From: Taxawa tesnikishii (nom. ined.)
Taxonomy: Eukaryota; Ascomycota; Dothideomycetes; Dothideales
Reading direction: 5' to 3'
NCBI GenBank assembly: GCA_030247885.1
Contig: JAPDRO010000008.1
Coordinates: 310,001 to 374,000 of the forward strand
DNA: 64,000 bases
The notes beneath the pieces were generated by a model. That model did no database searches and was not told the DNA's origin. It saw only the letters and a program-made list of their open reading frames with translations. The translations under genes and the position numbers were made by a program. Shown in pieces: positions 1 through 64,000 of this stretch. Numbering within the stretch: position 1 is the stretch's first letter; each line of letters opens with the position of its first letter.

Positions 1-830
1 GGCGATGCCACGCTGACTGCAGCGTCAATTTGCTCGGGCTTGGTCTGCGAGCGAGCGAGCCCTTGCGACAAGAGGCGGACGGGCCTGATGGGTCGGTTAC
101 GAAAAATCATCACGTCGCGTCGAGGTACGAGGGTACAGTACCCTGACTTTATCCGGTCGTCTTTGCCGCGGGCTTGGCCCGTTGAGGGCTCGCGGCGGCT
201 GAAGTCGATCCTCACGAACGGCATTGCTTTTTTAATCTGCGACTCTGATTTTCTCCAGATGCGGATACCGAGGATGTGAGCAGGAAGAGGCACTCACTCC
301 CTGGCATCTATGTTTACCGGCGACTGGGTTACGTGTCAGAGACAGAAAGGTCCCGCTCCGCTCGCTTCGGCGCAATGCTTTTAGCGTGTGCCCCCGGTGA
401 GGCGAGAGTTGTTGGTTTCGCACAGCAGTGAAGGATAATGAGTTTGTAGGAGGTGTGCTTCCACGCAGCCGGCCGGAAGATTCGCTAGACTACAAAACAA
501 CAATGCAGGAGCGACTTGGGCCGCGAGGCGCTAGGCGTTCCTGTACGTACATATCTATCGGGTGCTTTACTGCCTCTCGACTCGTGGCGTACGTCCGTTT
601 TGCTCCTGCCTCGCGGAACCTTGCTCCCGCCGGCCAGCGGAGAGATATCCCGCCTGTTTCTTCTGGAATATCTCGGCATTGTTCCTCCAGATCCCACCAG
701 ACCTGATTAGAGAGGGTGGCCATGGGTTCAGGCAAGGTAAATGGTACGAGCTGCCCACCCCCTTCAGCCTTTCATCTGTCCTGCTCTCTTGTGTTGTTGC
801 GCTTGACGCCCTCGTCCACTCGTTGACACA
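1..830. other. No gene recognised (upstream of the GH3 gene)
   Basis: Only short overlapping open frames of under 120 codons occur here, with no recognisable domain and no splice pattern joining them. The last few hundred bases before position 831 probably hold the promoter and 5' leader of the beta-glucosidase gene. I see no repeat or RNA gene. Confidence 0.6.
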
Positions 831-3800
831 ATGACAGGAATGAAAGTGCCTGGATTGGAGAAGCCCGACGATCGAGCAAGAGAACTTGCAAAGAGTCTTT
901 CTCTCGATGAACAAGTAGGTACTCTTTCGTGTTTCACGACAGGTTCATATGTTCACCCAGATGGGAGACGACGCTTTGTACTTTGTAGCCTGCAGTCTTA
1001 CTCAGCCACGACAACGTCCACGCTACAGAGCCTCCTTCGACCATGTCGCTTCACCACGTGCTGATCTGCAGGGTCCACACTGAGACATGTAGCCCTCCCT
1101 CTCTCTCTCTCTCTTCTCGTTCTCCCAGCCACTGTTGATCGGGCATCACCCGATTTGTAGCACCGGACAGTATTACTGCGCCATGATACTAATCGAGAAT
1201 CGCCTAGGTGTCCTTGCTCGCTGCCGCAGACTTTTGGCGAACTGTCCCAAACACACAACGCGGCATCCCGTCTCTCAAAACAACAGACGGCCCCAATGGA
1301 GCGCGGGGTGAGTTCTTCAAGAACGGCACCAAGGTACAGTTCGGACCAAAACAGCCATCTTCACGAATCGTTGACTCAAAGCGCATAGGCTGCGTTGTTC
1401 CCCTGCGGCATCAGCCTGGCCTCAACCTGGAACCTAGATCTTATGGAAGAGATCGGACGCCACCTCGCTCAAGAGACCAAAGCTCGAGGTGCAGATGTGT
1501 TGCTGGGCCCAACCGTCTGCATGCACCGCTCACCTCTCGGCGGCCGCAACTTCGAATCTTTCTCAGAGGATCCATACCTCACCGGCAAGCTGGCAGCGTC
1601 TTACATAAGGGGCCTGCAGAGCGAAGGCGTTTCCGCGACCATCAAACATTTCGCCGTCAACGAACAGGAAACTTGGCGCATGACTTACGACGCTACGGTT
1701 GCCGAACGGCCGTTGAGGGAGATCTATCTCAAGCCCTTCGAGATTGCGGTGCGCGAGAGCGCTCCGTGGGCGCTGATGACGTCTTATAATTCAATCAATG
1801 GCAAGCATTCTGACATGAACGAGCATCTCCTGAAGGACATCCTAAGAGGAGAGTGGAAGTACGACGGGTGAGTGATGACTTCTCGCTGTGTTCCGCAACA
1901 CCAGTGTTTCGCAGGCATCGATCAGAGCCATGCTGATGGACGGCTAGCTTGGTAATGTCTGACTGGACAGGGGTCAACTCGGTAGCGGAGTCCATCGAAG
2001 CAGGCTGCGATCTGGAGATGCCCGGGCCCACCAAGTGGCGAGGCGAGCGCGCTGTGAGGGCTGTCGAGACCGGTGAGCTGTCTCGAGCGGCAGTAGAAAA
2101 GGCAGCGGGCAACGTATTATATCTAATTGACCGGATAAAGGGCTTGAAGCCCTCAGTGGAGCCGCCAGAGAGGTCCAACGACAGTCCCGAGATACGACGA
2201 GTGATTCGGCAAGCTGGAATCGAAGGACTTACGCTGTTGAAGAACAAGGGAAACGTACTGCCGATCTCGCCGAAGAAGAAGATCGCAGTGATCGGGCCCA
2301 ATGCCAAGCGAGCGATCGCTCATGGAGGCGGTAGCGCGAGTCTCAATCCGTTGTACACTGTCAATCCTTTCGAGGGGATCGCAGCCGCGACGGAGGGCGA
2401 GGTCAGCTACTCTCAGGGTTGCGATACCGCTAAATGGCTTCCATTGGCAAACCCATTCTGCTCAACGCCCAACGGTGAACAAGGCCTTATCTTGGAATAC
2501 TATCACGGTGACCGGTTCAAGGGCGAGCCGGCTTCGGTGCAGCACAAGTCCGGCAGCGATCTGTTCTTGTGGGACTCTGCACCCAAAGAGGTCATGCCTT
2601 GTTTTTCCTTCAGGGTCAAAACCATCGTCACTCCAAAGACCTCTGGAAACCACACATTCAGCTTTTCCTGCGTCGGGCCAGGACGGATGTTTCTGGACGG
2701 CGAACTGTTCATCGATAATTGGGATTGGACGGTCGAGGGAGAAGCCATGTTCCAATCATCGGAGGATGTGCTGAAGAGCGTGTACCTGGAAGCGGGCCGA
2801 CCTGTACGACTGCTTGTTGAGAGTACTAGCGAGAGTCGACCGGAGTTCAAGAAAGCCATCCAGGGCGAATACTTCCATGCCGGATGCCGGATAGGGTACG
2901 AAGAAGAAAACCATGCAGATCTCGTACAAGAGGCCGTGGAGGCGGCAAAAGCGGCCGACGTCGCTGTTGTGGTTGTCGGTCTCGACGCAGAGTGGGAGTC
3001 GGAAGGCTACGACAGGAAGACGATGGATTTGCCCAAGCTTGGCAGCCAGGACCGACTCATTCAGGAGGTGCTCAAGGCCAACCCGAACACAGTGGTAGTC
3101 AACCAATCCGGCACACCGGTGACGATGCCTTGGGCGGACGACGTACCGGCCATACTGCAGGCGTGGTACCAGGGCCAGGAAGCAGGCAACGCGCTCGCAG
3201 ATGTGCTGTTCGGCAAGCAAAGTCCAAGCGGCAAGCTGCCGACCACGTTCCCGCGCCGCCTCGAGGACAATCCGGCCTACCACAACTGGCCGGGCGAGAA
3301 CGAAAACGTCATGTATGGCGAAGGCATCTACATCGGCTACCGACACTTCGAGACAGGCGTCGCGGACCCGCTCTTTCCGTTCGGTCACGGACTGAGTTAT
3401 ACCACCTTTGAGTACGGCACACCGTCGGTCAGCAGTCATGTCCTGTCCGAAGCGGAGAAGATCAAGATCAGGGTCCCGATCACCAATACCGGGAGCGTGG
3501 CTGCGCAAGAGACCGTGCAGGGCTATGTGCGGGACGTGCAGTCGAGGATCCCACGGCCGCAGAAGGAGCTCCAGGCGTTCGCAAAGGTGTTCTTGCGGCC
3601 CGGAGAGACCAAGGAGGTGTTGCTGACGTTGGATAAATACTCGGTCGGTTATTATGACACCACACTGAGTGCTTGGATTGCCGAAGAGGGAGACTTTGAT
3701 GTCCTCGTTGGAGCGAGCAGCGCTGATATAAGGTGAGTGATTTTTTTTCTAAACAAGATTCTCTGATGGGGAAATGTCTGCTGATGCACACCAGATGCTC

Positions 3801-3843
3801 TGCTTCTTTCAAGGTGGTAGAATCGTTTACGTGGGTGTTCTAG
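831..3843 (+). CDS. GH3 beta-glucosidase with PA14 insert, intracellular type
   Basis: Glycoside hydrolase family 3 enzyme expected to release glucose from beta-glucosides. Five exons join cleanly: 831-914, 1208-1333, 1389-1867, 1948-3732 and 3795-3843, giving 840 residues with no frame break. Exon 2 starts with the family motif VSLLAAADFW. Exon 3 carries the conserved GRNFESFSEDP and KHFAVNEQE segments. VMSDW near residues 232-236 holds the nucleophile Asp (about D235). A PA14 insert lies at about 405-550 (EYYHGDRF, GRMFLDGELFIDNWDW), and a fibronectin III-like domain ends in FTWVF. The N-terminus (MTGMKVPGLEKPDD) has no signal peptide, so a cytosolic, cellobiose-processing enzyme is likely. 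Intron 1 is 293 bp, long for this genome, and contains a CT-rich run. The gene converges on the sulfatase, with 245 bp between the stops. Confidence 0.93.
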
Positions 3844-4088
3844 AAGGCGCAGTCGTTGGGTTCGGTGGCGAGGTTCGGGGGTTTGTCAAACATGCTGTTC
3901 AATGGCATCGATGGCGCGGCTGTTCACGCGTTAAGAGCGAATAAGAATGAAGTGTTCCACGTCGCGCTTTTCTTGAATCTATGGATCGCACGTCTGCACT
4001 CTCTCCATCGCCAGCCCACCACACGACACTCCTCTCCCCCTCGTAATCGTCAGCACCACGCTACTTCCACACTCACTCACACGTTTCA

Positions 4089-5969
4089 TCAGAACGGCGT
4101 ATCATCAAACACCCCACCTTGGACCCTCAATCTCGCATCCGCAGCATTCCCCCACTGCGGACCCTCAGCGGCGACAAGATAACCCAACTCACACCTGTCA
4201 AACTCGACTCTTGGAAATGCCGTGTACAGGGCATCATAGCGTGGTTTCATCGCATCTCGCAGCGAATTCACGTTCCCCGCGGATGCAACTGCCGCCAGGG
4301 CTCCGTACACTGCTTCCCCTTACAGGACTTCAGCACGAGCAAGAGCGCATCCAGCCTCGCCTCGAGCCCAGATAACGAGTGAGTGCCGTCGAGGATCGCC
4401 AGGGTGGCGTTGGCGTCGTGGTAGAGGTTCCGCAGCTGGCCCGGGTCGACAGATAAATCGTACAGTTCGTGCTCGTTGGTGCACCAGACGGCGTAGTAGA
4501 GGTTGTATTCGGGTCCGAGCACGCGGACGGCTTTGTAGGTATTGTTGTGGTGCGACGGACCGGCGTAATGGCCTTCTCCGAAGTGCGCGCCCCAGTATTC
4601 CACGTTGACGTGCTCGGCCCGCGTCCTTTTCGCCTCCTCGATCTCGGCGGCAGTGAGCGGGATGGGGAGGCCGTCGAAGGAGTAAGGGGAAAGGTCCGAG
4701 GCGCCGGCAATGCTGAGGAAGGTGGCGGCGATGTCGGTGTGCGTGGTTACGAGATCGGCGGTGAAGTTGTGAGGAACGCCGGGCCCGCGGAGAGCAAAGG
4801 GCACGCCAATGTCTTCTTCGTAGCCGCATGACTTTCCGGCTGGGAGGCGGTGCTGTCCGATGTGGTAGCCGTTGTCGGCCGTGTAGACGACATATGTGTT
4901 GTCGAGCAGGTCGAATTCGGCGAGCTGGGAGAAGAGCGTACCGACCATCTCGTCTACGGATTGGAGAGCCCGGAGGCGCAGGCGGTAGAACTCGTCGTAG
5001 TAGTCGATCACGGTCGAGTTGATGCGGGTTAGGTGGCGTATGTAACTCGCTCCCGAAACCTTTGCCGAGAGCGTTAGCGATGAGTCGCAAGACTGGGAGA
5101 CAGGGGTGTGCCACAAACCTTTTCGGGATTGAAGTTGGGTGTTCGTGGAATCCGAACATCTCGGAAGTAGTCCTTATACTTTGGTGCCGGTTCAGGAGGC
5201 GCAAAGAAGATGCCATCAGGACTGATAGTCGTGTCCGTATGCGGTGCTATGGGGGCAATGCCCAGAAAGAAGGGCTTGCCATTGCTAGCATTGGCTGCTT
5301 CGGCCAGCAGTCCGAGAGCCTTGCTGGCTACGAGGTCCGTGTTGTATTGGCCTTCGTAATTGACCGGTTCGTCCTGGTTACGGCCAAAGGTGGCATTCCA
5401 GTACCTGTACGTGTTCGGGTCGAGTAGGATGTCGGAGCTGTTCCAACCCTTGAGGTACGGCTTGTTCCAGTTGGACACTGTGTAAGAGTTGAAGATTTTG
5501 CCTGTGTAGTAGGTGTTGTAACCCGCGTCTTGTAGCCATACGGGCAGGTAGGCATCGTTCAAGCCTTGGGTTACGAATTTTGGATAGCCGCCTTGGGTTG
5601 GTCAGCTCGACAGTTCAACATGCTGGATCGGACAAGACGGGCAATGAACCATACCGTAAGGGGTGATACGTCCGTGACGTTGGTGTTGTGAGCCGCTTTT
5701 CCAGTCAATAAACTCACTCGAGAAGGACAGCAGAGAGCAACGGTGCAAAAGTGGCGAGTGTAGGTTGTGCCTTGATCTCTGATGTGTTTCTGGACGTTAG
5801 GCATATACTCTATCGAATTCATGTGCAGGTCCTGGTCATCTGTGATGATGAAGATGATATTGGGCTGCTTGTCATGGCGTTCATTGATGGGTGGGTGCGC
5901 AAAAACGTGCTGGAAGCAGCTCTGAAACGCGAGCAACAGCCCGAAAGAACACAGGATGGTCACCAGCAT
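4089..5969 (-). CDS. Secreted arylsulfatase (formylglycine type)
   Basis: Sulfatase-family enzyme that hydrolyses sulfate esters. It begins with a signal peptide (MLVTILCSFGLLLAFQ..., likely cut after VFA), followed by the metal-binding stretch NIIFIITDDQD and the formylglycine signature CCPSRVSLLTGK. Further family motifs are GYNTYYTGKIFN, GIAPIAPHTD and YTADNGYHIGQHRLP. Exons lie at 5655-5969, 5119-5591 and 4089-5059; the second intron has a GTTTGT donor. Two single-base deficits break the frame: a four-base run at 5660-5663 (needed to reach ...SPPYGGYP) and one at 4275-4278 (needed for ...LHPRGNVNSLRDAM). Adding one base at each also fixes the intron phase, so I read them as sequence errors rather than decay. 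The length (about 590 residues) is normal for fungal arylsulfatases. The exact substrate cannot be told from the sequence. Confidence 0.88.
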
Positions 5970-6928
5970 GTCTGCGGACGGTGCTCGTGGGCGCGGTGCT
6001 TGAAGGGAGGGAAAAGAGGTTTTTGGACGCCTAACCCGAACGCGTCTTCATCCTGCTTATACCGGTACCTGCATGTACGTGCACGCCATCGTATCCGCCC
6101 TTCCAGAATGTCCCCACCCGCACATACACAGAGGTTGGGACGAGACGGGATGCACGATCTTGCTTCTCGTGCGGATATCATTCGTAAGTAACAGCTAACA
6201 GCGTTCGACCCGAATCGGTTGACCGCTAGCCTTCTTGAGCTTAGCCTCCGTCCAGTTGGAGAGGGTCGAACAGCCCGCGACAAGGAACAATATCGTAGTG
6301 ATGCTGACCATTCGAAGGCCTTCATGCAAGCGATCCTCCGTCTGAATGGCTACGTGTCTCTGTTTTGTATGCCATGACACCTTCAAGCAGTACCATGTTT
6401 TCGCTCGACGCTGTAGCGAGAAGTGCCTTCGTGCACAAGGGAGGGGGTTGCGTTTTCAGATCGCAACATTTGATGTTCAATCACGCAATTGCTTGCGACG
6501 AGAGCGGTGCTCGCGCCCGTGCAACAGCAAGCGAGGCAATCAGAAAACGCATGAGTGGAAGTCCTGTGAACGTTGCGAGTGGTGAAGATCTTACAATGAC
6601 GACTTTTGCGATAGCAGATACAGAACGCCCAGTACGGCAAAGGAAATGCAAAGCGAAACAGAAAACGCCCGTCAGGAGAGACCCTTCCTCCCTGCAATGC
6701 TGTACATCCCATCTCTAACGCACATGCAACTGCAAGTCGGGTATCTGCTGCATTGTGGTCCAAACACTCAATGAAAAAGGTCAACGACGTCCCTAGCAAT
6801 CGCGACGCTGCAGGAGTGAAGAGCGTTGGTCGTACAGGAAAGGTAAACACAAGAGTCACAGTGGACTCCAACCAGATCACTTCCCCGACCCTGACGGCTC
6901 CAGCATCGATCAAGGCCCCAGTCCAGGT
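5970..6928. other. Intergenic, promoter side of the sulfatase and 3' side of FPR4
   Basis: No supported gene. A 176-codon open frame on the minus strand (6383-6913) has no family resemblance and ends against the FPR4 3' end. I treat it as chance. No RNA gene or repeat was seen. Confidence 0.55.
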
Positions 6929-8604
6929 CTACTTGATCTCAATCAACTTGATGTCGAAGGTGAGCTCCGAGTTTGGTGGGATACCCGGGAGTTTCTGGCT
7001 GCCATAGGCGAGGTGAGCAGGGATGATGATTCTGCGCTCAGCACCAACTTGCATGCCGACAACACCGATATCCCATCCCTTGATAACCTCGCCGACGCCA
7101 AGCTTGAAGCTGAATGGCTTGCCCTTCTTGTTGCTGTCGAAGACCTTGCCGTCCTTCAGCTTGCCGATGTAGCGCATTCCAACACGGTCGCCCTTCTTCG
7201 CCGCTGGGCCAGTTCCGAGCTTCTTATCGTCAATCTTGACGCCGTTTACGGTCTTTATGCCGAGACCGGCCTTGGGCTTGCCCTCGTCCTTCTTGGCGGC
7301 TGGCGAGGGAGTAGGTCCTTGCTCGAGGTTCTTGGCGAATTGAACCTTCTTGTCGCTCTTAGCGGAGGAAGGAATCTCCTCCTTTGCAGCACCAGAAGAG
7401 GCATCGGCGGCAACAGCCTTGCCCTCGTTGTTCTTGAGCTTCTTCTGCTGCTTCTTGCTGAGCTTCGCATCGCCGTTAGCAGCGCCATCAGTGGCCTTTG
7501 CGGACTTGGCGATCAAATCATCCAATGTGCTGGCCTCATCGGCGCTCTCCTCGGCGGAACGCTTGTTCTTGCCCTTCTTGTCGGCCTTTGCGGCCTTCTT
7601 TGGTGCCTCCACGAGCGCTGGCGCTTCCTCGTCATCAGTGCCAACCTCCATGATACGAGGGTCTGCCATATCATCAAGCTCGTCCTCGGACTCGTCCTCG
7701 TCCAGATCATCCTCATCCGGAGACAGATCGTATTCGTCGTCCTCGTCATCCTCCTCGTCGTAACCGTGAGAGTGCGGGGCTCGGCAGGCTCAACGTAGTT
7801 TCCGGTAAGGTAGACGGTGTGGGTACCGGAGACCTTGAACCAGACACGCTCGTCCTCGCCGATAGTAATGTCGAGTGGTTGTTGGTAGGTCTGTACGTGA
7901 CAGTTAGCGAATGTGCACGAGAGAAGAATATACTCCAGCAAGAACAGCGCGACTTGCCTTCGATGGGTCGAGTGTGCAGATGACAAACTCCTCTGGCTCA
8001 AACTCGTCATCGTCCTCGTCATCGTCCTCATCCTCATCCTCATCGTCGTCGTCGTCCGTCACAGCAGCCTTGCCCTTGCCCTTCACGCCGTTGGGGGTGT
8101 CAACGTCCATACCTTCGGCAGCAAGGTCTGCCTTGAGCTGCTTGATGGCGGCAGCTTTGCGAGCAGCCTTGCTCTTGGCTGGGTCGCTTGGTCCGCCAAT
8201 GATGTCCTCGTCCTCAGACTCGTCCTCCTCGTCATCCTCATCGTCGGAAGCTAACATGCGGTTCATCTCGTCCTCATCGAAATCGGACTCGTCGTCGTCG
8301 CCGGGAATGAGAGGCTCACGGATAAGCTTGAGGGTAGCACGAGGCTGGGCACCGGCACCAGAATCGCTGTGCTCTGGCTCTGCGCTGGGGTCGATGGCGG
8401 CCATAGTGATGCGGAACTAGACGTAGCTTGTGAGCGCATGTTGAATTTTGGGCGATGCTGAACTTGAACGGCGCAAAGAAGCGTAGACGCATGTGCAAAA
8501 CTCGAGCTTGTACTTACAGCAGCTGGAATATCAGGCCTAGCGGTAATGGGCACATCCCCAGATGGGACGGCGAGGCCGTACACAGCCATAGGAAGGGTCG
8601 ACAT
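6929..8604 (-). CDS. FPR4: Nuclear FKBP-type peptidyl-prolyl isomerase, FPR3/FPR4 type
   Basis: Proline isomerase of the nucleolar/nuclear FPR3-FPR4 type; in yeast Fpr4 acts on histone tails and rDNA chromatin. The N-terminal nucleoplasmin-like part starts with [18 protein letters not shown] (exon 1, 8518-8604) and continues in exon 2 (7958-8416, [10 protein letters not shown]...). Long Asp/Glu tracts and a Lys-rich linker follow, and the C-terminal FKBP domain ([20 protein letters not shown] ... [18 protein letters not shown]) is complete. Exon 3 is 6929-7890. The intron between exons 2 and 3 has a GC donor. One base is missing in the four-base run at 7776-7779, between ...NYVEPAEP and HSHGYDEED; this fits the window-wide homopolymer pattern. 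The gene is head to head with REV1. Confidence 0.92.
7891..7957 (-). other. GC-AG intron in FPR4
   Basis: On the minus strand the exon ends TCGAAG and the intron begins GCAAGT, the textbook GC-donor consensus; it ends GTACAG before ACCTACCAACAACC. Using this donor yields ...CTLDPSK-TYQQPLD, which matches the usual spacing in FPR3/4 proteins. The competing GT donor 24 bases further into the intron would insert eight extra residues and leave an intron of only about 43 bp. Confidence 0.75.
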
Positions 8605-8962
8605 TGTGGTATTATGCGTATGTGTGGTGTGGAGAAAACCCGTCAAGGCAGATGGTAGAGAACGATTCTTCTCGCAAAGAGCTTCGAGATAAATTACGGG
8701 AAAGTTCCTCACCGCCAAGTTTTGCCGAAGCACTGACCATCACTCTACGCGACGTCACAAAGCCACACGCGTCTTTCATCGCCCCGCGCCGTGCTTTGAA
8801 TTACTGTTTCTCTCCTCCTGCTGCTCACCACCAGGACATTCGTCTTCGCTAGCCTGTGTACACACCGCGGATGCATTCAGTGCAATATGCTATCCGCGAC
8901 AGAAGAGCCGCCTGACATCGCGATTCGGCTCCTGGAGCCGTCTTGAATTCACTTGACCAGGA
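8605..8962. promoter_or_regulatory. Shared divergent promoter interval, FPR4 and REV1
   Basis: The 358 bp between the two start codons must hold both promoters and both 5' leaders, because the genes are transcribed away from each other. I cannot assign specific binding sites by eye. Confidence 0.5.
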
Positions 8963-11900
8963 ATGGGTTCCCGTCTGGAGAGCAAATCGGCCCAGGTCCG
9001 GAAGCGCATCGAGAGTCATGCCTTTGACAACGAGGAGGGAGATGAATATGAGGGTTCGAAATTCGGAGGGTTTCCGGAATACTTCAGGCGCAAGAAGATC
9101 AAGCTGCAGAATCTGGACGCTGAGTTACGCGCAAAGGCTGGCGACAACCCACCCATCTTCAAAGGCGTTGTGGCGCATGTGAATGGCTACACGCAACCAT
9201 CTTTGAACGACCTGCACACAATGATTGTTAGCCATGGCGGCGGATTTCTGCAGTATCTGGACGGCAAGACTATGGTCACGCATATCATCGCAAGCAACCT
9301 TACACCGAAAAAGGTTGTCGAGTTTAGGAGATATCGCGTCGTCAAACCTGCCTGGGTAGTAGATAGTATAAATGTGGGAAAGCTCCTACCATGGGACAGT
9401 TACAGGGTGGTTGACGAAGGTGTGGGGCAGAAGGTGCTAGGATATGACAATGGCCAGGTTACTACACAGGCTAGCAAGCAGAAAAGAGGTTACAAGGAGC
9501 AGACGGAAACAAGTTGGTACACAAGTCAGCTGCGTGGTCAGCCTTCGTCCCAGCCACGTAGCAAGGCATTTCCCTTCACCCAGACTCTGACTCCAGACGA
9601 TGATATCAACGACTCCGATTCCGAGGCGCTTGCGGAAGACATCGAGAAACCGAAGGCGGTTGCGACAAAGATATCTGATGCGCCGGTTAATGCTCAATTC
9701 AGTCCCTCTCCAGAGAAAACAGCGTCAGGCGACAATGCCGAATCCACACTTGGAACCCCACCTAAGACTAGCCCAGCAGAATCCAAACTACAAGTATCCC
9801 CTACTTTGGTCGCGCGAACTAGCCATCTGCCTTTTGGCCGTCCAGATCATTGGGACTCTGACGGCGATGAACCTCGTGGTGTCAAGCGGTCGATCTCTCC
9901 ATCAAGGGCGGCGAAGATGACTGCAGAGGAGCACAACGCTATCCTCCTTGCAGACCCTCGGATCCGTAAATCAACCGTCGTCGACCCGAACTTCCTTGAA
10001 CAGTACTACCGGGAGTCAAGACTGCATCATCTTTCGACATGGAAGGCAGACCTGAAATCGCAGTTGCAGGCCATGACAGCTGAAAAGTCGCTATCTCAGA
10101 AGGCAAACCAAAAAGGAAACCAGGTGCAAGACGTTACATCATGCATGTCGACTTCGACTCGTTCTTTGCCGCCGTCTCACTGAAGAAGTTTCCACAGTAC
10201 AAAGACAAACCGTGTGTCGTAGCTCACGGAGGTGGTACTGGCTCGGAAATTGCGAGCTGCAACTACCCGGCGAGGAAATTCGGCATCAGCAACGGCATGT
10301 GGATGAAGCGGGCTCAAGATCTGTGTCCGGAATTGAAAGTGTTGCCCTACGACTTTCCAGCTTACGAAGAGACCAGTCGCAAATTCTACGACGCTATCCT
10401 GGCGACAGGCGGCATTGTCCAAAGCGTCAGTGTTGATGAAGCTCTCATTGATATCAGCGCGCAATGTATAGCCACAGGCGGCTCTGACGGCGTGCGGCGT
10501 AATGAAGGAGCCCAATATCGCGAGCAAGCCAAAGCGGACGAGATCGGACAGGAACTTCGAGCTCGCGTACTTGAAGTGACAGGCTGCAATGTCTCTGTCG
10601 GTATAGGTGCCAACATCCTGCAAGCGAAGGTCGCGCTTCGAAAGGCCAAACCGGCAGGGCAATTCCAACTCAAGCCAGAGGAGGTTCTTGGCTTCGTTGG
10701 AAATCTCGAGGTGCAGAGCCTTCCAGGAGTGGCGTACAGCATCGGAGGCAAGCTTGAGGGTGTCGGGATACGGTATGTCAAGGATATCCGTGACTTCTCC
10801 AGGGAGAAGCTCATCAACACCCTGGGCCCAAAGACGGGGGATAAGATGTGGGAATATGCACGAGGCATTGATAGGACCGAGGTCGGCGATCAAGTTGTCC
10901 GCAAGTCTGTTTCTTCTGAAGTAAACTGGGGAGTGCGATTCGAAAACCAAGAGCAAGTCGACGAGTTCATTGAGAGCTTGTGTGGCGAGCTTCACAAGAG
11001 GTTGCTCAAGGGAAAGGTCAAAGGTCGTCAGCTTACGATGAAGGTGATGCGCCGCTCTCCTGACGCACCGCTTGATCCGCCTAAGCATTTGGGGCACGGC
11101 AAATGCGATACTTACAACAAGAGTTTGCAGCTCGGTATTGCAACCAACGACCCTGCCATCATCACCAAAGAGGCGTTGGCGACAATGCGCGGTTTTGGTT
11201 TCACTCCCGGTGAGCTACGTGGCATTGGCATCCAGATGACAAAGCTGGAGCCGTTCAAGGGTGGAACTGATGGGAAACCCGAGAGCAGCCAGCAGCGTCT
11301 GCAGTTCAAAATGGGTGAGCCGTCCAGACCGAAGCCTGAGCAAACCGAAGACCCCATCCACGACGATATCGAAACTCCAAAGAAGCGACCACGTCTCCGT
11401 GACATTGACGATCGACCCGTGGCACCTCCCTCCAACCTCTTTAACACCAACAGCCCAAGCCGGAAACCTCTCAACATCCTAGGCACACAATTCGCATTGC
11501 CCACCCAAGTCGATCCCAAAGTCCTCGCTGAGCTTCCCTCCGACATCCGCGCCAAGCTCACTCGACACGTCCGTCCAGCAGCAGTACCAGAACTGGCGCC
11601 GGTGGAACAAAAGGACCCCTCCAACCCCTTCACTCGCGCTCAATCAGTCACCCTCGCGCTCCCCTCCGAGTCGCAACTTGACCACGACACCCTCAACAGC
11701 CTGCCCCCTGATATCCGCGACGAAGTCCTAGCCTTCTACAGCAAACCTCCTCTCTCTCCGCGCAAACCTGGCGCTGCGCGCGAGCAATCTCTGCTTCCGC
11801 AATCACCTCGCAAGAACCGCCTCCTCCCCGCAGGTGTGACCAAAAAGCCACGCGCGGCAGACCTCGTGGCGGCGGGCTTTTCGCTCGATTCAAAAAGGTG

Positions 11901-12574
11901 AAGGAAGCAGGGATAACGCAACACTGACGCAGAGCAACTTCATCCTAGCACGAGCACGGGACCGTCAATCCAGCCACGAGCCCATAACGGCTTCTGAGCG
12001 CGCAGAGGACGATGCGCAGCTGGACCCAGAATTCCTGGCCGCGCTGCCGGAGGATCTACGCCGCGAGGTGCTCGCACAAGCGCGCCTCGCACGACTCCAA
12101 CGGACCTCGAACCTCTCCGTGCCCCCGCGCGCCCACAAATCCCGACCGCGGGAGTTACCGAAAGGACAGGAGACACTGGAGCGGAGTTTCCTGCTTCCTC
12201 CGCGCAAACCTCAGCCTACCTTCACAGTCCAGAAGCTTAGCGAGATTGGCGATCTGAGAGAAGCGATTAGCGACTGGGTGCGAGAGTTCGGCACCGAGGG
12301 CCCGTATGGCGAGGATGTGGAGGCGTTGGGGAAGTATTTGGGTGCTGTGGTACGCGAGGAGAGGGATTTGAGTAAGGCGGTTAGGGTGTGTAAGTGGCTC
12401 GGATGGGTTGTTGAGAGAATGGAGGAGGAGAAGGGAGACGGAGACGGAGACGGAGGCGGGACTGGCGGGACTAGTATAGCGAAGGAGAAGTGGGTGGAAG
12501 TGGCAGAGGGGGTCAAGGAGGCAGTAAAGGAGGCGGTTAGGCAGAGGGGGTTGGCGGAGGTCGATCTTGGGTAG
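8963..12574 (+). CDS. REV1: DNA repair protein REV1, Y-family dCMP transferase
   Basis: Translesion synthesis polymerase that inserts C opposite abasic sites and scaffolds polymerase zeta. An N-terminal BRCT domain (about residues 55-145; FKGVVAHVNGY, MVTHIIASNL, KPAWVVDSI) leads to the Y-family catalytic core with both signatures, MHVDFDSFFAAV and SVSVDEALIDI, then little-finger sequence, ubiquitin-binding-like LDPEFLAALPEDLRREVLAQ, and a helical C-terminal domain that in homologues binds partner polymerases. About 1,200 residues, normal for REV1. No intron is needed. The frame is broken by one missing base at each of three runs: A5 at 10110-10114 (just before RRYIMHVDF), T4 at 11878-11881 and A5 at 11892-11896. 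Between them they separate ...AADLVAAGF from NATLTQSNFI. All three are consistent with homopolymer under-calling. Confidence 0.93.
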
Positions 12575-13195
12575 AGATACCTGAACGGATCGGGAGGGTT
12601 GCTTCATGGCAAGTTCTTGCTGCCGTCTTTTAGTAAAGAACACCCTCTTCACATGACATATTGAAGCATGTCTTTTGTTAGCGCTCGAAACTGCTCGGTG
12701 TTCCAGTCGATGAAAGCATGAATGAGAATTGAAGAGTAGATATCTGGAGCGCCCCACTGCTTGCCCCCTTCATTGGCGGATGATCATGGTCAAGACGTAT
12801 CTGTACAATGGTCGCTGCTAAGGATCATCTCTTTTCAAAATCTCTTTGGGCATGAGGCAAAACATCGCACAAACCACACGAAACATGGAGTGGCCGAAGC
12901 CTAAAGAGGAAACACCTTTCGTTCATGAACCACTATCTACTTAGGAAGACTAAGTCACAGAATAGTTGTTGTCCCCAGAAACCACCCTGCTCTTCATCAG
13001 CAGTCGGCAAAATATACGCCCGCAGGCGGACAACACTGTCGTGGCACACATCTGCAGTAACCAGTAACCAGTAACCAGCAACAAGGTTTGTCATCCCGAA
13101 CCAACCTGCTCTTTTGCAACTAAACCGCAACGCCCAAGCGCAAGCAAGATTGTGGAACACCTGTGAAGCAACGAGACCATTTGAAGATTAGCAGA
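12575..13195. other. Intergenic between convergent REV1 and the helicase
   Basis: This should contain the two 3' ends. A short imperfect repeat of AGTAACC units lies near 13050-13085. No coding signal was seen. Confidence 0.6.
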
Positions 13196-16100
13196 TCAAG
13201 GAAACCTTGTGCGCGCCTTCCTAAGGAGATCCTCGGCGTTACGCACTAACCACGCTTCAGGGAACCGAGGCTCTGGCTTGGGATTGTCTGGGTCTTCGAG
13301 TGCAGGGTATCTCTTCGCTGGATTCGGAAGATCTCTTCCCGGAAATTTCTCATGATCCCAGTAATGGATCAACGGGCCGTCAGGGGTCTCCCTATAGACC
13401 TTGCCGGGACAGGGGCGTATAGGGCTCTGCTTAGGAGTGATCTCGCTGTTGTCGTTAGGGTTCAGGCCAGCGATGTCCCCCACGTCTTCATCGGACATGG
13501 CGTTCTCCTCCACTGTAGTGTTCGCCAGCGCCGCAGCGGTCGCCCGCGTCGTCGCCCTGCGCTTCTTTTCCAACTCACCAGCAGCCCATCTGTTGTAGTG
13601 AGATGCGAGTCCGCCGTAGGCAACTCTGATGGGACAGATGGCGGGAGGGTTCCTCTGGTTCCCGGCACGGTTCTCCATCATGTTGACGGTTTGGTTCCAG
13701 ACACCACCAGGGGCGGTAGCAGCACGCATCATCTTGGCATTGCCGAGAATATAGAGACCGCACCTCGCACGGCTCAAGGCGACACAAATGCGGTTGATGT
13801 TGCTCACGAAGCCGAGCTGCTTGTTCTTGTTATTGCGAACGAGTGAAAGGAAGATAACGTCATTCTCCTCGCCCTGGTATGAATCGACGGTGACGACCTT
13901 GATACGCCAATCAAACGGACGGGTCTCCCGGAATTCCGAAAAGGCTTTGATGATCGCCTTGCGCTGACCATTGTAGAATGTCAGGACGGTTACCTGTTCT
14001 GGTCTCAGGCCTTTCTGGACGAACTTGGCACAGTAGCGGACGATCATCTTCGCCTCCTCCGGGTTGAAGTAGGAGCATAACTCATCCCTCTCCTCTGGAT
14101 TAGTATGGTGAATAAAGCAAGAGTTCACACCCTTTGCACCTGGTACGTCCGGGCGGTTTCCGAGGTCGCGAACAGATTCGTGGTCTTTGATGTGTCCGCC
14201 GTAGATAGTGTAAAGGAGGCGGCTAATCTCTGGCTTCATACGGCGCTGCACCCTGAGTTGAGTGTATTCCACTCCATTATCAACGAGACGTTCGAATAGG
14301 GAGGTGTTGAAGTGATACGGAGAGTACTCTAAGAGCTTCAAGTGGCAGTGCGGCTTCAATTGTTGGTGGTCGCCAACGAGAATTGTATGCTCAACGGAGG
14401 GGAGGAAGGTGGCGGTGACAGGGCCCTCGAGGACCTCGGCCGCTTCTTCGATGAGAACGATATTGGACCCTAAGGTGGCCAGGGATGCGCGATGCTTGTT
14501 GAAACCTGTGAGAGTACAACCGATGATCTTCTGCGCTTTGAGAATGGGAAACTCCTCCTCCATCTTACCGATGCGACGTTCATTAACCGCATCATTGTAC
14601 AGCTTTGCCAGGGCTCGAAGGCGACCTATCACCCTGGCTTTGAACTGCTGGGCCATCCACGCGTAAAGGTTACCGCGAAGTCGCATGGGTACCTTGTTCA
14701 GGTCCTGGAACTCGGGCTTGGTGAGTAGGCGGACGTAGTCTTCGTCACCCGGTTCTTTCTTGGTAATTGGAACCACGTTAACGGTGTACAACTGCCCCAG
14801 GCGTTTGAAGTTGCCGTTGAGATGAACATCGCCGATCTTGAGTTCTTCGGCCTCGTGCTCATGGAGTTCTTCGGCGTCGTATTGGTCTGAGCTAGACAAT
14901 CCTAGGCCACGTGGCCTGACAGAGATCTCAACCGGCAAAAGATTGCCTCTCAGCCAGCGAGCCATTGGACTGGTAAGCATAGGGTCGACATTGTCTGCGG
15001 TGGCCCAGTCATCTTCGAGTGATTCCGCCTGGGCTTGGCTGAGGAAGCCGGCATCACACAGTACAAGATGAGAAAGAATGCCCTGCTCTGGCGTCTCTAC
15101 CAGATAAGGAGACAGCAAGTCCAGCATCTGCTTCTCGATGGCGTCCATGGTCTTCATAGCCCGTCTTCTGGTCTTTCCAGGAAGCAACATGCCAAGCTGG
15201 TCTTTGATCTCGTACATTGTGCGCTTGCGGACGAGCTTATCCTGTGTGCGACTTCCGAGACGTATGAACGGAGGTTCCTGGTGTGGATCAATGTTGGCGA
15301 CATGACGGAGCAGTTGATCTAGAGCGTGGTTCGTCTGACAGGCAATGACGATCGGGGGTCCGTGGGTCTATGGTTGGCAAGAAGAACCTTCAGTGCCTGG
15401 ACAGACACGTGAGTCTTGCCTGTTCCTGGAGGTCCTTGGATGATCGAAAGCTTCTTTGTCAACATTCTCCTCAAAGCCTCCTCTTGCGTATCGTCGAGAT
15501 TGGGTGCAGGGCCCTCAGGCCATTGGTCGAGCATGTCGACGGTTTCAAGGCACCTGTGTTCGGACTCATCCCATTTTCCGTAAACAGGACTGAGATCAGA
15601 CCAGACTCTTGGCAGCAGATATTCCGGGGTCCGACGGTCTTCTTCACGTTCACAAGGTGCTCATCCACGGCCGGCGGACACCTGTAACGGGTCAGTGTTG
15701 GAATTGCATCAACGAGGGGTGGACACGTACCCTTGTCTCATCATCTGCTGCAGGCCCAATAGTGTGTAGCGTTCCGCTTCGAAATAGCTTCCACGATGCT
15801 CGAGCATAGCCCACTGCTGTAGCGGGTCAAACTCAAGATCTTGAGTGTTGACAAAAACCAGGTCGATCTCGGGGTAGTCTTTCTCAAGAAGGTCAGTTGG
15901 ACGAGCGGCGACCCTGGCCACGACGATGTGGCTACGGAACATGTCGTGGACCGGTGAGAGGACGACAACTGTTCCAGCGAGAAGACGCTTAGACATGTTC
16001 CAAAGAATCTTCTTGCCGCAGCGAGCGGCGGAGAAGGCGACACGAGTGGATACTCCTGGACAGAGAAAGTGATGCCGACGATGTACACCTGAGAGTGTTA

Positions 16101-16686
16101 GTGCTGTAGCATCTCGCTGCAAAGAGGTCAACGTACCTTGTCGTAGTACCCTAGGCCCGGGTAGTCGTCTTCGGTACAGCCTGGGTTATCCCTGACATAG
16201 GCAATGGTGTCTCTCAAGGGACGAATGGCGTCTTCACGGGTGAGCTCATATTGGGTACCAAGATAGTCCTCTGCAGCAAGGAGTAGATGTCAGCAACGGC
16301 CAGCGAAGGAGCAGGGCGCACTCACCTGTCGAAGGGTATTGACCGCGAAGGACGTTGTTCGGAAGCTTGGGTGATTTGTCTGCGGTGAGTTCATCAATGG
16401 AAGGAAATTCTGGCTTCCCTCGCCAGTCGATTCTCCTTCTGTCTCCCTTCTGCATATCGAGGTAGGTCCTGAGTTTCGCGGTTCTGGGAGGAAGGGGGTT
16501 CGGAGGTTGAGCGTTCTCGAAGAAGGCGTCGAATCGACGCGTGCTTTTCTCTACAGCGCGACGAAAATCGCTGTTGTTGTGCGGCCTGGGGCGGCTCCAG
16601 CTCTCAAGGACTTCTGTGTCCGTTGTTGAAGGGTCAGAGTACGTGCTGTTGACGCAATTAACCTCGTCAGAGAATGGATCATCCAT
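13196..16686 (-). CDS. SF1 RNA helicase, ZNFX1/Hrr1-like (RNAi-linked family)
   Basis: Upf1-like superfamily 1 helicase related to animal ZNFX1 and fission yeast Hrr1, proteins tied to small-RNA silencing and heterochromatin. It starts at MDDPFSDEV (16686). Exons include about 16326-16686, about 16138-16270, one ending near 15732, and a long last exon from about 15680 to 13196. Motifs in order: CPPAVDEHLVN, Walker A GPPGTGKTH, QTNHALDQLL, IVLIEEAAEV, VGDHQQLKPH, VTVDSYQGEENDVI and VALSRARCGLYI. The protein ends about 130 residues after the last helicase motif, so the C-terminal NFX1 zinc fingers of ZNFX1 are absent. Single-base deficits break the frame at 15354-15358, 15626-15629 and near 16055. 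ZNFX1-like is preferred over SEN1 because of the CPPAVDE region and the N-terminal layout. Confidence 0.82.
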
Positions 16687-18708
16687 CTTGACGGGCTGCT
16701 CGATAGTTTGCAGTGCAGGAATATGAGAGATTGATGTGTGGTGATGTTGTTGTTGTTGTGGTGGTGGTGGTGGTGGAAGAAGAAGAAGGTGGAAGGCGGA
16801 TGACAAGTGAGGGTGGGTGAAGGAATAGGAAAGAACGCACAACCACGCAAGCCCGAGCTACTCCCGGCTGCAGCTCAATAAGGAAAGAGCAGAGATTCTC
16901 GACCATGCCATTTGCACGGTGCCGAAAGTGACGAAGACGCTTCTCACGCGACCAGCAACAGCAGCAACTTGTTGTAATGCAGAGAAGAGTCGTAATGGGT
17001 GCGTAGCCTTGCCCATTCTGGAGGAGTTGGTGATGCTGGCAAACGGAGTAGTGTGCTCGAAGCATTCATTCTACAATCCCGATACAAAGAAGGGCTTGAC
17101 AATTCCCAATGCATCCGCCTCTGACGCTTCGACTTCCACTGCACCACCAACAACAACCTACCCTCGATGGCGATACACCTAGCGCGACACAACGCCGGAA
17201 GAGCGGTGCACGTTCAGGAAGACTACAACGAGCGTGTTATGCGGCAGGCAAGACAGCCAGGAGCTGCACAAACCACCGCAAGTACTTACTGCCGCATCAT
17301 GAAGATGTGGATGGAGACGCTGTTCGTTAGCTGACAAGGAAAGGGCAAGACACCGCAGAGTTTCACAAAAGAAACACTTGAAATATACTTTCATTTCATC
17401 AAAGTCGCTCCCAGTCCTCCGACACAAGAACCAACACATTCCTACCTTCGAAAAACCTCTCTTCAGAACCAGTCCTCTACTAGACCATACCACGACCGTC
17501 AACTTCCAGGTGAAGCCTACTTCTGGCATGGCAAAACCATACACCGGTCAGCCTGAATTCTTGGAAGAGATAGCCTCGGAAACATCATACCTGGCAAACC
17601 GTGATGCTGTTGAGGAAAGGCGTCTTTTCTTATGGACTCAAGCTTTGCCTGTATGCTGGTGGATGATCATCTTGTTCCGGTGCCGGGTCTTTGGTATACA
17701 GCGAAATGACGATGGCATAGTATACCACACGGGCGTTTCCTACTTCTTGCGTTCTTGGCGGAAGCACCCTGCTTGTGATCTGCAAACACTGTACCTAGTA
17801 TGGGAAAGAGTCTGGAAGGTCTCATCCCAGCAGTTGCTCCCACCTCGGTACCACCACTTGATCATTCGACTTGAAAGGGCAGCGCAATCCACTGCTCCGG
17901 CTCCGGATTCAGCGGGAAAAAAGACACCTAAGGATACAGGGAGCATTGGCTAACAAGATGAGGACTCTAGGGCTGGGCACCAGCTCCACTGCCAATGGCG
18001 AGGGTGTATCAGGATTGGTCGGATGCAGTACAAAGGACTACGTGCCTCATGCTAGCAAACCGTGTCTGGCGGCCCTTTGACCGCTCAAAAAGCAACTCCA
18101 ACAGCCCAATCTCTTAAATAAAGGCGTCCGCCACCGCTCTTAATGTTGTGTCTGACCGTGCTTCATGCAGTTAAACCAGCCTGTGATCCCCGTTCTTTCG
18201 CCGCATCGAGCACTCAGAACAGCACAGCACCGTTGGATGCCTATTGTGTCCGTGTCAAGGCGTCCAAAGGTGTCAACAATAAGGCAGCATCGACGGCTGC
18301 ATGAGACGATGGGCAACGAGAAAGAGTCATACAGAAAACAGAAGAACGAGAATGGACTGAAGTCTGGAGAAATGAATAACCGGGGGCTGGAAACCCCCGA
18401 AGCACGGGTCGTTCCTTGCGGGGTGGTGGTGATCTTCTCTCACATGAAGCCGACGCGCCTACTTGCGGTCACTTCACCTCGCACACGAATGTCTCCCACT
18501 GTTGTGTTCGCAGCGTCTGCTTTTCTGTATTAATCACGCGTGCATTCCTGTTTCGTTAAAGAACCTGATCTTGCCATATATACCTTCTGGTGGATTGCCC
18601 TGCGCAACTTTCTCAGCAATCTGTCAGCCAATTTTCGGAGCGCGACTCGGTACAGGGAGAGTGAATGTACAGTGGCAGTTGCATGCTACACAAAATTCCA
18701 AAACCGTA
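16687..18708. other. Intergenic region, no supported gene
   Basis: This separates the divergent helicase and SPT8 genes. A 191-codon frame at 17378-17953 (+) is the longest candidate; it has no recognisable domain and no matching splice pattern, so I do not call it. The 5' leader of the helicase holds a GTT/GTG microsatellite. SPT8 control sequences should lie in the last few hundred bases. Confidence 0.5.
16738..16783. repeat. (GTT)n/(GTG)n trinucleotide microsatellite
   Basis: Several GTT triplets followed by GTG triplets and then GAA-rich sequence, just upstream of the helicase start codon, so probably in its 5' untranslated leader. On the transcribed strand it reads as CAC/AAC triplets. 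Confidence 0.8.
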
Positions 18709-20957
18709 ATGGGGGCTTTCGAAGACGAGGATGACCCTACAGCAGGTAGCGTTAATAATTCTCCTCCACTGCATTCGCTGACCCCTGGCTAGCTTCCGGC
18801 GACGAGTCTCAGGATGAGGACGAGAACATGGACGATATCGATGAAGTAGATGCTGACGCCGATGCCGACGCTGACGCAGAGGGCGACGACGCTGAAGGAG
18901 ACAATGACGAGGATAACGAAGACAATGACGAGGACGAAGATCAAGAGGAGCTCGAATCGCCTTCACGGAGTCAATCGCGGCGCCAGAGCAGACCAAACGA
19001 CCAGTCTCCCAGAACCGACAGACCTCCTAACCCTACTGTGCTCCTGACTTCGCCCTCTCCCAAGCCTTCAGCAGCACGCTCGCACCAGATTGTGGATGAA
19101 TACGTGCCAAGCGTGCGTCTTGAGGCGCTTACGGCCTCCGTCTACGATATCGTGCCTACCATGGCAGCTCCACAAGGGACTTCAATCAACTCGGTCACTG
19201 CAACACCGGATATGCGCTGGGTTTTCAGTGGAGGAGCGGATGGATATATACGGATGTACAACTGGGTGGAAACGGCAAACGGCAAAGTGCCGCTCACAGT
19301 CGCGCAGAAGCATCCGTTTGTGGATAGTGTGATGAAGGCTGGCTCTCTGACTACTTATTGGGAGAACGAGGAAAGTTCAGGTAGGAGATCCAAGCTCAAA
19401 AGTAGCTGCTGCCAGAGTGGTACTGACTTTGGAGCCAGTCCGCACACCGCCTGCGCAGTCTGCAGATCCAGGACAACCCAAGGACTCATCGCCGGTATAT
19501 TCCTTAGCTGTACACCATGAAGCAGTCTGGTTGCTATCCGGTCTGGAATCGGGAGGTATTAACCTCCAAACCTGCAGACATCAAGCAGGCACGCGCATCA
19601 CCACACTACGTGAACACACTTCAGCAGTTTCAGTTCTGAATCTCGCACATGATGAAATCTCTTGTTTGTCTGGCAGCTGGGACAAAGTCATACACGACTG
19701 GGACCTAAACACTGGTAGAGTCAAGCGGTCCTTCAGAGGCAGTGGAGGGCAGATATCCGCCATCGAGAGACGTCCATTGTCGTCTGTACCTATTCCAACG
19801 ATCACAGAAGATCAACTAGAGTTGTCTCAGACGTTTTCTTCCAACAACATCAGCAAACCATCTGCGAACGGGGAATTGCTCAACGGCGTGGGAGGCTCCG
19901 AAAGGAAGAATTCAAAGACCAGCCAAAACGGAACCGAAGATGCCCCAGGATCGCCTGATGGATCGCTGTTCGGCGACGATGATCACGGCTCGCTCTTCGG
20001 TGACAACGATACCGCCAACGGTAGCGGCGGAGCGTTTGGTGAAGACGACGACGACGAATTCAGCAGAGCAATCGCCAGTGGTCTCGAGCAAACCCAACAG
20101 GAAGACGCTGCTCCCGGCCAAGACGACGAAATGACAGACATCAACTCCGGCGGACCAGTTCAACCTCCGGAGGCTCCCACGACTCAACTGCAATCAAGCG
20201 ACACAGGAGCTGCAGTCGAGGCCGTCGATCACATACCGATACCGCCTGCGCGGTTAGAGACTCAGCTCTCCAACGGCCTTCCGCATTCGGAGGAGGATCC
20301 CGGCGCCACTTTAACCAACGGACACACAACTGATGAGGATGTACAACCTACCTCGGACTCCACTTTTCTCGATGCATCAATCGACGGAACGATACGTATT
20401 TGGGATCGGCGAGTCGCGACGCCCATCGCCCGCATCCTGCCACCGCGCAATACGCCGCCGTGGTGCATGGGTGCCTGTTGGTCACCGGACGGCAACTTCT
20501 TCTACGCCGGTCGGCGCAACGGAACGGTGGAGGAGTACAGCGTGCACAAGGGCCTGCGCATGGCGGAACCACGGCGCACGTTCAAATTCCCTGCCGGAAG
20601 TGGAGCTGTGAGCGCGCTGAGGACGATGCCCAACGGAAGGCATTTGGTCTGGTGAGTTCCTTTGGCGTTTGCTTGTCGTTCGTGGCGCGTAGGTGTGGAT
20701 GTGTGCTAATGTCGGAAACAAACAGTGCTTCGTACGACATTCTGCGTCTGTACGACCTGCGCGAGCAGGAAGGGGCTGGAACGAGACACTCGGCCGTCCC
20801 CTTCCTGATTGTGCCTGGACATCGCACAGGCGTCATTAGTGCTCTGCACATCGATCCGGCGTGTAGATTTATGATCAGCACGGCGGGGAACAGAGGCTGG
20901 GAGGGCAGCTCGACGGAGGTGCTGCTAGGTTACGAGATCAACATTCCAGGAGCATGA
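18709..20957 (+). CDS. SPT8: SAGA complex subunit SPT8, WD40 protein
   Basis: WD-repeat subunit of the SAGA coactivator that in yeast contacts TBP. Four exons: 18709-18745, 18793-19380, 19439-20651 and 20726-20957, giving 689 residues with an intact frame. The N-terminus is an acidic tract (Asp/Glu/Ala repeats from about residue 15 to 70). Then come the family hallmarks YDIVPTMAAPQGTSINSV, TPDMRWVFSGGADGYIRMYN and AQKHPFVDSVMKAG. WD repeats continue (SGSWDKVIHDWDLNTG, DASIDGTIRIWDRR, WSPDGNFFYAGRRNG), interrupted by a long low-complexity insert of about 180 residues rich in Gly, Asp and Ser. The last exon ends in GWEGSSTEVLLGYEI. The 13-residue first exon (MGAFEDEDDPTA) joins the acidic tract in phase. 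Nuclear location is inferred from the family. Confidence 0.93.
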
Positions 20958-22188
20958 GATTCAGTAGCTTTGTTGGGATTTTGCATAGACAGGGTAGGGG
21001 ATTGAAGGGCTTGTTGTGGGAAGGAAAGGGGTGTTCGGTGTGGCGGAAATGGAAGTGGGCATGTGCGAGGCGTTTCGTTCACATGGATCGCGTGTTGCTG
21101 CCTTCAAGATACCCCAATGTTCCAGTTGTATGCATTTGCAGCAAAAGCCCCTGATTTACCGAGTTCTGACGTTCCCACCAACGCACATAATGGGCCCTTT
21201 GCGAGATCTGACGAGGCGTCGGTTGCGTTTGCGTCCTGCGGCTAGCCTAGAATGTACTCCAATATGCAACCACTCACATGCAGTAATACGCCAGCACGAC
21301 GGGCGAACGAGGCGACGACCGGTCGTTTCTACCTCACGCAATTCGGCCAAGGACTTGCCGAAATCTCAATCACGATCCTCGGGCGCGGTATGGTCGGCAG
21401 CACAGGGCACTATTTTGCGCGTACGTCTTAATACAGCTCCAGTGAGTGGTGGTATATGTGGGTCATGGCTCGGCCCCATGTCTTGGGGGCTGGCTGGCTG
21501 GCTGGCGTCTGGCGTTTCGTCTGCACCGAGCCCCGTTGCCGAGTCAGGTAACTCGCATCTTCGCATGTTGCATTCTGTTGAGATGGGGCGATGGCACCGG
21601 CCGGCAACGAGGAGGACTCCGATCACGCGCGAGGAAGCGAGGGAAGCGAAATGACACACGACTCGATCTTGGGCTCGGGCTTGGACTTGACGGATGGGAA
21701 CTTGTGGTTTGGTGCGCGGTGCGGGCAGTAGCACATGGGTGGGTTGTCCTCGGGAGACGGAGAGCTTTGATTGTGATGGTAAGGTACTATTGCAAGTTTT
21801 CACATAGAGTGTATCTCTACTTCACTGTTGGATATCTCTCGATCGTGGCGGCCCCTCTGATGGGGAGGGCAGCACGACAAAGGACATCTCAGACGCTCTC
21901 ATGGTGAACGCTTAGAATAAGGTAAGCTACGATTGCAAGTCACAGTTGTTTCAACATGAGGTTCAGGGCTGTCTCAATGCCGGATTTCCTTTCATTTTAG
22001 AGGGCCCCTTCAACACGAAGAGCAACCCGTCAAGCCTGGTTTCCGATGTTACGATAGCTGTAGGGGTATCAAATTATCGTTGCCGTATCGTAACAGACAA
22101 TCATTAGGCTAAGATCCATCACTTGCGAGCGTGAGTTCGAAGGGAAAACTGGCGGACCGCAGGTGGATTTGTGGTTGCTTGAGGACAG
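20958..22188. other. Intergenic region, no supported gene
   Basis: This lies 3' of SPT8 and 3' of the next minus-strand gene, so both genes end here. Several open frames of 140-210 codons overlap each other on both strands without any recognisable motif. A small tandem CTGG/TGGC stretch lies near 21490-21510. Confidence 0.55.
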
Positions 22189-23166
22189 CTAGGTACAGAG
22201 TTCTGCGTCAATCTCATCTTCCACTGTAAGTAATGTCTCCTGAGACACCCTGAAAGCACGGTACTTCATGGTCTCGAAGAGCCAACGGCTCGGCCCATGA
22301 TACCATCCATGCCCCTCATGCGCCTCTGAACGGCTCATGGGAAAGGTGCCAGAGCTTCTTGTACGCCTGAGCTTAGGACGATCGACCTTGTCAGAATGAT
22401 GACGGGGCCGGTTGTGGGTTGGGGGCAGTGCATCATCTGTTGTTGACGAGATCACGGACGAGATCACGGACGATTGCTCTGACAATGCTGGACTGCTGCC
22501 TGAATGTGGGCTTGTGGACGGTTCCTCTACTGGACATTCGGCGCCCTTTGTTGGGGACTCAATTCCAGGCGGTGTGTCTTCAGGACTGTCGACTGGCACC
22601 AGATCGCAAACGCCTTCGCAGTTTGTAAGGGTAATCTCGGACGCGTTCCGAACTCGCGGCGACCAGTCAATACTCCGGACATTCTCCTTGCGAGAGCAGC
22701 GTATGGGAGTGTGCAGCCTGCGACTCAAGCGATGTCTGAGAGAGCTGTGTCGGGGCGGAGGACGAGCAATCGCATCTGGCAGCTCTAAACCCTCTTCCCT
22801 GTTGACGTCCTCGTCTCTGTTGGCACATCAACACTTGTCGCTAAGTCTTCAGTTGTCACAGATGATTACGAACCCTGGTTTCCTCGCCTTGCGTCGCTCT
22901 CCAATTGGGGGTAGTAATACCACTTTAACGAATAGGAGAATCCAGGCCAGTAGAAGCAACCCAACCAGAATCCGACCGCCTGTGAAGACTGAAGCCGATG
23001 GCCGGACCAGAATACCCTGGCTGAGATCATGCTTTGGCGGAACCGGCACAGGTGCAGGGCTGTGAGCTGTGCTGGGCGTAGCAGTGGCGGCGCTGGATGC
23101 AGACTGGCTGGCGCTGGCTGGCGGCGGCGTGGGTAGTGGCAACAGCAGTCGTGTTGGTAGCAGCAT
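22189..23166 (-). CDS. Hypothetical single-pass membrane protein
   Basis: I do not recognise the family. A likely start at 23166 (MLLPTRLLLPLP) gives a Pro/Ser/Ala-rich head, the stretch KHDLSQGILVRPSASVF, then one strong transmembrane segment (GRILVGLLLLAWILLFVKVV) and a basic flank (GERRKARK). A second exon from about 22790 to 22189 encodes a Ser/Pro-rich polar tail with basic clusters (RPKLRRTRSS) and ends ...TVEDEIDAELCT. The splice junction between them (around 22780-22875) is uncertain: the best phase-compatible choice uses a weak GTTCGT donor, and a missing base as seen elsewhere could change it. The layout suggests a short lumenal or outer head with a cytosolic tail. It may be lineage specific. 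Confidence 0.45.
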
Positions 23167-25918
23167 TGTCGGAAGTCGAGGCAGCTGATAGAACAGAAAG
23201 AATGATGTCTCGTCCCGGTAGAGATGGTTGCACAAGACGGCGAGGTGGATGAATGGAACAAAGAACGATGTGTTCGTTTGGTCGTAGTGAAGGAAGGGAT
23301 GGTCGTACAGGCAAGCTCGCTTCCAACCAGAGTGGGTCGATCGCGCCTGTTTGCGGGTAGCGACAGCAGCCATAATCACCATCGTGCCTCCCACGACCGG
23401 CCACGCTTGCGTTGGGATTCAAGGGAAGGTGCATACGAATCTCATCAGCCCCCTTGCACCGATGGACTCGTCCGAGATCATGGGGATTTGTGTGCCCGGT
23501 ATCGCAAATCGAACCTCTTTTCGCATAGGGTTTAGCCCGCTTCTTTATCCAACTTTCCTCTTGTATTTAGAGGCAGCCTCAGGTGAAGAGGACACTGAAA
23601 CGAGGCTTACCTCTCGATTTGTGAGACGCATGACGACGCTCCAGTGACGCTGTCGGCTTGTGAGAATTCCATGTAGCCATCTAGTCTGTTCTTGCCTATT
23701 GAGGCTACAAGTCACCGTCACCATGCCCCTAAACACGTCCGCGCCAACTGGGTGGTTGCTGCTGTCGTTGCTGCTTCACGAGTCGTTCACTCTGCCTTTA
23801 GCGAACAAGCACACGCCTCGGCCTGGGCAGACCTGCGCCCTACGTCCGTAACACGAGTGAGGCGATCTCATATACGGTGTCTTGAATCATCGAGTGCAGT
23901 GAGCTCCAGGTGGTGTCGCCGGTGCATGTGCTGGCAAGGATCAAGACTGCCTGTGGATCATGTCAGGACTTGCACATGCCTGCACTGCTTACTCAATGCA
24001 AGACTGTAAGTGCGTCGCGCTTCTTGGAGGACATGTTGCTCGGTGTGGTTAGCCGCTGTAGTGTGCCGTATCGCATCGAATCGCATCGCATCGCGTCGCA
24101 TCGCGTCGCATCAGACGCTATCGCCAGACGGGCCAAGGGCAGGGCAGGGCAGGGCCGCCTCAGATCACCCGCCGGCCGCCGCAGCCGCATACACCAGCAC
24201 CAGCACCAGCAACCACTCCATTGGCGCGGATGTCGTCCGGACGCGACGCCATGCTCGTTCGTTCAAAGAACCATTGGCCGCACACTTGTCATAAATACAC
24301 CGATGCGTGCAACACTGCAGGCCGGAAGCGCGTGGAACACGCCAACAACAACGGTCCTCCCTACACTGTCATATCACCTGCGTCGGCCTCAGGGGCAGGG
24401 TGTCAGAGACAGAGCGACAGAGGACGGCGCCGGCTGCACGACATGCATTCCCTTACCAAGATTTGTCATTCAATCTACCGCACTACGGATTAGGTCGGGC
24501 CCAAACGCGTGCAAGGATGTCGCCGGCACCGTCCATGGTGGTGGAGATCTCGGCGGTCCCGCTCGACCCGTCGCGACTCTGGACGCCAGCTTCTTGCACG
24601 TCAATGAAAATAGACAGCAAACAGACAGGTCGTGTCATGCACTGTTACCAGTACAGCGACTACTTGCAGAATTAGTACGGGACCCAGCGCACTGCGACGG
24701 TACCGGATGCCACTCCGTGCCCGAGCGAGTGTATCAGGTGCAATGTGTGAGAACAGCGTCCCCGCCGCCGATATCGAGTGACACCCAATCGGCGCCATCG
24801 CGTATGATCTCCTCGAGGAGACAGAGTGCTGGGACTACCGATCGTCTGGTCACCGGCGTTTATGCTGGAGCGTACCGAAGCGTCGGACTGCAGCCCACCC
24901 AAGTACGCCACGCTCCATGCCTTTGCTACCAAACAGCCTGTGGCTTTGTGCTAACTGAGCGGATGAGCCTCTACCGTCCTTTTGGAACACTCCGAATCAC
25001 CGCGGCCGCCCCTCTCCCAGCACTACGGCAGCGCGATATGCTGCGAACCGCTTCGACGGTCCCAAACTGACGAATGCCATGTCTTAACCCGCAGGACTCG
25101 GACTTGCTAACGAGATGATCGTGCAGCGACGACAACACCAAACAGGTGTGTGGGTAGACAACGGACAGCGCGCCATTCCTCTGTGGGATCATCGAGCTAC
25201 GGGGAAGCTCCTCTCCTAAGTCCCGTCCGCACTGATTCGACGCCTGCCTCGCCAATCTTGGTGTACCTTGCCCAATCCGGTCTCCTATGTCGTTGTCTGT
25301 AAGCGTTCCTGCTGAGTCGCCATTCTGGCTTAATCTACAGTCAATGAGCTATAAGACACGATGCGTCTCCCAGCCAGCAGTTCGGCCATCGACCTCTCTG
25401 TTTCTCTAGACCCAGTGCAAGCCTCCGTCATTGACAATTAGCATTCGCACTGTCAATATCTGCCAACCATCTCCTCACCGGCCCGCGCCGTTGTCTCAGC
25501 TGCGCCTCTACTCAACTCCTACCTCTCCATACCGCTCTTTGTTACCAGATCTGCTTATCGGGACTTGGCTCCACTGTCTTCAGTACCTGAACAGTTTTTG
25601 CTCGGCACATCTGCCCTTTAGAGCACCTGTGGGCCTTGGCTTGGATCGGTTGCGAACTTTGCTCTGATTCTCCTTTCCTGATCTCATTCCAGGACTCCAT
25701 GTACGTTGTCGTTCTTCTTCTTCACTCTACCACTTGAAACCCTTGTGCGAGATGATCTCAATTGAAGTTTCTTCGTCTGCAGCATCATAAGATGAATGTT
25801 CTGCCGGCTGCAGTTCGTGAAGATGGCCGGCTGACTAAACAATAGCCCTTTAAACCCTGTGATCTGAGTACTCTCGCATTTTCCTTATCCCGTTCAACAT
25901 CGCAGACCTCACAACACA
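23167..25918. other. Gene-poor 2.7-kb stretch with short tandem repeats
   Basis: No supported gene. The longest open frame (23910-25070, +, 386 codons) runs straight through three unrelated short tandem repeats and shows Arg/Ser/Cys-rich composition without domains, so I treat it as chance. The 5' end of the membrane-protein gene and the promoter of the velvet-like gene should lie at the two edges. Confidence 0.5.
24069..24214. repeat. Cluster of three short tandem repeats
   Basis: Within about 145 bp there are a degenerate ATCGC/GTCGC pentamer array (about 24069-24115), an AGGGC array (about 24138-24156) and a CACCAG hexamer array (about 24190-24213). They have different units and so arose separately. 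No coding role is evident. Confidence 0.8.
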
Positions 25919-26541
25919 ATGCCCGAAGGATCCTGCCGCACTTACGTCCGCGACCACACCGGTCCGCGACCAGTGGATCGCTCCAGGCACTCATCCCGAC
26001 GACATCTTGACACCCCAACTCGCGATGAACGCAACATCACCAGCCCACGACGGCGCCAATCTAACCGCCAAAAGGACTTTGTCCTGCAATGGATGGCTCA
26101 ACCACCGTCCGTCGCAGTCGTGGACCACGTCGTTGACTCCCCGTTGCTGTGATGGTCAGCCTGCATCCATCATCCACCCTCTCCTCCCAATCCCGACCCC
26201 TCGATCCCAAGAACCTGACCGCTATCCCTACCCTCGTCTCAGAGAATACCGGGCTGCCGATGCCGTCGGGCGTGCTGGCTGTGCTGCCAGGGCAGAGCGC
26301 AAGCTACGCGGTCCACGAGTTTGAAGCGCAATCTGAGAAGGACTACGTCAAGCGTAAGGTCCCGCGCGAGCTGAGAAGTTACGCGCTGGGCTACGCGAGT
26401 TTCCCGGATCTGATCGTGAGGGTGCCTGGCACGTACCGGATCCGCGTCACGCTGGTGTCAGCGAGCGGTGCGCTGGTCGAAGCGATTGATAGCGGGCCCA
26501 TCCGCGTCGGTCGCTTCTCTGGCGATGATGAGTCCGACTAG
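25919..26541 (+). CDS. Velvet-like beta-sandwich protein (tentative)
   Basis: The product is assembled from two frames: FVLQWMAQPPSVAVVDHVVD, then VMVSLHPSSTLS..., and a long C-terminal part (SGVLAVLPGQ, GYASFPDLIVRVPGTYRIRV, VEAIDSGPIRVG) ending at 26541. The frames meet at a C4 run (26139-26142) where one missing base would join them; a second deficit in the A4 run near 26070 would connect an upstream stretch (QWIAPGTHPDDILTPQ). The start is unresolved; ATG at 25919 is only one option. The pattern QPP-x-V...P-V-x-V and FPDL-x-VR-x-x-GTYR resembles fungal velvet-domain regulators, but the central velvet motifs are not clear. It could equally be another conserved fungal beta-sandwich protein. 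A real gene is likely; the function is not established. Confidence 0.5.
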
Positions 26542-27804
26542 ATGAATGATACGATACGGTGATGACTACCACAACGAAAGGCAACATTACACAGGATTTC
26601 GGTTGGGAGTACGGACGGACGGGCATCTAATGGCGTTTTGGGCGCGATGGGCGGCTAGGTAATGTCTCATCATGGGCGTGTGGGCTTCACAACGAAAGGG
26701 TAGCCAGATACATCCTCACGAAGGGTGTGCTTGGGGGAAATAGAGAAAAGCTTACAATGTTGACGATCACGGCGTTCCACTGCGCAGCATTTCTTTCCAC
26801 TTACTACATCACGATATTATCTGTAAACGTCGCAGAACGTAATCTCTCACACACTCAACGAAACTAATAGTATGCCTAACCAACCGGTCTACACGCTTCA
26901 TTTACCTGCAGCCAATCGGCTGTTTCTGGTATCGCAATGCGCGTAAGTGCTTGGCGGTACATTGGCGTGCAGAAGTGGCACAAGGTTTCGATGCTCGACA
27001 TTCCACGTCAAGATAAGCTCCGTTGCCGCGGGCTGAATCTTCGGTGCCCAGATAACACCATCGTACCAGCGATTGTCGGACGTACAAGGCACAACACTCA
27101 TCAATCGGCGCTGCAAGAGCCAAGCGATCCAATGATACAGTGAACCCTTGATTCTCACGCCCACGCCAAAACCCTGAATCCCAGGCCACTGGATCGGGGA
27201 AAGTCGAGCCGTCTCTTCCCCGACCGACATGCAGGACGGAATCAATTCCCACCGCAAGCCACATGAGCACGAGCACACCATCACGCAATAGAGTTCACAA
27301 CGCACAAGCTGAAAGCGGGTAAAGGGCTGCAAGCCAAAGTTGTAGCAGGATGGTATAAGCGACCGGTTTGTTGCCATTGTCAGCCACTACAGCAATATCT
27401 CTACGGGACCTACTTCCGAACCCTCAGCTAGGACATACCCTCCTTCACCAGTATTCCCGCAGAAGAAATGGGTTTCGAAGGCGCACGCTCAGCGCGCAAC
27501 CCCCCCCAAGCCACACTTACGTGACGATGAATCCCCACGTTATCCTGTCCCCTCATTCACGAAGGAGGGACCCGGAGATCTGGGTAGGAAGAAAATACAC
27601 AGACTTACCGGCGATCAAAGAGAATCCTCCTCGCCTATTGTAACACGGGCTCGGGACCCACCTGTTCCCATTAGCGATCTGAGCAGACAGACAGACTCAC
27701 CTGTACCCCACCCGCACACATTGTCTGTGACTTAACCCCGGACTAGCGCACGGTGCCTCTGGACCACGCCGGTGGGGTGAAGAAAGGACCTCGGATCCCT
27801 TGAC
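26542..27804. other. Intergenic region, no supported gene
   Basis: Two overlapping minus-strand frames (26898-27377 and 26902-27288) are open but show no motif, and neither pairs with a splice partner. I see no repeat or RNA gene. Confidence 0.5.
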
Positions 27805-28740
27805 TCAGGAGCGCTTGCAGCTCTTGAAGTCGATGGGTGCGGCACGGGCCTCGAAGATGATCTCGCGACGTCTCTTGCGTTGGCCGCGCTCGAAGCCTTC
27901 CCAGACCCGGTCGAGGTGAGCGCACGCAGGATCGGGGTCCTCGCGCTTGCGCTTGCGGGATGGAGCAGGCTGCAGGGACTTCTTCGGGGGTACGGGCAGC
28001 GGGGCGGGGAGGGTTCCAAGTGCCCTGAGATGGTCAAGGAGCTTCTCCACTGTGCGAGCCAGAGCGTGAGAGAAGGGTTGCTCGAGAACTCGAGCCCCCG
28101 ACTCTCTGCAGCTGCCGAGAACGACCAGCTCTGTCCTGCCGAACTCCGGCTCGTAGAGGAAGGGCTCGCCGTTCAGGCGGAAGCATGCCGTCGGGTTGTT
28201 TGCCAGGTGAGCCAGATCTTGGACAGCGAAGTTCAAGTGCTCGTGCCGGTAAACCGCCTCGTCCAGAGCACTGCGCAACGAGCCGAGCGCAAACTGACGA
28301 TGCGCAAGTGGCGCGCAGGAGTCGGTCAGGTGCGCCGCGCGCTCCAACCACTTCTTGGAGAGCTCTACGGGAGAGGTGAGGTAGGCCTCCAGCTGTTGGT
28401 CCAAGGGCTCTCTGTCGTTGAACACGTTAGCGAGCGCAGGCGGAAGGACCGTTCTGAGGTGAGCATCCGTGAACCACGGGCGGATCCTCCGGTACTCGAA
28501 GACAACGTCAAGTGCATCGATCTCGCGGCTGTCCACTCTTTCCTGGAATTCAATCAGCGCGTTGAAGTCAGCGTTAGTCGGCCAGTGCTCCCTATCCTGC
28601 TCGTCGAACCAGGTGGGATCAGTGGCCTGACAGTGCTTCGCGTTGCAAGGACCCGTTGAGAAGATGACCTGCGCGAGCGACGGATGCATGTCGTGGTTGA
28701 CTTCGGCGCATCCGCACTGGAAGATGAGAGTGAGAAACAT
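27805..28740 (-). CDS. Orphan protein with N-terminal Cys/His motif
   Basis: I do not recognise the family. A single uninterrupted frame of 311 codons starts at MFLTLIFQCGCAEVNHD (28740); an in-frame ATG 42 codons upstream (28866) is possible but its extension is polar and less protein-like. The N-terminus has a CGC...CNAKHC arrangement that could bind metal. A mainly helical body follows (ALIEFQERVDSREIDAL, LDQQLEAYLTSPVELSKKWL), then FGRTELVVLGSCRESGARV, and a basic tail (PSRKRKRED, GQRKRRREI) that looks like a nuclear localisation signal. It is divergently arranged with the next orphan gene, about 760 bp away. Intronless structure and lack of known domains suggest a lineage-restricted gene. 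Confidence 0.6.
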   Translation of the reverse strand: MFLTLIFQCGCAEVNHDMHPSLAQVIFSTGPCNAKHCQATDPTWFDEQDREHWPTNADFNALIEFQERVDSREIDALDVVFEYRRIRPWFTDAHLRTVLPPALANVFNDREPLDQQLEAYLTSPVELSKKWLERAAHLTDSCAPLAHRQFALGSLRSALDEAVYRHEHLNFAVQDLAHLANNPTACFRLNGEPFLYEPEFGRTELVVLGSCRESGARVLEQPFSHALARTVEKLLDHLRALGTLPAPLPVPPKKSLQPAPSRKRKREDPDPACAHLDRVWEGFERGQRKRRREIIFEARAAPIDFKSCKRS

Positions 28741-29503
28741 ACTCGCCTCGCTTGAGGGTTGGAGAATACTGAGGCAGAGTCTGGCGTCTGCTAGGACTGG
28801 AGTGCTGTAAAAACTGGACCGGCCAGTGCTGTGGTGTTGCTGTTCCTTGCCAGAAGAGGTGAGCAAGAGAATGTGATCTACTCGAAGATGCTGCGAGCAC
28901 TGATTTTAAGCCACAGAGGATAGGGGACAAGGACCTTGTTCTCGGACAATACATTTGACTTTACCAACCTGGGTATCTTTCATCTGTCACAGAGCCAATG
29001 TTTATCGAAGCAATCAAAGAAAGAACTAGCCAAAAACACCTGAAACAAAAACAATGGCATTGGAAGGGCGCCAAAGAGAATCGAAGAAAGCTCTTTATCC
29101 AATGTCCTCGAGAACAAAGCGAGCCAGTGACGAGACGTGTTTTCAGAAAGCTCTTGTGTTTGCTACGGGTGCACAAGGAACCTTGAGGCACCGGACAATT
29201 CTTCAACAGTCTATCACCACACCACTTACCTCGAAACCAAAATGCCTTCAACCTCCGGCAATAGTTCCACCTCCAGCAACGGCTCTGACGCCACCATTAG
29301 CCCCCATATGTCCCGTCTTCTCGACGCTTTCATCCAGAGCGGAGCTCTCGAAAACTCCATCCTCAGGAATCGCACAGACCCCCACATCTTCCATCTCATC
29401 TCCACCTGACCCCTATCTCTGACACCAGTTCCACCTCCAGCGACAGCCCACCTGAAGAAGCGAGCGTAGCAGCGCCCCTCCGAGTCCGCAACAAGCCTCA
29501 AGC
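28741..29503. other. Divergent interval between two orphan genes
   Basis: It holds the promoters of both orphan genes. A plus-strand frame from 29242 (MPSTSGNSSTSSNGSDATIS...) gives a Ser/Thr-rich peptide followed by LLDAFIQSGALENSIL. It may be an N-terminal exon of the 29504 gene separated by a frame break near 29409, or an upstream open frame in its leader. I cannot decide between these. Confidence 0.4.
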
Positions 29504-30340
29504 ATGGCGGACAGCGCACCGTCTTCATTCTTCGACAGAGCGGAGATGCACGCGATGCCTGGTAAGTACCACTGCACCAACTGCGGAGGCATGCCTCAAA
29601 CCGTGGTTCACAACGGTAGTGATGAACACTGGGCTTGTCGCGAGGAGGTCAAGGTAGGTCATGGTTTTGCTGTCTACTGTTGCGAGCACGGCGATCTGAT
29701 TTTCCAGAACGAAGGGTTCACATCGCCGCGGCACCTACGACATGCGTTTGTTAATATCGCCAATTCCCTCCTGGATCAATTCGATGACGAGTATAACAGG
29801 TGGCACAGGCTTGGCTTGCAGTTCTGCGGGCTCCTGATGAAGGACGACACTAGGGCCGAGCACGAGCGTGATCATCCTCAGTCGCACGCAGCGTTGAACG
29901 AGTTCAGTGGCTTCGCAGCGACGGAGAAGGTGCTGGCAATCAAGGAGCTGATCGAGTTTCGCTCCAGGCTTCTGATGGGCATAAAGCTTCCCAAGGAGTT
30001 GGAGAGGGCCAACACGATCCTCGCCATGACCAGGTCGCAACTGGAGAAGTTCACAGAGCACGTCGATGAGCTCGATCGCAGTGTCCTGTATGCCACGCTT
30101 GAGGAGAGAAAGAGGACGAGGGGCATGGGAAGCTTTGGCTTGATGAAGCCGGCCATATGGTGGATCCTCAGCCTCCCTGACTACGACAGGTCAGTGGAGA
30201 ACGGATGGCTCACTCCCTTAGATGCGCTGACTGATGCGCTCGTAGGGAATCTGGACGAGGTAATCTTTCCCCAAGAACGTGTGTTTGTGGAAGTTCGTGG
30301 CGAGCGGGCTCACATGCGGATAGAGATAAGGCGCAGATGA
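29504..30340 (+). CDS. Orphan protein with Cys-rich N-terminus
   Basis: Family not recognised. A single frame of 278 residues starts MADSAPSSFFDRAEMHA. Residues 24-66 hold CTNCGG, CREEV and CCEHGD, a spacing that suggests a small zinc-binding module. The rest is mostly helical (HLRHAFVNIANSLLDQFDDE, EKVLAIKELIEFRSRLL) with a basic C-terminus (HMRIEIRRR). The upstream sequence from 29242 could add an N-terminal Ser-rich region if a frame break is accepted. The general design (short Cys module plus helical body with basic end) resembles that of the divergent neighbour at 27.8 kb, though I cannot align them convincingly. No signal peptide or membrane segment was seen. Confidence 0.6.
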   Translation: MADSAPSSFFDRAEMHAMPGKYHCTNCGGMPQTVVHNGSDEHWACREEVKVGHGFAVYCCEHGDLIFQNEGFTSPRHLRHAFVNIANSLLDQFDDEYNRWHRLGLQFCGLLMKDDTRAEHERDHPQSHAALNEFSGFAATEKVLAIKELIEFRSRLLMGIKLPKELERANTILAMTRSQLEKFTEHVDELDRSVLYATLEERKRTRGMGSFGLMKPAIWWILSLPDYDRSVENGWLTPLDALTDALVGNLDEVIFPQERVFVEVRGERAHMRIEIRRR

Positions 30341-30924
30341 CCGTTTGAGTGACGGGGTAAGTGTTGGGAGCAGTTGAATTTGCGATTTGATGCTGGAGTC
30401 TGGCGTTTGTTTCGTGAGCTATGGGATATGGCAGAACAGACAGCAGAAAACCAAAAAAAAAAAAAGCAAACAGGTCTTGCACTTCAAAAAACGGGTTGAT
30501 TCGGAACAACTCGATATTCTGGCTACACGTGAAGAACAACGTAAGCATGAACAGCAGTACCGCGGTTTTGATTGTAGAGGAAGAGGTTCAGGAGGACACT
30601 TGGGTTGAAGTCTTTCCGTGGCCTCGGCCCGTGCGCCCTCCGTGGCCCGGCATCGATAATGCCACTGCTAGTCATTAGAGAATCTCTCCTGTGAAGTCTA
30701 CGTGAACACTTCCTTCCCTGTGAAGAACTCTGCTCTGTTGCCTGCAACGTATTGCATTTCTATCTTCGCATACAGTATCCGACTCTTGTCCACTGATCCA
30801 GTCAAACCGCACCGACACCGATCAGCCCCGACGGCTTCTCTCTGCTTGGAAATCCACCACATTGGGCACGAGCTCCGATACCAGCACCTTTAGAGTGCGA
30901 CACCCTCACGAGGAGGCCTCGACT
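30341..30924. other. Intergenic and 5' leader of the next gene
   Basis: It contains an A-run of about 13 near 30453-30466 and no coding signal. The last part should be promoter and leader of the 30925 gene. Confidence 0.55.
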
Positions 30925-32926
30925 ATGGCCACTGCAGGTAAGCTCATGGGACAGTGCCTCTGAATTGGCTGTGGGTTGGTACGGGTGCTACATCGCCACC
31001 ACTCCCACCGCCAGTTGTGCACTGTAGGTTGCTATGAATGCACGAGAGCCGCTCTAACCCTGGTCTTCTTGAGTTGCAGAGTATCCTTGGCCCCGAAGGT
31101 CGTCCCTCACAAGAAGCCCCGACACTGTTTCGCCCATTTACCCTGACCGACCTATTCGGCCGCTGCCCAAGAACCGCCTTCGTTCCAAGCTATCGCCCGA
31201 GCAAGCAGGTTCGATCGTTTATCCTCCCGAGCCTCCGACGTCGTCGCCACTATTCAGCTTCCCATATGGACTGATGGACAAGACTGACGGCCAAACAAAC
31301 GGCCATCGCGAGCACAACCACAACCACGTCTCGAATCATCATACGCAGTGCACTTGCGGAGGAGACCATGATCTAGAGAGTGAGGAAGAAGAGATCACAT
31401 ATGAAAACCCAAGCTACAGATGGTCATCGCCGGTTGACGGATCACGTTTGGATAGTGTGCAGAAGAAACTGTTGGAAGTATCGAGGGCATCTGGGAAAGC
31501 GCCTCCTCCTCCGGCGTCAACTGCCTCATCGGCAGACGGTTACGAGTCCTTCGAAAACACTAGCAACAAGAAGAAGCGTAAGATACCTCTGTCAGGGAGC
31601 TCTAGTGTTCACCAGACAAGTCTTTCAGCGGAGATGGCAAACATGGGCATATCGTCGCACGGCAGTGATGGCACGTTTGATGATGCGAATGGGGAGGGGC
31701 CGGGAAACTATCACAACCACACACTGTCACCATCATCTGCAGGGACGGGCATTTCGGGTGCGGGCCGAGGTCGTTACGGGAGACAAGCTAGCCGAAGTGA
31801 GAGGAGGCCACTTGGGGGAACGTCAACCTCTTCATTGAACGGTCATCCTCCAAACTTCTCCGCCAAATCGAGATGGGGTAACTGGAAGGGTGACGGGACC
31901 AAGACAAGTGAGCAAGCCGGATCTTGGCATCACGTTGCACGTGCTGACGTCTCGCAGAGCAAAACGGAGACCAGGGTATCATCTCGGCCGCCATTGCAAG
32001 CGCAGCAGAACAGTCGCCCTCTACCCCACAAAAAGGCAAAGAAAACATCAGTCTACTCTCGCAACAAAGCTCAAAGTCGGCCACACCGAAGACACAATTC
32101 ACCTTTACTTGCGAGTCAGACTCGTCGAACAAGATGGTTTGGCCGGGCCAGGAGCATGGCGCGCCACATACGCCAACTCCGTCTGCACAGTATGCCGGTT
32201 CAGGATATCCCAAGCGTCAGACAGCCATTAGATCCAAGCCGTATGCGAACTCACACCCTTCGAACACTGGAGTTCCCGTTGCGGCGCCTGGACACTCCGC
32301 CACAGCACCTGCCCAAGCACCTTCACAGAACCCGCCTTCACTCGCGAATGACGCGCCGCCAAAAAGACACGTCCTCGCAAGCCCAGCAAAGAGTACGCGT
32401 TGGCAGCGCGCCAACGCCGTCTCCAGCAAGAGTACAACAATTTTCACCACAAGCCCACCAAGGAAACGATGTGGATCTGCGAGTTCTGCGAATACGAAGA
32501 CATTTGGGGCAAGCCGCCCAAAGCCCTCATCCGACAATACGAGATCAAAGACCGTGCTGAGCGACAGAAAGCAGAGGAGAAGCGGCGACTGTTGGAGAAA
32601 GCCAAGATGAAGAACCGCAAGGGCAAGAAGGGAGGCAAGGGAGCCAAGAACGCCACGCAGCCCACGCCGCCCACGAACTCGGGTCAGCACTACGACCAGC
32701 CCCTCGACAACGTGCCTCTGCCCCCGGATCCACAGGGCGAAGAGTACTACGACGACGAATACGACGACGGATACGACCCCGCGGACCCCGTCAGCAGCAC
32801 CGATCCCAGGTACGCCGGCGGCTACGAGTACGCGCCTCCTGGAGACGGAGGGGCACGACGCCGGTCGAAGACAATCATGCGGATGTCGGAGCTGCTCCGG
32901 CTAACGCCCCTGCTGGCGCTGCCTAG
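30925..32926 (+). CDS. Conserved filamentous-fungal protein with WICEFCEYE motif
   Basis: I recognise the sequence type (conserved in filamentous ascomycetes) but no function. Exon 1 (30925-30937) encodes only MATA and a split codon. Exon 2 (31080-31907) encodes EYPWPRRSSLTRSPDTVSPI, then a His-rich patch with CTCGG, a long disordered Ser/Pro region and WGNWKGDG. A 50-bp intron leads to exon 3 (from 31958). The C-terminal block is the conserved part: RQRRLQQEYNNFHH, MWICEFCEYEDIWG (a possible single zinc knuckle), RQYEIKDRAERQKAEEKRRL, a Lys-rich stretch and an acidic Tyr/Asp tail. The frame is broken by one missing base at A5 32361-32365 and probably at G4 32850-32853. With the second deficit allowed for, the stop is at 32926; as written it is 32939. 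Possibly nucleic-acid associated; this is inference from charge only. Confidence 0.75.
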
Positions 32927-32939
32927 GATACGGACATGA

Positions 32940-33568
32940 TGGGGTGGGCTATCCTTGTCCTCTTTTCCTTTGTCGTTGTGCTTCTCGCGTGTTTCTGCTG
33001 CTTGGGGCTGGAGATTTGGCGTCTGCGGAGGATCATGCTCGCGAGTTAGTGATGCTTGATGGTGTGATCAGTACCCGCAGTATCAACTGGCTTTTGCGAC
33101 ATGACTCTAGCATGCTGGTCTCGGGTCTTTCCTGTCTACGCTGCATTGGCTTCGTTGGAGTTTCTCATCCAGTCGTTCGTTTGCTTGGTCCTGCGTTTTC
33201 TTGTCCATAGAAAGCTTGTTGTCCGCGTTCGTCATATGCATTTCCCTGGTGCACGATACTCACTTGGGCGGGCGTTGGGGGCTTGGTACACTCACATTAT
33301 CTGCATCTCTCCCTCTCGGTACCGTCGAAACGGTCGATCGAAGCATGAAAACATAACGTTCTTTACCCCATATGAAACATCTCCTACCATATAAAGTGAC
33401 TTGACTGCGCAAGTGGGTGTGAATGCTTGTGTGTTTCGCGTCACCTTCCACAAACCCGCTTGATGCCCTTCCAAGGACGAAAGTCATAGTTTTGCATACC
33501 GGCGTTGTTCGCGGCTGGAAAGGCCTAGGGTCAGACGAACATTGAGCTGTATACCTGTAAATTGTTGC
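32940..33568. other. Intergenic between convergent genes
   Basis: The two flanking genes end here. Only short frames under 100 codons were found, and nothing is recognisable. Confidence 0.6.
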
Positions 33569-34370
33569 TCACGCTACGTTCTTCTCCAGCCACTCCTCCC
33601 ATTGGTCCTTTGTGAAGCTGCTCGAGATGCTGTTCTCCACCAGGCCCTGTATATACGTCAGCTGCACGAAAGTTTCCACGCCCCGTTGCTCTCTTCCACT
33701 CACATCGAAAAGCACCGTAGGCGAAACGTGGATCCCAACAAGGCGTCCAGCCTTGATCAACAGCTTCAGATCATTCGTTACCTTATTCCCAATATTCAAA
33801 CTCCCATCCTCGCCTGGCTTGTCGGACACCTCCAGCAGGTCATAGATCTTCCCCTCATCCGCGCCCACGCTTCCCGCCAGCTCCGCCAGCCGCTTGTACG
33901 TCTGGTTCCGCGTCTCGTTCACGACATTGACGTCGAAGTAGTCGTTCTGCCTGTCGAACAAGGCTTTGCTGAACTCCCAGAACTTGCTGGAGTCGGCTTG
34001 GAGGACGGCAACGCCGGCTTCGTGGACTAGCGTGCTGGAGGGGTGCCAGGGTTGGACTTGCTGGCGGAAGATGATCTCCACCTTACTTTTGTACTTCTTC
34101 TCGATTACTGGAAAGACGTCGTTGTAGACGGTGTTGAACATCTTCTTGGAGAACTGGGGAACGGATCAACTACAAAGGACGGCGTGCCGCCAATAGGGCG
34201 AAACGTACAGGGCAGACATAATCGAGGTCTCCAGTCGGTAGTGGTTAGTATCGACTGGTGGCAGGCTGGATATACAATCTCGCGGGCTTACACATTTCCA
34301 AGGTGTGGATTGCTTTGGGAGAGACGCCAGCAGCCAGTTTCTGGCCTGCGAATTTGGGTGCCAATGCCAT
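33569..34370 (-). CDS. DsbA-like thioredoxin-fold protein
   Basis: Member of the DsbA-like thioredoxin-fold superfamily. Three exons: 34292-34370 (MALAPKFAGQKLAAGVSPKA...), a 20-nt exon at 34209-34228 encoding LDYVCP, and 33569-34153 (FSKKMFNTVYNDVFPVIE...). They join in phase to give 227 residues. The active-site region reads YLDYVCPFSKK, so the usual CXXC is CPFS with only the first Cys, arguing against a classical dithiol oxidase. Other family-like pieces are QPWHPSSTLVHEAGVAV, GIHVSPTVLFDV, and a terminal helix DQWEEWLEKNVA. No signal peptide is evident, so a cytosolic role such as glutathione-linked reduction is possible. It is head to head with the MutL gene. Confidence 0.82.
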
Positions 34371-34690
34371 CTTGAGGAGGAATGAAAAGGTAGTGAAGAT
34401 GCAACCAAACAGAAGACAGCAGAGGAGAAGTGTGTGTTAAGTTCAGCTGTTGACGTGCTTACACATTCGGTACCTGATCCATCACCTCATCGAAAGCCAA
34501 TTGCATGTGATAGCGGGGTGCATATCAGATTAGATATGGGACGTATGCCAAGAAACCCTAATCGCTTGCTCTATTCTACGGCGCGTCTACCTTACTTTAG
34601 TGCTCGCAGACGCGAACGCCACATTGTACAATACATTGTAAAGAAGACTTGACAATATGCAAGCATGAGAAGATTACAGACACAGGCGAC
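34371..34690. promoter_or_regulatory. Divergent promoter interval, DsbA-like and MutL genes
   Basis: The 320 bp between the two start codons must supply both promoters. An in-frame ATG at 34649 upstream of the MutL gene would add 14 residues, but homologues begin at MSIQALPQ, so 34691 is preferred. Confidence 0.5.
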
Positions 34691-37354
34691 ATGTCTATCC
34701 AGGCCCTTCCGCAGCATACTGTACGCGCCATCGGAGCATCTCAAGTCCTCACCGATCCCGCTTCTGTCGTGAAAGAATTGGTCGACAACGCGCTGGATGC
34801 CCGTGCAACCTCAATCTTCGTGGACATCTCAGCAAACACCCTAGATGTCCTACAAGTCCGCGACAACGGCCATGGGATCGTGCCTGAGGATAGGCCGTTG
34901 GTGGCGAAGCGCTACTGCACCAGCAAGATTAAAGACGAACGAGACCTTTCCGCCATTGGAGGCTCTTCTCTCGGTTTCAGAGGAGAGGCGTTGAGCAGCG
35001 CAGCCGAAATGAGCGGATCCATGACCATCACGACTCGCGTTGAGGGCGAGGACGTTGCTAACACGCTGAAGGTGGCACAAAACGGGGAGCTCGCTGGTCA
35101 GGATCGCGCTTCCCATCCCATTGGTACTACGGTCCGCATCACCGACTTTCTCAAAACGCATCCGGTCCGGAAGCAGGTTGCTCTCAAGAACACAGTAAAG
35201 TGTTTGGCAAAGATCAAGCAGATACTGCAAGCGTACGCGTTCGCCCGGCCGGCGACTCGTCTCTCTTTACGCGTTCTAAAGGCCAAGAATGACAAGGGCA
35301 ACTGGTCGTATGCTCCAAAACCGGGTGCTAACATCGAAGATACGGCTTTCAAGGTTGTCGGAAACGCGTGCGCTTCTCAGTGCTCCTGGTCTGTGATGGA
35401 GCTTAACGGATTCACCGCTCACGCATTTCTACCCACGCCTGACGCAGATGCCTCGAAGATCAGCAATGTCGGCCAGTTCATCTCCGTGGATGGTCGGCCG
35501 ATGTCCACCGCAAGGGGCACGCCAAAGCAGATTGCCAAGCTTTTCAAGGACAACCTCAAGAGAGCGTCTAACACACTGGAAAACGTGAAGGATCCTTTCT
35601 TGTACTTGGATCTGATTTGTCCGTCAGAAGCTTACGATGCCAACCTCGAACCGGCGAAGGACAATGTTCTGTTTGACAATGAGGAGTCGGTGCTGGAAAC
35701 TGTGAGGCGTCTTTTGATGTAGCCTATCCCGCCAATAAGCAGGACCGGATTCCTCACAACCTACCCGATAAGCACAATCCTGAAGACGTACCCGTGGCAA
35801 ACGTGGAATTGTCAGCGCCATCTGAGCCAGTGGACGAGCAAGCACTCGAACAGCCTTCCTCAAAGCGCCGTCGCACCTTCCGACCCAATATGTACGGGTG
35901 CGACGAAGACGAACTCGACTCGTTCGTGCCGCAATCGCCTGGAATTTTATTCAGTGAAGCGGAAGAGACACGTGAGGCAGCCAAAGATGTGTCTGTGTCC
36001 AACCCCTTCTTCATGGCGAAACTCAATGCGTGTGCGCGCAAAGCGAACGTAACACAGCAGGGCAACAAGCAGTTGCTTACTCCTGCCCGACAGGAAAGCA
36101 GCCCTGCCAGGAAAGAGAGCGACGCTGATGCACCACTCAGCTCCCCGTACAGGCAGCAAACCCGACATCAAGATCGCCGTTCCTTACTCCCAGAGCATCG
36201 TCGCCAGTGGTTCAGTCGAGTGGTCAAGGCGGCTTCAATCCTCTCAACCGGATTGTGGGTCACAGCAACTCACCAACACCGGAACTTATGATCCATCCAC
36301 ACGCGTATGCGGAAGATGCAACGAGCATGGAGTCTGCACCTCGAAGGAGAGAGGTTCTCCTTGACTCTCAAATGCATGCGAGTCTTACTTCATCGTCAGA
36401 TGCTATGTTTGTGGACCAGACAGAGTTAACAGCAGGCACACCTCTCAACCGCATTCCGAACGTCTCTCCACAACGCCGAAGCCCAAGGAAGCATCAGCAG
36501 CGGGCCATCAACAAGCCTTTCGTCTCCCCGTGCAGGATGAGCGTAACGCGTGGTTCGACATAGCCTCTTTGCAAAAGTCCGCGCCCCACTCAACCCGCAA
36601 GAATCGGTCATACGCACCATTCCCTGACACACAAAGCCTTGTCCCTCGCGGAGAGCTTGGGGATCTGCTCGATGACCCACGGCCGTTGTCACCTGCGAGG
36701 AAGAACAGAGACATCAGAGCTTTCATGACTCCTGGCCAGACGCCCAACACCGCCGGGCCCCTTGACCACACATCTCGACATCCCACACCACACGATGAGA
36801 ATGTCACACCCGCCCCACGACAACGTCCAGCGCGGCTCCCCGCCGGATTCGTCCGGGCGAGCGTACTGGATTTAGAAGGTCCTGCGTATGAGGAGCGGGC
36901 GCCCAACGCCGCCGTGCCCGATGACGAGGACTCAGCGCCCGCGCCCGCGCCCGCGCCAGCATCCCGCCGCCGACGCACCACAGACTGGGGTCCGAAACGG
37001 GCTCATCGAACAAGATCCGTCCCGCTACCCCTCGACCGCGTACCCAGCTACGCCCACATGCAGAACGTGATCCTGCGCATTTCCGACGCCTCGACCGGAA
37101 CGGTACAGCGAGCGATTCGAGGCATCGAGGCTCGCGGCACCTTTGTAGGTTGGAACGAGCCGGCGCTGGACGCGTACGACACGTTCGCCTACGCCATCTC
37201 GGACGACGAGATGGACGCGTGGACGAAACGGCTCGGTGGGTTGCTGGCGACGTGGTACCCAGAAGGCGAACCGGTGGGAGGTTTGGGCGAGCTTGTGAGG
37301 ACCGCTTTTGCTGGTAGTGATGCGTTGCAGAGTTCGACTGGCTCTAATCGTTGA
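34691..37354 (+). CDS. MutL-family mismatch-repair ATPase (MLH2/PMS1-like)
   Basis: GHKL ATPase of the MutL family, expected to act with MLH1 in mismatch repair or gene-conversion control. Starting at MSIQALPQHTVRAIG, the N-terminal ATPase motifs are complete: KELVDNALDARAT (ATP/Mg site), VRDNGHGI, and SLGFRGEALSSAAEMS. The transducer domain follows (HPVRKQVALKN, NVGQFISVDGRPMS). A long disordered middle (about residues 380-700) leads to a C-terminal region (RVPSYAHMQNVILRI ... WNEPALDAYDTF). I do not see the endonuclease motif of PMS1/MLH3-type proteins, which favours an MLH2-type assignment; this is inference. Single-base deficits at T4 35712-35715, C4 36143-36146 and C4 36526-36529 split it into four frames. 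About 890 residues, no introns. Confidence 0.83.
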
Positions 37355-37713
37355 TACTGAGTCCTGAACGTACCTGGATGGGTTCACTCAGAACGTTGCT
37401 CTTGGCACAGTGCAAGACGTGTACGAGTTGCTTCGCAGCACTTGCTTAGTGTGAGGAGGAAGGGTAAGGTGGAGGGGAAGGGGAAGGAGGAAGGGACGAG
37501 GCATGGCAGGCTATTTGGCTTTCCTTTTTGGGCTTTCTGCGATACCCCTTTGCTGCAGTACTTCAGATATACCCGGATCTGCTGTTTTCATAGCTATATA
37601 TCTTACATTTCTCTCGCTCAAATCGTGAAAGAAGAAAAATAGAAGAAAAAAAACCAAATTGCAACCACTTGTCTTTTACACCCGTCTTTCTGCTCTTCCA
37701 GCAAATGCCCCAT
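37355..37713. other. Intergenic between convergent MutL and RRF1 genes
   Basis: It contains the two 3' ends with A- and AG-rich runs near 37630-37655. Nothing coding was seen. Confidence 0.6.
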
Positions 37714-38477
37714 TCAGCTGTCCAGTACCTTCTTCGCACCATCCACGATCCTCTTGACCTCGGCCGTGCCCTTCTCCACCACCTTCTCCATCTGCGCACC
37801 CGCCTTCTTCAAGTCGTCCGGCCGCGCGCTCTTGGCCAACTGCATAGCCCTCAACTTCTTCTGCTGCGCGCCGCGCGCATTGCGGATGCTCGCGCCGGCC
37901 GTCTCGCCCGCCTTGGTCGCCTGCGCCACCGCCTGCTTGCGGGACTCTGCGGTCGGGGGTGGGATGTTGAGGACGATCAGGAGGGGTTCTGGCCCGTCGG
38001 ATCCGGTTGCGGCGTTAGGTTCAGCGAGCTGGACTGAATGGACGAGGAAACGGGTTTGAGGTGCTGGGGGCACTCGGACGTCAGTCTCGGATCTTCTTTA
38101 GCTCTCCCTTTCTCTCTCTCTTCCTCTCTCTCACTCTCCTCTACGAAGAGTGTAGAAGAGCATAGGAAACGCTTCGGATTGGGAAGAGTAGGAAACCGTC
38201 TAAACTCACCTCCACCTCACCCACGAGAACCTGCACCTGCCGCCCCTTGGGCACGACCTGGGCCACATCTCCCAGCTTTGCCGTCTCCGCGCTCGCCTTG
38301 CCTCGGCCGCCGCTGCTGCCGCCGCCGGCGCCGCCGCCGACGGCGACCTGCACGCGCAGCGCCTCCAGCACGTCCGGGTTGAACCTCCCGCCCGCTCTCA
38401 GCTTGCCCAGATCGGACTTCAGTCGCTCGATGCATCTCGCTATGTCCGATTCGAGCGTGGTGAAGTCGTGGGGGTCT

Positions 38478-38518
<41 letters not shown>

Positions 38519-38848
38519 TGAGGCATTGGTCGAGGTGGCCTTTTCTTCGCGCGCGGCTTTGTTGCCTTTTTCAGGGCTGGCGAAGTGGTGGAGAAGGGTC
38601 GGAGAGGGCGGGGCTGAGGGAGGCGGGAAGGTGGTGCGATTTGAGGTTGGGGTGGAGAGGGTGTTGTTGTTCCTCGCAGGCTTGTTCTATGTTTTTTGTT
38701 CATGGTCAGTTGTTGCTGGCGAGTGGAACGGCCGGGGCGTGTGGGATCGAACGCACTGTGCTCTACATCTTACGTGCAGGTGCCGCGAGGGCGAGGCGAT
38801 GGACGTTCGCCCGGAAACGGCGAAGCGCAATGCGTTGTTGGTTTTCAT
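37714..38848 (-). CDS. RRF1: Mitochondrial ribosome recycling factor
   Basis: Releases mitochondrial ribosomes after termination. The C-terminal half carries RRF hallmarks: ESRKQAVAQATKAGETAGAS, GAQQKKLRAMQLAKSARPDD and VKRIVDGAKKVLDS. The N-terminal half has a mitochondrial-leader-like stretch (LRPFSTTSPALKK), a poly-Ser or poly-Ala tract from a CAG/AGC repeat at about 38479-38514, then DFTTLESDIARCIERLKSDL, LRAGGRFNPDVLEALRV and GRQVQVLVGEVE. One intron of about 150 bp (38065-38215, pyrimidine-rich) separates the halves. One base is missing at 37983-37986 and probably at 38567-38571. The start is unresolved: ATG at 38703 gives an intronless leader, while ATG at 38848 (MKTNNALRFAVSG) would need an extra intron and a frame correction. 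Confidence 0.82.
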
Positions 38849-39335
38849 CTTTCGTTTGGAGCTGTAGGAGCTCTGCGAGGAAGGAATGGCTTTGCATGTG
38901 ACAGTGTGTCGGCAGGTTCCGGGTGGATAACTTTGCACCAGATGCTCTAGCATACACGTCTGGAAAAACCAGTCCTGGAGCAATCAATGGGGCATTTCGA
39001 AGGAAAGTTCTCTCGTTACTGATCTGCCTATTCCAGCAAAGCCAGTTCCAAACTTCAAACCTCAATGTAAAAGAAAATTAGAATTCCGCCAGGGCCGTCG
39101 CCGGCACGTTCAGCTGAAGATGTACAGCGCTTCGATCGGGATATCCACCATGCATAGAGTACACCCTAGTGTGAATTCATTACGGTCAACCACCACCAAC
39201 CTCGACGCCTGAGACGCCGCCCATGCGTTCGTGTGTACCGTGAGTTGGAGTGTACTACGTCGAGTACCAACCCATCCGTCCGACCATCTCTCCACAGCCC
39301 ATGCTCTTTCACTCTCACCCTCACCCTCATGCACA
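38849..39335. other. Intergenic, RRF1 promoter and SIN3 3' side
   Basis: No coding signal. Both genes are on the minus strand, so the left part is RRF1 promoter and the right part the SIN3 3' untranslated region. Confidence 0.6.
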
Positions 39336-42300
39336 TCATTCCTCCATCTCGTCGTTCTTCTGTCCCTCCTGGGCAGCACTACCAGCCTTCTGATCCCAAC
39401 CGTTCTTTGCCCTCTCAGCAACATTCTGGTTCGCCTTCTCGACGTCTTCCTTGCTCAAGCCCTTCATGGCGTCATTGTTCATGACGAATCTCTCCCTGAC
39501 GGCATCGTTGCGGCGCTCTGCAGCCCTCAGCGCTTCTTCAGCGCCTTCCTTGCCCATATCGCGCGCGCTCTCCGGCTGGTACCAGAACTCGTCGTTGCCG
39601 CGGATGAACTGCAGCTTGTACTCGTGCACCGAGATGCGGAATTCCAGCGCCTCCTTGGCATTCACGAGGTCGTAGCGGCGGCCGTACGCCTCGATATTGT
39701 CGCCGGCGGTGGCGGCGCGGACGTTACGCTTCAGGATGGATTGCTTGACTTGGTCTTGAGGTGCGCCGGTGGTAGGCGTGACGCCGGTGAAGTCGTTGAC
39801 ATAGACGCGCCATGCGTCCTCGTCGAGCATGCGGGAGGTGTCGAAGGTAGGCTCGTCTTTCCTGAAGACCTTGATGGTGGCTTCGGCGGTCGCTTGATTC
39901 TGTTGATTGCCGTCAGTCAAGCGCGATCTGTGAAGGCCATACGGGTTTGTGACTTACATAGGTAATCTTGTAGACGTCACCCTCTTTGTTGTACTTCTCG
40001 ACCTGCTTGCGGTAGATGAGCTCGTCCTGGTACGTAGTCTCTTCCTTGACCCGATCTTTCTTGAACAGCTGCAGGATCTCCCAGCTCTTGTCTTTGCTGT
40101 CGCTGCTGATGATGGCAATGGCGAAGCGCACAAGAGCACCGAGAAGCTTATCGGCGGAATACATCTGCCAGCCGGACTGCAGGTAATAGCGTCGAAGACA
40201 GTCCTCGATGTGGCTGATCTCCATCTCCTGCTTGACGAAGTCTTCGAACATGGTCAGAACCTGACGATAGAAGTTCGTCTCCGGCTTCATGGGATCGACG
40301 AAGAAGTCCGGTGGGAGCTTGTCGACGATACCAAGCTCGATGGCTGGCTTCGGTGCCATGGCGCGCTTGACTGTCTCGCGAACTTCCGGCTCGGCCTCCT
40401 TGAGCTTGTGAAGACGCTCATACAGGATGATGAACATGCGGACGAAGCAGTAGATGTTCTGGTTGCCGTACAGATTGTAGGCATCCCTCTTGAAAGGCTC
40501 GTTGAGAATGACGTCCTTGTTCTTGAGTACGTTGCCTCCAACAGGATGCTCAGCCCAGGTCTCCAATGGCGTCTCGGACTTGGCATCGTCAGTGTTGTTG
40601 ATGCCCTCGCTCATATCATCATCGATATGGGATGCGTTGTCCGGTGTAGAGGCACGGCTGAGAGGAGTTTGACTGCCATCGCCACGGCCAAGCTTTCGAC
40701 CGCGGTCAAGCACGCCACGAAGGAGGCCCTTTCCATTGATTTTGCGAGGCTTCGAAATGACTGGATCGTCCATCGCAGATGCAGAATCTTCCGCCGCCTC
40801 GTTGACTGGTGAGTCGCCGAACTTGTTTCTGATCTGGGTGTGGAACCATTCCGGATCTAGGCCGAAGAACATGGGTACGAACTCTCTGATGAAGGTGATC
40901 AACTTGGGGAAGTCGTTTGCGTGCCAGTGCTCGGCCCAGAGGAGGACAAGATGGCAAGCGTCCATGATGACACCGATGTCTTCAAGGTTGTATTTGAGTT
41001 GAGGATTGGTGATAATGCCAACGCCAGCCAGGCGCTGACGCTTCTGCTCCTCGTAACGAGTCTGGATCTCGTTGACCAGGGTCTTCGTCTGGAATTGTTT
41101 TTGTCGTTTTGCTTTGCGTTGACGGCTTGGTGGTCGAGGGATTTCCAAAACATCTTCTGGGTCTGGTCACGCCAGACCTTCTCCCATTCACGCTGGAAAA
41201 AACATATCAGATTGCGTATTAAAAAATGCCGCTGAAGGGAAATTACCTGAGCAGTCTTCCATTCCTGAAGCTTTTGCAAAAGACGGTTCAGCAAGACCGG
41301 GACGACAGCATATGGACGGGTATAAAGCTGTGCGATGACTTGTGCACCCTTCTCCCGACCATAGAGCTTCATGATGACGCGCTTATGGATGGTCTCGCTC
41401 TGCCCGCCCAGGTTTGGGGGCAGTTCCATGGTCTGAGCCTCATGCTCTGACATGCGGCGCAGCTGTTGGGCGATGGGTTCAAGGAGTTGGATGGTGCGAC
41501 CGCATGCTTCGATGTTGTAGTCGTAGTCGTGACGCTCTTCCTCAATCTTATGGAGACCTTCCTCATGGATATTCTTGCGGTGAGCGATAAAGCCAGAGTC
41601 TTCGGAGGCCCATGTGGGATGAGATGCCCAGTGGTCGTTCAAGACGGAGTTGCAAAGCTCATCACGGCCGCTACACGGCTTCATCCTTTCCTGAAGTTTC
41701 TCCATGTTAGCCTCAAAGTACTCCTCTCCCTTGCGCTTGGGTCTCCCTATTTCGACCGCAACATCGCGGAAGTTCTTGGGGCAGTCACAAAGGAAATTCA
41801 AATGATCAAGGTCAAACTGGTCGCATCTGCCCCATTTCTTGCGCTTCGCGGAAGATATAGCCGTCCCGCTAGACTTGCGCTTGCGGGATGACGCTGAGGC
41901 TGAAGTGCGTGGAGCACGACGTTGCTTGTCCTCTGTCTCGAGAGGCGCCTCCAAGTGCAGATGGGGGAGCCAGCTCCCTCGCGTGCACAACGACGAGTAA
42001 TAGCCATATCGAAAACGACAAACAACGAAATAACCCAATGTACAGAAATCTCTCTCAAAGGCAGCAAACAAGGGAAAAGTGATAATACAGGTAAGAAGAG
42101 AAGCGACCAGCGCAGACATTTCGAAAAGAAAGTAAAGGGACCGAGTTTTGATATCGCAGGAAGACTCGGTTTTGTCGTAAAGAATCAAGTGGCTGGGAAG
42201 TGGATCAAGCCAGCGACAATAGAACAATAGCACGTACCCTTTTAGGTAAGAGGCGGTAACTCGGACCGAGACCTCTACAGTTGCTGAGTGAGATTCGTCC

Positions 42301-45202
42301 ACTCGGGACCTTTGCGCGGTTCTCAACGAGCACGTCTTTTCCTCGTAGCCGACCCAATCCTTGAACCACTTGAAGAGGTCCGGATTTCCGCCGATGAAAC
42401 TCTGCGCCCGGTGGACGAGCATGGTGCGATCGATCAGGTCTTGTGAAAACAGGTTGCACAGCTTCAGGAACTCGTTCATTGTGTTCTTGTTGCCGATCAC
42501 CTTCTTGGCGCGGTCGAAGAAGCTCAGCTCTTCACTTGTCGCGATCGAGCTGGTGGTCGGTGGCAGAGGCTCGGGCAGAGCAGGCACCAAGGAAGGTGAG
42601 ACTGGCGCTGCGCCGGGCGCATCTGGCTGTCTGGCACCGTGTGTTTGTTTCGCGCGCTGTAGTAAAGACAGATAGTCAGTTTGGAACCTCACTTCGCTTG
42701 TCGGCCACGAGTGAGGGTTAGGAATGAAGTGCACGGCCATTTTGTGTCTTGCTGCGCCTAACTCCTGCCACCGCTCCCAGCCACAAGCTTTTGCACTCAC
42801 GAAGAGTTTCTGACTGCGCAGCAGAGAGACGGCCAGAGCGTGGTGCAGGAGAGGATTGATGGCGGATGCGAGGGCTCGATTTCACGTGACGCCAAGAAAA
42901 GGGTTAAATCGCGTTTCGTTACGTACCTTGGCTGTAGCACTGACCTGACCAAATCCATTCGTCACTTTCGCTGCGCTTGCACTGCTCTCAGGCAACATTC
43001 CGCCGACGTTGCTGGCGACCGTACCCTGCCTGTCCCCTCTCTTCCTCTTGTTGTCTTTGTTGACCGTAGGAGTAGGAGCAAAGTTCCCAACAGGCGGGAG
43101 GCGGTGTTCCGCTCTTGGTGTCTGATGCGGTTGAGGTCCTTGACCGGGAGTGTAGAAGGGCTCGCCGCGGACGTTGCTGAGCATGACGGCGTCTTCCGCC
43201 TGCTGTCGCGCCGCCGCCGCCGCTTTGGCGTGTGCCGCAGACTCTGGGAGAAATTGTTTGAAGTCTTCAAGAAGGTCCGGAGCGGTGTGGAACAAGCGTG
43301 TTACTTGCCCGTAGACGTCCTGTATCGGCTTCGACTCCCGCTGGTATGTCTGTAAGATCTCCAAAAACTGCTTGTAGATGTCGGGCTGTGAAGAGAAACG
43401 GTTCTTGATCTTGTTAACGTAGCTGATAGCGTGGTTGAACTCGACGGGACCGCGCTGCTTCTCCATCCCAGCGCCGAGAGCTTGTCCGTCAGGCCCAACA
43501 CCGCCCATCTCCTGACCAGGCAACGGAGTACTGGAGCCGCCAGGGGCGACATCAAAGCTTGTCTGGGCAGAGTACCTGTTGCGGCAGACACTGCATTCGT
43601 CAGTTGCGAGACGCCTCGCTGCTCTTGCTGATGCACGAGAGCTTGTTGCTCACGTTGTGCTTCCAGGGAAGCCATTCCCTGCTGCGGCTGCATCTGGCCA
43701 CCGAACGGCGCAGGACCAACTGGTCTTCCGCTTGGGCTGAGTAGCATCTGTTGAGGGTGGCCCGGCTGAGGCGTCCAGGTACCGTTGACCGCTCTGGGCC
43801 CAGCGTTGAAAACAGCGCCATCACCGCCAGCATTGTCTTGAGCCGTTGCAGCACTCCTTGGATTCGACAGTGGCCTTTGGGGTTGCGGCATGGACTGCAC
43901 CGTGGTACCCATAGGCGTTGTCACTCTGATTGCATTGGGATCGTCACCAGTGCCGCATTCGATCCTATATCCAGGCGGTAGGAACGTATTGAACCCTTGA
44001 ATCAACTCTGGATTGCCTGCAAACAAAGAGGAAACACGGTCGATAACTCCTGGAGTGTCGATACTGTCACCTGTTAGTTCGCCTTGCCGATCCACATCTC
44101 ACAGAGAAAGCACTCACGCTCCACTCTTAAAGTCCTTCATGATGTCCAGGAACCTGTTGTAAACATCAGGATGCTCCACAAACTGGACCTTGACTTGGTC
44201 GAGGTAGCTCAGAGCGTCGTTCAGAATCGGCTGTTGTCCTTGTCCGACGCCTGCGACCGGCGCACCGGCGCCAAAAGGCACCATCAAGCCAACTTGCGCC
44301 TGTTGTGCAGACTGGGCAGGAGGTTGCACAGGACCGCCAGCGAAAATGCCGGCTGGTCCTACAGGTGCTCCTAGCTGTGGATGTCCGTTCGGGCCCGCGA
44401 TGGCAGCCGGATTTCCTAGCAAACCGTTGGGTCCGTGTGCAGTGCGCGGTCCAATGGCAACTGGCTGATGCAGATGTATGGGACCGGCTGGCGTTTGATG
44501 AGGAGGCACCTGTTCAAGATGTTGCCTTTCTCGAGCGTCGCGCTCCCGTTGTTGATCGCGCCGGAACGCGGCGTCCTGCTCTTCTTTGATGTGAACTTCC
44601 CTTGCGTCGCGCTCTCTTGAATCTGTGGACCCCATAACATGATCAGCCTGGCGCATTCTCTTATGTCCTTCTAGAACCATACCATGCATGGGAAAGCCGT
44701 GGGTCGGTTGCTGGCCAGATTGGCCTTGGGGAGGATGTCGGGGAGAGGACTGGCCTAACCCAGTGATGTTTGGCAGGCTGTGTCCGGCTTGTTGAAAGGG
44801 AACGAAAGGTCCTGACGAGTCCAGTGTGAGCGATTTAAGAGCATAGGAAGAGATCTTGTGCCAGATTGCGACTTACCGGCCTGTGGGGGCCACCAGCGCT
44901 TCCGTGAGGAGACGGCTGAGGTTGATGACTAGGTGTGCCCGGTCTGCGGATAGCGTGAAAGTTAGCAGCGTGAGCCTTGTGACGTAAAAAGAGAGTAGGG
45001 TGGGATGAATGAAGTTTTATTTTTCCGGCACAAGCTCTCTATGCCCAGCAGTCCACCTGCAGCAGCCGACAACTTCGTCGAGACGGACATACCCAAAGCT
45101 GGCACCCGGCCTGTGTGGTTGTGTTTGCTGCTGTTCATTGTTCTGATGCGGGTTGCCTAGGCCCGGTGCAGGCGGCCACCCGTCTCTGTGCGCAGGGTTC
45201 AT
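39336..45202 (-). CDS. SIN3: Transcriptional co-repressor SIN3
   Basis: Scaffold of the Rpd3/HDAC co-repressor complex. It starts at [14 protein letters not shown] (45202), followed by a short exon ([18 protein letters not shown]) and one starting [13 protein letters not shown]. Three paired amphipathic helix domains follow: PAH1 ([38 protein letters not shown]), PAH2 ([19 protein letters not shown]) and PAH3 ([18 protein letters not shown]). The HDAC-interaction region is complete ([34 protein letters not shown]). C-terminal blocks include [34 protein letters not shown] and VNDFTGV. At least seven introns; one of 547 bp stays open in frame. Single-base deficits occur at 43565-43567, 42337-42340 and 41098-41102. 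About 1,550 residues, normal for fungal SIN3. Confidence 0.93.
41691..42237 (-). other. Unusually long, in-frame open intron of SIN3
   Basis: The donor is AAAAGG|GTACGT and the acceptor CTTCAG|GAAAGG; removing it yields [18 protein letters not shown] as expected for SIN3. At 547 bp it is about ten times the usual intron here. The reading frame used by the downstream exon has no stop across it, and its last third encodes a basic stretch ([15 protein letters not shown]) and [15 protein letters not shown]. It may be an intron, may contain an alternative exon, or may be sometimes retained. Confidence 0.6.
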
Positions 45203-46236
45203 CGTGTGGGAGGGTAGTGCGAGGTCGCAGGACAGACTGCGGGCCCTTGAAGCTGCGCAAATAGGTTCTGACAACTGTGAGAGGATTGCAGACGTGAGAC
45301 AGAGCTCTGGGCGGATGCTGGAGCAGGTCGGAATGGCAGGCGGTGCGGTGTGCCTTTGGTGAACGCGTCCAAGTTCACGCGCGCGAACCCCTGCGGTGGG
45401 TGTCGCGAGGCGAGATCTCCTGGGTGAATCGTTAAGAGAGTGACAACAACAGGCGCTCGTTGTGGAAGATCTTGGACAGGCGCATCCTTCTGTAGGCGCG
45501 ACGATGATGCTGGTTCGGGGTTAAGCTCTTTGGCTAAGTTCAGAAGGGAGGAGTTCAAGAGTTCGGTGGAGGACCCCAGTTTCTGATGCTTCGGCGTCAT
45601 TGACCGACCGGCGGCAAGGAGCAAGAATTATCCGATTCCGATGCTGTCAACTTAAAAGACACATGAACCTTCAACAGCTGCCAGTCAGGTCTAAGCGTGT
45701 GGGCATGCAGTGAACTAATCTCTCCCGTTCGATCTCACTCTGGTTATCATCGGCCAACTCCACTTACTCGTCTCCTTGGTAGCCACATTGCACACTTCTC
45801 ACTCTATCGCATGGCTATTAAACCCCTTGCGATCTCGCTTGGATAGCCGAGTAGCCAATCACAGGAGATCGATGAATAGCACAAGGATGTCCATTCTGAC
45901 ACCAAGACGAGGCGAACTTCCACTGAAGGTACAATGGAGCTGAAAAGATATTGCTAACGGATAGCGTACTGTCCTTCATCATGTGTAAACTACAACTATC
46001 ATTACTCTGCGGTATCAGCCATCCATGATCTCCTCGCAGTCCTTTTGCACATATGGCCGTGACATTTGGTATTTCGCGCCCATGCGCCTGTAACACCATA
46101 TCCACCCGATGCAAACCGTCCCACAAAGACACCATTCCCCAATCAACGCACGCCTGGAAATGCAGCATGACTACGTTTATGAGAAGCGCCAGACTATACA
46201 AAGAAAAGAAGCACCGCTGACAATGCAAGCGTGGAA
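45203..46236. other. Intergenic, SIN3 promoter and 3' side of the Sel1-repeat gene
   Basis: About 1 kb with no supported gene. A 141-codon minus-strand frame (45199-45624) overlaps the SIN3 start and shows no family motif. It should contain the SIN3 promoter and leader. Confidence 0.55.
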
Positions 46237-48548
46237 TCATGCAACAGCCGGGGCCTTCTTGCGACTGAACAGCGTCCTGGCCCTCGACCTGGATGGCGTC
46301 TTGCTCGCCTTGTCCGCGATCGAAACACTCGTGTCCTTCGTCGCCGATGCGGGTGTGCCAGGAGTGGGCTCGTCCATGTACTTAGGCTTATATATCCTGC
46401 GGCGCAGTAAGCACGACCGATCATGTGCCTACAGAGACATGGGGATAAACTTACCAACTGTTGCCTGCCATGCTCATCCCACCCTCAGCTGCCTTCCTGT
46501 AAAGACCCGCAGCCTTCTTCAGGTCTTTCTTACAACCCACGCCCTGGGTGTAGCAGAATCCCGCCTCGGCAAGAGCGTCACAGTCTCCCCAGGCGCCCGA
46601 AATCTCATAACAACGCAGCGCGAGAGCCTTATCTTTGGGAACGCCCCACCCGTTCATGTAAGAGATGCCGAGCTCGTAAACAGCCAAAGCAAACTGCGTC
46701 CTACGCTCCGCAATCTGCGCTGCAGACATCTGAGGACTGTTGCGCATGACAACCGTCAGCGGGTCCACATCTTTGGTAAGGTCCAAACCCGACGTGTCGA
46801 GGGCCCTCTTCAGCCATTGAACGCCTTCCGCCTTATTTTCCCGCATACCCCAGCCGTGCCGACAGGCAAGAGCGTACAGCAGCATTGCTGTCGGCAGACC
46901 GGCCTTGGCAGCTAGCCGAAGATGGTATGTGGACTCGCTCAGCGAACCGGAATTATGGCACTCAATACCCTTCTCGAGATGCTCTTCTGGAGTCGTTCCT
47001 GCCATGTCACGCGAAGGACTGTTCCGCACGTGCCCCGCCCGGATAGTACGGTCTGTGCTGGATGAAGTGACAGAAGGCGACGAGGGAACGGATTTGTGCA
47101 TTGCTCTTATCTGGAGACTCTGTGGTGGTTCTGCGGATCGACTGCGGTTGACACTCGAGCCTGGACCGTCCGGTACGATGGCTTCGGTTTTTGCCCGTTG
47201 AATGTCAGGGCGCGTCGGCGACAATGCCGCTTCTGGCTCTGGCACATTATGCGGTTGAGAAGGCTCTTCGTATGAAACTTGGTGTCTTGACCATGAATCT
47301 CGATTGCCGATAGCGTTCTTCTCTACTGTTCTCCCTCGAGGTAGCGAATACTTCGCATATACGTACGAAGGGGCTCCGTCCGCGGTAGGATTGACAGATG
47401 TTGAAGATTCATCTCCACTGAAGATGGCATCATCTATAGTAGAATTGTCTGCCCGTACCATGGGCGTGCTGCTTGCAGATGCCAACGAGCCAGCAGAATA
47501 CTCTCTTTCCAAACAGATTGGAGCTGGTGGTCTACTCGCCTGGTCGAATGATGGCCGCTCATCAAACGATTTCTGAGGCTCAAAATAGGACTTGTTCCCG
47601 GAGCTACTCAAAGGCCTAGAAAAGTTGAATGATGGTCGAGGTAGCTGGCTGTTCGTTGAGTAATCCGACTTCACTGAGGGCGAACGACAGACAGGGTGCA
47701 TATCCGGTGTGATTGGCGAACGTGGTCCGGACATGTAGCTGCTGTTTGACGATTTTCGTGGAGCCAGAAGGTCACCACTCTCCGATGCGTCATCATCAGC
47801 GAGGACCGATCTGATGCTTGCAATGCTCCGTGGCGATCTAGGATGCATAGGTGATTTAGGAGGGGCCAGACCATTCGCGTGTCTCTGGGAATACGAGGAC
47901 TCATTCGTAAGCGTGCGTGGCTGGGAGGACTGAAGGGAATCTATGCTGCTTGTCAAGCTTGGAATTGCCGGAACAGGATCAGCCTTGTTCGGCCGCGAAT
48001 CCAGTGGTTCTGGAGAGGACGCCCTTGGTACATTGATTCCAAAGTAGCCGCAGTCGTTGTTGCTGCTGCTGTTGCTTCTGTTCCGTTCAGGGTCGAACCA
48101 TGTCCTGTTCGGCATGTCTGGATTGTCCTTCTCCTTCACATTACTCAATCTTGGGTAGTGAGAAACAGGTCTCTCGTCGTGGGCAGCGACCCAAGGCGAC
48201 GACCTATTGTCCCAGTCCTCCTCTTCATCTTCCACATCTCTCAGCGAACTCTCCGAACCGCTGGAGAAGGCGCGGAAGTAGTCCGGTCGCTTTGCAAGCT
48301 CGCTGGCTATCTCATCGTGTGGCAGTCTGCTTACTCGCCGGCCGCTCTTTTTCGCTTTTTCTTCGAACCTCTTCTGCAACATGCGTGAGTGTAGGGCGAA
48401 CTGATCCAATGGCGAGAGCGCAGGGGCACTTCCCCGCGCGAGGTGAAGGCAGGTCCATGTAGAATCGTGGGGATACCGGACGCTGGGAGTTGCCTACGTG
48501 GGCGTTCTTTGCGCCGGAAAGGTCGAGGAACTTCGGTCGGTTGGCCAT
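46237..48548 (-). CDS. Sel1-repeat protein, Nif1/DSF2-like
   Basis: Long disordered protein with C-terminal Sel1 (TPR-like) repeats, as in the fission yeast mitotic inhibitor Nif1 and budding yeast Dsf2. It starts MANRPKFLDLSGAKNAHVGN (48548). The FYMDLPSPR segment leads to the conserved ALSPLDQFALHSRMLQKRFE, then about 400 Ser/Pro-rich residues, and Sel1 repeats (HLEKGIECHNSGSLSESTYH, LLYALACRHGWGMRENKAEG, VYELGISYMNGWGVPKDKAL, AEAGFCYTQGVGCKKDLKKA). A last exon at 46237 to about 46397 encodes YKPKYMDEPTPGTPAS and ends LFSRKKAPAVA. One base appears missing in each of two four-base runs, 48423-48426 and 48432-48435; together they join the head to the body. Role in cell-cycle or septation control is inferred from the family only. 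Confidence 0.85.
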
Positions 48549-49885
48549 CGTGTACAAGATCGGTGTGGACGGGGCTTAGATGAGCCACAAGAAGGTGCTG
48601 AGCGCTAGCGAAAGATTGCTCGCATGGATTAGTCGTTAGTGATACGCCTACGGCTGATCCCCTGTATGGCGGCGGGGGTCGTTGCACTCCTACGACAGCG
48701 TGCTCCTGAATAATATATGTACCGAACCTCGGTGTGCTCGATTGCTTGAAACAATGGTCCGGTCTTGATCAGAGTCCAGGCTATGCCGCAGTGCGATCAA
48801 CAGCTGCGGAGAAGCGGGAGTATGTAGAGAGCGTGAGAGTGTGTCAGTCAATGAGCGGAGGTGGGTTGCGGAGGGGTGTTGGCAGGGCGAAGCGAGAGGA
48901 TGCAAAGAATGTCGTTCTGTGCAGAGGACGAGGATGGCTGCTGAGCACAGCGTGTGGCACAGTACAGGAACAATGGCAGGACAGCGCAAGCAACACAGCC
49001 GCAGTCGTGAAGGGAACAAAGAACGCTGAACGGCCTGAGGGGCGTTATCCACAACGGCTCAAGAAGGAGAGCATCTCGTGCCGAAAAGAACGGGGACGAT
49101 CTTCTGTCCCTCGTATGCGTGCTTGGCAGCGCCCAACTAAAATCTACAGAGACGCAGGGAAGAACACACACGACGGTAGCACAGCCGTCCGAGTCAACCG
49201 ACGGACTGAGCAGTTCAGCTGCGACGGCGTCTTCTTTTCTTTGTTCGCGTGCGTGTGCTGTGCTGCGAGTCTCGTGTGTGTTGGTGCTTCTCTGCTCTCG
49301 CTGCCCCGGATAGTGTATTTTTGGACCGAGCCTAGGGTTTGCAAGTCTGAAACACGATCTGCAAGCCAGGCTAGCGCCAAGTCGGAGCTGCAGGAACGCC
49401 CTGCCATCTGCAACGGCCTCCTACAGGCCAGGGAAGATGAAAACAATATAACTAACCATATAACATGCCGCGTCATCGGACTCTCGAGTGACCGGGACGA
49501 CACCAAGAACCATCCTATCGCCTTCATGGCAACTTCAACTGAGTCCTCTACGGCAGCTTTCTTCTTATGCCTGTCACAGACGGTCCCCGGAACGGCAGAT
49601 GCGAATCGAGGTACGGGATGAGTGGATCTCCCGAGTCGACCCTGGTCAACCTTGTAGAGTAAGGCCCCGGTGGAGCGCATCTATCAATAGCCGTTAGCCG
49701 TTAGCCGTTCGATAATTCCATCTGATTGAAGTCACTTTGTTTGCCGCTTTGCGGTGATTGTTGCTAAAGCGATCACATCCCCAGCCTTTTTGTATCATTT
49801 CCTTGACTGTTGAAGGAATTCAGAGCTGATCGCCAATAACAGCCGTCTGTTTCCCGTTGTGGACGACAGATGCCCCAAAATCTGT
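48549..49885. other. Intergenic region, no supported gene
   Basis: A 295-codon plus-strand frame (48734-49621) is open but of low-quality composition and without motifs, and it lies over the promoter of the Sel1-repeat gene. A short CCGTTAG triplication sits near 49688-49710. Nothing else is recognisable. Confidence 0.5.
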
Positions 49886-50760
49886 TCACGCTATTGTAGT
49901 CTGACTGCGGCCGATATTGACACTCACATCATTCATATCGACCCAAATCGCGTCCACATCGACGCCTGTGTCTGGATTAAAGAAGAAGGTGACTTCACTG
50001 GTCCAGAAGTTCTGGGCATGTGGGTGCAGCCAATCGACCCACGAAGTTGCGCCAGGCCAAATCGTCGCCACGAAGACTGTCCCGTTGGCGTGTATGATGA
50101 AAACATTTTTCTGAAGTCCGTTGTCGCAAGAAGTGCCGTCGTTCAAGGATACAGGTGGGTCAACCATCATGATGTATGATCGTTTAGGCTCACGGAGGTA
50201 GGTGACGAGCTCCTGTTCTTTGTGGAGTGGAAATCTGTCCGGATCAAGCATCCAAGTCCGTCGTGAGTCCACTGGCACGAGTCAGCCCACAATTCGGGTT
50301 TGTCGCCCTGCCTTTGAAAAGTCAACATCCGTCCACATGGTCTCTAGAGGAATGTTGGCGCCGGAGTAATCCTGCAGGACTTCTGCAAGAAACATCACAT
50401 CTGGCCAGTCGTATTTGCATTGACGAAACCCGTAGGTCTAGTACGATTGCTCTGCAAACTATGGGTGCAGGTCAGCAAGGTCGCGCAATGGCATCACATC
50501 CTAGTAGGCGAGACTCAAGAGACTCGCAAGCCCGACGATACCAGAATATTGCTGGCTCATATCACTAGGCGTCGGTCCCGGGAGAAAGTCTAGATGGAAC
50601 ACCCCACCAATGGCGTTATACCCAATATGTTCGTCAGTGCTGTTGATCTTACCATCCATGCCGTCGCTATTGGCGAGGAGGACTCCGTGAGCTTGACCGT
50701 CACGTATCTCCACATGAATCGGATGGGCACCGCAAGGATTAAGGCCTAGAGGTAGAAACG
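49886..50760 (-). pseudogene. GH31 alpha-glucosidase remnant
   Basis: Fragments of a family-31 alpha-glucosidase lie in order on the minus strand: NPCGAHPIHVEIRDGQAHGV, LANSDGMDGKINST, YNAIGGVFHLDFLPGPTPSD (50501-50760); YGFRQCKYDWPDVMFLAEVL and SGANIPLETMWTDVDFSK (about 50290-50430); and DSRRTWMLDPDRFPLHK, TWDMN-like DAIWVDMNDVS (49886-50278). DAIWVDMNDVS corresponds to the catalytic-nucleophile region (D-MN). The fragments are in different frames. Both ends are missing: everything before the NPCGAHP region and everything after DMND. Only about 280 of the usual 900 or so residues remain, so this is a truncated relic rather than a gene with assembly errors alone. It is a host gene family, not a mobile element. 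Confidence 0.8.
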
Positions 50761-51059
50761 AATCTACTACGTTCTAAAAGGTGTGAGAATAACTCTTCGT
50801 AGGTCGCCGGAGAGGGTCAGAATTTCAAAGTCTGCATTGACCAGCTCTTCTGCCTGGACTGGGAAGCAACGAAGAAACATCACACCAACGGCAGGAACTT
50901 ACGGAGGGCAAGCAGTACTCTCCAACATGTGAACATAGGAAAATGGGTTCCAACCTCCATGAAGTTGGCCTAGCCACAGATAGTGAATCACGTTATAGCA
51001 TACAACGCACTACCAGAAAAAACGCCCATATTTACAACCACTTTGTCCCTTTGCTCCCT

Positions 51060-52622
51060 CTACCGGTCAACCTCACCGAATACTAAATCACATATTAGCG
51101 ACATTGTGTTTGGCAAAGTGAAAGGGGGTTTTTAAAAAAAAAAAGGAACACTTACCTAAATCCATAGTGCCGATAATGGCGACGGCATCAGCGAGCAAGT
51201 GACCCCTCGAAATCTGGTCGAAGCAGCTCAAGTGCGCGAACCCCGGCGCGCGGATCTTGCACCTGTAGGGCCTCTCGGATCCGTCAGAAACAAGGTAGAC
51301 ACCCATTTCACCCTTGGGGGCCTCAATGGCGGAGTAAGTCTCACCAGGAGGAACGGCGTATCCCTTGGTGAAGAGAAGGAAGTGGTGGATCAGCGCCTCC
51401 ATGTTCTCCTTCATGGCGGCACGGGGAGGGGGAGAGATCTTGTAGTCTTCGACGCGGACAGGACCAGCGGGCATCTTGTTCAAGCACTGGTGAATGATGC
51501 GCAAGGACTGGCGGAACTCCTCCATTCGGCAAAGGTAACGGTCGTAGCAGTCACCGTTGACACCAACGGGAACGTCGAACTCAACCTGATCGTAGGCATC
51601 GTAGGGCTGCGACTTGCGGATATCCCACGGGACACCGGAACCACGGAGCATGACACCAGTGAAACTCATGTTGATGGCGTCAGCTGCGGTGACAACACCA
51701 ACACCCTGAGTTCTAGCCTTCCAGATACGGTTATCTGTAAGCAGCTCCTCGGTCTCGTCAATGCGGTCGCCGAACTGGGTGGCCCATTGGTAGATATCAT
51801 CGAGAAGACCCAATGGAAGATCTTGGGCCACACCACCTGGACGGACGTAGGCAGCGTGGAGACGAGCGCCGGAGACACGTTCGTAGAATTCCTATCCAAA
51901 GTCAGACATGCAACCATTCCACTGTAGCCCGCCACAGCCATCTCTCATGTTGCAATACGTACCATGAGCTTCTCACGCTCCTCGAAACCCCACAGGAAAG
52001 GTGTCAAAGCACCAACGTCCATAGCGTGCGACAACACACTCATAAGGTGGTTCAGGACTCTGGTGATCTCGCCAAACAGGGTCCGGATCCACTTCGCTCT
52101 CATAGGCACCTCAATGTTCAACAGCTTCTCCACTGCCAAACTGTAGCATTGCTCATTCGTCATCATGGAAACATAGTCAAGACGATCAAAGTAGGGCAGA
52201 GCCTGCATGTAGGTCTTGTACTCGATCAACTTCTCGGTACCACGGTGCAGCAGACCGACATGGGGATCTGCGCGGACAATTTCTTCGCCATTGAGTTCCA
52301 GAATCAATCGAAGCACACCGTGAGCGGCAGGATGCTGGGGACCGAAGTTGACAGTGTAGTGACGGATCTTGCGCTGATTCGGGTCGTTCTCAGTGGAGGA
52401 CGTGTCCACGGCGTCGCTGTTTGGGTCGACCGGGTTGCCGAAATTTGGGTCGACGGGCACAAGGCGTGTCGCGCCCATGTTCTCGGCGGGCTGTGCATAA
52501 TGGCGTGGTAGAGATGTCGAGAGTGGGCGGGAGAGGTTACGGAAGGCGGAGCGAGAGATCGCTGGGCGAAGAGTCTGCCTCCTCGCAGCGTGCGCTGCCA
52601 AACGAGTGAAGGAGGCTGCCAT
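51060..52622 (-). CDS. NUO49: NADH:ubiquinone oxidoreductase 49-kDa subunit (complex I)
   Basis: Core subunit of respiratory complex I at the quinone site in the mitochondrial matrix arm. Three exons (51963-52622, 51156-51891, 51060-51082) give 472 residues with an intact frame, typical for the family. The N-terminus is a mitochondrial presequence ([20 protein letters not shown]). Family motifs include [78 protein letters not shown] and the C-terminal DLVFGEVDR, which is split by the last intron. That intron contains a T-run of about 11 followed by A5 and C5. It is head to head with RPC40. Confidence 0.97.
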
Positions 52623-52895
52623 GGTGAGTTTTCTGGCAGTCGATGGCAGGGGAGAGGGCGGAGCGGAGAGGTGGTTGTAGGTCTGTGGTATAGACGCTTT
52701 TGCCCCAAGCAGTTGATGACCTCGACGAAGCTGCTCTGTGCCTCGCTTATCTGGATGCAAAAGCCGCAGGACAGCCTCGCTAGAATGACTTCCGCAATTC
52801 CGCGCTAAGATAAGATCTGATGATCTTGCAGTTGAGTCGTCTTTTACAGAAGTTTTGATGAAGGATCACTGCTTTGCGCCTACGACAACACCAAC
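52623..52895. promoter_or_regulatory. Divergent promoter interval, NUO49 and RPC40
   Basis: Only 273 bp separate the start codons of a mitochondrial respiratory gene and an RNA polymerase subunit gene, so the two promoters must overlap or be shared. No binding site is assigned. Confidence 0.55.
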
Positions 52896-54154
52896 ATGCC
52901 TGTACATAGCGAGCTGAGGCGGCCTGATCCGGAAGCCGCAGAGAAGCGGAGGGTATGCGATTCGGGAATCTATACAGAACTGCGCCGCTGACTGAAGCAA
53001 CTAGGTGGTCGGCATCAACCCGGAGACGGTCACCAACGTCTCTTCGACAGATTTCCCTCACCACTACCAGGGCGAAGACCATGCCTGGGACGTTGATTTC
53101 TTTCGAGAAGTAGTACACCTCCGTCAGCTCTGCGCCAGCACTCCCACTAACACCAAGGTCTTCCAGCACCTCCGCGTGGACTTTCACAAGAACAAGTCCT
53201 ACGACTCGGTTTTCTCCCTCATAGGCGTGGACGCCGCTATCGCAAACGCTTTCCGTCGTATCATGCTCGCAGAGCTTCCGACCCTCGCTATCGAAGATAT
53301 CTTCATGTTCAACAACACCTCCATCATCCAAGATGAAGTGCTCTGCCACCGACTCGGACTTATCCCCTTACAGGCTCCTTCGAGGGCCTGCGCCAGATGC
53401 GCTGGTTCAAGAAGAAGCCCTTTGACATTTCCCTCGGACCCCAAGCACAAGACGCCCCCATAGAGGGCGCTGAAGACCCGGACACCGTACCATCGGACCA
53501 GAACACAATTGTCATGGATCTGCACGTAAAGTGTGAATGGCGGCCAGACGGCATGAAGCTGGCCAAGCAGGGCGAACGTGATCCAGAAAAACTCTACGTC
53601 AACAGCTCCGTCTACGCGTCTTCATTCCAATTTGTGCCGCAGGGGAACCAGCTCCAATTCTTTTCCGAGCCGAACCATATCCGGCCAGTGAATCCCGGAA
53701 TCCTGATCGCGAAACTGCGCCCTGGGCAGGAGATCAAACTGCGCTGTCACTGCATCAAGGGTATCGGCGCGGACCACGCTAAGTTCTCACCCGTAGCGAC
53801 GGCCTCGTATCGATTACTCCCGACCATCACGATCAAGGAACCCATACTAGGTGCAGATGCGAAGAAGTTCGCGCGCTGCTTCCCCAAGGGCGTTATCGAG
53901 CTGGTTGACGATGAAGAGACGGGAGAGAAGAAGGCGGTCGTCAAGGACACGATGAAAGACACCGTTTCGAGGAGTGCTTGCGCCACGACGAATTCAAGGA
54001 TAAGGTGCAGTTGGGCAGATTACGCGACCACTTCATCTTCAGCGTCGAGAGCACAGGCCAGTTTGAGAGTGACGAGCTCTTCCTCGAGAGTGTCCGCGCG
54101 CTCAAGGTCAAGTGCGAGCGTTTCAAGAGGAATTTGACGGATCTCATGAGCTAA
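52896..54154 (+). CDS. RPC40: RNA polymerase I and III subunit RPAC1 (RPC40)
   Basis: Alpha-like subunit shared by RNA polymerases I and III, acting in the nucleus and nucleolus. Exon 1 (52896-52952) encodes MPVHSELRRPDPEAAEKRR; a 52-bp intron follows; exon 2 starts VVGINPETVTNVSSTDFPHH. The alpha-motif region is clear (GVDAAIANAFRRIMLAELPT, LAIEDIFMFNNTSIIQDEVL), then RHRLGLIPL-like sequence, QMRWFKKKPFD-like sequence, and a C-terminal FESDELFLESVRALKVKCER. Two single-base deficits split the frame: C4 at 53364-53367 and a GG at 53971-53972. With these allowed for, the stop is TAA at 54152-54154. About 370 residues, somewhat longer than yeast Rpc40. Confidence 0.93.
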
Positions 54155-54572
54155 GGCAAAGATGGGCGGTACGAAACGAGAGAGAGGACCGAATGTCTTT
54201 GATTTGATACTGCATAGCACAGGCGTTTGGGGGCAGCGTGGAGATATCCAGGTATTCAGGCGTACAGAATGGCGCATGGAAAGTAGAGAAAAGCTCTTGC
54301 ACAAAATGTATTCTGTACTGAACGGCAACACGACTGAGCAGAGAGCATGATTTTGCTTGTCGTACACATACATACCCAAGCTTAGGAAGAGCCTCTTGTG
54401 CTCCCCAAGGTCAGCCAATCTTCTGATCCTGTTCCCACTGCCTTCCAGCCTGGCCTGCCGTACTCGAATCTCTTCGAGCTAACTCAGGCCGTCTTACACG
54501 GAGGACATATGTCCACTTCCCTTCACACATATACAATCCTTGAGAGGCTTTCGTGCATTCTTGTCCCACCTC
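54155..54572. other. Intergenic between convergent genes
   Basis: The 3' ends of RPC40 and the TMEM256-like gene meet here. No coding signal was seen. Confidence 0.6.
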
Positions 54573-55024
54573 TCACGCCATTGCGATCCTCCCTCTGCTC
54601 GCAAAAGCCAGCGCAGCCCATCCACCAATCAGGCATACACCACCCAGCGGTGTTACTGGACCCAGTGCCTTGAACCTTTGCGGATCCAAAACAAGAAGAT
54701 ATATGCTTCCAGAGAACATTGTCATTCCCGCCGTAAACAATCCACCGGCTACCAGAGCAGCTCTATTCCTTTGTGCCAGAGGCTGCGCTTGCGCAAGGGA
54801 GGCTGTCAAGAGCAGGACGCCGGAGTGGATGAGCTTGACCGCATTGTCAGAACCGAAGACACACGAGTAACGTTGGGGAAGGAAGTACATACCTGGTACT
54901 GAGCAGCGGTACTCCAGTTGGCGATGCGTTGCGGGTCGGCGATGCGCTTCTTGAGGCCGTGGGCACCGAAGGCTCCGAGTGCTACGCTCGAGGCGCCATA
55001 GAGGCATCCAATCGTCCAGAGCAT
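54573..55024 (-). CDS. Small membrane protein, DUF423/TMEM256 family
   Basis: Short polytopic membrane protein of the DUF423 (bacterial YgdD, animal TMEM256) family, function unknown. Exon 1 (about 54893-55024) encodes MLWTIGCLYGASSVALGAFG, AHGLKKRIADPQRIANW and STAAQYQ. A short intron of about 55 bp follows (GTATGT donor, AAG acceptor), then LIHSGVLLLTASLAQAQPLA, GGLFTAGMTMFSGSIYLLVL, GPVTPLGGVCLIGGWAALAF. This gives about 130 residues and four hydrophobic segments, matching the family in size, in the conserved GAFGAHGL motif, and in TPLGG. In animals the protein is mitochondrial; location here is inferred. Confidence 0.88.
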
Positions 55025-55390
55025 GCTGTTCGTGTACGTCCGGGAAGAGAGTTATGGAGATTGGGACCAGATACATATCACATGCCAAGGATTTGATGTA
55101 CTATATAGAAGCTGAGCTTCATCAGGTCAATGCTTCCTTCTCTCCTTCCTTCCGCATGCAGCCGACGGATCTCTCTCAAAGAAGCATTCACGTGTATACT
55201 ATGGTAGTTCTGAAAGTCGACGTGAACTCATTTGGATACGTCCACGAATGTATGTGTACAACAGGCGAAGTTGAGCCCTCTGCTCACGTCTCATCAAACG
55301 GGGAAAGACATGACTTTTGACGAAAATGGTTGGATTGCCTATACTACACGCAACATCTGCGAGCACCAATCTGGATATATACACAACAAT
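55025..55390. other. Intergenic, promoter of the TMEM256-like gene
   Basis: This short interval holds the promoter of the small membrane-protein gene and the 3' end of ATP3. No gene was seen. Confidence 0.6.
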
Positions 55391-56505
55391 TTACTCCTCG
55401 GAAGCGGCAGCACCAGTAATGATCTCAACCAGTTCGCCAGTAATGACAGCCTGTCTGGTACGGTTGAACAGAATCTGGAACTTGTTGATCATTTCACCAG
55501 CGTTCTTCGAAGCGTTGTCCATGGCGTTACGGCGGGCAGACTGCTCGCAGGCGTGGCCTTCAGCAAGAGCCTGTGGCTATGTCAGTACGGCAGTACGAGG
55601 ATGGGAAGCTCTACCAAGGACGTACCCAGTAGAGAGAGTTGGCAAGAGCGTATTCCCTCATATTGCCGAGCACAGACTCGTCAATCTCGAAGGAGGAGAA
55701 GTTGGCTGTTTCCGTGTTAATACTCGTCAATGTCGTCGCATTGAAGTAAACGTACGAGAGTTGGCGATGGCCTCCTCGGAGAAAGCCTCGACGGTGGTTG
55801 GCTCGTAGCTCTGAGCGTTAATGAACTTGTTGTACAAGATCTTGACGCTGGAGTACTCCTCTGGAAGCAGAACGACCTGGTCGGCAATGGCCTGAGCATC
55901 CGCGAAGCTTGGCACGTCCTTTCCAATACCGGCAAAGCTGAGCTTGATGTCCCTGGCGTTGCTCCTGCTGAGCTGCGCCTTGCACTTCTCACCCAACACA
56001 ACGAGGTCGTACTTCTGTCCTCCGGCAGCGTCGTTGAAGAGCCTCCTGGTGTAACGGGAAAGACCGGAGTGGATACCACCACAGAGACCTTTGTCCGAAG
56101 AGCAGACGATGAGCAGCTGCTTCTTATCCTCTCCCTCGAGCGGCTTGGTCTCGGCCTCCTCGAAGACCTTGCCAGAAGTCTGCCCGTACGAGCGAGACTC
56201 GTTCATGGCACGTTGAGCGCGGGTGAGCTTGGTGGAGGCGACGATCTTCATGGTCTTGGTGATCTTCTCAATGTTGCGGATGGACTTGAGACGGCCCTCA
56301 ATCTCACGGAGGGTAGCGTAGTTGGCGGCATTAGGGGCGACGGCGGTAGCAGGCCTGCGGTAGATGAGATGATTAGTGAGTGCTCTCTGCGATTGCGAAT
56401 GGACGCGCTCGGAGGAGGAGAAACGGTGCTGGAGCTGGAGGGAGCGTACTTGAAGGTGGCGGCGGCGCCAGCCCTTAGCGCGGGACGAGCAGCACGGGAC
56501 AGCAT
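55391..56505 (-). CDS. ATP3: Mitochondrial ATP synthase subunit gamma
   Basis: Central rotor-stalk subunit of F1-ATPase in the mitochondrial matrix. Exon 1 encodes [18 protein letters not shown], a presequence; a roughly 85-bp intron leads to [40 protein letters not shown] and [12 protein letters not shown]. The middle has [20 protein letters not shown], the family's conserved segment. Two further introns near the 3' end lead to [40 protein letters not shown] and the C-terminal signature [20 protein letters not shown]. Length about 300 residues, usual for fungi, with no frame break. It is divergent from TOP1. Confidence 0.96.
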
Positions 56506-57021
56506 CTTGAAGCTGTCGGTGATGTATGTGAGGGGGAGCGATGTATATGGCCTGGGGAGGCTTCAAGTGGATGGACTCTGAATAGCTTCGTAGGAGAAGA
56601 GTCGTCCCGGCCGTCTTCGCAGAATGCTTGGCGCTTTGTGAGGATCCAAGCATTGCTTGCCAGCCAATTAGCGACGATTCCTCAGATTCCTCAAGTCACG
56701 TGCCAAAGGCACGCATCTAGACCTATAATAACAAGTCCCTCCTTTCCATTGATCTCTTCATCCCACAGGGCCATTGCTGCTGCGAATCGCTCTTCATCTC
56801 GCCCTCACAACACCCTCCTTGCAACGCGATCAGTTTGCCACCCATCATTATCCGGTCAAGTCTTAGCCGTCGAATCCGCGCCAACTTTGCGAAGTACACG
56901 CGCTTGTTCTCTCCCAAGGCCACACCGAGACAACAACGCGTCAGCGTACACTCCAGGCCTACAGAGCCTTCACTCGCGCCTCACTTTCGGCAGGCCCGCA
57001 AACCCTGGCCATTCACCAAGA
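56506..57021. promoter_or_regulatory. Divergent promoter interval, ATP3 and TOP1
   Basis: The 516 bp between start codons contain pyrimidine-rich stretches toward TOP1, as is common near fungal start sites. No specific factor site is claimed. Confidence 0.5.
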
Positions 57022-60000
57022 TGTCGGACTCAGAAGACGACAGGCCCCTAGTTCAGGGTACGTGCAGCAGCTCTTGTCTGCTTCCCGTTTCCTTGTATTG
57101 TCATTTTCTCTCCACAGGGGAAGGCAAAGGCCCGGAATGCCCTACTCGATCTGGCACGCTCGCGCAACTCCTGGAACCGGTCTTCTGCCTCACTAAACTC
57201 CCTCACTGCACTATCGTCCCTCTTTGCAATCTCATTTATCACCCTTCACCGAGATCGCAACCGACACCTTACTGATATATTCGTTTTCAGCCAAGTCAGC
57301 CGACCACATCGACAAGAGCACCGACGACGCCATGGATGTCGACAATCCCTCCTCCAACGGTCAACTTGAGCCTGGTGTTTCTGTTCGCATGGGTCCCGTT
57401 TTAGACGAAAAGACCGGCGCGCCAGTCAAGGTCGGCACGAACGGTACCACCAACGGAAAGCGCAAAGCAGCCACCAACGGTCGCAAGAGTTACAAAGAGG
57501 AGAGTGGGTCTGAGGACGAGGATGATGAGCCTCTGGTGGGTATCTTTTTGGGTCAACCAGGGGTTATCTCTGACCGCTGTCTAGAATAAACGTCGGAGGA
57601 CTACCACAAAGAAGGCGGTTTCAGAATCAGACGAAGATGACGAACCCCTCATCAAGCGAAATCAGCGAAAGCCCCCAAAGCGACTGCCGAGCAGATCGGC
57701 GAGGAATCAGACTCAGATGTCCCACTTGGCCAGAAGCTGAAGAAGGTAAAAGCAGACATCGAGGCCAAGGCAGAGAAGGAGGCCAAGGCTTTGCGCGAAG
57801 AGAGCGACGACAGCGACGATCAACCTTTAAAGAAGCAAAAGAAGGCCTCTGCTAAGAAGGGCCAGGCCAACCGCGTGAAGAAGGAAGAATCGGACGATGA
57901 TGCGCCTCTCAAGAAGGCTCCTCCGAAGAAAGGCAAGGCAAAGGCGGAGTCAGCCACACCAGTGAAGAAGGGCAAAAAGGCCGTTAAGGAGAAGACAGAA
58001 GAAGACAAGGAGGCCGAGGAAGAAGAAGAGGAATACCGCTGGTGGGAGGACCCAACCAAGGGCGACGGCACCAAGAAGTGGACAACCCTGGAACACAATG
58101 GCGTCGTTTTCCCACCGCCGTACGAGCCGCTACCCTCCAATGTCAAGATGCGCTACGACGGCGTCCCGGTCAGCCTTGATCCAGAGGCCGAAGAGGTTGC
58201 TGGTTTCTACGGCAGCATGCTCAATTCCACTCACAATGTCGAGAATCCAACCTTTAACAAGAACTTTTTGCCGACTTCAAGGAAGTGCTCGACAAGACCG
58301 GACACGCCACTGACAAGAACGGAAAGAAGGTGAAGATTCTCAAGTTCGAAAAGTGCGATTTCAAGCCGATATTCGAATACTACGACTCTGAGCGCCAGAA
58401 GAAGAAGGCACTGTCGGCTGCGGAGAAGAAAGCCCTCAAGGCTGAAAAGGACGCAGCTGAGGCACCGTACATGTACTGCCTCTGGGACGGTCGCAAGCAG
58501 AAGGTTGGCAACTTCCGCGTCGAACCTCCAGCACTTTTCCGTGGCCGCGGTGAGCATCCGAAAACCGGCAAGGTCAAGAAGCGTGTCATGCCCGAACAGA
58601 TCACGATAAACATCGGCAAAGAGGCCACCGTGCCAGCTCCTCCTAAGGGCCACCAGTGGAAAGAGATCAAGCATGATCAGGAGGGCACATGGTTGGCAAT
58701 GTGGCAGGAGAACATCAACGGCGCATACAAATACGTTATGCTTGCCGCCAATTCCGACGTCAAGGGACAGTCTGACTACAAGAAGTTCGAGAAGGCTCGC
58801 GAGCTGAAGAAACACATCGACAGAATTCGCAAGGACTACCGTCGCGATCTGAAGGCCGAGCTGATGGCAGACCGTCAGCGCGCTACTGCCGTCTATCTCA
58901 TTGACCAGTTTGCTCTTCGTGCAGGCAATGAGAAGGGTGAGGACGAAGCTGAAACTGTCGGTTGCTGCTCGCTCAAGTTCGAGCATGTCACCCTGAAGCC
59001 GCCAAACACCGTCATCTTCGATTTCCTGGGTAAAGACTCCATTCGCTTCTACAACGAGGTTGAGGTTGATTCCCAGGTCTTCAAGAACCTGAAGATTTTC
59101 AAGAAGGCTCCGAAGAAGGAGGGCGACGAAATATTTGATCGTCTGTCCACCAGCGCGCTCAACAAACACTTGAGCAATTACATGCAGGGACTCACTGCCA
59201 AGGTCTTCCGTACATACAACGCTTCTTGGACCATGTCAAATCTGCTCCAGAAGATGGAAGCTCACGGTACCATCGCGGAGAAGGTCGCCAAATATAACGA
59301 AGCCAATCGTGAAGTCGCCTTGATCTGCAACCACAAGCGTACAGTCGCAGCCGGTCACGCCGCGCAGATGGAGAAGATGCAGGACAAGATCGATGCCTTG
59401 ATATACCAACAATACCGCATCAAGCAAATGATGCTCCAGCTTGACCCCAAGCTCAAGAAGAGGAAGGGCGCGGAATTCTTCGAGATACCAGAGAAGTTCG
59501 ATAACGAGTGGGTCAAGAACCACCATGCCGCTCTAGTGGAAGAACAGCGCACCAAGATCACCAAGAAGTTCGAGAAGGACAACGAGAAGCTCGTGGCTGA
59601 AGGCCAGAAGGAAATGAAGGCTAAGGAGCTTGACGAACGTCTGGAGGTCGCAAATGAGCTTGAGACGAAGCTGAAGAAGGAGTTCAAGACCGGCAAGGTT
59701 GAGCCCGAGGGCAAGGGACCTACGGTCGAGAAGTTGGAGACGCAGATTGAGAAGCTGCAGCAGCGTATCGAGACCATGAAGCTTCAGAGCGAGGATAGGG
59801 AGAACAACAAGGAGGTCGCTCTGGGCACTTCTAAGATTGTAAGTCACGGAGTGAGAAAAAGCGTTTAGTACGCGTTGTGGACGCTTACATATTTGCTAGA
59901 ATTACATTGATCCTCGTCTCACGGTCGTCTTCAGCAAGAAGTTCAATGTGCCTATCGAGCGCTTCTTCTCCAAGACTTTGCGCGAAAAATTCGACTGGGC

Positions 60001-60034
60001 CATCAAGAGTGTCGATGAGGACTGGGAGTTCTAA
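57022..60034 (+). CDS. TOP1: DNA topoisomerase I (type IB)
   Basis: Nuclear enzyme that relaxes supercoils through a 3'-phosphotyrosyl link. Exons: 57022-57058 ([12 protein letters not shown]), 57291-57535, 57585-59838, 59900-60034; about 890 residues once two deficits are allowed for. The N-terminal third is charged and disordered (Lys/Glu-rich, nuclear signals). The core begins [20 protein letters not shown], with [68 protein letters not shown] and [13 protein letters not shown] coiled-coil linker follows (about 740-840). The last exon opens with [20 protein letters not shown], which contains the active-site Tyr. One base is missing at A3 57659-57661 and at T5 58265-58269 (joining NKNFF to [11 protein letters not shown]). 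Confidence 0.97.
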
Positions 60035-61439
60035 GCGCTCCTGGTTACACTAGAGGGGTTGAATGCGGACCGCCCGCTCAACGACGACTCACTGCGCCAA
60101 ACGAGCGCTGTGGAAAACGGATCTGAATTACTGGCAATCGGCATCCCAGACGGCATCATCTTTTGCCACTTAACCTGCGACCTGCAACAGTATCTCACCC
60201 CAGCAGTGTTGCCGAAGGCGGTCCCACATTGAGTGGCGAACGCTATTACAACACGGGCGATGCTCAGGAAAGTATTTGCTTTGCTTTGCTTTGCTTTTGC
60301 ATTATTACACCACACTGGAGCGGAGGTAGTCTTCCAGAAGACTGAAGAGGCACCCCTGAAATCGCTTAGCTAGCCTGTAGCACCACCGTCCAAGAAGAAC
60401 AAAGTTGAGATTTGTCCCCTATCTGCTTCTGTCTCCACCCCTTTGACAAAACGATTATTCCATGCAACTTTCTCCTTCCATCTTTGTATTATCACTGCCT
60501 CCTCGTAAGGCGTTCTCACTGCTTGCTAGGTTGGTCCAACTGCTGCACCAGCGTCAACTTTCAGTTAATAATGTTGGATATAGAAGGTTTTCGATTACTA
60601 AGGTTTCGGCTAATGTCAAAGGGAAACCGATTTTGCTGCTAGTGAGATCGGTGGCTAAGTGAGCGACGGCGAGGCAAGGATAGGATATGGACGTTGCTTA
60701 ACCCCGAGAGGCCTACGCCAAAGATGGGTAGAGCACTCCGCCGCGAAGTAGGCCAGGGCTACTACGATGCTGACTTGAGCAAAGATGTAAGTACATGACC
60801 ACAGCCCAGCTCCTAGAAGCATCACACTTCCGATCATCTCTTGAACACAAAAAATGGGGGAAAAGAATGCGAACGCAAAACGAACAGCACTCAGGATTCC
60901 CAGGCCGTCACCGATCGTAGCACTAGCTGAGCAGTCAAATGCTGTGTAGGGCAGAGCGGACGGGATGCATAGTTTCCATTTGCCTGTGATCGTTCGTGCT
61001 CTTCATACAATCTTCTCCTATATGATGGAAGGCCGCAAATCATCACACTGTCCTCCTCGATCTTATAATTTACTCCACCTCCCGAGATTGTGAGTTGTTG
61101 GCTTGTAGAAAGCTTCCCGGTCTTTGGCTCGCCTCATGGTTTGTGAAGTCGCTGACGCGGTTTTACATCTGCTCGTTCAGCCTCTCTTCCAACATCCTCA
61201 CATACTCATCATTGCCTTCCACAACAACACTAAAACATGGGAGCCTGCACCTACTTTTGTGAAGTAAAACACCACAATGGAGAGTGCGAATGACCCTGCC
61301 CACCAAGCACTGAGCTGAGGTAAGTTCGCTTTTCTTGTCACGAACACGAGCACTCGGCATACTACCAATCCAGCGACCAACTGCCCATCTGATGGTCCTT
61401 TCCACATGCAATCATCACATGTTACTTGTTAGACTAACT
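60035..61439. other. Intergenic region, no supported gene
   Basis: This lies 3' of TOP1. It holds a small TTTGC repeat near 60276-60299 and no convincing gene. A minus-strand pair of frames at 61163-61411 gives a hydrophobic stretch (FALSIVVFYFTKVGAG) in one frame and a protein-like end (DEYVRMLEERLNEQM) in another; it might be a tiny membrane-protein gene with one frame break, but the evidence is thin. Confidence 0.45.
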
Positions 61440-62194
61440 TGGTGCGGAGCCACCACCAGCCGTGACTCGGATCTCTACGTCGCATGCGGAGAACATAGCT
61501 TTAGAGTCCACAAGACTATCGTGTGCCAGCAATCCGAGTTCTCTGCCCTTGCCTGCAAGAAAGATACTTTCAGGGCAATTCCTCCCGTCCATTCTACTAA
61601 TCCGCCGTATACTGATCAACAGTACTAGGAGTTTATAGAAGGCATTGTAGAGCAAGGGCTACTACAGACGACGACGACAATGGCGATGATCCTATGGCGG
61701 TCACTCATGTTCGACTACCTTTAAAGAGGAAAGTACACGAAGCGCGTCACACCTCGTGTTCCTGGAGTCAACAACCCCACCACGACAGCCTATTTTTTCG
61801 ATGGTAGAGGATCGAGAACAAACGATTCTCTTGGAAGCCATCATGTTGACCTCGTTTGCTCCGGCCTCATTTAATGCGAAGGTGTACACCTTAGGAGAAA
61901 ACTACGCCATTGCTGGTCTCAAATCCCGTTGCTCGAGAGAAGTTCAGGCAGTCCACGGTATACAAACCCCATCTCATTCGGTTCCATGAGAGTATCGGTA
62001 TTGTCTATTACAGCACCGTCGAAGAGGACAGAGGCCTGCGAGACGTCGTCGCTGAGAGGATCGCCTTTGGTCCAGAAATTCCTTCGAGACACAACGAGAT
62101 CCGGAGCCATGTCGAAGCCATCCATGGTCTCGCATACGACCTCCTGATGAAGAGTGTCGGACTTGGGGACACATACCATTGGGGCAAAGCATGA
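61440..62194 (+). pseudogene. Broken BTB/POZ-domain gene
   Basis: A BTB domain start is clear: SRDSDLYVACGEHSFRVHKT, IVCQQSEFSALACKKDTF. Downstream pieces lie in changing frames: DDDDNGDDPMAVTH, MFDYL, NAKVYTLGENYAIAGLK (the usual end of fungal BTB proteins), then VAREKFRQSTVYKP and EEDRGLRDVVAERIAFGPEI, ending LMKSVGLGDTYHWGKA. At least four frame changes and a stop are needed across 750 bp, and they are not confined to homopolymers, unlike in the housekeeping genes. One gap (near 61568-61626) could be a GC-donor intron. No convincing start codon precedes the domain. I read it as a decaying member of the large fungal BTB family, possibly with assembly errors on top. Confidence 0.7.
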
Positions 62195-62391
62195 AAAAAT
62201 GAAAAAACGAAGCCATAATCAATAAGGTTATCAGCAGAAGCTTCACGATTCGGGAGTCATAATCGGAGCTTATCGACAACAGTCCGAGCAAGCAAAAAGC
62301 AATGACAAAAACAAGTTTTCTCTAACCAATAGAAGTACACTTCCCAGCAAACCGTCCCCTTCATCCCCTCTGCATCCTCCATCTTCCATAC

Positions 62392-64000
62392 CTACAAATA
62401 CCCCAGCCCAGCACCTCCAAGCACCTCCAGATCACTCCGAAGCGCCCAGACCTCTCCGCCAGCGCGTCCCACGACCTCCGCCCTCTTGGCGGCCCCCAGT
62501 TCGCCAACCCTGACCACCAAGTCCCCATCCACCACACCCCTGGCGCCCAACCCCTCCGTCTCCACGGCCCTGTACGCGCGCGGATTTAGTCCCGCGGCGT
62601 GCTCGAGAATCGATGTGAGATGCGTTTGCAGAGCCGATAAGCGACGGTAAGTGCTTTCGTCAAGAGGAGTGAGGAGGCCGAGGGAGCCGGAGCGGGAGGT
62701 CAGGAGGATGTGGTGCAGGAACGGAGACGCAGAAGAAATGGGTGCATTGCCGTTCGCTTTGTCTCCGCCAGCCTCACTACCGTCAGCTTCCTCGCCCTCG
62801 GCCTCGACTCCGTCTTCATCGGTGGCGGTGGGTTGCGCAGCGAAGGGCGCGAGCGTGGAGGGCAGAAGCGTCATGGATGTTGGCAGGTGGCCGAGATGGA
62901 AAGTGGAGCGGTGGACAAGACGTTGACCGGAGAGGGATTTTGGATCTGCACGCTTGCGTCAGAGATGTTTCACGTGGGAGCATCGTCCGCTGGGGGGGAT
63001 ACATACGCTCCGGGTCGTACTGCAAGATGTGCATGTCGCAGTGCGCGTCGACGACGGCGATGTAGAGTTGCCCGTCTGAGGGGAGGAAGTCGGCGGCCAC
63101 CACTTCCATCTTGGAGCGCGATTTGCCGAAGAGGGTCAGTTTGTATGGCTCCTCCTGTATCAGGTCATTGTGGTCAGCCGTGAAGACATCAGACTTGTAG
63201 GTGGTGGGGAGAGGCAACATACGTTGAAGCCACAGAACCAAACACCCTTCCAGGCATCGGCGGCAAGCCACAAGCCGCTCGAACCTAAACTCTTCATCGA
63301 GGTGATGTAGCACTGAGCGTCCAAGAATGCGACCGGGAGACATGAACCGTCCTCCTTAAGGCCGCGGAACATGATCTTCTGGCCTACGGGCAGACGTCAG
63401 CGATCAGCAGCGGCACGGATACGGTACATTTCCGAGAACAAAACATACCTTGCGCAGTCCCAATGAGCCCAGCAACCCCCGTGATCGCGGTAATCGCACC
63501 CTTGGTCTCTTCCCTACTGACCACGTGGAAGCATTTGCCCGTCTCTGGCCGATCAGGCTCCGGTACCACATCAATGATATCGAAGACGTAAACGGTTCCC
63601 CTGGCCGGGAAGCCCTCGCCACGCTGGAGCAGTGTTCCCGCAGCTATAAGGTGTTTGTGCTGGTGTGTAACATCTGATATCTCCAGGGGCATGCACTCGA
63701 GCGAAGTGAGTTGCTCGTTTGGAGGGAGCGCGAAGCCGTGAATGATGGCGTTCGAGTGTGGGTCGTAGAGGTGTAGGTGGTACTGTGCGGCCTGGGGACG
63801 CATGTGTATATCTTCGACCAAAGCCTGTCAGCAACGTCGCGAACCTTTGAATGTGGCGAGCGTGGTTCTTACCTTCATCCGCCGCCGCTTTGGAGTCCTC
63901 TTCCGGAAAGTAGAAATCCACGCGCTGTTTGCTGGAGATAACGTACATCTCGCGCGCGGAGTGGTAGCGGACGTCCTGAATCTCATGCGTGTCATCAAGC
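62392..64000 (-). CDS. CFT1: Cleavage and polyadenylation factor CFT1 (CPSF160), C-terminal part
   Basis: Large beta-propeller subunit of the mRNA 3'-end processing complex; only the 3' end of the gene is in the window, and it continues beyond 64000. Exon pieces on the minus strand: REMYVISSKQRVDFYFPEED; MRPQAAQYHLHLYDPHSNAI, ISDVTHQHKHLIAAGTLLQR and GEGFPARGTVYVFDIIDVVP; GQKIMFRGLKEDGSCLPVAF; EEPYKLTLFGKSRSKMEVVA and LYIAVVDAHCDMHILQYDPE; SLSGQRLVHRSTFHLGHLPT and the terminal domain ending EVLGGAGLGYL at 62392. Four introns of 45-75 bp with GTATGT or GTAAGA donors separate them. The acidic insert near 62760-62830 is typical for fungal CFT1. No frame break was seen in this part. Confidence 0.92.

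Follow-up and report, generated by a model that had tools for sequence, protein, structure and literature searches.

According to the accessible text of its report, the nanopore-only assembly of the fungus Drechmeria coniospora contained homopolymer-length errors comprising both insertions and deletions, and polishing added further insertions (PMC7500977). Systematic indel errors of nanopore data are the target of Homopolish, which applies homologous polishing, as described in the accessible text of that paper (PMC8011154). We investigated a window of 64,000 nucleotides (the whole stretch of DNA that was analysed; positions 310001-374000 of contig 33) from the assembly of Taxawa tesnikishii (nom. 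ined.), which comprises 29.37 Mb in 34 contigs. Its gene content (TOP1, SIN3, RPC40, SPT8 and REV1) and its short introns are in keeping with a fungus. One-base deficits, almost exclusively of this one sign, occur in the window and throughout the genome; they are enriched in homopolymer runs, and essential genes are hit. We consider it about 97% probable that the consensus of this draft assembly drops single bases, mainly in runs of at least four, through homopolymer under-calling, and that the genes are whole. Very probably, the apparent breakage reflects a common sequencing error rather than biology.

Codon usage was first learned from 88 long open frames, which comprise 36,191 codons and have a third-position GC of 0.63, and then retrained on the coding calls of the first model. 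The frame model allowed introns with a length prior, and it charged one-base deficits and surpluses the same penalty. The first model, which this one replaced, left intron length unconstrained, and long introns swallowed shifts. With that first model, the ratio of deficits to surpluses was 7:0 (window) and 21:1 (other stretches) at the middle setting, where the lone surplus fell on the final base of a stretch, and 10:1 and 33:4 at the loosest. At the middle setting of the final model, every one-base step called was a deficit: 10 over the 36.2 kb of coding sequence in the window and 28 over the 111.6 kb of coding sequence in 20 other stretches of 10 kb, two flanking the window and one each on contigs 1 to 18, with 0 surpluses in either set. 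The ratio of deficits to surpluses in the window and in the other stretches was 9:0 and 18:0 at the strictest setting, and 13:0 and 40:3 at the loosest. The preliminary description had held that all changes have the same sign, which nearly holds: it is true at the middle and strictest settings, and at the loosest three surpluses appear outside the window. Planting 177 deletions raised the deficit calls from 38 to 100, and planting 177 insertions raised the surplus calls from 0 to 66; errors of both signs were recovered about equally, near 36%, and the frame model is without sign bias. Since 10 deficits were called in the window at a sensitivity of 35-37%, about 28 are present there, in agreement with the roughly 25 claimed previously.

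The deficit rate per kb of coding sequence was 0.28 in the window and 0.25 in the 20 stretches, which lie on 19 of the 34 contigs. Counts per 10-kb stretch ranged from 0 to 6 with a variance about twice the mean (hand calculation), which is more uneven than chance. Stretch L022 (contig 18, 100001-110000) was the densest of the 20, with six deficits in 7.7 kb of coding sequence. It holds a broken gene with DNA ligase domains and BRCT, which we take to be of the ligase IV type, and hand arithmetic gave a frame change with a deficit remainder in this gene. The frame-model deficits at 8500-10000 of stretch L017 received no confirmation from Pfam. In the window, Pfam was applied over most of the length to the strands judged likely to be coding rather than to all six frames, and outside it to portions of three of the 20 comparison stretches.

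To relate the frame changes to homopolymers, we compared the 38 frame-change zones with random coding zones of equal width in 2000 draws. Runs of at least four were present in 29 of the 38 zones versus 11.0 expected (sd 2.7), and runs of at least five in 11 versus 1.9 expected; none of the 2000 draws reached either count. Runs of at least three, found in 36 of 38 zones, are not strong evidence, as random zones yield 30.3, and the other two zones have no run of three or more. Because the recorded coding sequence holds 862 runs of length 4 and 144 of length at least 5, longer runs are struck more often per run. The earlier claim that the sites lie in homopolymer runs is upheld as an enrichment, with some sites outside long runs. 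No C or G run of at least six lies wholly inside the 148 kb of coding sequence, versus nine in 116 kb of other DNA, and runs of exactly five number 162; with counts from this genome alone, the near-absence of long C/G runs is only suggestive as a sign of under-calling. The zones shared no feature that we found beyond run length, and the run contexts were varied.

Fourteen runs had been listed individually in the preliminary description, and the printed start, base and length of all 14 match the record exactly. A local codon-usage score, computed on the strand of the assigned gene with no intron model, was taken to back a site when a one-base deficit beat both alternatives with a positive score. 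By this score nine of the 14 were backed as one-base deficits (4275, 7776, 10110, 26139, 36526, 37983, 41098, 53364 and 58265), with weak support at 4275, a gene end, and at 26139. Five were not: at 5660 and 15626, which both touch predicted introns, all readings on the gene strand scored below zero, and at 32361, 36143 and 48423 a surplus or no shift scored at least as well as a deficit. Pfam bore out the names given to the FPR4-type gene, the sulfatase, REV1, the SF1 helicase (ZNFX1 type), the MutL-type gene, RRF, SIN3, Sel1, RPC40 and TOP1. For the "velvet-like" and "WICEFCEYE" genes, named without coordinates, plus-strand frames at 20970-26350 and 29400-32950 had no Pfam match at E<=0.01.

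In several genes of the window, both the frame model and the local score supported a deficit. The SIN3 co-repressor gene (39336..44656, minus strand; PAH, Sin3_corepress and Sin3a_C, with several introns) has a single frame change of deficit sign near 41098, and the gene for an FPR4-type nucleoplasmin-like/FKBP prolyl isomerase (6929..8404, minus strand; NPL and FKBP_C) has one near 7776. REV1 (8963..12574, plus strand) carries BRCT, IMS, IMS_C and REV1_C in two frames; a deficit-sign change, with a zone of 62 bases, was called at 10133 and separates BRCT from the polymerase domains. By the frame model, the SPT8 beta-propeller gene (18709..20957, plus strand; Pfam) has a change near 18757, where an earlier model setting read an intron. 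The frame model also called a deficit near 32353 in a coding region without a name (31274..32939, plus strand); taken by itself, the run listed at 32361 there is ambiguous.

Other genes gave mixed results. The ZNFX1-type SF1 helicase gene (13196..16686, minus strand; ZNFX1, AAA_11 and AAA_12) has one frame-model change near 16050, and the listed site 15626 falls within a predicted intron of 144 bases, which may itself conceal a shift because it is long for this genome. The sulfatase gene (4268..5969, minus strand) lies in three frames, with Pfam Sulfatase split into positions 1-73, 74-194 and 200-300; the listed site 5660 adjoins a predicted intron and 4275 is weakly backed. In the MutL-type mismatch repair gene (34691..37354, plus strand; HATPase_c_3 and DNA_mis_repair), the local score backed 36526 and not 36143, and the frame model read an intron of 184 bases with no shift. 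The site at 37983 in the ribosome recycling factor gene RRF1 (37714..38848, minus strand; PF01765) was backed by the local score and received no frame-model call. The site at 48423 lies just upstream of the called start of the Sel1-repeat gene (46237..48382, minus strand; Pfam) and was not backed as a deficit. The gene for the NADH dehydrogenase 49-kDa subunit (about 51157-51891, minus strand) is conserved and has domain positions 20-264 of 271 in one frame, with no visible deficit there. A partial glycoside hydrolase family 31 domain (about 49906-50446, minus strand) covers profile positions 5-165 of 328; the remainder was not seen in the frames searched, and the fragment is either a relic or another broken gene.

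Further evidence came from alignment to proteins of known structure. TOP1 (DNA topoisomerase I; 57389..60034, plus strand) carries Topoisom_I_N, Topoisom_I and Topo_C_assoc in two frames (Pfam), and we found one frame change in the conserved DNA-binding domain, in a zone at about 58255-58280 that is exactly one base short. Upstream of the change the translation aligned to chain 1a31_A, and downstream of it to 2b9s_A (presumably the human and Leishmania enzymes, respectively), and at the junction the codons of neighbouring residues start two bases apart, not three. A further change near 57657 was called by the frame model alone, and an ordinary intron lies at 59839-59899. RPC40 (RPAC1, a subunit of RNA polymerases I and III; 52896..54154, plus strand) lies in three frames that match successive parts of RPAC1 chains. 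At its second change (zone about 53960-53980), the two frames meet at the same residue of chain 7aoc_C with one base too few; the deficit near 53970 is firm, and the longest run in the zone is three. At its first change, near 53364, the alignment excess is 59 bases, probably a longer loop with one base missing. RPB3, the third subunit of Pol II (L008:2800-4300, contig 4), showed frame changes by protein alignment, and the next codon firmly begins one base early at two places. A third deficit is probable, as it was called by the frame model while one side of the alignment was not significant (-1.2 bits); the gap between the second and third changes fits an intron. At the firm sites of TOP1, RPC40 and RPB3, conserved residues resume directly past the change. 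RPC40 and RPB3 are the only PF01000 matches of the genome, and both are broken. We searched the genome for a second copy of the RPC40-TOP1 stretch and found none.

It is very unlikely that the recorded DNA is correct and that thousands of nuclear frames are restored in life at short runs by -1 ribosomal slippage, polymerase slippage or single-base insertional RNA editing. Such recoding would leave the same deficit sign and run contexts if it proceeded by a -1 slip, and all tests made here were at the DNA level. However, the sites share nothing found beyond run length, some have no long run, and RPB3 would need two or three efficient events in one gene. Among the papers listed by our literature search, there was no report of recoding of this kind for fungal nuclear genes.

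To extend the comparison to the whole genome, we examined matches to five families, Cpn60/TCP1, SNF2, Rpb2, HSP70 and tRNA-synt_1 (63.5 kb of matches), and kept 33 match pairs that lay on one strand, at most 1500 bases apart and in rising order. Junctions were divided at an excess of 45 bases, a limit chosen after the data were seen, with no pair between 38 and 49. All seven junctions below the limit had a deficit remainder, four of them exactly -1, and the remainders of the 26 larger junctions were split 9/9/8. No intron fits at five of the seven short junctions because the two matches overlap; at the other two (an SNF2 relative and an HSP70 relative) the gaps are 74 bases and an intron is still conceivable. 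Members of the CCT, Rpb2 and HSP70 families are among the broken genes. Deficit density was lower in these domains (7 in 63.5 kb) than by the frame model (38 in 148 kb), in part through reduced visibility near domain ends, where each side must match alone; the rest of the difference is unexplained.

These junctions bear on the possibility that most of the changes are unrecognised short introns that alter the frame, which we regard as highly improbable. Some of the roughly 25 sites may be introns: predicted introns are touched at 5660 and 15626, and the 59-base excess at the first RPC40 site corresponds to one possible GT-AG pair. However, introns are expected to shift the frame in both senses, as the intron-sized junctions with their even split do, and no room for one is left at TOP1, the second RPC40 site or the first two RPB3 sites, where the following codon begins a base too soon. 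At the first RPC40 site the only usable GT scores -7.1 as a donor, and the frame model and local score favour a missing base over a 59-base GT-AG intron; the splice model itself leans against that intron because it was trained on consensus introns.

The frames in the record are truly broken, as decaying pseudogenes in a reduced or relic genome would be, but true frameshifts have very little probability, since decay would be expected to leave indels of either sign and of various sizes rather than 38:0 single steps (middle setting, only one-base steps being modelled), conserved residues resume at once at the firm sites, and polymerase subunits with no second copy found are affected.

We therefore return to homopolymer under-calling in the assembly. 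Polymerase subunits such as RPC40 and RPB3 are essential, and under-calling is the most likely cause because it cannot be that all the essential genes hit, for which we detected no other copy, are nonfunctional. The equal rate elsewhere and the broken polymerase subunit genes without a second copy found indicate that the fault belongs to the assembly rather than to this locus. The cause proposed in the preliminary description is thus supported by the single sign, the enrichment in runs, the genome-wide occurrence and the breakage of essential genes. Against it stand the three surpluses at the loosest setting, the two of 38 zones with no run of at least three, the uneven counts per stretch, the lower deficit density in conserved domains, and the L017 deficits that Pfam did not bear out. 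Each base dropped within a gene would shift the frame by the same step, so that an intact gene would look split, and the real genes are very probably whole. We infer that the under-calling arose most likely in a long-read consensus without polishing by accurate reads.

The genome also contains dispersed 5S rRNA genes, with 47 matches listed; those that were aligned represent several sequence types. Of these matches, 44 of 47 have the full 120 bases, a proportion that is not discriminating at the estimated deficit rate. The copy in the window (60879-60997, minus strand) has 119 bases. Its missing base was rejected as evidence, as this copy differs at many positions from 20 other aligned copies.

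These results concern those who use the record rather than biology. Gene models built on this assembly would be split, or would contain spurious short introns, spurious pseudogenes and incorrect C termini, at about 0.7 broken places per coding kb by the sensitivity-corrected frame model versus nearer 0.1 by conserved domains. Claims of gene loss for this genome need a check against reads first.

Compared with the published cases, this assembly resembles those treated with Homopolish, in which, by the accessible text, homopolymer indels that alter reading frames persist after polishing with reads; the proportion of insertions to deletions reported there varies by tool and data set, and we did not use it for the sign (PMC8011154). 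It differs from that of D. coniospora, for which the accessible text documents both signs and the nanopore platform (PMC7500977), in that almost only deficits are found and the fault is known from sequence alone. Given that both signs occurred in that published case, a particular pipeline would be required to produce a one-sided pattern. The two assemblies are alike in that homopolymer errors, very probable in the present one, shift the frames of conserved single-copy genes genome-wide, and the damage is of a kind that, according to the accessible text, is missed by similarity-based completeness scores (PMC7500977).
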